From: Siniperca chuatsi
Lineage: Eukaryota; Chordata; Actinopteri; Centrarchiformes; Sinipercidae
Assembly (NCBI RefSeq): GCF_020085105.1
Contig: NC_058043.1
Coordinates: 11,492,667-11,556,666 of the forward strand
Direction: 5' to 3'
Length of the DNA: 64,000 bases
The notes beneath the pieces are model-generated. The model made no database searches, was not told the DNA's origin, and saw only the letters and a list, made by a program, of their open reading frames with translations. Both the position numbers and the translations under genes were made by a program. This document shows positions 1-64,000 of this stretch, one piece after another (positions within the stretch are counted from its first letter, which is position 1; every line of letters starts with the position of its first letter).

Positions 1-20
1 TCGGTTGCGTTCAGCAATCA

Positions 21-741
21 ATGTTCCACTACGATCCCGGTTTTCATCCTCCGATAATTCCAAGGGGAAGATCCCGGCTTCGGCATTCAAGGGACGCAGC
101 CACTTCCAGTTGCCACTCCCCGACCCACTCGAGATCCGACAGGAGAAGCCACCATGACCCGCATTCACCCCACTATCACCTGAAGCAAGTGCTCCGAAAG
201 CGAAACATCACTTTTCACCACTACGACAATAAAGCCAAACTTTTCCAACAGCTTATGGACTCCCAGCAAAACACCACTCTCCGTCCCTGAGCTTCCCAAG
301 CACTTCCGGGTTCCCAGCACAGGGTCCGGGGCAACGTCGATGACATCACAGTGCACCATACGGCCGACGAAGCTCACCCCTTCACATCAGCCCTCCCACA
401 GGGCCAGGTTGTGGGGTCAGCTCCACCTGTGTCTCATTTCTCCTCCATTTTACCCCAGGCTTCACTAGCAACATGAGCACATGCATCCCTCATCATCCCA
501 GCATCCTTTCTTCTTCTCTTGCTCCTACTTTTTCCATCCCATCTTCTTTAGCCACTACAGCTCTGCCTACCTCAACATCAGCCACCACAGCCACACAGAC
601 TGCGTCCACCACAGTGACCTTCGGTGGTGCTTTCACCCAAAACCCTTTATTTCCTTCTGCCTGTCCTTTTCCCCCTTCTTCCCCTACTGTGCTGTGGTGA
701 GGTCCTCCTGGAAAGCCGGCGGGCAACTAGGAGGCAGGTGA
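21..741 (+). mobile_element. Possible gag-like 5' part of a DIRS/Ngaro-like retroelement (degraded)
   Basis: This stretch holds short open frames at 21-290 and 473-700, on the same strand as the recombinase and RNase H remnants further right. The first frame ends in a basic, helix-like stretch of about 35 residues (LRKRNITFHHYDNKAKLFQQL, positions about 190-260). Its spacing resembles the SAP-like DNA-binding motif found in ORF1 of some tyrosine-recombinase retroelements. The second frame is Ser/Thr/Pro-rich and could be a linker of the same protein. No protease, zinc knuckle or long intact frame is present. The assignment rests mainly on proximity to the 1,525-2,300 remnant, so it is an inference. 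The element may extend left beyond the window. Confidence 0.35.
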
Positions 742-773
742 CACGAGTGGGCACAGGGAGGCAAAGAGTTAGT

Positions 774-1160
774 CATGCGTTCTGATAACATGCAGGTAAT
801 ATAGCTAAGAGGATAGTCAAGAGCCGAGGAGTTATACCACTAAGGTAAACGGATGATCTAGGAGTAGTTTCAAAACAGAAATACAAGTCCAGCGGTGGGC
901 AGTCAAAATCCACAGACAGGCAAAGTAAAAGGGAACAAAGAATCCAGGAGAACAACAAACCAGGGTGCTTGACTGAGATACAATGTACAATGATCTGACA
1001 CACAACAAAGGAAGAACACAGACTAATGAGACACAGGTGAAACTGATCAAGACACAGGTGAAAACAATCAAAGACAGGAAGCAAAACTAACACTTGAGGG
1101 AAAGAGGCAAAAATTTCAATATAACAGGAAATAACAGAACACAAACCCAAAACCATGACA
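774..1160 (-). repeat. LTR-like interspersed repeat inside the DIRS-like remnant
   Basis: Read on the minus strand, this about 386-bp segment begins TGTCATGGTTTTGGG and ends near GAACGCATGACT. Such ends resemble those of solo LTRs of fish gypsy-like elements. The body is pyrimidine-rich. It shares recognisable blocks with the plus-strand repeat at about 40,940-41,346, for example a GTGTCAGATCATTGT block followed about 60 bp later by GGATTCTTTGTTC. The long minus-strand frame across it is a by-product of base composition and is not called as a gene. I could not establish a clean target-site duplication, so the LTR class is tentative. Membership of a dispersed repeat family is well supported. 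Confidence 0.55.
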
Positions 1161-1499
1161 GACCTGGCCTTGTGGTTCGGCAGCAGCAGGTTCTAGTCCT
1201 ACCACACCCTCTTCACGTCCCAAGCTGCCAGACGCATGCAGCAGTACAACTAGGGGACTTACTGGGGTAGTCTTGATCCAGAGCTGTATTGCTGCATCTT
1301 TGCTCTCTCGACCTGTCAGGCGCACCTTTCCATCCAGCCTCAGCATGCACCCTCACCACTTCCTTGCCCCGCACAGGGGCACGAAAACAAAGCCCTGTTG
1401 CCCCCCCCAAACTAGCCAACATTCAGCCAACCACCCTCAGCCCTCTTCCTAAAGGAGTCAACAAGAGAGGAAGACCAGTCACCTCAACTACACCATCCA

Positions 1500-2300
1500 T
1501 ATCATCCCACATAGTCGATCCTTCTTGTCACACCTCCTCTCTATAGCCTCCTCTGTCGCATCTCTCCACAGCCACGTCACAGTGGACAAGGCTTGCAAAA
1601 CCGAGCTAAAACTGTGGCACCAGTTTCTCTCATCCTGGAACGGCATCTCCTTCTTTTACAACGACCACATCACAAAGCCAGAAGACATCCAGCTCTTCAC
1701 AGATGCAGCCCTTTCCGTCGGCTTCGGTGGCTATTACGGCAGCAGGTGGTTCTCAGCCGAATGGCCGCCGGAGTTCTCTTCCCTCTCCCCTTCCTCCACA
1801 ATCTGTGAAATGTACCCTGTCATCATAGCAGCTATCTTTTGGGGGCACACATGGTCCAAAAAGACCATCACCATCTACTCCAACAATAGAGCCGTGATAG
1901 ACATCATTAACAAAGGGTGGTCCCGTCGTCTAGACATCATGCAATTCATGCGGAGGCTCACCCTGATTTCAGTCCAGCACCAATTCGTCATCCGAGCCTT
2001 CCTACATGAACTTAAGACTGAGCAGCCAGGCTTCCCCCTAGACCCTCTGTTCATCACAGAACAGGAAACGTAGCCACACGCTTCTGGTTCCACCACCACT
2101 TCCGCCAGATCCTACTCAGATCTGGCATAACTCAAGCTATACTCAGGGCATTCATTCCACATCGCAACCGCCTCTACAGCGTCCAGGCAAGGAATCCCAG
2201 ACCAAATCATAAAAACACTCGGCCACTGGTCATCCCCAGCATACCTCACCTACATATGCAACAACCTTAATGACATCAGAAATGCTCACGCGCACCTTTC
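1500..2300 (+). mobile_element. DIRS/Ngaro-like retroelement remnant: RNase H joined to tyrosine recombinase C-terminus
   Basis: The frame at 1,525-2,073 begins with a segment typical of the linker before RNase H in DIRS-order elements (KACKTELKLWHQFLSSWNG). It continues with the RNase H core: LFTDAALSVGFGGYY, then CEMYPVIIAAIFWG, then YSNNRAVIDIINKG. After VIRAFLHE the sequence passes abruptly into tyrosine recombinase material (DPLFITEQET). A +1 frameshift at about 2,070 leads to RFWFHHHFRQILLRSGITQA, then YSGHSFHIATAS and IPDQIIKTLGHWSSPAYLTYI at 2,140-2,240. The last parts correspond to the HxxR box and the catalytic-tyrosine box of such recombinases; here the conserved Arg reads His. An internal deletion has therefore removed the end of RNase H and most of the recombinase. 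The element cannot be active. Confidence 0.85.
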
Positions 2301-5300
2301 CAGTTGAGGTTCTTTTGGGGGCTCTATCCAACTTCAAGGAAGAGACCCCACACACACACACACACACTCAGAGTCTCAACTCCCTTTGTTCCACCAGACG
2401 TACAGCTACCAGCAGGAGCCGGACCATCATCGCACTTCTCCATCCAACCAACCACAACCCAGTGGTTAACTGCAGTGGCCGAAAGATACATGTTTACACT
2501 TGAAAAACTGAAAGAAAATCGCTTTGAAGACCATCTTAAAAGAGAAAGGTAGGAAAAAGGGCAAGGCTGAAGAAATTTGCACCTTTTGTACAATCCAGTA
2601 TCACAGCAGAGAGCATACATTTCAGTCAGAGTTTATCTGTCAAACAATGGCTTAGTACATGAAACCTAATCACTTAATTTTAAATCTGAAAACTAGCTGT
2701 GACGTTGTTCCACGATTCAGTCCTCTCTGTCTCCACTCCTTTTTTGTCAAAAACAAATTAGCCGACAGCTTATTTTTAGAGTAATATACAAAATTGGATA
2801 AGAACTATTTTTGCCTGTATGTTGTTGTGATATATGCTATTATAAAAAGCTGAGCTCAATGAATTGTACCCAGACTTCATTTTAAAATATGTATCTTAGA
2901 AAAAACATTCACAATTCAACTTTTGCAATAAACAGATAAACTATCCTGATTATGTGTGGTCAGTACGGCTACAAAACATGGCCCTCAGTAAACTCCATCC
3001 CACAGAGGCCATTGCCCTCAGAACTGCAAAGCGGCTCAAAGTGTTTCACAAATCCAGAGACAAAAGGCAAGCAAGAGTGAGCAATTTAGTGTTAGTTGCT
3101 TTGTGAAGGGCCTCGCAGCCCACACAGCACCATTCAGGGGACTAAAACACAGGCCAGGATTACGCTTATCAAGCATCAACTGTTTGGTCACACAGACAAA
3201 GGCTTATTGCTGTGGGACAACTTTAATGGCCTGTGGCTGAGTGCAAAGAACGCCTCTTGTAACAGGGAAAGAGGGTGAGTTAAAGGCAAGTAAGGGAGGG
3301 GGCCTCAGCAGCACAATCACTACTTTCGATAATGATGAAAGCAAATGAAGGGATAGGCGGTTAGGGTTTGTTGAGTGGTATTATCTCTTTGGACCATAAT
3401 GAAAAGGAAGCAGCACATGAACCACAGAGTGAGAGACTGAACAATGGTAATCCCTCATCATCCAGAGGTTCATGTGAGTTACAGAAGCTAATAATAGCTG
3501 GATGGATGAAAAGTCAAAGGCTTGATTTAAAGTACTGAGCAAATTTTGTCATGGAATTTCAATCTGTCAGTAACACACTGTCAAAAAAGCAGAAGGAGCT
3601 GTTACACTTGGTTTAGTATAGACCCATGAAATAAGTTGTACACTTTCATGACCTTGGAAAACAGGTGTGACCATGCTGCCTTGCTGTCACCTGCATGGGC
3701 TAAATGCGTAAATCTGAAAGGCGGAATTTACCACATTAACACACAATCCAAATCACTTTCTCCTTTATATGCTTTTTGGCTGATAAGAACATTGATACCA
3801 TTCTCATATCTGTATAGTAAATATGAAGCTACAGTGAGCAGCCAGTTCAATTAGCTTACCACAGTGACTAGAAAAAGGGGGAAACAGCTAGCCTGGCTCT
3901 GTCCAACGATGGCAAAATCCACCTACCAGCACTTTTAGAGCTCACTAATTAATGTTAAATGTTGTTTGTTTAATCCGTACAAAGCACAAAGTGTAAACAC
4001 GACAATTTGTTGTTTTACAGTGGGTTATGAGCCAGACTATTTCTTGGTTGGGACGAGTAACTTCTTGGAGTCTCTGCGGGTTGCGAATAAGCGTATTTCT
4101 CTAAACTTCAGATTTTTGCTCTAGCCTCCAAATTTTAGATGTTTGAAAATGTAATTACCTAGATAGATTTTAGATTTGGTTTGGGTAATCTGGCTAAACT
4201 GTCAGTTTATGTGATCATCTGACCGCTTATGTTTCTGCCCCATCAGATGTCATAGCAATATCGCTTACTTTGGTGAGTACAGTCTTATCATAACTGATAG
4301 AAATGATGGCCAAAGTTACAAACAATAGACCCAAGTTGTAAACTGGAGTTAAACTCTAAAGAAGATAGACACTGGTCATGTCAAATAATCTTATCTGTCA
4401 TTTTTTGCATGAGCTGCTTTATTTAAAATCCCTTCCAGATAACATGTGTTATGCTGCCTCTTCTAGGCTTTTATTTTTGGAGTGAGAGAGAAAACCATAT
4501 TTCTAGTTCCACCGATTCACTTCTTCCCATTCTAAATGACACCTTTTCATCTGCTCTTCTCTGCCTACAGTACTTTAGCTCATTTCATTTAATACTTTTA
4601 TCCCGGCATCAACATTACACAGAGCTCACCTACATATTCTAGGAACCACTGATACACTCTTCCAAATCCATCAGATATAGTCTCTTTCCCTGTAAATCCA
4701 TTCGAGAACTACACTTTATGTAAATCCTCTTCTTCTTTTTCTTTCCTGTTATTCATATTTCTATAATCCTCAGCTCTCTATCTCTGTTTCTCGTTCTGTG
4801 TCTCATCCCATGCCACTTTCTTTCTCTCTTTTTTCCATACTCTCCCTGGCCTCCTTGTCATGTCCTTCTCATCCTAAAATGCCTGCCCTCAGACCTACAT
4901 CTATTCAAGGACAATATGTAAACAAATAAGTAATTTGGCATCTCTCACTGCATTAAGGTTCCTTCCCATTCCTCCTCCTCTCTCTCTTTAATGCTGCTTG
5001 TCTAATTAAAAGGCATACAAAACATTACATTATGACTCCGGGAATTCAAGCTCATCTCCTCGCAGATCTACAGTAAAAGGGTCATGGGTTATATGATGCA
5101 AAGTGCTGAGAAAAATTAAACCCACCATTAGCTGCTTCGTGCCATCTGCGCTATTGCAGGGTGCACACGCAGAGTAATGTCGTAAATTTCAGCCTGATTT
5201 TTCTTAGGAGGGCATGCATTGCTGAGTTTGCTCCTGTTGTAGTAAAGCATAATTATTGTCAAGGAGGTGTGTCACAGTTAATTCAGACAAGATGACAGAC

Positions 5301-5500
5301 CAACTACTACCAACTACTAGGGGACATTGTGTGATCACAAGATAGCTGTTGGGACAATAATGTGTTTTTGTTCTACGGGCCCAGCTATTGAAATGACGAA
5401 TGCAATGGACCAAAGCCTTCTCTGCCATCTCGAAAACCAGGCCATTACTTTGCCTATTGATATTCCGTGAGAGTTCACATTCTAAGGCTTCTCCTCTCTT
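2301..5500. other. Intergenic, no gene seen
   Basis: Apart from a short (CA)n run at about 2,350-2,367, this AT-rich stretch shows only short chance frames. Neither strand shows a run of exon-like sequence with splice sites that I recognise. Confidence 0.6.
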
Positions 5501-5544
5501 GCATCCCAGTTCTTTGCACTGATGTGACAATCTTTACTTGCACA

Positions 5545-5616
5545 ACAACAAAAAAACCAACACAACACAGCACAACACCACTCAACACAGCACAACACAA
5601 CACAACACAACACAAC
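5545..5616 (+). repeat. CACAA-type simple repeat
   Basis: Imperfect repeats of (CACAA)n with CAGCACAA variants make a C/A-only strand. The frames that cross it on both strands are low-complexity artefacts. Confidence 0.85.
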
Positions 5617-5619
5617 AGT

Positions 5620-8600
5620 TCCACAAAGAAGCAGTCAAAGGGAAGCAGGTCGATTAGCCATTCTGCATTTGCGTTTGTTCTCAACGCAGCAGACTTTCCT
5701 GTGCAGTCTGTGGCAGCTGAATACTAAAAAGAGAGCAAGACTGTGATATGGAGAAGGCACACAGGTCTCAATCACCTCCCCAGAGACACCAGGTGCTTCA
5801 ACGAACGAGGGAAGAAACAGAGACTCAGTCTTTATTCATTGATACCGCCCACCGAGGTAAAGAGTTTCAAATGGGTGGAATTACAGGATCAATAGTGTGA
5901 TTAGCAGAGGCCTTGTAGCCATAGCGTGTTGTTGGCAATCCATTGCATCAAGCTAAACCCAGGGGACAGGGGGGTTGTTGCTCCTTCCAAGCATGAAGGC
6001 CTAAGGAGGAGGAGTAGTGCATGAGAAAGAGGCTGAAACAAGTCTAACCAGGACCAGATGTACTAAGCCTCTAAAATAGAATACCGATAAATTGTTGACA
6101 ATGTTACGCCAAAAATAAAAGTCAAACGTTTTCTACATGTAATCTCTGCTCATCTTGGTGAATGATTGCAAACACTTGAAAATAGTGTATTGTTTAATAC
6201 AGTAATAAATCTGAATAAATGCTAATACACTTTTTATATTATATGTAAACAGCACTGGTGGAGCCTGAGACTTGCAGTGCTATTACAGTCAAATGGAAAA
6301 TATCAGTACTGTACTGTAAAGAAAGAAAGAAAGGCAAACAAAGAAGGCAGACAGAAGGCAGAAATTGAATATTGTGAGCTATTTGAATATTGAATATGTA
6401 TTTGTTCTCTTAGAGACCTGTCAATTTTGTTCTACTTTTCTCTTTGAAAAGTAAATACAAAAAGTAATTCTCCAAATAATATTAACCACATTAAGATGCA
6501 CCCCTCATACAATATTCGGTGCATCAAGAGCTTTTAGAGCATCACTGTCGATTCAAGCTTCACTTACATACCACAACTGCATTTTCATACAACCAGACAG
6601 ACCAACTCAGTAGAGTTCTGAGTATAGTTTGCTTAGAAAATTGTCAATTAGTGCATAACATGTCTAGTATGTCATACAAAAAATAACTAAAACTGAAAAA
6701 GCAACGTGTTTCAAGTTTCAGGACTAGCTTAGACTACTTTGAATTGTTACTGCTCTCTATCCATACATTTATCACTGCTGGAGATGTTCTCTGTACTCAG
6801 CTATTGAGAAATGTAGCTGAATGTAGCTAAATGTCATGTTGCACCTGTCCTGGTTGATAGAGCAAGGAAAGTCCTTCAAAACGGAGCCAGCACACTGGAA
6901 GCAAGGCATTTCAAGTCATTTTAGTATTTTCATGAATGGACAAAATTAATGAGGAATCCAAACATGGCGGCCCATTCATTTCAATGAAAGCTACTCACCA
7001 GTGCATTCACATTCAAAATCTTCTCTTGTGTCCGACTTGGGTATAGATATCTGATATCTGCCATGTAATATTTTTTGGTTATGCTCCCTATTTGTATAAA
7101 ACAGAATCAGGATGTTGTTAGTTATGTACAGAGCTATACAGCCAAATAAATCATTTTATTTTAAACTGTATTTGCTTAAAGCAGTAACGTCACCATTCAG
7201 CCTGCTACACAACACAGAGCCACAGACTTTAAGCAACCACCCGTATTCGCTAGGACAAATGTCTTTTCCAGCACTTTCTGAATGAGCAACCAAACAAACA
7301 TCCACCACCAATGTCAGTTTGCAGGCTAAATCGCTGATTAGTTACTCAGCTACAGCACAGTAAACAGCTTAGATACTGGTGTGGTCCTGAGGCTGCCAGT
7401 AAAGGCTTCATCAGAACTGATTGTCCCATAGTCAAACAGCTTCAGAGGCAAAGGAGTGAGTCAGGTGACGGTATTATAGAGCGACAAAGTCCAAGTAGAG
7501 AGGACATTGGGGTGGATGGATGGGTCAACATCGTACTTTGACACGGGAGACAGCTGTTCATTTACTGTTTCCAATCGACAGTTGTTTTGCATGACCACAA
7601 TTGCTAACCTTAACCACGTGTGTATTATTGTAACATGCGCAAAGGTCCCCTAACCTTAATGAAGTAGTCATTCTAACCCAAACCACGATGTTTCCCCTAA
7701 ACCTAACCAAGTGTTCTTAACCATAGCATTGTCACACCATAAAACAGATTTATTTTTCAACAGTGATTTGATTTGGAAGGCACAGACAAATTCATTCTGC
7801 CGATAGAAGGGGGCAGAACAATTACTTGCATCAGATTAGAAAATGCTTCTATGTGACATTCTAGAGGACATAGACAAACGACATATTTTGTTGTTTAATT
7901 TGGAGGACTTGTTGCCACCTTCAAGTGTGGTTGTTCGACTATTAAGTTATTAACTCTTTTGATTTGTGGCCGGACAACACGTCGTATAAACTAGCTCTTT
8001 CCTAGCATAAACTGGCCCTTAGTCTTCAATTCCACGGCTAACAAAACAATGTTTGTCAATGGCTTATAAACTACAGTTCTCAGCGCAAATTTGTTTACTT
8101 TGTCTATCCATTTCTTTAACTGGGCTCAGCTGGCCGGCTCCACTGTCAATAAATAAATAACTTACAATAATAATTAATAAACAATAAATTCTGAAATCAC
8201 TTTGACATTGTTTTTGATTGCAAAAAGAGATGACCAGGTGTGATTTAATTTGCTTTTTAAAATAAACAATAAATAAACATTTCCTGAATGTGTGTAATTG
8301 TATTAATTATTCTTCAGCCATTTTCCTCTGCAATGGAAGTATATGACAAAAAATCTGTGTTCAAGTCATCGTGTGACCTGCACGAAAGAGTGTGGCCACT
8401 GCACTGAAACCACCATAAATCCCAACGCTGTTGCTGTGGTCTTGTTTCACACAGCCTTCCACAACAACTCGGCCATTTTTGCTGTAGATCTACCACTGCA
8501 GGGGGAGACGTGCAAAAGGCTAGTGTATGGATTCACAGCAGCTCGATTTTTGTCTTTTGGGCAATACTTTATATACATTCAGACTTAGTTTTTGTTGAAA

Positions 8601-10400
8601 AGTACAATAACCATTAATTTTAACTCCCAGAACAATTTCTATACAACATAACATGACAACATAACATTGACATTTTTCCACCACACATAATTGAGGCTAT
8701 TATGTGAGCTCTGTGCTCTTTTGTCACATAGCCAATGTCAGTATATACTGTACTGTATGTTCCCAATGTCAATACTGTAATTTCTGTCATTAGCAGCAAT
8801 CTGAACATTGAACTCATCCCATCACTTTTTACACATATAGCATTTTGTACCTGCAAAATAATTGTACTAAGTAGATCAAGATTTTTTTCAACTTTTTTTC
8901 ATCTTTTCTATTGCAACAATATATCTGAGTAGACGTCTGTACCCTCATTAATCTTTATTTTAAATGAAGTATCAGTTTAATTAGTGTTTCATTCTGATCC
9001 TAATTTTATGGTACCAGCCTAAATGAGCCATGGGCATTTCAGACATTTATCAAATTCCAAAAATGAAAAAAATTGGCACATATCTTTTTGAGCTAAGCAC
9101 AAAATGAATTTAGCCTTGTAACCTCCAGTAATGGACTGCAAAGTGAATGGTCCAGCTGGTTTTGTTTTTTGGCTCCCAAACCATGCCTAAATGTGACTGC
9201 CAAAGAAAAATCCCTAACAAACGGCTCACTAAAACACAAGTTCATGACATGACACATAAAAAAATCACCCTTGGGTCCAAACACAGAGTGGTTTTCCCTC
9301 TCAGCCACTGTGGGCCAGCACATATTTTGGGAGGTGAAGCAGAGATGCTAACCTCCGCTTAAAGTTGTACACCAGCGGGCACTCTGTCCCTAGCCTTCGC
9401 TGCATGGCTCTACAGTATCACCAGTTTACCTCAGTTCAGTCTAGTCTTTATGCATTTAGGGCTGCTGGCTCTGACGTACTGGCTGAATTTCATTACAGTG
9501 TGCTATTACATGAGCAAGCTGCTGGGCTGGCCTCGGGATGAGAAGGCCAATCAATACAGTCAGTATCTGCCCCCTCTAATCTCTATCGTCTGTGTCAGCC
9601 CTGCTATCTGTAATAGATCTTAAGGATTAGGGGGGTGCTTCTTAAGACACTTCTTTTTGCCGAGAAGTGGCCGTCCAGCAGGACCCGTGGGGGCAGGCCC
9701 AGTCATGCTGATCCAGCAGGAGTGCCAGCGGGATGGTGAGAGCAACACACTCACAAAAAGAGAGGTGAAGCAGTGGCATGGCTAAAAACAAAGATAGGGG
9801 TGGGAAAAAGAGAAATAGGGGTATGTCACAGGGGAGCCAGGGGAAGAAGGCAACAGAGCAGCTATGATATCAAGAGAGTGATGGGGCAAAGAAGAGAGTA
9901 AAGGACGCTGGAGTGGTAAAGATGGTGGGTAAACAGAGAGAGCAAGGCGGAGAAGGTAAGGGAGCAAAGGATGAAAAAAGACAGGGTGAGAGAGAGAGAG
10001 ATGAGCAGAGAGGAGGATAAGCACCAGGCCAGGAAAGGCGAGAGCCAATGTAATTTCTCTAATCCTCCTGGCATTTATACTTTCACCAGACAGATAATGA
10101 AAATGAAAAATAAAATGGAAAACTTCCCCTCTTGGACTGGGCACAGGATTTGCTCCACTTTTTTTCTTTTCTTTTTCTCAGTGCTTCAGTGGGTGTGACT
10201 GTGTGCTGAGTCAGTAGAATGGTCTATGTGTTATTACTTCACGTCATAGTAGATGTGACTCACTAGGGCGTTGCTTAGCAAAAGACTAATGCAGAATGTC
10301 AAAGATTAAAACAGATACTTATGTAAAAGATCGCAAACCTTCTTCCACAACTAGATTGATATGACATTTTGTGTTTTTGTACTCTGCAACAAATACAGTG
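5620..10400. other. Intergenic, no gene seen
   Basis: This is AT-rich sequence without a recognisable coding or RNA feature. A purine-rich tract at 9,790-10,020 (AGAGAGAG and GGAGGA runs) produces a 120-codon minus-strand frame that is compositionally biased and matches no family I know. Confidence 0.55.
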
Positions 10401-10409
10401 TGTTAAGAG

Positions 10410-10410
<1 letters not shown>

Positions 10411-10468
<58 letters not shown>
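10411..10468 (+). repeat. (CT)n microsatellite followed by (CA)n
   Basis: About 23 CT dinucleotides are followed by a short CACACACACA tract. This is a simple-sequence repeat with no associated coding signal. Confidence 0.95.
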
Positions 10469-10469
10469 G

Positions 10470-13400
10470 ACATACACAGGAACACAGACAGGAGACTGAA
10501 CTGAAGTAATTGTGAGCAAGCTGGAGGGCAAGAGCCATGTCCAATTGTTTATAATGTGCATGGTGTGAGAAAGCAGCTTCGATACACTTGTAAATCAGGA
10601 CAGACAGCGGTGAGCCAATTAGAGAGACGTCACTGTTCATAACCTACAATACATGTTAGTGTTGCTTATGCTTGTCAGGATGACAAGACTGCATGGCAGA
10701 AACCAGTGGCCCAGTCATTCTGAGTCATTCACTGAACATCATTTTCCACAGTGGAAATCTGTTGTTTACATACATACATTTACAAGAATCATCTTTACGT
10801 GAAAACAGTGCACACTTTATGTCATGAATAATACTCCAAGTTATTATTTTGGCACTGTATTTTACTTTTAACACACATAGCCTTTCACAGGAGCAAGCTG
10901 TGTACACAATTTGTGAGGAGTTTTATATTTAAAATTCTTGTGAGGATTTAAATGCAGTTGTGTGCTGCACCAAATGATACAGAAGGGTGTCTCCCCTCTT
11001 GAGTGAAAAATTAAGATCAAAGATAATTGCAGTGCATTCTTGGTGACACACAGTACTTCACTCTCATCTGGTGCTCCTTCTGGACTCAAACAAACCTGTC
11101 CCCCCTTTTTATGCACATCACAATTAACCTAAAGTACAAACAGGTCAGAACAAAGTCATTTCAGTCATTTTCAGTTATTTCTACAACTCTGATGATGCCA
11201 CTGCCCCTCATTCTTCCTGAAAACCCACTCTGTGATTGGTTCAGCCAAGAGCTAAATTAATGTGTGTATATAGCCCTAGGCAAGCAAATGTAATTGCAAA
11301 AAAGAAATGTACAAAAGCAAAATGAACTAATCACCACTACATCCCAGTAATATGTCCTTTCCAAGGATGTGTGTGATCAAGAAGAATTTTACTCAAGGAC
11401 AAGTAAAATTACTTGTGTACAAATGAACTTAGATAAGAGTAAAAATTAGGTCAGTTAAAATGTACTCTGAGTAAATGTTAGTGCATTACATTTTTAAAAG
11501 GCAAAGGGGGGTTAGAGGGAGGGTAAAGAAAAAATTGTATGTGATAATGATGTTATATGATAGACCTATTAAATTAAAGAACATATTTAGGCTACAAAAT
11601 AAAGTGCATTAACATGTCATTGTACACATCACACCGCAGAGCCACTATGTCCAAGCCAACAATAATTCCTTCTCTATAGACGGCACTTTGCAGCTTGTGT
11701 GCATACAACTAATTATCAATTAAAACTAGGCTATACGATTGCCTTCCTCAGTGTAGCCTTACTGGAATTAACCAGAAAAGAAGACAAAACTCAAACAATT
11801 AATAAATAAATAAAAATGACCGATAATAAATAAAAAGAGTTATGGACACTACGGCGGGTGCAACAAGCAATTATTAGGCTACAGAAATTAAATAACCTGC
11901 CACTTCTTATAGAATTAACAGTAGAATAAAACTTCAGCAAGGCAGACAACACAGAGATGTGTAAACAATAAAAACTCCACAGCTGCTACAGTCACAAACA
12001 CATATTAAAACCAAAAGAGAGCTGCACAGTTTTGCACGTATAGTGTACTGCACACACACAGACACACACACAATGCTATGTAGCCTAGCAACTTTGATGC
12101 TCTCCTCTGGAGAGAGTAACAATCATCACAATGAGTTTGTTGTTCACCTGTCTGAATGACACTGTGAGCCTTCAACACCTCAAAGTCCTCCACAATCTGC
12201 TCAGGTCCAACTCCTCAGCTCATTCATTCTCAAAGCAAATAACCAGTCCACTCAGCCTCTCTGTCCCACTATAACCAGTCCACTCAGCCTCTCTGTCCCA
12301 CTGTGCTACTCAAAATTCAAACATTTTGAGCTGAAGGAGGCTCTGCAGTCACAACTGTGTCAGGGATTATTGTCAAAAACAGCAGAAAGGCCATGAGCAG
12401 CATTATCAGATGGTGTCACAGAGGTGAGTGCCTGGTCTCTGTCAGCATGGGCGCGGTTCACTTACTGAAAGGTGTAACAGAGGGCTTTTCAGTGGCCTCT
12501 CTCCTGGATCCCATTTTGCTGTGGCAGCACAATGTCACTATGTGTGGCTTTACAACTGTCCAAATTCATTCTCACTGCTCTGACAGTGCTCAAAGTGCAG
12601 AACATTTCTGCTTAGTTTATGGAAACAAAAAGAAAGAGACCATAGCAAGATTTTCAAATAAAGGCCTATGGTAGTCCCACACTAGAACCATGGACTTAAA
12701 ATAATTTACTGCTCAAGACCTCTTAGCCACACCATTCTGCCACTTTAAGCTCTGAAAGTAAAGAACTTGAACAAATTGTAGGCCCCATTTGAGACTTTGC
12801 TTACATATAAATGTATTTAAATTGAAACAACCATTTATCATTTTATGTCTCTTTGACTCCACTTAATGTCTTCCCTATTATAGGCTTGCAGAATTAATTT
12901 GATTTCACCTTGAATCCCCTCCAACTTCTTAAGCTGATCTGGGGGGCTGGCATGTTACTCATACAATTTGTCTCAAATGGGAAAATGTTATGTGCAGATT
13001 TATCAAATATCCTAGTTTGCAGCCCCTTTTCAATAGTTATCACAACATGCTTTACAGATTAAATGAAAGAGGGGATAAAAGAGACAGAGAAGACGATTCA
13101 TAAGAACAAGGACAAGTGTGCAACTGGATAAGTTATGAAATCAATTGAAGGTCAAAGTAATCAAGTGACTTTTAAGATGCCTTTAAACAATGTACACTGA
13201 TCTGCTTCTCTGAGTCTTTGCAGAGGGATGTTCCAAAGTCAAGTGTATGTTTTCTCAAACTCCAGCACCTGGCATGACGCCAAATGAACCCACATAGTCA
13301 ACTGTAAACAAATATTACTGTTACAAGATTGTATGCTTTTAAAACACCTCAAGTTAGTTGATTATTTTTAGCATGGCATGTTTTTGAATCATCAGCACAC

Positions 13401-16400
13401 CAGTACATTAATAGTAGTTTGTTTAAACTGTACACAGAAAGGTTTCTGGTGCTCATAAGCAACTAAAGAGACATTTAACTGCAGACATGCATTGTTTTTC
13501 CCACCTCAGTATTTTGAATGCACAGCGGGTGGGAATGATACCTTTGCCACTTTGGATTATTAGCAAATGCAGCATTAACTTCTAAACAACAATTTTACTC
13601 ATAAATATCTTGTTAAATTAGAGAAATATAACCTTTAATTTGGTGTTACCTAAAGCCTAGCATTTGTCATAATGAGCCAAAGGAATGAGGACGACACAAC
13701 AGTACAAACATTTCAGTGAAGCCAGCGAAGCATAAAAGTGTGAACAAGACACTGGTGTATCTTCCCTGCTGGGAAAGGAGCAGTCAGGCAGGGTAAAGCT
13801 TGCTGAATACCGACAGTAGTAATCACATCTGGATCTCTTGTCCCTCTAAGTGGTTATACTTTACATAAACTCCACTAAAGACCGCTCTCAAAGTAGGATG
13901 TGGAAACATAGCCAGGTTTTTTCAAGCATGTTTTATATGCATGAATTTATTTTTGAAAACACACCTTCATGATTCTCATTTCTTCTAATTGAGATCAAGT
14001 AGTGTGAAGTTGAATTCATCTGAATAACAGCTACAATCTGCATGTGATGCCCAACTCTGCTTGTTTCATAAACATTGCATCGGAGAGGATGGTGGCTGAA
14101 ACTGCCACCTGTTGATGATGGCATAAGCATGGGGCACAGACAAAAGATGGATAAGTAAAAGTTGACAAATGAGCAGGATAAAAGTGGCGGTAATGATGTG
14201 TAACAAAGGACGGTGAGAGTGTTTGACCAATTGCACAGTGCATTTGTGACATTTTGTAGTTCTACCGTAATTTTTGTGACAGTGATAGCAAAAGACACTG
14301 TTAAGTGTATGTGTATCTGTGCTAGTATGAAAAAGGTCAGCAGAGTGCGTTCGGAGCGTAGCTATGTCAGTGCGTATTGCTCTCGAGGCATTACAGCAGG
14401 CGAGCTCGCCAGCAGTACTGTAGTTCTGAACAGGAGTGGATCAATGAGTTTGGTGGTGCACAAGTCAAAGAGCCGCACAGGCTTACAAAAAGCTGACAGA
14501 AGCCATGCAGAGTGTGCTGTTGTGATCTAACAGAAATACCCATTCAACTTCTCTGGCAGATTCAGCTGTGCTGGGCTGGTGCCAGGGGGATGTGCATCTT
14601 CAGTGGAGCAGAAACATAGTTTGTTTTAGGCCTGTCATGGCCTGTTGGGGCTTTGCTCGATGGTGAGATGCCCTAATACATATTGATAATCATACACTGA
14701 TGCTAATGGTAATAAACCACCTTTGTCACAGCACTCAGGCATGGGAGAGTAGAATGGATTAGCCCGGGTATTATTTCCCCTTTCTTGGCCATATTTCACT
14801 GCTGCTCTGTGAAACACCAAGCCAAGCTCATTGCATATTCTGCAAAGCACATATGGTTTTGTATTAAACATTTGGAGGTAAATCCAGAGTTATGAGGCAG
14901 CAAGAGCAGCACTTGGAGGCCCAATGCAGCAAAACAACTTAATGTCAGTCACTAATCTAGTTGCAGGTGTTCAGAAGAGCAGAGCTCAATTAAACCAAAT
15001 TGGCTTTCACACAGTTATTCAAATTAGTTTAGAATCAAACACTCACTAACTAAATATGCTTACCTGGGCAGAATCGCCTTCTTCCCTTCAACTCCCTCTC
15101 TGCTCCCATACGAAGACACTGTCAAGATGGGAGGAGCTGAAATAAAAATGAATTTACATTTAAATCAGCCTGGAAGCTGAACAAAAATGTGATCAGGGTC
15201 TGTGCTTTTCCCACTGCTTTAATCAAAGTTTTGATGTGATGGCACACACCCCGTGAGAAGTTGCCTGGCTAGTATCTCAAGAGAGGGCCAAGGTAATAAG
15301 TTATTAATGTAATGCCCACACTGCAATTAAGCACCAATTAAAACCACAGGTTGGGTGTCTGACACATTACCAGACTCTAAACCTTTTAAACCTCTTCCTG
15401 GCTTCTAGCTCACTTCCAACTGAGTCTCATAAAGTACATGTCATTACCTGGTTATAGTGCAGAAGATTGAAAGGTAGCCATTGTTAGAAATTTGAACTCA
15501 AACACAAACTATGAAAAGAGCACATAAAGTGAAATTTTCCGTTTTTTGGAAATTAGTTTTCTGTGGCGGCTTAAGTTGTTTTGATTTTGGGCAATCAGTC
15601 ATTTTGTATATTAGATGTCCCTTTACATGAATGGAAGTATATAAGATTGGAAGCAAAGTCTTCATTGCAAGTATGATTAGATATTCCTAGAAAGAAAATC
15701 ATTAGTCTTCTCCTGTGTTTGACACTGCAAAATGCTGAGTAAGCCTCTGCATCTCAAAACCCAGCAGCTGCTTTGTCAATCGTAATTGCAAGATGCATAT
15801 TTTTCTCTCAAACTTCAGAGAAATTAAGCCTGCTGCAGTTGGTGGGTTGAATTAATCATATTATTTAACAATTGTTGCATCCATATTTGCCGTAACAGAT
15901 ATGGTGCATGTGTTGAAATCTGAATTTGAATTATTATTATTGTCTCTGACTTTCATTAGAAAAAACACTGATCAGTAAGACACAGTATACAGTAACTTCC
16001 TATAGATTCAGATGTAAGCCAACACAGTGTAACACATGCGTGATTACCACAAAAGTGTGTTACCATAAATGTCAATATAAATACTACATTTCTACTGCAA
16101 AATGTGTCTTCCTCTGCCATCACATCCCAAGTACAGTTTAGGATGACAAAGTATAAAGTTTGACAATATAGAGTCTAACAACCTGAATCCGAAATGTCTG
16201 CCTCACTTTTATTCTTGTTGGTTTTTAGTTCCTCCTCAATTTTTATCATCCATTCACATTTTCTCTCTCTTTCACCTTATATCTTTGTGGTTTTTGTTCC
16301 TTTTTATCTTGATTTTTCTCTTCCTCTCTGTCTGCCTGTATATATATCTCTCTCCCTATCACATTCACTGGTCAAGTGGAGAGGAGGATCAGTCAGACAA

Positions 16401-17240
16401 CTCCGTTCACTTCAAATCGGGCCTATGTTCCCTCTATATAATCTCTCCCTGTCTCTGTCTTCTTCCCTATATCAGCAGAGTCTCTAGTGGACTGAAAGCA
16501 GATCAGTCCAGTACATTCCCTTTCCCATCCAATCTGACTATTTCTCTCTTGATGTTATCTTTGTCTCTCTCTCTTGTTCTGTCTGTGTGTGAATGTGTGT
16601 GTGTGTTAGTTTCTGCCTGTCTTTCTGTCTGTCTCTGTGTGGCTTTCCCTGTCTCTCTGGTCCAGTAGATAGGGATCAGGCAAATCCGGTGGGAAGTGAC
16701 CAGCATGTTAACAGAGCCCAAAGCATCCGTGGGAATCGTGGCCAGGAATGGATGGCCAGTTGAGGATAAGTGTGCCTGCCACTATCAACCAGAAGGAGAA
16801 AAGGCCCGGTGATCCACTCAGTGAGAAACTCACACCTGAGGTTGCTGACAAATTTGAAGGAAATTAGGGCCAGTGGGGAATCTGAGGCAAAAGAGATTTA
16901 AGGTGACGCCTAATGAAAATGTGATGTGAACTGTCCTTTCTATAACCAGGGGCTGCTGGGGAGAAAGGGGACTGAGTATGCAGGGCCCTCATGTGAAGAG
17001 GGCCCACAAAGATACTAGATAAAGTAAGTTTTTTATTGCCACTGTTGCCAAATGCTTGCTCATGGTGGGTTTTGTTGGGTTTCTGTAAACCCTTTTGCTC
17101 TATAGGAAAAGTGCAATGAGATAACTTCTGTTATGAATTGGCACTATATAAATAAAAGTGAATTGAATTGAATAGAATGAATAGCCGTGGATGTGGGTAG
17201 GGGCCCATAGAGAATGCCTATGTACAGGGTTTTGCGCTAC
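10470..17240. other. Intergenic, no gene seen
   Basis: No convincing exon was found on either strand. Small features include a 32-bp direct duplication near 12,241-12,302 and CT/TG-rich low-complexity sequence at 16,260-16,660 that generates spurious frames on both strands. Confidence 0.55.
12241..12302 (+). repeat. 32-bp tandem duplication (two copies)
   Basis: The block starting AACCAGTCCACTCAGCCTCT occurs twice head to tail with a period of 32 bp. The copies are essentially identical, which suggests a recent slip or duplication in non-coding DNA. Confidence 0.9.
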
Positions 17241-17250
17241 GCCCTGTCTG

Positions 17251-18982
17251 TAACACTTTACAATATGGTACACAAAATTGTGAGTAGTTACTAAGGAACA
17301 AGTGAGGAACAAATCAGGAACGACGAAGAATTGAGGACTACATAGTAGATAATTATGAGTTGCAAGAGAACAGACTGGAAGATACTATATTAATGAATCA
17401 TTAGGTAATGATTCATATTTGTGAATTGACATGCTGACCACTTTCTTCATGAGCGACACAAAACTAGTAACAACTTCTTAATTACTAATTACTTAATCAT
17501 TTGTTACACTCTTTAGTTACTGTACACCCCCAAGTAAAGTGATACATCACACTGAGTAGTTATTAAGTAGTACCTCATTACTTCATGATTATTTGAGTTC
17601 TTTAATAGCAAACCAGACACAGCAGGATTCTCAGACTTTTTTTAAATCATGTTCAGTGCACATCCACATCGATATTCACATCCACATATCATGTACTATA
17701 CAGCAAGACTAGATACTAAGCTAACTTATAAGCATATGATGGTATATTGTAATATGTTTATTTCTTATTTAAGATCGGTTTAAGAAAATTTAATAAAGTA
17801 CTGTTACGCCCATCGACACTCATGATAAATCTATTAAGAGAATTTTGTTATTGGCTTAGAGAAGCTAAAATCCAATGTAACAATCGTCAGTATTGCCCCC
17901 TCACTGAATAATTATTCCTTTTGATTATATCCAAATGACAGAATAGGTCGTTTGCCATTGACTCCCAAAAGCGTATATGACCGTTGAAGAAAATGACATT
18001 TGACCATTGGTTTAGGAAAAGATGTAAGTCATGTAAGTCATGTGACGTTACGTAAGTTAAAAATGTCAAGGTTGACTTTCGGTTTCACACGGGACACAAA
18101 CCATTACCATCCAACCACCCCGACTTCCTCCCTACACAGACTTTGTCGCTCTTTATGTTACCTCAACTGACTTCCTCCTTTGCTCTCATCATAATCACTA
18201 TGGTCAGTAGAGGTCACCGACTAATAATAAATGTAAATACGGGTCTTAATAAGCTGCTTGCACAGATGACCTTTACGGACGTATTTTTTGGGAGGACAGT
18301 CTGATTATTTTGCAAAGCATTTTACTTTGTGAAAGCAGTTTGTGTTTGGAGTTATGGCTTTTCCAAACAGCTCCATGTACATGTACATACTTTGTTTATG
18401 ACATTTTAGGGATTGTGTCAGCATCACTATTACTACAGAATATGACATGGATGTAAATATTAATATTTATGTGGTCTGAATAGGACAATTTTTTAAAGAA
18501 TCCTTCTGTCTCTGGTTTGAAGAACTAATTGTGAATTTCCCGGTAAAAACTCAGTAGTTACTTACCATAATCATGAAGTAATGAGGGATTACTTAGCAAC
18601 CACTTAGTATAATGTATCACCTTCTTAAGGGTGCACAAAAAGAGTAGCCTAACATAATTAATAATTAAGTAATTAGTAATTAATAAGTCGTTACTAGTTT
18701 TGTGCTGTTCAGTGGCTGATTCATATTTAATGAAGAGTGACAGGAGAAAATGGTCAGCATGTCTATTCACAGATATTTATGAACTAATCATTACCATTAC
18801 ATCATTACCTACCTAAATTCATTAATATAGTGTCTCCCAGTCTGTTTTCTAGTAACTCATCATTATCTACTATGTAGTCCGTGATTCTGAGTTATTCAGG
18901 AACTACAGTACTCATTAACGATTCATTAATTATTAAAGTCGTTCCTTAGTAACTACGCACAATTTTGTGTTGTAAAGTGGTG
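17251..18982. mobile_element. Non-autonomous DNA element with long terminal inverted repeats
   Basis: The left arm (about 17,251-17,594) and the reverse complement of the right arm (about 18,551-18,982) align along most of their length. Both contain CACTTTACAA at the end, then CACAAAATTGTG, AGTTACTAAGGAAC, GACTACATAGTAGATAAT, ACATGCTGACCA, ACAAAACTAGTAAC, TTAATTACTAATTACTTAAT and CTCATTACTTCATGATTA in the same order. The arms differ by scattered substitutions and short indels, so the insertion is not young. The roughly 950-bp interior has no transposase-like frame, only chance frames of about 60-70 codons. It is a MITE or foldback-type element. I cannot assign the superfamily because the target-site duplication is not clear. 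Confidence 0.85.
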
Positions 18983-18984
18983 TT

Positions 18985-21569
18985 GTCCTTTCTTTCAAAA
19001 CTTTTTTTTTATTTAAAAAAAATTCTCTGGAGCACAACCTCTCCTTTATTATTTTACCTAGAGACACAGTTCATCGTACATGAAGAGTCTTGAAGGTAAC
19101 GCATGATACTAAAAGGTGATCTTTTGGTGACTTTGCTTTAGATATTTTGCTAAAAGAGCAAAGTTGTTATGTATTCCATCTATGACACTGCATCACACAG
19201 TTTCTGTCTCATAGAGACAGTTTCTGTCTCGTAGAAACCTTTAACCTCACCCAGCTTTACTGATGAAAAGCCTCCAAGGGAACATTAATAAGCAATTTTC
19301 TGATAATACAAACCCATTACCCTTGCAGCCAACATAATACCAACAGTTAATTCTCTGAATATAGACCTTGTTGCATTTTTTCAGGGGTAGAGTAATACTG
19401 AGCTGTTTTCTCTGGCTACTACAACTGCAAAGAGGTGAAAATGATACCATCAAATCCAGCTAACAAATAAAAACAATGAAAATTAAAAATTCTGATTTTG
19501 ATTTTATTGATTCAAGACAACAGTTGCGTGGTATATAATACAAATAAAATATACAATACAAAAATGATAAAACAAGGACATCTGGCAGAAATGAGGTGCA
19601 GTATATAAACAAAACTAGAACATTATTTAAGACAGTGTAAATAGGACTTTGGCAAGTATTTTTCCCTATTAATAATTATGATTACATTTTTGCATTCAAA
19701 TTATTATCCCAAAGATTGCAGACCCTCTAACTCCTATCCAAACCTTTATATCTACCAGTGGCTTTAGAGATTCCGTGCTAACCCAAGTTTCAAATAAGCT
19801 GTCTGTAATTTCAGTTTTCATACAAAAGGTACTTTTTCATAGCCTGACATCGCCAGACTAATTCACATATGCGAATTAGAGAGCAAATAAAACATGAGCT
19901 CACAATTCCTAGGCTAACTTTTTCAACTCTTTAAATTCAGCATAAACATCACATGCTGACATACTTTGGAGCTTGCTTTGCCACTTCTGTATGAACAAAA
20001 TTTTTCAACCTTTATTCAACAGTTAGTTTTAAGACCCTGATGTTGTCACATTTTTAAGACAAACATAAGACAAACCACAGTCATCTAGTATCTGCTTAAC
20101 CTGCAAGATCCATAGTGAAACATATACACCAGAGATATACACGTTAAGCAAATAATCATATATTATTTGACTGAGTTTAGTTTCTTCACTGTCTAGTAGC
20201 CTCCCCCAAAAAGCCAAAAAATATTCTTTTTAACTGCAACTGCAATAGTGGGTCTCTTCCCAGCTCCCCATAAACCGCACAGATTTGTTGATATTTAATT
20301 TCTAAAAACTTCTGTACACAAAAGCATTTGTGCATTAATGGGAGAGGTGACACCTTTGTTGTTTAGTCCTTAAACTTGGGCACAAAAGGTAGACAGAGGC
20401 AATTATGTAAGTGTTAGTTTGCTGTAGTATGGGCTTTTCACTGTATTCATAGTTGAAAATGCTGATTCTATTGCCTGCTCTTGCTGTGTCACTGATGTGT
20501 CAGTCAGGTTGATTTGAAATTTTGTTCCCAGTCTGGATTTAACTGCGTCTTGGTCTTGATCAAGACCAGTGTCTTCCTATTCCAGTATTAATTTTTTTTT
20601 TTTTACTTCCACCCTTTACATGCAAACAACATAACTTGGTGTGACTAACCTATCAGAAAGATCTAATAAAATATCTAAAGGTAAATGTGTTTACTAATAA
20701 GGGCAAAGGTAGCTCATAGTGTTAAATTGTCATTTTTTAATTCTAGGATTGGGACACTGTTTATACACTGCTATTAAGAAACATTGATTGATTGGGTTTG
20801 TCTTGCTGTCTGGTTGACCGTGCCACTGTCATCAAACCTTGTCACCTCCATCATATATTTGTGTTCATGTTACCGTACTTTGTCAGTTAATTTGTTTTAC
20901 ATTTTTATTGCATACTGCTGCGAACAAGGTATATCAACTTCACAAACACAAAGGTAGCTTCTGTGTCATCTCTGGTGTAGTTCTAACGTGAGGAAAAATT
21001 GCAGATTGCCACATATTTAAAGCAAATATTCCTTTTAGGATATTATGTCTTTTACATTCCCTACAGTTATTTCTCTTCACAGATTACTGCTTGGTGTGTC
21101 AGCTCCTCCTTGTTTCAACCATGCTTTTTCCACCCACACAGTCTTATCAGTTCTGCTAGAGACAGTAATCAAACCATATATTGTAGTGTGTGGGGGTAGT
21201 TGGTAGTTTTTATTACAGGGCCAGACTAGCTGAAACTCTGACAATAACATATTTTAAGGCCACCTGACATGACAGATGAGACAGTCCACCCTGTAGGATA
21301 TTACCATTTTTCTACAATGTCTCCTTTCGTCCAGCTCTCTTTCAGCCTGGTGCTTGAATCCTATAAATACTGAAAGAGTGGCACCCTTTTAAAGTTTGCT
21401 CAATTTTAACACTTGTCTTGACAGCACATTTTTGTTGTTCTTTTTCCCCCCCCTTGCAGACTGCAAAGTTTGCATTGGAGTTGGTTTTGTGACAGGGACA
21501 CATTCATCATGTAATAAAGTGATGCAAGCTGTTACAAAATGCTGAAATGAAATTCAGCAACTGTGAGTC
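18985..21569. other. Intergenic, no gene seen
   Basis: AT-rich sequence without recognisable exons, RNA genes or long repeats. Confidence 0.55.
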
Positions 21570-22388
21570 CTGTACAGTAGTGAAGAGGAATTGAAGCTAT
21601 TTCAGGGTTGTTTCTTTGGCTTCACTGCCAATGATGTCCTGTTATAGATGCAAATGATTAACTCTTGCTGGTAACAGTTCCGTGTGTGTGTGTGAGAGAG
21701 AGAAAGAGAAGGGGTTGGAGAGAGAATTCATATTTGTTGTAATGGTGAGAAGGATTTTTTTTCATGCATTTGGTGGTTAATATTTCTACAGAACAAAAGT
21801 GATTTATAAATAATATATTGATTATTCCCTTGTACTGTGTTTACGGGCACGTTTCCACATTAGCTTTTCTACATATGCACACCTTGTAGCAGCATTACAA
21901 GTTTACATGTTAATCATTTCTGCTAAGCTTAATCCTCTCTGCCTAATGAAGGCCTATATAAAAAATACAAAAAAACATACATACTGATGGTTTTTCTGAC
22001 ATTATGGCATGTGTGTAAAATTCAGACAAGAATGTGTTTATATATTCAGATACATTTTATTCCATTTGATCAAGTTGCAAGCATAACTATCAAGTCATAT
22101 CTCTATCTATCTGTGTATTCTTTTACAGTGTTTTGCTGCCACCTAATGTTAAGGTACAGGACAACTGTTTCACAAGGCGTCTTGAACATAATGAAAGGGT
22201 TACAGTTAATAATTGACAAATTATTTAGTTCAGTAAGAGTATATTAGCTTTTGTACAGATCTCTCCTAGTCCAGCATGAATTAAAGGTCATTATAGTAAA
22301 ACCATAACCTGTTGCCACTCATAGGTCTTGCAACCAACAGCTGGGACTGAGAAGGGAATGACAGACTTCTCTAAGATGGCTTTCAGAA
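21570..22388 (-). repeat. Duplicated block A, 3' flank of the znfx1 pseudogene
   Basis: This segment aligns with about 44,590-45,290 and 46,110-46,180 in block B. Shared landmarks include GTAGTGAAGAGGA, TGATGTCCT, a TG/AG microsatellite, TTTGGTGGTTAATATTTCTACAG, ACATATGCACACCTTGTAGCA and CAGGACAACTGTT. It lies downstream of the gene's 3' end on the minus strand. Block B has about 0.8 kb more sequence (about 45,290-46,100) that is missing here. Homology to the left of about 21,570 is not apparent, so the low-coordinate duplication breakpoint lies near this point. Confidence 0.8.
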
Positions 22389-22716
22389 TAAGACGGTGTA
22401 GTCCCTCATTCGTCCAGGAGTGTTCTATCGTAGAAAAGGTTTCAGTCGTAGTCATCTGGACACTGTTTTCAGAATCAAGACGTTTCGGCTCTTTCACCTG
22501 AAACTGACACTATTAGGTCAGTTTCAGGTGAAACTAGCTATTTACAGATACTCAGGCAGATTCCTTCCTGAGGGCAGGGCTTATGTAACTCAGAGTAGTT
22601 TAAATTTCCAGTTCCCGTCCAATTTTTTCACAATTGAGAATGACTTCCGGATGGGAGCCGAAACGTCTTGATTCTGAAAACAGTGTCCAGATGACTACGA
22701 CTGAAACCTTTTCTAC
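22389..22716. mobile_element. Inverted-repeat insertion at the 3' end of the znfx1 pseudogene
   Basis: A foreign segment of about 328 bp is flanked by a 14-bp direct repeat (GATGGCTTTCAGAA at 22,375-22,388 and 22,717-22,730). It contains a perfect 64-bp inverted repeat with arms at 22,427-22,490 and 22,656-22,719. It also contains a separate 17-bp-arm, 8-nt-loop hairpin at 22,492-22,533. The corresponding part of copy B (46,181-46,207) carries the stop codon and last residues, which are absent here. The long direct repeat is more like a target-primed insertion than a cut-and-paste transposon. The arms resemble a repeat I believe is widespread in fishes, but I cannot name the family with confidence. 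Confidence 0.8.
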
Positions 22717-22721
22717 GATGG

Positions 22722-22884
22722 CTTTCAGAACTAAGCAGGGTGCTGTGTCCCATCCATCTCAGAGGCGACTTGGTTGCCACTTGCCAGTCTGTGACTGCCC
22801 CCACCAATAGTAGCATCACAGTCAGGGCAGTATCGACTCTCCATAGCCCCTCTACACTCTGTTATAAGATAGACATGGCCATTA
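22722..22884 (-). pseudogene. znfx1: znfx1 copy A, detached C-terminal fragment
   Basis: Read on the minus strand, this encodes [18 protein letters not shown], then [20 protein letters not shown] and ASEMDGTQHPA. It matches the C-terminus of copy B (46,204-46,366) with a few changes: the equivalent of [11 protein letters not shown] reads ECRGAMESRYC, and the Ala before QHPA reads Thr. The fragment is cut from the rest of the exon by the LINE at 22,885-26,052. On the other side it runs into the inverted-repeat insertion instead of the normal stop codon. Confidence 0.95.
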
Positions 22885-23245
22885 CATGAGCGTGCGCATG
22901 CGCCAACGTATATGCTGCTTGTTGCCGTAGCTCCGTCTCGTCGTCTTAAACTTTTTCCAACTTTTAGCTTTCCTTTTTCTTCCAAACTTGAGTAACTTGT
23001 GTGTAAGTATAATTTAAACTGCGCTCTTTACGAAAATGAGAGTAGAAAGTGTTTTAGTACTTTTTTTCACCGTGGAAATTCTTCTCCTGCTACTCTGTCA
23101 GGGCACCGCTGCAGATCAGCTGTTTGGCCGCATTGTTTACACTAGGGAACAGCTGATCGCACTGAAGCCGAGCGGCATGGCACCAAGGACACCCGATGTC
23201 CCCACTGAGATCTAGAGGAGGACACACCGAGGATGCAGAGGTGGA

Positions 23246-23850
23246 ATGAAGCAGCGAGGGAAGAGAGAGGGGTGCAGACAAAAGAGACTTAAGAACAAGA
23301 GATTTAAGCCGTGTCTGCCTTCTCTCGTAATGGGCAACGGGAGATCGCTGGCGAATAAAATGGATGAGCTAACGGCGTTAGCCCGGAGTCAGACGGAGTT
23401 CCGTGAGTGTAGTCTGATGTGCTTCTCAGAGACATGGCTACACCAGGACATCCCGGATCATAACATTTCTATCGACGGCTTTCAGACTGTTCGGGCGTCA
23501 GGGATCACACCGGGAGCGGTAAGCGGAAAGGCGGCGGGCTTGCTGTTCTGGTTAACAACAGATGGTGTAACCCTGGTCACGTTACTATCAAACAGAGTAT
23601 CTGTAGCCCGGACATTGAACTGTTAGCTGTGAGACTCCGGCCATATTATCTGCCACGTGAATTCTCACATGCCATTGTTGTGGCTGTTTACATCTCCCCC
23701 TCTGCTAACCCAGCATCGGCGTGCAACGCCATTCACACCGCCATACTCCAGACTCAACACCCGAGTGCACTTATTTTAATCTCAGGTGACTTCAACCATG
23801 TCAGTGTTTCAACAACACTGACTAATTTCACCCAGTATGTGAGTTCTCCT
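23246..23850 (+). pseudogene. LINE endonuclease domain fragment
   Basis: This is the N-terminal half of an APE-like endonuclease, which nicks target DNA for target-primed reverse transcription. It is split between frames at 23,246-23,530, a middle piece in another frame, and 23,629-23,850. Visible motifs are NGRSLANKM, then CFSETWLHQDIPD with the catalytic Glu, then VVAVYISPSANP and LILISGDFNHVSV with the Asp and Asn of the GDFN box. The segments carrying the later catalytic Asp and His boxes are missing, because the sequence jumps directly to the linker before the reverse transcriptase. Confidence 0.85.
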
Positions 23851-23914
23851 ACTAGAGAGGAGAGGACACTGGCTCTTCCCCCCTCCAGGCCGGGCCAACC
23901 AGGCCGACCTGAAG

Positions 23915-25617
23915 GTGAAGATCAGGGAGGCCAAGGAGAAGTACAGGAGGAAGCTGGAGTGGAAACTCCAGCAGAACAACATGAGAGAGGTCTGGAGTGG
24001 CATGAAGAGCATCACTGGCTTCAGACCGACTGGCAGCAGAGGAGTTGAAGGCAGCTTGGATAGGGCCAACAAACTTAATCTGTTCTTTAACAGATTCGAC
24101 ACTCCTGCTCATCCCCCCTCTAACTCAGCTGCTGTCGGCCCTCAAGCTCCTTTGAGTACTCTGCTCCCCCCTCCTCATCAGGCTAACGGCCCTCTTCACA
24201 CTAATGACTCCCCCCCTCCCCTGCCTGTAACCTCTGCTGTGTGCCTGACTGCTGACCAGGTGAGAGGACAGCTGATGAAACTCCACTCAAACAAGGCTGC
24301 AGGCCCCGATGGAGTTAGCCCCGGGGTGCTAAAAGCCTGTGCCCCCCAGCTATGTGGAGTCCTTCAACATGTCTTCAACCTGAGCCTGAGTCTTCAAAGG
24401 GTCCCTGTTCTGTGGAAGACATCTTGCCTCGTTCCTGTGCCAAAGAAGGCACGTCCCAGTAGCTCCAAGGACTACACCGGTGGCACTGACCTCCCACATA
24501 ATGAAGACCCTGGAGATACTGGTGCTGGAACAGCTGCAACCCATGGTCAGACCCCTCCTGGACCCCCTTCGGTTTGCCTACCAGCCTCGGCTGGGAGTTG
24601 AGGACGCCATCATCTTCCTGCTGAACCGCATCCACACCCGCCTGGACAAGCCGGCAAGCACGGTGAGGATCATGTTTTTTGACTTCTCCATTGCTTTCAA
24701 GACCATCCTGCCAGCCCTGCTGGGTGAGAAGCTGGCAGCAATGCAGGTGGATGCCCCCCTCGTGTCCTATATTGTGGACTACCTGACTGGCAGACCACAG
24801 CACGTGCGTCTGCAGCACTGTGTGTTGGACAGCGTGGTCAGCAACACTGGGGCCCCTCAGGGGACTGTCCTCTCTCCCTTCCTCTTCACCATCTACACCA
24901 CGGACTTCAGCCACCACACAGAGTCCTGCCACCTTCAGTTTTCTGATGACTCTACTGTGGTGGGATTTATCAGCGGTGGTGATGAGTCTGAGTACAGGGC
25001 TGTGGTGGGTAACTTTGTCTCATGGTGTGAGCAGAACCATCTGCAGCTCAATGCGACAAAGTCTAAGGAGCTGGTTGTAGACCTATGAAGGGCCAAGGCA
25101 CCAGTGACCCCGGTTTCCATCCAGGGGGTTAGTGTGGACATTGTAGAGGATTACAAGTACCTGGGAGTACACATGGACAATAAACTGGACTTGGGCCAAG
25201 AACACTCAAGCTGTTAACAGGAAGGGACAGAGCCGCCTCTATTTTCTGAGGAGGCTGAGGTCCTTCAACATCTGCCAGACAATGCTGAGGATGTCTTATG
25301 AGTCTGTGGTGGCCAGTGCTATCCTGTATGATGTTGCATACTGGGGCAGCAGGTTAAGGGTAGCGGACGCTAACAAGCTCAACAAACTGATCCGTAAGGC
25401 CAGTGACATTGTGGGGGTGGAGCTGGACTCTCTGGCGGTGGTGTCAGAGAAGATGATGCTGGCCAAACTACATGCCATCTTGGACAGTGTCTCGCACCCA
25501 CTCCATGACGTGCTGGTCAAACAAAGGAGTACCTTCAGCGGAAGACTCATCCCCCCAAAAAGCACCACAGAGCCATCAAACTCTTTAACTCCTCCCTCTA
25601 AGTGTCAGTCTGTATGA
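23915..25617 (+). pseudogene. LINE reverse transcriptase fragment
   Basis: The reverse transcriptase is spread over three frames: 23,915-24,478, 24,480-25,088 and 25,282-25,617. The finger and palm motifs are readable (KAAGPDGVSPGVLK, FAYQPRLGVEDAI, MFFDFSIAFKTI, GAPQGTVLSPF, FSDDSTVVG). The thumb-proximal YKYLGVHMDNKLD and the C-terminal RLRVADANKLNKLIRKASD follow. An Arg-type codon has become TGA at 25,086-25,088, and the CHLQFSDD box seems to have lost one codon before Phe relative to the usual family pattern. It has no capacity for full-length protein. Confidence 0.9.
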
Positions 25618-26052
25618 CCCTAAGTCATTAAACTGGACATTGATCATTACATCTATGCAGTACTTGACATAATTGTGCAATATTTCCTGTGTTAATACTC
25701 CCGGCCAATATACTTAAATTCCCTATTTATTGATATTGATATTTATTCATACCTCTATTACTGCTGTGCAATATCCTCTGTCTCATTATAAATAAGCTAC
25801 ACTTAACTTGGCAGTTCATGCACTAGTACTTTATACCATATTATTATCATCAACTGGTAAACCCACTTTGTACTTCACACTTATTTTATTTTATACGTAT
25901 ACCCACTTGGTACTTAATTTATTTTCTGACCTGTATTATACTGTATTATATTTTTTTGCCTAGTACTTCTATTCCTGTGTGCACTGACGTGAGCTGCTGT
26001 AGCAAAGAGTTTCCCCTAAGGGATCAATAAAGTATTTCTGATTCTGATTCTG

Positions 26053-28295
26053 ATTAGGACATTTGTGCCAGTGTCCTGGTGGCATTTTCACAGCCGAAAT
26101 GATCATCTTTCTCTCCTCCTCACTGATCCCCAAGCCTGGGAGTGGAAGCTTGTTGTCTAGTTCCTTCATGGCTTCTTTCACTCTGTGTTGATCTTGCTCA
26201 GTGAATTGGCCAGACTTTTCCAAAATCGCTGTTATTGTTTGTACCTCAGATTGAAGTTTGTCACTTTGCCTTCTCTTGTCTGCCATATGGCAATGGGCGT
26301 TGAGTTCAGTCAGGGGGGTGAGTCTCGGTAACTCTCTCTGCAAATCAAAGACCTGCTGGTCTGTGAATTTTTGGTGGCTGTTGTTGAGTCAGCGCGCAAA
26401 CTCCTCAACATACTTTTCTTATCTGAAGCTTTGCAAGAGTGACATGTTTTCCCTTTGGATCTTCCTCAGCTTTGCAACTCTTACTAGGAAATCTATCTTG
26501 TTTTCCAGGACCCACAGATCATTTGCTGTGAGCTAAGTTTTTCCCAGTCTGTCATTCATATGCATATATTCCTTTTGCTGATGCATTTCATATGTGTGAA
26601 GGTTATCCATCCACTGTTTTTGAAGGGCCTTCCTGTGTTCTTCAATATCTGCCTGATGTCCATTTATCTTTGCCTTTACCATCTCTATCTCAGCCAGACT
26701 GCTGTTGATGTGAGATCCATAGCGTAGATTCTTGCGGATTGGAGTTCGACACTTCGGACATTCCTTCAGTTTTATGGCCACCTGCTCTCCTTCATTTGCC
26801 TGCTGGCTGTCATCCATCCCCATGTATGTGTCCATGGCTGTGTATTCAATGATGTGTCCACAGTCTTCTAGCTGAATGAAGTAAGCATCAGGTTCATCCT
26901 CAGTGCCGAAGAAAATCTCTGTGACCTCATCGTAATTACAGATGCGACATTTGCTTGGACATTTGTCTCCACACAGACCTATAAACAGGTGGTCACAATC
27001 CAGGGTCTTGGCACAGGGTTGGGTGCATGGCGGAAGATAGCATGGCTCATAGCAAAACTTATTGCAGCTTTGGTGAGGGCACTGCCAAGCGCAGGGCTCA
27101 ATACACAGAGCACAGGGCTGTCCACATGGCTTCATACACTTGCTGTGGATGCAGCAATTCTCACATGGTCTCTGACAAGGGGGGAAATCGCGAGTGCAAG
27201 TCTCCCTGCACTTGTGAGAGCAAATCAGGAGACGCTCACACTGGTGTAAACATGGGAAATGGAATCGTCCCTGATAACACTTGCCACAGTTACCACCACA
27301 GGCATGGCCACATTTTAGCTGATGTTCACAAGGGGTCCTACATTCAGGCTCCTCTTTCTGTGTTTTGTAAAAACAGGCATCTTGCTGGCTGTGGCCACAC
27401 CTTAGTTTTAAGGTGACCTTCACCTTGCACTTACTGGTGCATGGTTCCCCACACAATGAATCACATGGATGTCCACAGTGAAGCAGCTTCTGGCAAGGCT
27501 CCTGGCATACAAATGGCAAGGAACCATGTGTGTGTGTTGACACTGGGGTATGATCTTCTCAACCTTCACTGGACATTTCTCTGGGCATGCTTTATGGCAC
27601 ACAAGTGTGCACCTGTGTCCCCGATCACATAAAATCTTCTGGCACTTCTTGCCACACTTGTACTCCTTGTGCTCAGGGTCGTAGGGGTGGCAGACTCTTG
27701 AGCAAACATGACCACAATCCAAACGGAACTCGCAAGGCTGGGTGCAGCCCCCCTCAGGGGCTTGTTTGAAATCATCAACATTTGAAACTTTTAGCTGTCG
27801 ATTTGGATGATTCTGACAGCACAGGGTCAGAGCATTCCCAACCTGGTCCTTCTGCCTCAAGGTGTAGAAGATGTTGCTCCACAGTTTGACTTGGCCCAGC
27901 ATTGCACTGTTGCCAATACAGTAGAGACCTTTCTTGGCACGAGACAAGGCTACACAGACTCGATTGGGAATGTTCAAAAAGCCAACTTTACCCTGTAGGT
28001 TGCTGCGGACCAGAGACAACAAGACAATGTCATTCTCTTCTCCCTGGTACTTGTCCACTACATGCACTTTGACCCCTGTGAACTGGCTGGCAGGCATAAG
28101 TTTGCGCAGACAGTGGAGCTGGCCGGTATAGGTCGTGAGGATAGTAATTTGCTCTGGTTTGTAGTCTTGAAAGAGAAGATAGCGGCAAAGAGCGACTACA
28201 AACATCGCCTCATGTCGGTTCTGATGGCTTCTCCCATCTTTGATCTCTTCTTCTGGGTAGTTGTGCTCCACAAAGAATAAATTGGTATTAATGCT
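26053..28295 (-). pseudogene. znfx1: znfx1-A last exon: helicase C-terminal lobe and NFX1 zinc fingers, broken
   Basis: This part carries helicase motif V ([15 protein letters not shown]) and motif VI ([11 protein letters not shown]). The Cys/His-rich NFX1-type finger array and the coiled C-terminal region follow. A 16-bp deletion near 27,514 shifts the frame between MVPCH and FVCQEPCQ, so two separate open frames result (27,420-28,271 and 26,533-27,543). Nonsense codons follow where B has Tyr (26,533-26,535) and Trp (26,389-26,391). Several finger residues kept in B are lost: CGHPCIGLC reads [16 protein letters not shown] reads TRDFPPC, and EPCDRLPC reads EPCYLPPC. This pattern is expected after constraint on metal binding was relaxed. 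Confidence 0.95.
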
Positions 28296-29164
28296 CTGTA
28301 AGACAGCATTTAATAAAAACTTATTCTATGTTGTGCTTTGATAGAATGTCTTTTGAATTCAGTATTCTTAATCTTGTATACATTGCCCATCTTTGACTCA
28401 AAATATATTTAAAAGTCTAAGAGACAATGCAGAGACGTTTTATCCATGCAGGCAAGTAAACAGATTTTCACTGCTAAGAAAAAAAAAGCAGAATGGAAAT
28501 GCAGCAGGAGAGCAAATACAATACGCACCTTGATGCTCTCATAGTTCAACACAGAGGGATGGTTTTCCAGCTCTGAGTAGATGTGTGGGGTCAAAAGACA
28601 GGCAATGTCTGGCCTCATACGATGCTGAAGAACAAACCAAAACACAAACACAGATAAACACAGGCAATCACCTATAGAGAAAGAGGCACCTACAGTCATA
28701 CACACAAACATACCAGTGTAATGTTTTCAACTTTAACTGCATCATGTAAATACGTCTACATTTTATTGATTGATAGATCTTACAATAAGATTAACAAATT
28801 AATAGATACAGAAACACAAACCTGGTAGTTGAGTCTGACATAACCATCTTCACCAGCCTCTCAAACATGGACATCTCCAGGTGGAAGTTCTTAGCAAGTT
28901 CATATACTGTGGCACTGGGGCACAGCTAAAGGAAAAATCACATGTTCATCATATGCTCTAAACACTTCTGTTTTTATGAATTATTGTTAAGGGAAAGTAA
29001 AAATGAATGGCTTATTACATAGTTCCTAGAGACAGGTGGAAGCAACCATCTAGGTGCAAACCCAGAGGGGATAAACAATATTCTGAGGGTTTCTGTTTTC
29101 GGGTAACTGGACGGAATATAGAATGTATACAAATGGACTCTTTCCTTTGCTGTCCTGTTTTGCC

Positions 29165-29234
<70 letters not shown>

Positions 29235-29258
29235 TGTAAGTGTAAGTGTCTGTGTGTG
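29165..29258 (+). repeat. (TG)n microsatellite in a znfx1-A intron
   Basis: A run of about 35 TG units with later TGTAAG interruptions. The equivalent block B site (49,827-49,866) has a much shorter TG run, so the repeat length changed after the duplication. Confidence 0.95.
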
Positions 29259-32200
29259 TTTGCAAACCTACTTTAGCTAGAGGACAGAGTGTGAATGTAC
29301 GTGGGTGTGGGGAAGGCAAGACCAAACCTGAGATTAATAAATAGCACAACAATGCCAAAGCTTATTTTACTCAGAAAGTGTGATCCATCCACCGCCATTA
29401 CATGCACAGATTCAAGTTTGGCTTCCACAAAAACAAAGCTCTGAACACTTGTTCATAGAGTGAAAATAAATACTATCAAATGGCTTTAAACCCATGAAAA
29501 TAACCCATATTTGTGCCATCAGAAAACCTCATCTTGTTTGCTTTTTTGTTTTTATGTTGTTTTTACCACACCTGCACTAATTTAACTGTCCAGTACTTTC
29601 AATCGATAAATCAGACATAATTTAATATTGATTGATTTATTTTGCACTTGTAATCAACATATGTACAAATTGTGCCCACTAAAACAGTGAAGTGAAAGAA
29701 AATTACTTTTATATTAATCTGATGTACCTGATTTATAAAAATGGCCATTGATTTCCAAGCCCAGGTTATAATAAAAGCAATTTTCAAGTCAAACTCTATT
29801 TTAAATTCCATTCTTGCTAAACTTTTAGGACCACTGCAAGGAAGTCAGAATTGTTTGTATAGTCAAATGCATGCATAAATTCATGCATAAACACAGCACA
29901 ACAAGCAAATATTAGGAAAAGAGCAGACAGAAGTTACACCGCAAGAAGAGACCAGGACAGAATATTGAGATGTGTGATAGAATTGTGTGTAGTCGTGATC
30001 GCATTCTGCAGATTGCTAGACAGGCTGCCTGGCCATATGTCCTTGGCAGGCCATGAAAAATTGTTGTAATAGTCTACTGATGTCCAGCATAACACTCCTC
30101 ACTTTTCTCTATCTCTCGTAATGTCTGGCATGGGATGTGTTTTTTTTTTTGTTTGTTTTTTTTTTTTTGCCATTTCCCTCAAGGCAGTACACACAAACTT
30201 ACTGACAACCACACAAATATACAAATCCCTCATGACAGGTTATCCTTCACATTTTCACCTAGGCATGTAAATGGGATAATTTCAGTCAGAGGATGATTGC
30301 TTATTAAAATAAGCACCAGTGCACAAATTACCACGCAAAGTTTAATGCGATGCAACTAAGAGTTTAGGAATCACTGCCCTATTTGTCTGTGTGGGTTCTT
30401 ACCTGCTGGTGGTCTGGGATGAGGATGAGGTGTTGACATGCTTCACTCAATGTGGTGATGGTGTGGGCCTCGAGCACCTCTGCAGCCTCTTCTACAATCA
30501 CCAGATGTGGACGAACTTCCTGCAGAACTTTACAGAACTTGGCCGCCCCTGTTGTTGTCATGCCAATAACCTGATGGAAAGTATAAGTGTTTATTTACAC
30601 ACCTCTGCTATTTTTATGATTAATTTTATAACCACAAACAATTGTATTGTTGCCTGCCCTTACATGTATAGTATTGCTAATTTTAATACCAGCCTATTTG
30701 ATGGTGTTATTACTTTTTGGTCATTTTAGTCTTATTGTTCACGGTGATCCACGGATAGTGTTGTGAAGAGTTTTCGCTACTTTCTACTAGTGCTGGGAAG
30801 TTCAAGTGTTACGTTACTCAGGGCCAGACTTCTAAATATATTGAGTACTTCAAGTTTTTGAGTAGTGTTACAAGAGTGCAAGGCACACTATCATGATATG
30901 TGTGTACCAAGGGGAAGTAAAGCAATTTCTTTCATCATCCTCTCTAAATATTGTACTGTAGGCTACATAAAGCTAATCTGAACATGAATTCAAGAAGTGT
31001 TTTACTTAACTTACTGTGATAACTCTGTTGAAGTTTTGACTAAAACAAGGAACAACTGTAGGATCATTTAAAAAATACTATTCATACTATCTGTCACTGC
31101 AATTATACTGTACCGTGGCTTCCTTGAGGAGACAGAGGTTCTCCTGACGTTTTACATCAGCCAATCTGTCTACTGCATTCTGATAGGCCTGTTCAGACTC
31201 TAGGACTCTGGTGCAAAGTTCTACCCTGTAGCGTGCCACCCACAACCTGCAGACACAAAGTAAATGAATAATAGTAAAACACTGTGACAACTGACTCAAT
31301 CATATAGAAGTCTGAAGACTCATTATTTGCATCTGCATCTGGAAGTATACTCAAAATATGATGCTGTGGTACTTGATATCACTGTAAATGTAGTTAAACA
31401 ATTATGGCAAGACCTATTTTATCTGTCTTGGAGGGAAATTGCCCTATTTGTTAGTTTAAAAGATAATTAAGATTGTGTAAACATGAGTCGTTACAGTCCT
31501 GTTTTCACAGTAATAGAAGTTACGTCTTGGCTCTCTGAGGTGAGAAGATCCTCTGGGATACATTTTCCTGGTGATTAGTTGACTTAATAATACACACTGG
31601 GAATAGACTACTTCTACCAGACTGAGGTTGCTTGGGGGATGAGAGGAAATGAGGAAAAACAAGGAAGAAAAATTCAGAAGGAGGAAAGGAGGACAGAAAT
31701 GTAAGCAAGGTTCTAGAAGACGTGATGGAAAGTAAGAGTTTGAAAAAGAGGCACATTTGTAGTGAACAAAGGAAAGAAAAGTGAAACACAGATGCAGACC
31801 TACCGATAGAGTCTCCATCTGTCTGGAAGGCTTGGAGTCCAAATATCCAAGACAGCATCTTCCTCTTTGTCAGTCATAGCCGAGCTCTTCCCCAGCTCTT
31901 TCCTGATTCTGTTCTTCTTCTTTCTCTTCTGGTCCTGTTGGATCTGTACAGATCAGAACAGGGTTAACTTTGAACTTCATACCTTTGAACTGTTTTAAAT
32001 CCTAACTCATCTGGATCTTGGAATCCATTGTAACAGCTGTGAATTCAAGCTGATCACAGCTTTTCAGAGCCACCTTTCAAGCCTACAGGTGTTGAGTATT
32101 TAATACTCAAAAAATATTTTTCCTGGTTAAATATTCCTTTAAGCAAGGCACTTAATTATCTCCTTTGCAGGTGCTGCGCTGTTCTTCGAAAGTTAGCCTA

Positions 32201-32278
32201 CCCTGTAGAATATGTGAGCACTAGAAGTGCTATAGAGCAATGTTTTTATGAATGTGGCGCTGCACAAGCATGCACACG

Positions 32279-32310
32279 TGAAAGCAGGTGAGGTGACTCA
32301 CCTGCTTTCA
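32279..32310. repeat. Perfect hairpin in a znfx1-A intron
   Basis: Arms TGAAAGCAGGTGAG and CTCACCTGCTTTCA (14 bp each) flank a GTGA loop, with weaker pairing further out. The same hairpin sits at 52,899-52,930 in copy B, so it predates the duplication. No function is evident. Confidence 0.85.
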
Positions 32311-35300
32311 TGCATACATGACACGTGAGGCACAGTCCTGCCAATGGTTACAGACTATTCCACTGATCAACAGTAAGTGACAGTAACGTGCCAAGAAATT
32401 AAGCAATGCATCAATAAAGACAGATTAGACAGACTGCTAACAAACAAACATGGATGTAAATAATGCATGTTACAAATGTTTCCAAAAATCAACTTTTCAA
32501 ATATTTTCTGTGGAAGGAAATGCATTCAACACATGTGTTAGACCTCAAGAACACACAATGCATTTTGTTAAGAAATAGTAAAGTTAAGTACAGTGCAGCA
32601 TCTGTAAAGATATTGTTCTATTGGACAGCTCTTAGATTTATGTGCTCCTCTCAAACCAGCCTAGTATTGGTCTATATAATAGCATTCTCAATCAATTTGT
32701 CTGATTGAATAGGGATTGCAAAAATGTTAAACTGATTACAATCTCCTCTTAATTTTACCTCCCATCCTTCCTCGCTCTGCTCAGCCTGAATTTCAGCTTT
32801 ATCCAGGTTCATAGCCAGCATTAGTTCTTCTACTGCTCTGACAGCTTCCTCCATGTCTCCCTTCTTTCTGCCATCTCTACCACCTCTGGGACCAATGTTG
32901 TCTTCAATAATCCACTCTACCTGGAGCAGATCTGCTTCCTCTGCGATTTCAATGAGGTCCTCTTCTTCCAGCTCCATCACTTCTGCCACTGCTACATCTA
33001 ACACATTACAGTAAGAATCTGTATGAGAATGATTCACCAGTACAATGAATGCACTGCATTTTAATTTTCAATCACAACTACTGCAATACAATGCAACAAA
33101 TAACTCTTAACCTGGGAATATACCAGAAAACCTGACACCAGTTGCCATAAACACTGATCACATCAATTTACTATGAAAAAAATAGACAATTAGAGAGAGA
33201 GCTGCAACTTCTTATATTTTCACTTCAGCACATATGGGGTTTTTTTTTAATTGAGGTTATAAACAAGGTTTGAGGTATGAGGTTATATATAATATACAGT
33301 TTAGTTGAATTATTATAAATTAAATCCATTTGCTTAAAAAATGTTAAGGCCTCTGTGGAGTGTTGTTAAAATTATCCATTCAGACTAATACAGTTAGTTT
33401 TGAGGAGCTGTTTACACACTATCAGTGAAAAGATGCCAATTATCAGATCCTCTTATTTCAGTGGAGCACCACTTAAAGTAAAACCCTTACCTTCATTTCT
33501 ATTTGCATTCTCTGTCTCCCTCTGCAGGAAGACGGTGGAACCCAAACCCAACCACTCCATTATCAGACTGGACTTCTTCTCACTCCAGGTCTCAAAACCA
33601 TCCTGTGTCTACAAATCATTTCATAAACACAAACTGATGAGTTTGCACTGTATTCTATTCTGTCTAGCTCAGTTAACACAAATCAAAAATAAACATTTTA
33701 TATGTGTATTTTTTTATCAGTATGACTCACAGGTGGTAGGTGCAGACTGTCCCAGTGTATGTCTGAAATGAACTTCTCTAAGAAGCTTTCTCGCAGGACG
33801 CCTTTCAGAGAACACTCCAGCCTCATACTCTGACTCTGAATGCCCCTCTCCTCCTGACACAGCTGCTTGTAAATCTGTTAAACAGGTCATGCATACAATG
33901 ATTAGGTGGAGAAATCACACAAGAATGTGTGTGATATACTGCAACTTGTAGTGCTGTGATGTGCATATGTGTGACAAAAGATGAGGTACAAAGTGTGCAT
34001 CAATATGATAAACTTAAGACTATTAATAGAATATAAAGGCTAAATTATTAGGAATTATTTAAACTTATCCTTGCATATATTCTCACCACTTTGCTATGCA
34101 TGAGAGAAATGAAGTGTGGAGCAACTTGAAACATCAAGTTAAGTTATAAGAGTTAAACTGTAGGTCAACCAACATGAGGAACTCACCTCACTATATGCGT
34201 ATCGCAGGTGAGACGGCAGCGTACGTCTGAAGTCATGTGAGTGAGTCAGCTCCCTTAGATTGAAACGCTTCAGGATCTCACTGTTGCTGCGGCCTCCTAC
34301 TCTCACTATGCCCTCTTGCAGAAATGTATGAATACCTTAAATACAGAGGCAAACCAAATGCACATCACATCCACCAAAACAGAAAGCTTATTTGTCTTAC
34401 ATCGCCCATTCAAGGTCACCAAGTAGGAGTTTGCAAAGACAAAAAAAAACAAATAAAACTTAAAGTAGATGTATGTGGCCCATTAGCAAACATTTCAGCA
34501 TATAAACAAATACAACAACAAAGAATTACTGTTTGAACTAGAAATAGATATGTCCCCTTTTGTTGACAAAAGACTGTGTTCTTAAATCCCAAACCACTCA
34601 AACAACATAGATAGATGTTATTATGAACTGGCATAACAGCTTACCCTCAAGGAACTGATCCAGGGCATGGTTAGTGTAACACACTACCAGCATCGGAGCC
34701 GTACCAAATCTGTCTCTCCAAAGATCCTGATTGGTCAACAGAGCCTGAGCAATCTTAAGGCCAACGTAGGTTTTTCCTGAGAAAATGGAGGAAGCAGAGT
34801 AGCCTGATTTTAATGTATTTCAGAAGCAAAGTGAAACTTTGCAATTCTTTTGATTTTGCCATTTTACAAATGCGTGAAATACATTTTACACATTTCATTC
34901 ACAATGAATGAAGTCATCCTTCCAACAATGGCTGTTCAATGTCTCACCAGTGCCAGGAGGCCCCTGTATGATGGTCAGCTCCTTCGTGAGGGCCAGCTGG
35001 AAGGCTCTCATCTGGGACTCATCCAGCCCCAGCTCCTCCATTCTCGGCCAGGCCTCTTCCTCCAGGCTGTGAAAGGGCCGTATACTGTCCTTATAGTCAG
35101 GGTCAGCAATGGATGACAGGTCATAGATATCTCTTCTTTGCAGATAAGCTGGGGGTTGCACATCTGTGCTGCACTCCACGATGTACCTGGAAGCATTAAG
35201 GATTGCATTTTTAGCGTCTACTATCTGTGTAAAAGGATGATGTAGAGACTTCTCATTAATAGATACTTAATATGTTCTTTCTGAAAGCGAGCCTTTGTAA

Positions 35301-38300
35301 CTTTTGCTGAACAGCGGCCACTGTGGCCACAAGCACATAAAGGATAATGATCAATGTAAAAATCATAGTGTAGCACTAGCACAAGTAGAGAAGTCATTGG
35401 ACTGACTCATTCATGTCAACTCCCATGGTGTAGTTCTGTAGGAAAAAGAGTTTAAAGTTGTTTCAGGTAGTCACAAGAGAAAGGTCTGGGAGACAGATGG
35501 CCAACAAAGTGTCATAATGTATAATACATTACTTTGTGGTATCCATGAAAGGCACTTGGAGTGCAGACAATAACCAAACTTTTGAACTCATCCATGCGTG
35601 ATAGCATTTTGGGAATACTGTGGCAGTATAATTAACTCATGCCAATTAAAAGTGTGATTGCTTACTTGCTTTGTACCATTTCTCCCTCCACTTCCCTTTG
35701 AAAAATCTACATGTGAACTCATTTTGAGAGTGCTGTGGGATTATATAAAAACTATGACCTTGACAGTAAAATGTGAAACTCCTCCACAGCACACATACAC
35801 ACAGATACACACTCCTACCTCTGAAAGGGCATGCTGTCCTCCTCCTGCTCCTGTAGGCCCTCTAGAACATACCGATAGGCCTCAAAGTAGGCAGTGGTCT
35901 CAATCATCAGGAATAATTGACCTTTCTGTCAGATAGAATGAGTTTAGTTCTTTGTATATCCATTACATATAAAACCCTGTACCTATCCTGCATGTTAGCA
36001 ACTAAACAGTCTTGGCAAGGTTTTGATTCAACTTTATGGTCATTTAGAGGCTGTAGTTTGTGGTGCTATACAGTTATAGTGGTGGCATAGAGGTGGTTTT
36101 AAAATCTTGTCCATCCCATTTATATTAGTGAGGGTAGACTAAATATTACAAACACTACACATTATTTTAGCGAAGTGTACCTAATAAACTGCAAACTCAA
36201 AGTACATTTCAGTTACAGCTTATGTAGATTAAGTGTCTGAAATTAGACCATAAGATCAAATCCTCCTTGCCTCAGCAACTGCATGCTTGCTGCCCTTATC
36301 AACAATTGTTGCACACAATCTACTGCCCCACCTGAATTCTGGCCAACTTGAATCTGCTTTCTTCAGTAAAGGTAATCTGGACCTGTCCTCTCTGCAGGCT
36401 ATTGGGATCCCGATCTGACACTGTGGCAAACAAGAAGCTCTCAAAATTATCACACGACAGGCAGACCAGGGAACCATAGATCAGCCTCTTGGAGTTCTGC
36501 CAGCGCACAAACTGTAGGATGCATGGGGAAAGTATTATTAATATACATGTTAATATATGTCTTTCCATTTGCCATTCAATAAGCAAAATACCAGTGTATC
36601 TCTTAAAGAATTTGCTTAAAGAATGTGCTTGATTGTATTAGTCAAATGTCATATAAACACTAAATGTAACAAAGATCTAAATCCATCCAGAGGCTAACCT
36701 TAAGTGGCTGAATGTCAAACTGGACTATGTAGGCGAGTCCAGTCGGCGTGCACTTGGGTACCACCAGTTTTGTGTCAAAATATACTCTGATATCATCAAA
36801 GCGCTTCGTCTTCAGTGAATTATCACTCCTTCCTCCTTCTCTTCCCATTTGGTTCCGAAGCAATTGCTGGATCCCCTCACGGAGTGGCCGCGCACAAAGT
36901 CCTCTCTCTCAGCAGCCGGAAGTGCGTGTCAAGGTAGAGATGGGTGTTTGTGTAGCGCTGAGAGGTGAGGTTGGGTCTAAGGAAGGGCCTGTGGTCCTGA
37001 TGGAACTCCTCACGAGTTGGGTAGATGGGTATGGTCCTGAAATCTTGCTGCTCTTCTTCACCTGGGTTAGAATTAGTGGGAGTTTCAGTTATTCACATAT
37101 CTATAAAACTGTGTGGCAATTTTCAAAATATCCCAAAATATTTTCTGGTTAATTGTGCAGTGTTGTGCAGATATCCGTAAGAGGCCATTACCTGGGTTAT
37201 CACGTCCAGTGGGTAGGAGGGCATAAGTGTCCCTGTCTGAGCGCAGGGTACCCTCCCTGGATTTCTCCTGGAGGTGCCTGATCAGGCCCTGAACACTCTC
37301 CACACTCTCCTCCATTTGAGGCTGGATGTCCACTCCAGATGCCCTCAGGCTGTTGATGGAGGCTTGGAGCAGCGTCAGCAGCAAACTCACTGCCTGGACA
37401 GAGCTAGCAGGGAAGATGCTGAGGACCTAATAAGCATATATTGAGGATAAGTAGTTAATGTATATATATAACTACAAGGAGTTCAACTACTAATTTAAGA
37501 ATTGTTAAAAGAAAGAAGCACGATCAGGCTAAAATAATCAGTCCTTTTAAATTATTTGTTTTAGAAACACGGATAAAAGGTTTGTTAAAGGCCCTAATTT
37601 CTCTCAATGGAGTTCTACAGGAACACAGAGAGATTACGAGAGATTTTCGTATTTGTTCATTTTTATTTTTTTTGTCTGTGTTTTTCTTACTGGTTTGAAG
37701 TGGGCGGGACTGATCTAGACAAAGCAAATATATATAATCACATATTTAAAATCTGATCAAACAACACCTACACAGAGCTTTTGAGCATTAAACTCTTAAT
37801 ACCAATACCAATTCTGATTGTTGCTTATTTATCCATGTATATTTAATGAAATACATAGTGTAAGATTTGAAACCAAGGCTTTTAAGTATTTCATAATGTT
37901 ATTTGTAGATTTAGTTCAACTGCTTTTGAAGTAATAATCTGAAAATTATTCTACTACAATTACAGAACATAGTTTATTGCAAAGAAGCACTACTCACTTG
38001 CTAAAAAGACTCAGCTGTCCATGAGGACTTCTGTTCGTGCCCTTCATCAAAGATAGCTTTTCTGGGTCTACTCAATTATTTTGTGTACTTTTCTTGTATT
38101 CCTTCATTTATCCTTCAGCTGAATTTACTAATTCATTGGTTATTTTGTTCATTCCTTCCTCTATTTACCTCTGACAGAATAGCCAGGATGTTTTCCAGAT
38201 GTCGTGGGTATTGTGCCCTGCGGACGAGATTGAACTCTGACTCCATGCCCACCAGATAGTGGGGAAGGATGGTGCGGAAGAACCCTGAGTCTTTTATGAT

Positions 38301-40136
38301 GCCAGCCAAGTGCTGTAGGGTGCCTCTGTCTGTCCGTGATTTGAAGGCTTTACTCAGCACCAGGCAGAGGAGTTCGACAAGGTCCTGCCTCATTGTTGTC
38401 CCACTCAGGACATCTTGTAGGGCAGGGTTACAGGACAGGGTGATGGCCACTACAGACGGGTCTTTTCCAGAGAGTTCTTCCATTGTTTTATAGCCCAGTC
38501 CATGGCCCTGTGGTGTTCCGACTCTGCCTGTAGAATTTGATCTCCCTCCATTCCTCCCCTGTCTGTCTCCTACACCATCTCTTCTCTCACCCCCTCTACC
38601 TCCTCCCCATCTCTCTCCTTCTCTTTCAGCTTCACCTTGCTCTCTAGTTTTTCTTGCACCACCTCTCTCTGCTCCTTTTCCTCCATTTCCACCTCTCCCC
38701 CTCCCTCCTCCTCTCTGTCTGGCTCCTCCCCACTGTCTTCCTGCACCTCTTTCACCCCCTCTTCCTGGGTCTGCTCCTCCTCCTCTTCCTCTGCCTCTCC
38801 CACTCATCCCTTTACCTCCTCCTCCTCCTCCTCCTCCTCCATCTGTCTCCTTTCTTTCAGTTTGACTTCTGAGCTTCTTCTGCCCTCTGTTCCTCTCTCC
38901 TCGGCCCCCTGTGCACCTCCTTGTCTTCTCCCTCTGCCTCCTCTAGCATTTTCATTTTGGCCAGTATCAGTGCCTGGGGAAAAAACAACATTCATGTACA
39001 GAGACCTTGAAAATTAACACCTACTTTGTTGGATTTTATGTTTTTACTTGATTGCCTCTGATACTGTATAACCATTACCATTAATAGGTCCTCTCCTCCC
39101 CGTTAATAAAGTCAGTCTTTCCATGGTCTTAATTTGGCAGTTGTTGAAATTTAGGTTGGTAACGCTGATGATTTCTGAGTGGCAAGAAAGCATAGGGTGA
39201 AAGTGAAAACCACACATTTGAGCATGATTACACAACAGTTTGAAGGATGCGTAATTTATGTATAAACCCATAAAAACTTCTGAGAAGTGGTTATCTTTTC
39301 ACTGTTATGCACTGTGTTCTATTCATGTTTCTCACTATTATTAGTATAATTTGCAAGGTCCCAGGAGTGTTGGAGTCAGATAAGAAGGGGTGATCTCACT
39401 GTTTATAGCTTCTGAGGAAAATGAAGCAACCCTTCTGTCAGCTTGCCCATCTCTTCATTCTCAAGAGAAAAATGTTACTTTGTGTGGTATGTGTTTGAAT
39501 GCCCTCAGTTATACGTGCACGCCTCATTTTAACTATTCTGGATATTTTTAATTAAAATGCATATTTTATTCCATTCCATTTTGAAAGTGTACTTTGCTTG
39601 CAATTGCAATGACTTAACCCAAATAGAGAGTGTGCCCTCTACTGGATGCAGAAAGGACTTGGTAGGTTTCTTTTCACCAGAAATCGGAAAACTTTCGGAA
39701 TGCTTTTGACCACAAAATGTTGGCACAGATCCACTGAAATAGGGTGCATACTGGTAAAGTGGGACACTTTCTGATAATTTACCTTCGGCGTCATTTTTAA
39801 TTATGATCCAAATAGCTTAGCCCCTCATATGATCCTATTCTAAATAGATTTAGAACTATACTATATTATACAGAAGAAAAAAGAAAGAAACATTAAACAC
39901 AGGATGGATGACTCTTCCTCAAACATACACTACTGTCAAATGGGAACACCTTTATTTGCAAACTGGGACACATTCAATTATTATTCAAATGTAGGCCGAA
40001 TTAATTAAATACACAATAATATTATAAACAACAACAACAACAATAATAAAAATGACTTTTTTTCAAGGAGGGGTGCAGGTGCTTATGATTGTAAGCCACC
40101 TACTGCCCCCATGTTCCTTCTCAACACCTGCTGCTA

Positions 40137-40240
40137 CAATTATTATTATTAGTCTTATAATAATTATTATCATCATTATTGTTCATATCATCATTATTAC
40201 TATTATTATTTTATTAATATTACCACTACCAGTACATTAT
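40137..40240 (+). repeat. (ATT)n-rich low-complexity tract
   Basis: Degenerate ATT/ATC trinucleotide repeats. The isoleucine-rich frame that crosses them is an artefact. Confidence 0.85.
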
Positions 40241-40939
40241 TATTTTAAAATGTGGAATTTGCATTGTGTTACTGTATGCTCCATTTCCTCCTCCTCTCTC
40301 TCCTTCTCTCTCTTTCTCTCTCAACCAGCAGCGGAAGATGGCCGCCCACCCTGACTCTGGTTCTGCTTGAGGAGCAACCAAGGCAGTATTTCACCCAAAT
40401 ACATACAGTCTATGGGCAAATACTAGGCCACTTTCTGTCTAACGACTATTTTTAAATGCTCATGAATAATAGCCTACTACTTTCTGTCCAAGTACTTACA
40501 GTTTTAAATGTTTATTCCACCCAAATACTACTTTCTGTCTTGCATTTCAACTAGGTAGATAAGAGGTGCATGTTGTGCAATTTGTGTAAATGGCATAATT
40601 ATCTCATTATCATGTAAAATAAAGATAGAATCATATATTATGGCCTTTGCAGTCACTAGATCTCAACCAGATATTTGAGAGGCAAGACACAAGGACGACT
40701 CTGAGGGCAGATTCAACATATATTTTTTGATACAACAAGCAACTATACATTAAACAGATTCAACAAGGTATAAGGAAATAAGAAAAAGCGAACAACCCCT
40801 CATTTGCCCATCTGCTCAGCACGGTGCAGGTGCTGACACAAAAACACTGTTTGTAAGGAAGGTATCTTACAAACTACAAATGCCAGTTCTGCAGCAAAGT
40901 GGGCGAGCATACATATGTTGTGGCACTGTGGTAGTTTTG

Positions 40940-41346
40940 GTGTTGACACTTCCTGTTTTATTTTGTAGTAGTCTCCTTCCCTTGTGTGTCTTGTGTTTTT
41001 ACTTCCTGTCTGTGTTTTCCCTCCAGTTTTGATTGTTGGTCCTCCCTTGATTGTTTGCAGCTGTGTCTCTTGGGTATTTAGTCTTGGTCTTTTCTTTGTT
41101 CTGTGTCAGATCATTGTGGTACACATGGTGTTGTTCCTTGCCAAGCCCTTGACTGTGTTATCTTGGATTCTTTGTTCTCCGGTGGACCATTTTTGGATTT
41201 TGTCTGCTCATTACCTGTCTGCTCACCTCTGCCTGTTCTTGCCTACATTCCACCCAACAATAAACACGGTAGTTATCCAGCTACTTCCGCTTCCTCGTCA
41301 TCTGCTTTTGGGTCCACATACCTGCATATAGCACCTCGCCTTACGA
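40940..41346 (+). repeat. LTR-like interspersed repeat, second copy
   Basis: This is a pyrimidine-rich segment from TGTTGACACTTCCTG to about CCTTACGACA, with a CAATAAACACGG polyadenylation-like signal in its 3' third. It shares ordered blocks with the repeat at 774-1,160, which is in the opposite orientation. TG...CA ends plus an internal AATAAA suggest a solo LTR. No target-site duplication was confirmed. Confidence 0.5.
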
Positions 41347-41672
41347 CAGGCACATATGCAGACCCACAAGAAGTCAGCTGTTCAACATGGATTTATTTGT
41401 CAGTTTAAATAAATGAAGCAGATCTTGTAAAATGTACAAATTGTTAACTAGTAATGTTAAGCATTTTATTAGTATTATTACAAGTATGTATGAGTAGTTT
41501 GTAAACCGGATTTCTCTTTGTTTGTAGGGTATAAAATGTACAGATGCCACAGTGGATGTGGTAAAAGCCACCATCACTGCTGCTATTGTGTAAGGATTAT
41601 AACCTGACAAAATGCAGAAATGTGGGTTAGCTGACCCGTCAACAGGCCCCTGTGCCTCTGCACCCTCCACCC

Positions 41673-41792
41673 TCTCAGCAGCCTCAAGTGTCTCAGCAGC
41701 CTCAAGTGTCTCAGCAGCCTCAAGTGTCTCAGCAGCCTCGTGTCTCCGCAGCCTCCATCGTTTCCGCATCCTCCACTGTCTCTGCAGCCTCC
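41673..41792 (+). repeat. 18-bp minisatellite
   Basis: The unit CTCAGCAGCCTCAAGTGT is repeated about three times exactly and then in degenerate copies (GCAGCCTC cores) to about 41,792. Because 18 is a multiple of three, open frames run through it on both strands. These frames are not supported as genes. Confidence 0.9.
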
Positions 41793-44589
41793 AGTCATTG
41801 TCCCTTTGCAGTCATGTATCTAGAATTAATTTCCTTCAGCTTTTAGATTTGAAGCACCTCTGAGAGCCACAAGTGAAACTCACTCACTCAGAATCACAGG
41901 TAGTTATAGGTGCGCTCCACATAGACATGCCAGCTTGCCAGTTCTTACATTCTTTATCTTAATCTGAGATGCGACAATAACTAGGCCTATATATGCTATC
42001 TGCAGGACACAAATGTGAAGGCTACAGAACATGCAAATAAAGAGTGGTCCTTCGCCTCTGACACTGTCCTTGTTCCAAGATGATGATGGAGACCTATTAT
42101 TGAGCCTACTGATTTTGTAGTGACTCATGTTTTATGTTCTCAGTTGCCTGAGAAAATTTTGCGCATGATCTTCATCCTTGCGGTGCTACAAGATGGCGAC
42201 CCTGCAATCCATGCCCTGGCACTCACGTGCACACGTTTCTAGAGGATAGTGAGAGAGGAATTATTTCTGAAAGAAGCACACTTTTGCTGGTTTTACAGTA
42301 AGTTTAGTGTTTTCCTTCTGCCCCCTCCCATCTTTTTAGATGCAAAGCACCTCTGAGCTATAGGTGAAAGTTACTCACTCACAGGATCACAGTAAACTAT
42401 AGGTGCATTCAACTTGAACATGCCAGCTTGCCGCTTCTTACATTGCAGCAAGGGCAGAGCAAAGGGTTTGTGGCTGGCAGCTGTAGGCTTCTGGCTTTAA
42501 AATGTTTTTATTAACCATCAAAGCCAAACTTAAAATCATGTTTGTGCTTCTGCAAGCATTGTGATGGTCCAGTGACAGATTTAACTATGATTTAGCTATA
42601 ATACGTGTCGTGGGTCAGGTTGTAAAAAACAGCTTATAGTGGTCCAGTTTTGGAATGTACCAAAACATTTGGGATACAAACTCTAATCTGACATGCATCT
42701 AAAATACAGCCAAAACTTCTCAGTATTCACGATATTAGCAAATTGTATACTGCCATCATATATGTGAGTGACACTCATACAGAGTCTTCATATCTAAAAA
42801 TGCACTGGAACTTCCAGAGGAACTTTGGGCTTGTCATTCTGTGTCCCGCATATGCCAGCAACACAAGTAGATGGCTCCTGGAGTGTTAACTTGCCATTAT
42901 TAAAATGTGTCTTGTACATAGATGTCATCTAATTGAATGTTTTCTATACCAGTTTACCACAGTGTTTCCTCTGTAATTGTTGTGCAGCTGTTATGATTCA
43001 AGTCAAGGTTCTAGGGCTAAAATGATTTTAATCGTAATAAAATCATTATGACTATATTTTTGTTTTAAATAATAAGTACTTATTTTAATTTCACATTTAT
43101 CTTGCAGTGGTGGTAAATTCCTTGCTGTGGTGGTGGCCCACTGCTAAATGAATACCAAGGAAACACTGCTACCAGAAAATTTCACATTAAAAAAAAATCT
43201 GAACATACATTTTACACATGAACCCTTCCTTTTGTCATCAGATGTGGTGAACTGGAACACATTTTCAGAGTACAGAAGGACCTACATAACTCTGTATCTA
43301 ATCTGCTGTTGCATTCAGTGTAATTCTCTTTACAAAGACTGTGATGTTTACAGAGGGGAAAACCGCAAGGATTCTATTCTGAAAATGATCTTGCAAGATA
43401 CTGTAGCATTGACTGTTTTTCTATTTGATGTAATGCTCCATACAGTCATGCAACAATGGAATCTTGGCTTTGAATATTTCACTATACTATGGACATTCAC
43501 ATGTTCACCAAATATCATAAACTGAAATCTAATATTGTAGGAGCATCAGTGGGTACATTTTTTCCTTGAAGAGGTATCTAAGCTGAGTAACCTGGGAATT
43601 ATTTTTACCTGATATAAATGACAGCATCATCACTGTGATGTATCTTCAATGAAGTGCTGCAACCAGCAAGACACAGAATGTGACCTTTTTATACAACAAT
43701 ATATGTGGCACTTTCATACAGTGGAGAAAGTTTTGTAACTTCAATGTGTGATTGCAATTTATCTTCTTTATAGATTAGAAAAGTACCCTACTGTCCACAT
43801 AGGGCATATTCATACAGATATTCCTGACAGTTGGACATTCAAGCCAAATAACACTTTCACTTATTTAGTAATCTGCAGTGGAGGAACTCCACACACACTG
43901 CTCTGCACAGTTTTGCACCTGAAAAGAATTTTAGGTATGCAGACATCCCAACTCACCAGTACTTGATGTGGTGAAATGACATACAGCAACATTTTGATCA
44001 AAACAATAAGCTATATTTACAGGGATCAATTATGCACTCATCACATGTCTTTTAAGCAGCTGGTGAGCTGGAAACAAGAGGGCAAAAATGACTGTTTTAA
44101 GCCTGTTTCCTTTTGTTTAATGATTTTATGAATAATTACCACTACTGCACATACATAGAGAAAAACATTATTATATAAATAATGATTTGATGAATAATTA
44201 CCACCACTGAACATACAGTAAAAAATATAAAATGTATCATTTTAATTGTTATGATAAACTATTATTTGCAAAAAAACTCTCTTCATTCTTTATGCAAATT
44301 CTGCATTTTAAATGGTCATTGAACATCACATCTTATTCTTCAAAGTTAATTTTCAGTTTAAAATAGGTGAGAAACAGATGAAAGTCAGAATGCCCTTCAG
44401 GTGTCATTCACCTTTAAGAAAGAAGTGAGCGTAACTTGAAGAGGCCATAATTTGTAGTCTTGCAGACTGCAGACATATTCTTTTGAGTTTTGCAGCCACC
44501 GTAGTTTCTCCCTCACACTAAGGGGAGGGTGAGGCGAGAAGTACACTGTACAGCACTCACAGTCGCTGAGTTTCATTTTGGCATTTTGT

Positions 44590-44738
44590 CACTGCTGTAG
44601 TGAAGAGGATTTGAAGCAATATCAGATTGTTTCTTTGGATTCACTGCCACTGATGTCCTATTATAGACGCAAATGAATAACTGTTGCTGGTAACAGTTCA
44701 GTGTGTGTGTGTGTGTGTGTGAGAGAGAGAAAGAGGGA

Positions 44739-44776
<38 letters not shown>

Positions 44777-45290
44777 TGAGAGATAATTTATATTTGTTGT
44801 AATGTGAGGAGGAAAGGTTTTTTTATGCATTTGGTGGTTAATATTTCTACAGAACAGCAACTCTAAAATGGATTTATAAATAATAGAATATATTGATTAT
44901 TCCCTTGTACTGTTTTTATGTGCATGTTTCCACATTAGCTTTTCTACATATGCACACCTTGTAGCAACATTACAAGTTCACATGTTAATCATTTCTGCTA
45001 AGCTTAATCCTCTCTGCCTAATGAAGGCCTATATAAAAAATACAAAAAACATACATACTGATGGTATTTCTTACATTATGTCATGTGTGTAAAATTAAGA
45101 TAAGAATGTGCTTATATATTCAGATTTTATTCCATTTGAACAAGTTGCAGGCATAATTATCAAGTCATGTCTCTGTATATTCTTTTACAGTGTTTTACTG
45201 CCACCTAATGTTAAGGTACAGGACAACTGTTACTTTCACAAGGAGTCTTGAACATAATGAAAGGGTTACAGTTAATATTTGACAAATGAT
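44590..45290 (-). repeat. Duplicated block B, distal 3' flank of znfx1
   Basis: This aligns with 21,570-22,240 of block A, including the TG/AG microsatellite at 44,701-44,773. A TTTATT at 45,126-45,131 reads AATAAA on the minus strand and is conserved near 22,055 in block A. It is a possible, unproven, polyadenylation signal about 1 kb past the stop codon. Confidence 0.75.
44701..44775 (+). repeat. (TG)n(AG)n microsatellite
   Basis: A TG run followed by a GA-rich run. The matching site in block A (21,680-21,720) is shorter, so this is a length variant arising after duplication. Confidence 0.95.
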
Positions 45291-45531
45291 TTAGTTTGGC
45301 ATTAAAAACTATATTCCAAAATGTATTCTGTGACTTGTTATAGTATCCTTTGTACATGATTTCTGCAGCAAAGCATTTTTAAAACAAAACCACCACCCAC
45401 AATGTCTACGTTCAAATACAACTAATCTGCTTTAGCAAATATGTTGGAGGAAACTTAATTTCATCCAATCACAACTTTATCAACATAATAGGAAAACATT
45501 CATACTGAACGTATCGGAACATATTTGCATG

Positions 45532-45811
45532 CACAGCTGGATTAACCTTTTAGGAGGCCCTGTGACAAATATTTGCCATTGGGCCCCTATTGACCACCCA
45601 CCCTGTGCGAACTGCACTCCAAGTTCCCACACAGCAGACTATATATGGCAGCTCCATTATATGCCCACAAGACCCAGAGACCAACCAGTATTGCTATGCT
45701 AGAACATTAATAGGTGGTTAATGAAATTAACAAAACCAGTTGCAGTAACTTTTGGGGCCCGTGGGGCCCTTGGGCAGTTGCCTGCTTTCCCCAGTTGGAA
45801 ATCCAGCCTTG
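45532..45811. mobile_element. hAT-type MITE with 8-bp target-site duplication
   Basis: A 280-bp element is flanked on both sides by the identical 8-mer TTTGCATG (45,524-45,531 and 45,812-45,819). Its ends form imperfect terminal inverted repeats: the left begins CACAGCTGGATTAACC and the right, reverse complemented, begins CAAGGCTGGATTTCCA. Eight-base duplications with CA...TG-type ends and a short TIR are the hallmark of hAT transposons. No transposase frame is present. It sits in the part of the block B 3' flank that is missing from block A. Confidence 0.85.
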
Positions 45812-46176
45812 TTTGCATGGCACAAACTGTTTTTAGCCAATGCAAAATGTTCATAACAAATGTATCAATAACATTTTCACCGTCAAAGTATTTCAGTCAA
45901 TGCATAAATAATCATGGCCATGTGCATGCTGCGGCATGGTGTTGTCCCTTTTTCAATTTATAATGGGGGTTTTTTCTACAACAACACCAAGAGCACTTGG
46001 TTTTGGTTAGCGAAAGATGGTGGCCCTAACCTTAACCTTAACTAAAGTTTTTTTGTTTTTTTTACTAAACCAAACAACATGTAAAACATAAACCGTGGTC
46101 CATGGTGTCAAGTCATAGGTCGTGCAACCAACAGTTGGGACTGAGAAGGCAATGACAGACTTCTCTAAGATGGCTT

Positions 46177-48627
46177 TCAGTCAAATTGTTCAAAGTTTAG
46201 AAGGTTGTTGGTTTCAGACCAAGCAGGGTGCTGTGCCCCATCCATCTCAGAGGCGACTTGGTTGCCACTTGCCAGTCTGTGACTGCCCCCACCAATAGTA
46301 GCATCACAGTCAGGGCAGCGTCGACTCTCCATAGCCCCTCCACACTCTGTTATAAGATAGACATGGCCATTAGGACATTTGTGCCAGTGTCCAAGCGGCA
46401 TTTTCACAGCCGAGACGATCATCTTTCTCTCCTCCTCACTGATCCCCAAGCCTGGGAGCGGAAGCTTGTTGTCTAGTTCCTTCATGGCTTCTTTCACTCT
46501 GCGTTGATCTTGCTCAGTGAATTGGCCAGACTTTTCCAAAATCGCTGTTATTGTTTGTACCTCGGATTGAAATTTGTCACTTTGCCTTCTCTTGTCTGCC
46601 ATATGGCAACGGGCATTGAGTTCAGTCAAGAGGGTGAGTCTCGGTAACTCTCTCTGCAAATCAAAGACCTGCTGGTCTGTGAATTTTTGGTGGCTGTTGT
46701 TGAGCCAGCGCACAAACTCCTCAAAATACTTTTCTAATCTGAAGCTTTGCCTGAATGACATGTTTTCCCTTTGGATCTTCCTCAGCTTTGCAACTCTTAC
46801 TAGGAAATCTATCTTGTTTTCCAGGACCCACAGATCATTTGCTGTGAGATAAGTTTTTCCCAGTCTGTCATTGATATGCATATATTCCTTTTGCTGATGC
46901 ATTTCATATGTGTGAAGGTTATCCTTCCACTGTTTTTGAAGGGCCTTCCTGTGTTCTTCAATATCTGCCTGATGTCCATTTATCTTCGCCTTTACCATCT
47001 CTATCTCAGCCAGACTGCTGTTGATGTGAGATCCATAGCGTAGATTCTTGCGGATTGGAGTTCGACACTTCGGACATTCCTTCAGTTTTATGGCCACCTG
47101 CTCTCCTTCATTTGCCTGCTGGCTGTCATCCATGCCCATGTATGTGTCCATGGCTGTGTATTCAATGATGTGTCCACAGTCTTCTAGCTGAATGAAGTAA
47201 GCATCAGGTTCATCCTCAGTGCCGAAGAAAATCTCTGTGACCTCATCGTAATTACAGATGCGACATTTGCTTGGACATTTGTCTCCACACAGACCTATGC
47301 ACGGGTGGCCGCAATCCAGGGTCTTGGCGCAGGGTTGGGTGCATGGCAGACGATCACATGGCTCATAGCAAAGTTTATTGCAGCTTTGGTGAGGGCACTG
47401 CCAAGCGCAGGGCTCAATACACAGAGCACAGGGCTGTCCACATGGCTTCATACACTTGCTGTGGACGCAGCAATTCTCACATGGTCTCTGACAAGGGGGG
47501 CAATCGCGAGTGCAAGGCTCCCTGCACTTGTGAGAGCAAATCAGGAGACGCTCACACTGGTGTAAACATGGGAAATGGAATCGTCCCTGATAACACTTGC
47601 CACAGTTACCACCACAGGCATGGCCACATTTTAGCTGATGTTCACAAGGGGTCCTACATTCAGGCTCCTCTTTCTGTGTTTTGTAAAAACAGGCATCTTG
47701 CTGGCTGTGGCCACACCTTAGTTTTAAGGTGACCTTCACCTTGCACTTACTGGTGCATGGTTCCCCACACAATGAATCACATGGATGTCCACAGTGAAGC
47801 AGCTTCTGGCAAGGCTCCTGGCAAACAAATTTATTTGGGTCCTGGTGGCAGGGAACCATCTGTGTGTGTAGACACTGGGGTATGATCTTCTCAACCTTCA
47901 CTGGACATTTCTCTGGGCATGCTTTATGGCACACAAGTGTGCACCTGTGTCCCCGATCACATAAAATCTTCTGGCACTTCTTGCCACACTTGTACTCCTT
48001 GTGCTCAGGGTCGTAGGGGTGGCAGACTCTTGAGCAAACATGACCACAATCCAAACGGAACTCGCAAGGCTGGGTGCAGCCCCCCTCAGGGGCTTGTTTG
48101 AAATCATCAACATTTGAAACTTTTAGCTGTCGATTTGGATGATTCTGACAGCACAGGGTCAGGGCATTCCCAACCTGGTCCTTCTGCCTCAAGGTGTAGA
48201 AGATGTTGCTCCACAGTTTGACTTGGCCCAGCATTGCACTGTTGCCAATACAGTAGAGACCTTTCTTGGCACGAGACAAGGCTACACAGACTCGATTGGG
48301 AATGTTCAAAAAGCCAACTTTACCCTGTAGGTTGCTGCGGACCAGAGACAACAAGACAATGTCATTCTCTTCTCCCTGGTACTTGTCCACTACATGCACT
48401 TTGACCCCTGTGAACTGGCTGGCAGGCATAAGTTTGCGCAGACAGTGGAGCTGGCCGGTATAGGTCGTGAGGATAGTAATTTGCTCTGGTTTGTAGTCTT
48501 GAAAGAGAAGATAGCGGCAAAGAGCGACTACAAACATCGCCTCATGTCGGTTCTGATGGCTTCTCCCATCTTTGATCTCTTCTTCTGGGTAGTTGTGCTC
48601 CACAAAGAATAAATTGGTATTAATGCC
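46177..48627 (-). CDS. znfx1: znfx1-B last coding exon: helicase motifs V-VI and NFX1 zinc-finger array
   Basis: A single 2,451-nt exon encodes about 816 residues. It begins [17 protein letters not shown] and contains motif IV-like [10 protein letters not shown], motif [16 protein letters not shown] and motif [13 protein letters not shown]. About 300 residues follow with repeated CGHxC and CxxxC spacing typical of NFX1-type fingers, for example [29 protein letters not shown] and [10 protein letters not shown] region with heptad-like charge follows, then [17 protein letters not shown] and [12 protein letters not shown], a ZNFX1-type C-terminal zinc ribbon. The frame ends LLNFEQFD. No lesion is visible, unlike copy A. 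Confidence 0.97.
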   Translation of the reverse strand, partial: GINTNLFFVEHNYPEEEIKDGRSHQNRHEAMFVVALCRYLLFQDYKPEQITILTTYTGQLHCLRKLMPASQFTGVKVHVVDKYQGEENDIVLLSLVRSNLQGKVGFLNIPNRVCVALSRAKKGLYCIGNSAMLGQVKLWSNIFYTLRQKDQVGNALTLCCQNHPNRQLKVSNVDDFKQAPEGGCTQPCEFRLDCGHVCSRVCHPYDPEHKEYKCGKKCQKILCDRGHRCTLVCHKACPEKCPVKVEKIIPQCLHTQMVPCHQDPNKFVCQEPCQKLLHCGHPCDSLCGEPCTSKCKVKVTLKLRCGHSQQDACFYKTQKEEPECRTPCEHQLKCGHACGGNCGKCYQGRFHFPCLHQCERLLICSHKCREPCTRDCPPCQRPCENCCVHSKCMKPCGQPCALCIEPCAWQCPHQSCNKLCYEPCDRLPCTQPCAKTLDCGHPCIGLCGDKCPSKCRICNYDEVTEIFFGTEDEPDAYFIQLEDCGHIIEYTAMDTYMGMDDSQQANEGEQVAIKLKECPKCRTPIRKNLRYGSHINSSLAEIEMVKAKINGHQADIEEHRKALQKQWKDNLHTYEMHQQKEYMHINDRLGKTYLTANDLWVLENKIDFLVRVAKLRKIQRENMSFRQSFRLEKYFEEFVRWLNNSHQKFTDQQVFDLQRELPRLTLLTELNARCHMADKRRQSDKFQSEVQTITAILEKSGQFTEQDQRRVKEAMKELDNKLPLPGLGISEEERKMIVSAVKMPLGHWHKCPNGHVYLITECGGAMESRRCPDCDATIGGGSHRLASGNQVASEMDGAQHPAWSETNNLLNFEQFD

Positions 48628-49820
48628 CTGTAAGACAGCATTTAATAAAAACTTATTCTATGTTATGCTTTGATAGAATATCTTTTGAATTCAGTATTCT
48701 TAATCTTGTTTACATTGCCCATCTTTGACTCAAAATATATTTAAAAGTCTAAGAGACAATGCAGAGACGTTTTATCCATGCAGGCAAGTAAACAGATTTT
48801 CACTGCTAAGAAAAAAAAAGCAGAATGGAAATGCAGCAGGAGAGCAAATACAATACGCACCTTGATGTTCTCATAGTCCAACACAGAGGGATGGTTTTCC
48901 AGCTCTGAGTAGATGTGTGGGGTCAAAAGACAGGCAATGTCTGGCCTCATACGATGCTGAAGAACAAAACAAAACACAAACACAGATAAACACAGGCAAT
49001 CACCTATGGAGAAAGATGCACCCACAGTCATACACACAAACATACCAGTGTAATGTTTTCAACTTTAACTGCATCATGTAAACACGTCTACATTTTATTG
49101 ATTGATAGATCTTACAATAAGATTAACAAATTAATAGATACAGAAACACAAACCTGGTAGTTGAGTCTGACATAAGGAAGTCCCATCTTCACCAGCCTCT
49201 CAAACATGGACATCTCCAGGTGGAAGTTCTTAGCAAGTTCATATACTGTGGCACTGGGGCGCAGCTAAAGGAAAAATCACATGTTCATCATATGCTCTAA
49301 ACACTTCCGTTTTTATGAATTATTGTTAAGGGAAAGTAAAAATGAATGGTTTTGGTTTTTTTATTTTTTGTACAAACTGAGAACTTGTGGTCTTTTTGTG
49401 GCCTAATAGAGAGGTTTTAGGGCTAGAAATGTGCAATATAGCATTTTGTCATCTTTCTAAAGCTTTATTAATGTTTAGAGAACATATGATGTTTATATGT
49501 GTACCTGAAACTTTCTTATTTACACCTCTTGGCTTTTTCCATCCAGTGGTGATTAAGTTGATTTGGTAGGTTTAGTGTCTTATATTAGCATATTTAAGTG
49601 TATTAAAGATCATGTCAGTGCCGACAGTGATCAGACCAATTGCTGTTGTAAATGCTAGTCAACACTTATTACATAGTTCCTAGAGCCAGGAGGAAGCAAC
49701 CATCTAGGTGCAAACCCAGAAGGGATAAACAATATTCTGAGGGTTTCTGTTTTCGGGTAACTGGACGGAATATAGAATGTATACGAATGGACTCCTTTGC
49801 TGTCCTGTTTTGCCTGTATA

Positions 49821-49855
<35 letters not shown>

Positions 49856-52800
49856 GTGTAAGTGTAAGTGTCTGTGTGTGTTTGCAAACCTACTTTAGCT
49901 AGAGGACAGAGTGTGAATGTACGTGGGTGTGGGGAAGGCAAGACCAAACCTGAGATTAATAAATAGCACAACAATGCCAAAGCTTATTTTACTCAGAAAG
50001 TGTGATCCATCCACCGCCATTACATGCACAGATTCAAGTTTGGCTTCCACAAAAACAAAGCTCTGAACACTTGTTCATAGAGTGAAAATAAATACTATCA
50101 AATGGCTTTAAACCCATGAAAATAACCCATATTTGTGCCATCAGAAAACCTCATCTTGTTTGCTTTTTTGTTTTTATGTTGTTTTTACCACACCTGCACT
50201 AATTTAACTGTCCAGTACTTTCAATCGATAAATCAGACATAATTTAATATTGATTGATTTATTTTGCACTTGTAGTCAACATATGTACAAATTGTGCCCA
50301 CTAAAACAGTGAAGTGAAAGAAAATTACTTTTATATTAATCTGATGTACCTGATTTATTAAAATGGCCATTGATTTCCAAGCCCAGGTTATAATAAAAGC
50401 AATCTTCAAGTCAAACTCTATTTTAAATTCCATTCTTGCTAAACTTTTAGGACCACTGCAAGGAAGTCAGAATTGTTTGTATAGTCAAATGCATGCATAA
50501 ATTCATGCATAAACACAGCACAACAAGCAAATATTAGGAAAAGAGCAGACAGAAGTTACACCGCAAGAAGAGACCAGGACAGAATATTGAGATGTGTGAT
50601 AGAATTGTGTGTAGTCGTGATCGCATCCTGCAGATTGCTAGACAGGCTGCCTGGCTATATGTCCTTGGCAGGCCATGAAAAATTGTTGTAATAGTCTACT
50701 GATGTCCAGCATATCACTCCTCACTCTTCTCTATCTCTCGTAATGTCTGGCATGGGATGTGTTTTTTGTTTTTTTTGCCATTTCCCTCAAGGCAGTACAC
50801 ACAAACTTACTGACAACCACACAAATATACAAATCCCTCATGACAGGTTATCCTTCACATTTTCATCTAGGCATGTAAATGGGATAATTTCAGTCAGAGG
50901 ATGATGGCTTATTAAAATACGCCAGTGCACAAATTACCACGCAAAGTTTAATGCGATGCAACTAAGAGTTTAGGAATCACTGCCCTATTTGTCTGTGTGG
51001 GATCTTACCTGCTGGTGGTCTCCGATGAGGATGAGGTGTTGACATGCTTCACTCAATGTGGTGATGGTGTGGGCCTCGAGCACCTCTGCAGCCTCTTCTA
51101 CAATCACCAGACGTGGACGAACTTCCTGCAGAACTTTACGGAACTTGGCCGCCCCTGTTGTTGTCATGCCAATAACCTGATGGAAAGTATAAGTGTTTAT
51201 TTACACACTTCTGCTATTTTTATGATTAATTTTATAACCACAAACAATTGTATTGTTGCCTGCCCTTACATGTATAGTATTGCTAATTTTAATACCAGCC
51301 TATTTGATGGTGTTATTACTTTTTGGTCATTTTAGTCTTATTGTTCACGGTGATCCACGGATAGTGTTGTGAAGAGTTTTCGCTACTTTCTACTAGTGCT
51401 GGGAAGTTCAAGTGTTACGTTACTCAGGGCCAGACTTCTAAATATATTGAGTACTTCAAGTTTTTGAGTAGTGTTACAAGAGTGCAAGGCACACTATCAT
51501 GATATGTGTGTACCAAGGGGAAGTAAAGCAATTTCTTTCATCATCCTCTCTAAATATTGTACTGTAGGCTACATAAAGCTAATCTGAACATGAATTCAAG
51601 AAGTGTTTTACTTAACTTACTGTGATAACTCTGTTGAAGTTTTGACTAAAACAAGGAACAACTGTAGGATCATTTAAAAAATACTATTCATACTATCTGT
51701 TACTGCAATTATACTGTACCGTGGCTTCCTTGAGGAGACAGAGGTTCTCCTGACGTTTTACATCAGCCAATCTGTCTACTGCATTCTGATAGGCCTGTTC
51801 AGACTCTAGGACTCTGGTGCAAAGTTCTACCCTGTAGCGTGCCACCCACAACCTGCAGACACAAAGTAAATTAATAATAGTAAAACACTGTGACAACTGA
51901 CTCAATCATATAGAAGTCTGAAGACTCATTATTTGCATCTGCATCTGGAAGTATACTCAGAGCCGAGGTCAAAAAATATGATGCTGTGGTACTTGATATC
52001 ACTGTAAATGTAGTTAAACAATTATGGCAAGACCTATTTTATCTGTCTTGGAGGGAAATTGCCCTATTTGTTAGTTTAAAAGATAATTAAGATTGTGTAA
52101 ACATGAGTCGTTACAGTCCTGTTTTCACAGTAATAGAAGTTACGTCTTGGCTCTCTGAGGTGAGAAGATCCTCTGGGATACATTTTCCTGGTGATTAGTT
52201 GACTTAATAATACACACTGGGAATAGACTACTTCTACCAGACTGAGGTTGCTTGGGGGATGAGAGGAAATGAGGAAAAACAAGGAAGAAAAATTCAGAAG
52301 GAGGAAAGGAGGACAGAAATGTAAGCAAGGTTCTAGGAGACGTGATGGAAAGTAAGAGTAAGAAAAAGAGGCACATTTGTAGTGAACAAAGGAAAGAAAA
52401 GTGAAACACAGATGCAGACCTACCGATAGAGTCTCCATCTGTCTGGAAGGCTTAGGGTCCAAATATCCAAGACAGCATCTTCCTCTTTGTCAGTCATAGC
52501 CGAGCTCTTCCCCAGCTCTTTCCTGATTCTGTTCTTCTTCTTTCTCTTCTGGTCCCGTTGCATCTGTACAGATCAGAACAGGGTCAACTTTGAACTTCAT
52601 ACCTTTGAACTGTTTTAAATCCTAACTCATCTGGATCTTGGAATCCATTGTAACAGCTGTGAATTCAAGCTGATCACAGCTTTTCAGAGCCACCTTTCAA
52701 GCTTACGGGTGTTGAGTATTTAATACTCAAAAGATATTTTTCCTGGTTAAATATTCCTTTAAGCAAGGCACTTAATTATCTCCTTTGCAGGTGCTGCACT

Positions 52801-55800
52801 GTTCTTTGAAAGTTAGCCTACCCTGTAGAATATGTGAGCACTAGAAGTGCTATAGAGCAATGTTTTTATGAATGTGGCGCCACACAAGCACGCACACGTG
52901 AAAGCAGGTGAGGTGACTCACCTGCTTTCATGCATACATGACACGTGAGGCACAGTCCTGCCAATGGTTACAGACCATTCCACTGATCAACAGTAAGTGA
53001 CAGTAACGTGCCAAGAAATTAAGCAATGCATCAATAAAGACAGATTAGACAGACTGCTAACAAACAAACATGGATGTAAATAATGCATGTTACAAATGTT
53101 TCCAAAAATCAACTTTTCAAATATTTTCTGTGGAAGGAAATGCATTCAACACATGTGTTAGACCTCAAGAACACACAATGCATTTTGTTAAGAAATAGTA
53201 AAGTTAAGTACAGTGCAGCATCTGTAAAGATATTGTTCTATTGGACAGCTCTTAGATTTATGTGCTCCTCTCAAACCAGCCTAGTATTGGTCTATATAAT
53301 AGCATTCTCAATCAATTTGTCTGATTGAATAGGGATTGCAAAAATGTTAAACTGATTACAATCTCCTCTTAATTTTACCTCCCATCCTTCCTCGCTCTGC
53401 TCAGCCTGAATTTCAGCTTTATCCAGGTTCATAGCCAGCATTAGTTCTTCTACTGCTCTGACAGCTTCCTCCATGTCTCCCTTCTTTCTGCCATCTCTAC
53501 CACCTCTGGGACCAATGTTGTCTTCAATAATCCGCTCTGCCTGGAGCAGATCTGCTTCCTCTGCGATTTCAATGAGGTCCTCTTCTTCCAGCTCCATCGC
53601 TTCCGCCGCTGCTATATCTAACACATTACAGTAAGAATCTGTATGAGAATGATTCACCAGTACAATGAATGCACTGCATTTTAGTTTTCATTGAAAACTT
53701 ATAAAGTTGCATGGAGTGTAATAACACACAAGAAAAGAAAGAAAAGTCCTAAAACACAGAAAGATAACATAGGAAGTGTATGAGGGGACAGACAATATCA
53801 GTCTACATTCAACATACTGTATGTACATTCCATGATAAATGGTGGGTTTATATAATCTTCAGTTACTGAAATGGTCTATCTGAACTGGGTGCTGGATTAT
53901 ATATTATTGCTTAGCTACAAAATCCTGCTGGAGATGTTTAGAGTTTAGACTTTGATGGTCATTTTGCCATTTATTGAGCTCTTAAGTGTTCATTTCAGCT
54001 GGTTTGGAGACTGCTGAAAAGGAAAGTTCTACCTGGCTGAGTGGCTGGTGTTGATACAAACTGCTGTGGACTGGGAATGAAAATACAATGATTGAATCCA
54101 GTTTCATCTTAAAAGTAACTGTCAATTTTAAACTGATATTTGTCTGCGGGACAAGTTCTCTTCATGCTTTACACCACAATCACAACTACTGCAATACAAT
54201 ACAACAAATAACTCTTAACCTTGGTATATTCCAGAAAACAGGCTACAAAAAGCAAGTCTTACTTCGAAAAGCCTGACATCAGTTGCTATAAACACTGAGG
54301 CGTCGAGCACAGATCACATCAATTTACTATGAAGAAAATGCACAAGAGAGAGCTGCTACTTCACTTTACAAGATTATATTTTCCATTTCAGTACATATCA
54401 TATCAAAAATATTTTTTTTAAATTGAGGTTATAAACAAGGTTTGAGGTATGAGGTTATATATAATAAACAGTTCAGTTGACTTATTATAAATTAAATCCA
54501 TTTGCTTAAAAAATGAAAAGGCCTCTGTGGAGTGTTGTTAAAATTATCTATTCAGACTAATACAGTTATAGTTTTGCGGGGCTGTTTACACACTATCAAT
54601 GAAAATAAGCCAATTATCAGTTCCTCTTATAGTGAGCTCACACCAGAAGCTTCATGAGCGCCGCTGGGTGCGCTGGTCACTGCCAGCCCTCGCCATGCGG
54701 CGTTAAACTCCGGGAAACCAGTGACCGCAACAATCAGTTTCTACTCCATTACTGCTTATGTCTCCCTATAGGGAGACGTTTACAGGGGGAAGAACATCAA
54801 ATCCCGATCTGCAATTCGTCGCTGCTTCAGTGTGTCCCTGTAAATTTACATAAAGTTCAGCTCAGCTCAACTTCAACTCGTTGCTCTGGTCACTGGCATC
54901 GCGCCGCTAGCCGCAGCCACGGCGTTGGGCGCTTCTCGTCGCCAGCTCCCATTGAAAATGAATGACTGCTAACCGCTTTTGTAGCTCATGAAGCTTGAAA
55001 AGCTTGAAAAGCTACTAAGCCTGCTCGGAACTCACATGAGAAAACACTGATTTGTGAAAGATATAATTGGCGGTGTTGCTACATCCATAAATGTCCTGCC
55101 TGATTGGTACTGCGCATGTGAAACTCTCAACAGAGATGAGAAAGAAGCGAGATGGCTCACTCGTTAGCTACTTCCATACACTTAATATGTAGTTTACTTA
55201 TTTTGTCATATATCGGATTTATGTATGCTGCGCTGCTCAGAAGTTGCTTCTGGGACAGATGTGGCCAATTGAATAGGCCCGACTTACAGTAAAAGCCTTA
55301 CCTTCATTTCTATTTGCATTCTCTGTCTCCCTCTGCAGGAAGACGGTGGAACCCAAACCCAACCACTCCATTATCAGACTGGACTTCTTCTCACTCCAGG
55401 TCTCAAAACCATCCTGTGTCTACAAATCATTTCATAAACACAAACTGATGAGTCTTTTATTCTGTCTAGCTCAGTTAACACAAATCAAAAATAAACATTT
55501 TATATGTGTATTTTTTTTATCAGTATGACTCACAGGTGGTAGGTGCAGACTGTCCCAGTGTATGTCTGAAATGAACTTCTCTAAGAAGCTTTCTCGCAGG
55601 ACGCCTTTCAGAGAACACTCCAGCCTCATACTCTGACTCTGAATGCCCCTCTCCTCCTGACACAGCTGCTTGTAAATCTGTTAAACAGGTCATGCATACA
55701 ATGATTAGGTGGAGAAATCACACAAGAATGTGTGTGATATACTGCAACTTGTAGTGCTGTGATGTGCATATGTGTGACAAAAAGATGAGGTACAAAGTGT

Positions 55801-58800
55801 GCATCAATATGATAAACTTAAGACTATTAATAGAATATAAAGGCTAAATTATTAGGAATTATTTAAACTTATCCTTGCATATATTCTCACCACTTTGCTA
55901 TGCATGAGAGAAATGAAGTGTGGAGCAACTTGAAACATCAAGTTAAGTTATAAGAGTTAAACTGTAGGTCAACCAACATGAGGAACTCACCTCACTATAT
56001 GCGTATCGCAGGTGAGACGGCAGCGTACGTCTGAAGTCATGTGAGTGAGTCAGCTCCCTTAGATTGAAACGCTTCAGGATCTCACTGTTGCTGCGGCCTC
56101 CTACTCTCACTATGCCCTCTTGCAGAAATGTATGAATACCTTAAATACAGAGGCAAACCAAATGCACATCACATCCACCAAAACAGAAAGCTTATTTGTC
56201 TTACATCGCCCATTCAAGGTCACCAAGTAGGAGTTTGCAAAGACAAAAAAAAAACAAATAAAACTTAAAGTAGATGTATGTGGCCCATTAGCAAACATTT
56301 CAGCATATAAACAAATACAACAACAAAGAATTACTGTTTGAACTAGAAATAGATATGTCCCCTTTTGTTGACAAAAGACTGTGTTCTTAAATCCCAAACC
56401 ACTCAAACAACATAGATAGATGTTATTATGAACTGGCATAACAGCTTACCCTCAAGGAACTGATCCAGGGCATGGTTAGTGTAACACACTACCAGCATCG
56501 GAGCCGTACCAAATCTGTCTCTCCAAAGATCCTGATTGGTCAACAGAGCCTGAGCAATCTTAAGGCCAACGTAGGTTTTTCCTGAGAAAATGGAGGAAGC
56601 AGAGTAGCCTGATTTTAATGTATTTCAGAAGCAAAGTGAAACTTTGCAATTCTTTGGATTTTGCCATTTTACAAATGCGTGAAATACATTTTACACATTT
56701 CATTCACAATGAATGAAGTCATCCTTCCAACAATGGCTGTTCAATGTCTCACCAGTGCCAGGAGGCCCCTGTATGATGGTCAGCTCCTTCGTGAGGGCCA
56801 GCTGGAAGGCTCTCATCTGGGACTCATCCAGCCCCAGCTCCTCCATTCTCGGCCAGGCCTCTTCCTCCAGGCTGTGAAAGGGCCGTATACTGTCCTTATA
56901 GTCAGGGTCAGCAATGGATGACAGGTCATAGATATCTCTTCTTTGCAGATAAGCTGGGGGTTGCACATCTGTGCTGCACTCCACGATGTACCTGGAAGCA
57001 TTAAGGATTGCATTTTTTAGCGTCTACTATCTGTGTAAAAGGATGATGTAGAGACTTCTCATTAATAGATACTTAATATGTTCTTTCTGAAAGCGAGCCT
57101 TTGTAACTTTTGCTGAACAGCGGCCACTGTGGCCACAAGCACATAAAGGATAATGATCAATGTAAAAATCATAGTGTAGCACTAGCACAAGTAGAGAAGT
57201 CATTGGACTGACTCATTCATGTCAACTCCCATGGTGTAGTTCTGTAGGAAAAAGAGTTTAAAGTTGTTTCAGGTAGTCACAAGAGAAAGGTCTGGGAGAC
57301 AGATGGCCAACAAAGTGTCATAATGTATAATACATTACTTTGTGGTATCCATGAAAGGCACTTGGAGTGCAGACAATAACCAAACTTTTGAACTCATCCA
57401 TGCGTGATAGCATTTTGGGAATACTGTGGCAGTATAATTAACTCATGCCAATTAAAAGTGTGATTGCTTACTTGCTTTGTACCATTTCTCCCTCCACTTC
57501 CCTTTGAAAAATCTACATGTGAACTCATTTTGAGAGTGCTGTGGGATTATATAAAAACTATGACCTTGACAGTAAAATGTGAAACTCCTCCACAGCACAC
57601 ATACACACAGATACACACTCCTACCTCTGAAAGGGCATGCTGTCCTCCTCCTGCTCCTGTAGGCCCTCTAGAACATACCGATAGGCCTCAAAGTAGGCAG
57701 TGGTCTCAATCATCAGGAATAATTGACCTTTCTGTCAGATAGAATGAGTTTAGTTCTTTGTATATCCATTACATATAAAACCCTGTACCTATCCTGCATG
57801 TTAGCAACTAAACAGTCTTGGCAAGGTTTTGATTCAACTTTATGGTCATTTAGAGGCTGTAGTTTGTGGTGCTATACAGTTATAGTGGTGGCATAGAGGT
57901 GGTTTTAAAATCTTGTCCATCCCATTTATATTAGTGAGGGTAGACTAAATATTACAAACACTACACATTATTTTAATGTTGCCTAATAAACTGCAAACTC
58001 AAAGTACATTTCAGTTACAGCTTATGTAGATTAAGTGTCTGAAATTAGACCATAAGATCAAATCCTCCTTGCCTCAGCAACTGCATGCTTGCTGCCCTTA
58101 TCAACAATTGTTGCACACAATCTACTGCCCCACCTGAATTCTGGCCAACTTGAATCTGCTTTCTTCAGTAAAGGTAATCTGGACCTGTCCTCTCTGCAGG
58201 CTATTGGGATCCCGATCTGACACTGTGGCAAACAAGAAGCTCTCAAAATTATCACACGACAGGCAGACCAGGGAACCATAGATCAGCCTCTTGGAGTTCT
58301 GCCAGCGCACAAACTGTAGGATGCATGGGGAAAGTATTATTAATATACATGTTAATATATGTCTTTCCATTTGCCATTCAATAAGCAAAATACCAGTGTA
58401 TCTCTTAAAGAATTTGCTTAAAGAATGTGCTTGATTGTATTAGTCAAATGTCATATAAACACTAAATGTAACAAAGATCTAAATCCATCCAGAGGCTAAC
58501 CTTAAGTGGCTGAATGTCAAACTGGACTATGTAGGCGAGTCCAGTCGGCGTGCACTTGGGTACCACCAGTTTTGTGTCAAAATATACTCTGATATCATCA
58601 AAGCGCTTCGTCTTCAGTGAATTATCACTCCTTCCTCCTTCTCTTCCCATTTGGTTCCGAAGCAATTGCTGGATCCCCTCACGGAGTGGCCGCACAAAGT
58701 CCTCTCTCAGCAGCCGGAAGTGCGTGTCAAGGTAGAGATGGGTGTTTGTGTAGCGCTGAGAGGTGAGGTTGGGTCTAAGGAAGGGCCTGTGGTCCTGATG

Positions 58801-60918
58801 GAACTCCTCACGAGTTGGGTAGATGGGTATGGTCCTGAAATCTTGCTGCTCTTCTTCACCTGGGTTAGAATTAGTGGGAGTTTCAGTTATTCACATATCT
58901 ATAAAACTGTGTGGCAATTTTCAAAATATCCCAAAATATTTTCTGGTTAATTGTGCAGTGTTGTGCAGATATCCGTAAGAGGCCATTACCTGGGTTATCA
59001 CGTCCAGTGGGTAGGAGGGCATAAGTGTCCCTGTCTGAGCGCAGGGTACCCTCCCTGGATTTCTCCTGGAGGTGCCTGATCAGGCCCTGAACACTCTCCA
59101 CACTCTCCTCCATTTGAGGCTGGATGTCCACTCCAGATGCCCTCAGGCTGTTGATGGAGGCTTGGAGCAGCGTCAGCAGCAAACTCACTGCCTGGACAGA
59201 GCTAGCAGGGAAGATGCTGAGGACCTAATAAGCATATATTGAGGATAAGTAGTTAATGTATATATATAACTACAAGGAGTTCAACTACTAATTTAAGAAT
59301 TGTTAAAAGAAAGAAGCACGATCAGGCTAAAATAATCAGTCCTTTTAAATTATTTGTTTTAGAAACACGGATAAAAGGTTTGTTAAAGGCCCTAATTTCT
59401 CTCAATGGAGTTCTACAGGAACACAGAGAGATTACTGAGAGATTTTCGTATTTGTTCATTTTTATTTTTTTGTCTGTGTTTTTCTTACTGGTTTGAAGTG
59501 GGCGGGACTGATCTAGACAAAGCAAATATATATAATCACATATTTAAAATCTGATCAAACAACACCTACACAGAGCTTTTGAGCATTAAACTCTTAATAC
59601 CAATACCAATTCTGATTGTTGCTTATTTATCCATGTATATTTAATGAAATACATAGTGTAAGATTTGAAACCAAGGCTTTTAAGTATTTCATAATGTTAT
59701 TTGTAGATTTAGTTCAACTGCTTTTGAAGTAATAATCTGAAAATTATTCTACTACAATTACAGAACATAGTTTATTGCAAAGAAGCACTACTCACTTGCT
59801 AAAAAGACTCAGCTGTCCATGAGGACTTCTGTTCGTGCCCTTCATCAAAGATAGCTTTTCTGGGTCTACTCAATTATTTTGTGTACTTTTCTTGTATTCC
59901 TTCATTTATCCTTCAGCTGAATTTACCAATTGATTGGTTTTTTTTGTTCATTCCTTCCTCTATTTACCTCTGACAGAATAGCCAGGATGTTTTCCAGATG
60001 TCGTGGGTATTGTGCCCTGCGGACGAGATTGAACTCTGACTCCATGCCCACCAGATAGTGGGGAAGGATGGTGCGGAAGAACCCTGAGTCTTTTATGATG
60101 CCAGCCAAGTGCTGTAGGGTGCCTCTGTCTGTCCGTGATTTGAAGGCTTTACTCAGCACCAGGCAGAGGAGTTCGACAAGGTCCTGCCTCATTGTTGTCC
60201 CACTCAGGACATCTTGTAGGGCAGGGTTACAGGACAGGGTGATGGCCACTACAGACGGGTCTTTTCCAGAGAGTTCTTCCATTGTTTTATAGCCCAGTCC
60301 ATGGCCCTGTGGTGTTCCGACTCTGCCTGTAGAATTTGATCTCCCTCCATTCCTCCCCTGTCTGTCTCCTACACCATCTCTTCTCTCACCCCCTCTACCT
60401 CCTCCCCTTCTCTCTCCTTCTCTTTCAGCTGCACCTTGCTCTCCATTTCTTCTTGCACCACCTCTCTCTGCTCCTTCTCCTCCATTTCCACCTCTCCCCC
60501 TCCCTCCTCCTCTCTGTCTGGCTCCTCCCCACTGTCTTCCTGCACCTCTTTCGCCCCCTCTCCCTGCGTCTGCTGCTCCTCCTCTTCCTCTTCCTCTGCC
60601 TCGCACACCTTCACCTCCTCCTCCCCCATCTGTCTCGTCCCTGCCTTCTCTTCCTGCACCTCTTTCACCCCCTCTTCCTGGGTCTGCTCCTCCTCCTCCT
60701 CTTCCTCTGCCTCTCCCACGCATCCCTCCACCTCCTCTTCCTACTCCTCCATCTGTCTCCTCCCTTTCAGCTTGATTTCTCCCATGACTTTGTGCTCTTC
60801 TTCTGCCCTCTGTTCCTCTCGCCTCGGCCCCCTGTGCACCTCCTCGTCTTCTCCCTCTGCCTCCACTAGCATTTTCATTTTGGCCAGTATCAGTACCTGG
60901 GGAAAAAACAACATTCAT
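46177..60918 (-). CDS. znfx1: ZNFX1 copy B, intact: NFX1-type zinc finger-containing protein 1 (SF1 RNA helicase, antiviral RNA sensor)
   Basis: In mammals ZNFX1 is an interferon-inducible helicase-like protein that binds RNA and signals through MAVS at mitochondria. Coding exons read from splice sites are: 60,896-59,968; 59,224-58,990; 58,859-58,501; 58,313-58,134; 57,731-57,625; 56,991-56,753; 56,581-56,450; 56,139-55,991; 55,677-55,534; 55,419-55,302; 53,617-53,379; 52,563-52,424; 51,852-51,720; 51,176-51,009; 49,264-49,154; 48,956-48,861; 48,627-46,177. They join in one frame and total 5,930 nt. The order is an RG-rich N-terminus, a ZNFX1-specific region, a split helicase core ([44 protein letters not shown]), NFX1 fingers and a C-terminal CxxC tail. 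From the Met at 60,721-60,723 the protein would be 1,918 residues, about the human length. The 60,918 start applies only if the 60,896 acceptor is not used. Confidence 0.96.
49350..49664. other. Block-B-specific intron segment (about 315 bp)
   Basis: Between flanks shared with copy A (ending AAAATGAATGG and resuming CTTATTACATAG), copy B has about 315 bp with no counterpart. The segment is AT-rich and I see no TIR. It could be an insertion in B or a deletion in A. Confidence 0.8.
51009..51176 (-). CDS. znfx1: znfx1-B exon with helicase Walker B and motif III
   Basis: The 168-nt exon encodes [20 protein letters not shown], then [15 protein letters not shown] and [17 protein letters not shown] is the SF1 motif II (Walker B) that coordinates magnesium and activates water. 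GDHQQ, continued by LRP in the next exon, is motif III coupling ATP hydrolysis to RNA. The exon is in phase with its neighbours (ACG|GTT and CAG|CTG). In copy A the Gly codon of GDHQQ is CCA (Pro). Confidence 0.95.
52899..52930. repeat. Perfect hairpin in a znfx1-B intron
   Basis: This is the same 14-bp-arm, GTGA-loop hairpin as at 32,279-32,310 in copy A. Confidence 0.85.
53379..53617 (-). CDS. znfx1: znfx1-B acidic insert exon of the helicase core
   Basis: The 239-nt exon encodes [40 protein letters not shown] and [20 protein letters not shown]. It matches the acidic low-complexity insert that mammalian ZNFX1 carries between the early helicase motifs and motif II ([19 protein letters not shown] in human, recalled). 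The next exon is strongly basic ([12 protein letters not shown]). The insert may be a regulatory or RNA-contact loop, which is inference. Confidence 0.92.
53687..54178. other. Block-B-specific intron segment (about 490 bp)
   Basis: Copy A passes directly from TTTTAATTTTCA to ATCACAACTACTGC at about 33,070. Copy B carries about 490 bp extra between the same flanks. No coding content or clear transposon ends were recognised. Confidence 0.8.
54632..55285. mobile_element. Block-B-specific repeat-like insertion in a znfx1 intron
   Basis: About 650 bp replace about 14 bp of copy A (33,455-33,470). The segment is GC-richer than its surroundings (GCGCCGCTGGGTGCGCTGG) and contains related inverted words (AGAAGCTTCATGAG near 54,645 and CTCATGAAGCTTGA near 54,985), as in a non-autonomous DNA element. 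The ends and the target-site duplication are not resolved. The 103-codon frame inside is not supported as a gene. Confidence 0.55.
56450..56991 (-). CDS. znfx1: znfx1-B exons with Walker A (motif I) and motif Ia
   Basis: Two exons (56,991-56,753 and 56,581-56,450) flank an intron placed inside the P-loop. The first ends [11 protein letters not shown] after GGC ACT G; the second supplies GA AAA ACC to complete GKT. The Q-motif-like [18 protein letters not shown] lies just upstream, and [16 protein letters not shown] follows as motif Ia. An intron interrupting the P-loop codon explains why no single open frame shows a complete Walker A. The same arrangement is kept in copy A. Confidence 0.95.
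59968..60896 (-). CDS. znfx1: znfx1-B first large coding exon: RG/RGG-rich tail and conserved N-terminal domain
   Basis: The 929-nt exon follows a good acceptor (TTTTTTCCCCAG) and ends at the donor AGAG|GTAAAT. Its 5' half encodes a Gly/Arg-rich tail with GRGRGRGGG and RGGERGAGR repeats. A 114-bp internal repeat (units from about 60,535 and 60,649) adds about 38 residues compared with copy A. Its 3' half encodes the folded start of the family: [20 protein letters not shown] through [14 protein letters not shown]. The strict purine/pyrimidine strand bias gives long meaningless frames on the other strand. RGG tails usually bind RNA or promote condensates; that is a family inference. Confidence 0.93.
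60535..60763 (-). repeat. 114-bp coding tandem repeat in the znfx1-B RG-rich region
   Basis: The stretch starting TCTTCCTGCACCTCTTTC on the plus strand recurs at 60,535 and 60,649 with only a few changes. The 114-bp period equals 38 codons, so the frame is kept. Block A has one unit, so this is a copy-number difference between the paralogues. Confidence 0.85.
60719..60723 (-). promoter_or_regulatory. znfx1: Candidate znfx1 start codon (Met before the RG repeats)
   Basis: An ATG at 60,721-60,723 begins [10 protein letters not shown] and is the first in-frame Met after the exon's acceptor at 60,896. The same Met survives in copy A (38,805-38,807, [10 protein letters not shown]). Starting here gives 1,918 codons of protein. 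An upstream in-frame ATG at 60,916-60,918 lies before the acceptor and would need a different first exon. ATGs in exon 1 are out of frame once spliced. Confidence 0.55.
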
Positions 60919-61829
60919 GTACAGAGACCTTGAAAATGAACACCTACTTTGCTAGACTTGTACGCATGTTTTTACTTGTTTGCCTCTCATACTGTATAAT
61001 TACCATTAATAGGTCCTCTTCTCCCTGTTAATAAAGTCAGTCTTTCCATGGTCTTAATTTGGTAGTTGTTGAAATTTAACGCTGATGATTTCTGAGTGGC
61101 AAGAAAGTAAAGGGTGAAAGTGAAAACCACACATTTGAGCATGATTACACAACAGTTTGAAGGATGCGTAATTTATGTATAAACCCATAAAAACTTCTGA
61201 GAAGTGGTTATACTTTCACTGTTATGCACTGTGTTCTATTCATGTTTCTCACTATTATTAGTATAATTTGCAAGGTCCCAGGAGTGTTGGAGTCAGATAA
61301 GAAGGGGTGATCTCACTGTTTATAGCTTCTGAGGAAAATGAAATTGAAATGCCCTCAGTAATATGCCTCATTTTAACTATTCTGGATATTTTTAATTAAA
61401 ATGCACATTTTATTCCAATGCTTTTTGAGAGTGTACTTTGCTTGCAATTGAAATGACTTAACCCAAATAGAGAGTGTGCCCTCTACTGGATGCAGAAAGG
61501 ACTTGCATGGGAGTGTTTGTAGGTTTCTTTTCACTAGAAATCGGAACACAGCTTTTGACCACAAAATCATGGCACGGATCCGCTGAAATACCCTAAGTCT
61601 TTACAGGTACAAACAAGATAGTAAATGTGCAAAGCCTTTTGTTTGTTCTAATTTTCTCATGTTCTATACTCCGCAATAATTGTATACATTTCTTATACTG
61701 ACATGATTTTTTTCATTATCAGTCCGGATCTTCATCTAGTGCTATATTTCATTAATATTTCCTGATAATTCAGCCAGCTGTACCTTCCACCCTCTCCCCA
61801 ACCGCAACATAAAGGAAGAAAGAACTTAC

Positions 61830-61965
61830 CAAAACTGAAATCCACTTGACATCAACATTTCCGCCAACATCAAGCTTTAAAAAAGGAAGCAGGCCTGTTT
61901 GCTGTGTGCGATTAATACAGCATCTATCCTGCTCAGTCGATAGTTTCTGTCTCAGGTTCCCTGCT
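61830..61965 (-). other. znfx1: znfx1-B exon 1 (5' UTR, inferred)
   Basis: A strong minus-strand donor (TTTTG|GTAAGT) ends this exon at 61,830. Its 5' limit (about 61,965) is inferred from the TATA-like box at 61,992-62,003. Its ATGs (near 61,852-61,866) are in one frame. After splicing to 60,896 that frame stops within three codons, giving an upstream ORF of at most 15 codons, so the exon is probably untranslated leader. No counterpart exists in block A, where homology stops near 39,740. Confidence 0.65.
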
Positions 61966-61991
61966 GCTCACACTGGCCAGTTCAGGAAGCT

Positions 61992-62003
61992 GCTATTTAA
62001 ATG
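61992..62003 (-). promoter_or_regulatory. znfx1: TATA-like box of znfx1-B
   Basis: On the minus strand the sequence reads CATTTAAATAGC, about 10 bp downstream of the ISRE-like motif and about 30 bp upstream of the inferred start site. A TATA-like box close to an ISRE is a common layout in interferon-stimulated genes. Confidence 0.55.
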
Positions 62004-62011
62004 CTCTGTCA

Positions 62012-62027
62012 TTTTCGTTTTCGTTTC
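62012..62027 (-). promoter_or_regulatory. znfx1: ISRE/IRF-binding motif of znfx1-B
   Basis: Minus-strand GAAACGAAAACGAAAA contains three GAAA cores, two of them in the canonical GAAANNGAAA spacing bound by IRF family factors and ISGF3. It sits immediately upstream of the TATA-like box and the inferred exon 1 of a gene known to be interferon-inducible in vertebrates. Motif, position and strand agree. Functional use is an inference. Confidence 0.7.
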
Positions 62028-62640
62028 ATCAGAACAAACACACCACACCTAGCAGTCAGTGTGCACCATGGATTTGTTCATGACTCATAGTCACACGATT
62101 AACATCTATGCACACAACAAATTATGCCGAATTAACGTTACTGGCTATTCACTAGCAGCCTACAGTGTTTGTGTTTCAGGATACTGAGTTTAATTACCTT
62201 ACTGGTTTTATTTAAGGTATAGCTCGGTGGAAGAAGTAGCCTATTCAGATATTTTACTTACACCGTGGTAAAATACTCCATTACAAATAAAATACCGGCA
62301 TTCAAATTATTCGATAATCCAGTATTATCAGCAAAACGTACTTAATAGTATTAAAGTATGCAGCACAATGGCTCCTGTCATTATACATAATGTTGAATTA
62401 TGAGTATTATACTGATGCATTGCCGTGTTAACTAATTCAGCATTAACTATAGCTGTCAAATACAGCAAATCTAAAGTAAAAAGTACAATATTTCCCTCTT
62501 GAATGTAGCAGAGTGGAAGTTGTCCAATTAAGTAGAAGAAAATGCAAATACTCAATTAAGGTAAATGTAAACGAGTAAATGTAGGCTACTTAGTTACATT
62601 CCACCACTGGAGCATAAGAAATACATCTATCCACCAAATC

Positions 62641-62795
62641 GATCGATCGATCAAGCAACTATCAAACTATCAATTTACAAATCAAAGACATAAAGCATTA
62701 TTATTATTACTATTATTATCATCATTATTATTAGGCTATTTGATCAACACAGCCGAGATCACTCCTCCTCCTCCTCCTCCTCCTCCTCTTCTTCA
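62641..62795 (+). repeat. Simple repeats between znfx1 and tbc1d20
   Basis: Short (GATC)n at 62,640-62,652, (ATT)n at 62,699-62,732 and (CTC)n at 62,763-62,790, all non-coding. Confidence 0.85.
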
Positions 62796-63215
62796 CCGCC
62801 CATCATCTTGACCCTACGTCATCATTCTGTCTGTGCAGGCAGGCTAGCTAAAGCTGATGTATCCTATTGGTCGCTTCCGTCAATGTAAACATGTAGCCGT
62901 GTCACCGGTGTGACCGTATTAAGCGGTGTTTCCTTATTGTTAACCAGTTTGTCAGTGGTCTGAATAATAATGGATGTGTTGCCGAAAAAAGCAGTTTCGG
63001 AAGCAGGGCAGCGTAGTGTTAGCTTGATAACTAAGTTAGCTAACACTGAATAGCTAGCTAACTATCGGCCCGTGTTTGTATGAGGCTAACCTTGCTAATT
63101 AGACCGCTAGCTTCCAGTTGGCACCCACGAAAATCGGGCTACATCGGGAATGCCAAACAAAGGAGGATGGCAAATAATATAATCTAGCAAGGACACATCG
63201 AGAAGTTGAGAAAAA

Positions 63216-64000
63216 ATGAAGAACTCAAGAAGTGTTGGTGCTTCGTCACCTGTGAATGGGAAACAAGGTAACGGTAACAAAGTGTGGCATGTCCTTAAAT
63301 TAACGTTAGCTGTCTTCATTCTGGGCAATCATATGTTTGGGCATTTCAGCAGCAAAAACAGTTTCCTTTTAATGCCAAAGACGCGATCGCTTGTGTTTGT
63401 TGCTGGAGCGTGCTAACTATGCCTACCATAACCTTCGCAAATGTGTTAACTTAGGGTAGCTGCTTGTAAAATTAACGCTATCTGTTGCAAGATAAAAGTA
63501 AACACAGGCTAACTAGCTAGCATAGTTAAACACGGCGTTTTCTGTTTCTCAGACTGGGACACCAGACGGAAGAGGAAAATTGCGGACATCACACAGGCCC
63601 TTAGTGTGAGTCCAGTGGATGTGGCAGCTTTGAGGAGGATGGCTATCAGTGAAGGAGGACTGCTGACTGATGATATACGCTGTCAAGTCTGGCCTCGGCT
63701 TCTCAACGTCCCCCCTCACGTCTTGGATCAAGAGCCAGGTATCTTGTTAGCTGCATATGCACAAACAGAGCAATGTAGGCTACATATCTAAAAGCCATCG
63801 CACATAACTTCCCTTTCCCACTATGCATGACAAACACAGTCTTAACAGGTGCAAGCTCTCCCACATACAGTATTTGACTAGTGTATGGTAATGTTGATGG
63901 TCACATGTCTTGTCCAGAAAAAGTAGAGCGGGAGAATAACAAGGACTACAACCAGGTCTTGCTGGATGTCCAGCGCTCACTGCGGAGGTTCCCACCTGGT
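63216..64000 (+). CDS. tbc1d20: TBC1D20, N-terminal exons (Rab1/Rab18 GTPase-activating protein), partial
   Basis: TBC1D20 is an ER-anchored GAP that stimulates GTP hydrolysis by Rab1 and Rab18. Three exons are visible: 63,216-63,267 (MKNSRSVGASSPVNGKQ), 63,553-63,738, and 63,918 onward past the window edge. Phases match: CAAG|AC and CCAG|AA. Exon 2 encodes WDTRRKRKIADITQAL, then VDVAALRRMAISEGGLLTDD and VWPRLLNVP, the start of the TBC domain. Exon 3 encodes NKDYNQVLLDVQRSLRRFPP, in which LLDVQR is the IxxDxxR box holding the catalytic arginine finger. The ATG is the first in frame in a short basic N-terminus. The rest of the TBC domain and the C-terminal membrane anchor lie outside the window. 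Confidence 0.95.

Follow-up and report, generated by a model that had tools for sequence, protein, structure and literature searches.

The znfx1 genes of fishes

Poly(I:C) is reported to induce ZNFX1 in grouper (PMC12585102), cod (PMC3534563) and carp (PMC13355688). For Atlantic salmon, two genes are reported, ZNFX1a and ZNFX1b, which respond differently to virus and rIFNg, with one of the two being induced (PMC12234341). The locus of Siniperca chuatsi analysed here is similar in that one fish genome carries two znfx1 genes, but the salmon genes are described as homeologs (PMC12234341), whereas the present pair lies in tandem and one of its copies is broken.

Among the literature matches listed, no description of a tandem znfx1 pseudogene was found in titles and abstract openings. 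Unprocessed duplicated pseudogenes with interlocus gene conversion are a known general class, and the decayed copy of the present locus (copy A) resembles them in its kept introns, its one-sided breaks and its patchy identity to the open copy (copy B). The locus is an ordinary case of birth-and-death evolution in an antiviral gene, and it displays together how an RNA-sensor gene encoding an RNA helicase was duplicated, decayed and was apparently homogenised.

Two tandem copies of znfx1

The analysed stretch of DNA, referred to as the window, is 64,000 nucleotides long, and its features are collected in Table 1. The initial annotation had described a pair of direct minus-strand copies, with self-alignment named as a check, and this alignment bears the layout out: nine collinear direct pieces with 77-99% identity link block A to block B in a blastn self-comparison of the window, with pieces also being returned by megablast. 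The length and identity of the match dismiss a chance origin, and a tandem duplication with an open copy B and a decayed copy A is well supported.

Table 1 Features of the two znfx1 blocks, with positions in the window; bases given as missing from A are scored against B as the reference and could, case by case, equally be extra in B
Feature	Position	Strand	Basis or remark
Block A, decayed znfx1 copy	21,577-39,741	minus	blastn self-comparison
Block B, open copy of znfx1; homology extends into the promoter side and the 3' flank	44,597-61,590	minus	blastn self-comparison
Spacer between blocks	39,742-44,596		4,855 bp
B coding exon 1, start codon	61,004-61,049	minus	46 bp; phase fits exon 2; missed in earlier count of 17
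B coding exon 2, covering the RG-rich N-terminus and beginning of the conserved N-terminal part	59,968-60,896	minus	
B coding exons 3-11, overall span	55,302-59,224	minus	Splice sites and protein alignment to 9q9z
B exons 3-6	59,224-58,990; 58,859-58,501; 58,313-58,134; 57,731-57,625	minus	
B exons 7-9	56,991-56,753; 56,581-56,450; 56,139-55,991	minus	
B exons 10-11	55,677-55,534; 55,419-55,302	minus	Exon 11 start uncertain by 6 bp
B coding exons 12-17, overall span	48,861-53,638	minus	Splice sites and protein alignment
B exons 12-14	53,638-53,379; 52,563-52,424; 51,852-51,720	minus	
B exons 15-17	51,176-51,009; 49,264-49,154; 48,956-48,861	minus	
B coding exon 18, encoding the C-terminal helicase part (AAA_12), the Cys-rich repeats, the RZ finger and the stop	46,177-48,627	minus	Cys-rich repeats by eye
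A counterparts of coding exons 1-17 (39,124-39,079 down to 28,624-28,529)	28,529-39,124	minus	Mapped by alignment
A coding exon 1 counterpart	39,079-39,124	minus	
A exon 2 frameshift	38,869-38,870	minus	13 bp missing relative to B
A exon 4 frameshift	36,889-36,903	minus	Two 2-bp insertions, net +4, within near-identical tract
A exon 16 frameshift	28,843-28,844	minus	7 bp missing relative to B
A exon 18 frameshift	27,513-27,514	minus	16 bp missing relative to B
Three premature stop codons in A exon 18, read in the frame of B	26,389-26,535	minus	Codons from 26,535, 26,421 and 26,391
LINE-type retrotransposon insertion, splits A exon 18	22,885-26,052	plus	3,168 bp, antisense to znfx1; Pfam and self-alignment
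Segment 26,053-32,978 (3' half)	A 26,053-32,978		104/6,878 substitutions per aligned sites (1.5%)
Segment next to the tract	A 32,979-33,655		42/663 (6.3%)
Near-identical tract, within exon 2 to intron 10	A 33,656-38,608; B 55,458-60,407		8/4,944 (0.16%)
Segment with coding exon 1 and start of exon 2	A 38,609-39,741		61/1,041 (5.9%)
Intron 11 island	A 33,069-33,456		388 bp, only 77% identical to B 54,177-54,630; blastn
B-only segments on either side of the intron 11 island	B 53,689-54,176 and 54,631-55,274		
GAAAGTGAAA element ahead of A	39,199-39,208	plus	75 bp ahead of A's ATG
GAAAGTGAAA element ahead of B	61,116-61,125	plus	67 bp ahead of B's ATG

Copy B

The gene model of copy B, which was built on splice signals, phases and one homologue (9q9z) only, comprises 18 coding exons and 1,998 codons, with the frame being open throughout. 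The initial annotation had assigned the same 17 coding exons to both copies; the exon set is indeed the same in A and B, but it numbers 18. The last-exon open reading frame of B (46,177-48,657, minus strand) matches 9q9z, the solved NFX1-type zinc finger-containing protein 1, with an E-value of 1e-122 (414 bits, residues 1190-1450, phmmer), and the other exon pieces, when joined, score 1,081 bits against residues 231-1191 of the same protein (phmmer). B also matches 9eve, a separately solved N-terminal chain, and its helicase core reads GPPGTGKT. Pfam places an AAA_12 domain in the last exon and an RZ-type finger at the C-terminus (PF20173, E 1.3e-21, residues 756-800 of the 826-residue open reading frame), and no NFX1-finger model is among the Pfam matches up to E 0.001 in this exon. 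The first of the Cys-rich repeats fall within the 9q9z alignment, and further ones were seen by eye. Copy B shares with ZNFX1 the AAA_12 and RZ-type domains and an alignment across most of the length of 9q9z, and is unlike it in the RG-rich N-terminus ahead of the aligned part and in the broken second copy alongside. B is presumably the working gene. Past its promoter side, the plus strand at 63,513-63,788 encodes the N-terminus of a protein resembling TBC1D20 (4hl4, E 6.6e-19), and tbc1d20 is the divergent neighbour of this copy.

Copy A

GT and AG are intact at all 17 introns between the coding exons of copy A, and its coding sequence is disabled at many points. Reading from A's own start halts after 71 codons, exon 2 is additionally without 111 bp of B (in frame, scored as in Table 1), and the changes in exon 18 include the loss of two cysteine codons. 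Nine coding breaks were counted in total, the LINE included, and all of them lie in A. The comparison of exons and codons thereby agrees with the earlier statement that every gene-breaking difference falls in this copy and that B is open; only A has lost its reading frame. With the exception of the exon 4 insertions, the breaks sit outside the near-identical tract and are independent of the quality of that tract. Judged from its sequence, copy A is an unprocessed (duplicated) pseudogene, with introns kept, the parent gene adjoining and the coding sequence disabled.

The insert that splits exon 18 of A carries a reverse transcriptase domain on the plus strand (RVT_1, PF00078, E 5.3e-20), and ATTA is found at both of its junctions, the end repeat being only 4 bp long. 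The domain and the short end repeat together identify the insert as a LINE-type retrotransposon. The insertion point corresponds to B 46,369-46,372, about 64 codons upstream of B's stop, and by coordinates it falls in the stretch that codes for B's RZ finger.

These breaks bear on the alternative, named already in the initial annotation, that the second copy is an assembly artefact, produced by joining the two haplotypes of a single locus end to end. All nine coding breaks, the LINE among them, would then have to lie on one side; flanks that are 5-8% apart around a core differing by 0.16% are not normal for two haplotypes; and the 4.86-kb spacer is devoid of homology to the 5' flank of B, as found by sequence comparison and a shuffle test. 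A haplotype artefact is very unlikely on these grounds.

Mosaic divergence between the copies

Over A 26,053-39,741, the copies differ by 215 substitutions in 13,526 aligned sites, a count from which indels and large one-sided segments are excluded, and these differences form a mosaic of segments (Table 1). Exon sites differ at 0/1,985 positions in the near-identical tract and at 63/3,144 in the 3' half, where exon divergence is not below that of non-exon sites. Of the non-exon sites, 30/630 differ in A 38,609-39,741 and 49/639 in the 3' flank (A 21,577-22,230), so that flank divergence ranges from 5 to 8%, with the alignment being less certain in the flanks and in the RG-rich exon 2. The longest substitution-free run spans 1,944 sites, compared to a maximum of 784 in 2,000 permutations. 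The 1.5% segment is patchy too: none of 2,000 permutations attained the variance seen among its 250-site counts, and 31 of 2,000 contained a substitution-free run as long as its longest, of 557 sites.

The introns had been described as nearly identical, which holds in parts, but their identity is uneven, given the B-only segments and the 77% island in intron 11. The intron segments that are extra in B measure 315, 488 and about 640 bp, and one end of the near-identical tract lies about 190 bp from the B-only segment of about 640 bp. Exon 11 shows 0 substitutions in 118 bp despite its position in the 6.3% segment outside the tract, which makes the tract's lower border rough. The intronic hairpin reported as common to both copies is present at A 32,269-32,320 and B 52,889-52,940, with one base differing close to the tip of an arm; the repeat search at its thresholds reported it in A only. 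Two clusters of changes were observed in the near-identical introns, at 36,170-36,179 (four substitutions and a 4-bp indel) and at 38,129-38,142 (three substitutions and a 1-bp indel).

The initial annotation regarded the duplication as recent. Such a single event, without conversion, would require faster mutation, or alteration by insertions, in the 3' half, the flanks and the intron 11 island, and it agrees with the 97-99% identity of three long block pieces (blastn/megablast) and with the simple repeats contained in the flanks. One event predicts one neutral divergence over introns and flanks, and is for this reason unsupported: non-exon divergence amounts to 8/2,959 in the near-identical tract against 46/3,820 in the 3' half, which is about 4.5-fold lower, and the top segment split, with a log-likelihood ratio (LLR) of 41.6 where 500 permutations reached at most 10.5, is far outside the permutation range. 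A single recent duplication is rather unlikely, and the mosaic divergence favours an older duplication with later gene conversion. From the earlier interpretation, tandem duplication with B open and A decayed is retained and the single recent event is not. High identity by itself can misdate duplicates of this kind.

Probable gene conversion after an older duplication

Protein constraint is not the cause of the identity of the tract, since the introns within it are near identical as well. A single crossover does not explain the tract either, because divergence is about 6% on both sides of it, and non-allelic gene conversion fits better; a high-identity tract bounded on both sides by more diverged sequence, here with a rough border, is the pattern by which interlocus conversion is recognised.

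The explanation that we consider best, with a probability of roughly 0.7, is an older tandem duplication followed by the decay of A and then by interlocus gene conversion, likely from B to A. According to this order of events, which we infer together with the direction of conversion, znfx1 would have been duplicated in tandem some time ago, and the upstream copy B, beside tbc1d20, would have remained open. The downstream copy A would have lost constraint and accumulated frameshifts, stops and the LINE insertion. Later non-allelic gene conversion between the copies would have re-homogenised about 4.9 kb between a point in exon 2 and intron 10, with the sequence of B most likely overwriting that of A. 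This direction is the simpler one, because the exons of B in the tract are open and A is decayed elsewhere. As a practical consequence, expression or knockout work on znfx1 in Siniperca chuatsi would have to tell apart two nearly identical 5' halves.

The 109 substitutions in A 26,053-33,064 include 29 CpG-changing transitions, with the CpG being present in B in 24 cases and in A in 5 (p = 0.0005), and since the loss of CpG is biased to A, the decay leans to this copy. In exons 12-18, 42 of the 58 differing ungapped codons alter the amino acid or create a stop. The dN/dS of 0.59 in these exons, being <1, counts against full neutrality of A, so that A was constrained part of the time, or much of the silent change is B's.

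Indels follow a different pattern from substitutions in the near-identical tract, where 10 indel events accompany 8 substitutions, versus 8 for 104 in 26,053-32,978. Seven of the 10 events in the tract are 1-bp indels, versus none in 26,053-32,978 (p = 0.002); elsewhere, one was found in 32,979-33,655, four in the 3' flank and none in 38,609-39,741, and the excess in the tract is not significant against all other segments pooled (7/4,944 versus 5/9,221, p = 0.13). Inspection by eye shows that five of the seven simply lengthen or shorten a homopolymer; of the remaining two, one falls in a T run next to other changes and the other outside homopolymers. Some of these 1-bp indels may be technical, as residual sequencing error, and the exon 4 insertions of A could possibly be such a residue too.

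The odd ratio of 10 indels to 8 substitutions and the five homopolymer differences are what speaks for a further explanation, in which the duplication is real and the near-identical tract of A (or B) results from local misassembly or faulty polishing, by which one paralogue received the sequence of the other. A misplaced tract is predicted to be fully identical, yet clustered substitutions and two 2-bp insertions are present. Short reads cannot be assigned to one copy of a near-identical repeat during polishing, and poor short-read polishing is just as expected with two true near-identical copies. An assembly cause is possible for part of the mosaic; as an account of the tract as a whole, such an error is unlikely, and conversion after an older duplication is preferred.

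Promoter element, block edges and spacer

The GAAAGTGAAA element, which we take to be IRF/ISRE-like, occurs at the two sites ahead of A and B only, in the whole window and on both strands. A strict ISRE (GAAANNGAAAC followed by a pyrimidine, or [AG]GTTTCNNTTTC) has 0 occurrences in the 64 kb, and the looser GAAANNGAAA has 7 on one strand of the window and 5 on the other. As a lead only, GAAAGTGAAA may be put forward as a candidate element for infection-responsive control of znfx1. The start exon and this element are retained in A, and its 5' half would have been kept B-like by conversion, from which it might be argued that A is a regulated pseudogene, perhaps co-transcribed with B in infection and acting as decoy RNA, as source of a truncated N-terminal protein or as sequence donor to B; such a role appears quite improbable. 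An internal ATG in A opens 352 codons.

Homology past the block edges was assessed with 30 shuffles as the background. Both right-edge tests scored below the shuffled maximum (729 versus 831 and 444 versus 487), whereas one left-edge test was below it (914 versus 925) and the other just above (234 versus 231). The 52 bp just outside A (21,527-21,578) match B 44,545-44,596 in inverted orientation with 86.5% identity. A transposon end at the left block edge was considered for this match and set aside; the sequence looks like a small local inversion, which it perhaps is.

Elsewhere in the window, Rfam returned 0 matches at gathering thresholds and ARAGORN 0 tRNAs. A plus-strand open reading frame of 206 residues (1,453-2,073), for which no Pfam match was found, presumably resembles part of a retroelement (RT/RNase H). 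The spacer contains an 18-bp tandem repeat of about 7 copies (41,673-41,795), and its positions 40,991-41,210 match 896-1,110 at the left end of the window in inverted orientation (231 columns, 65%), perhaps as a dispersed repeat.
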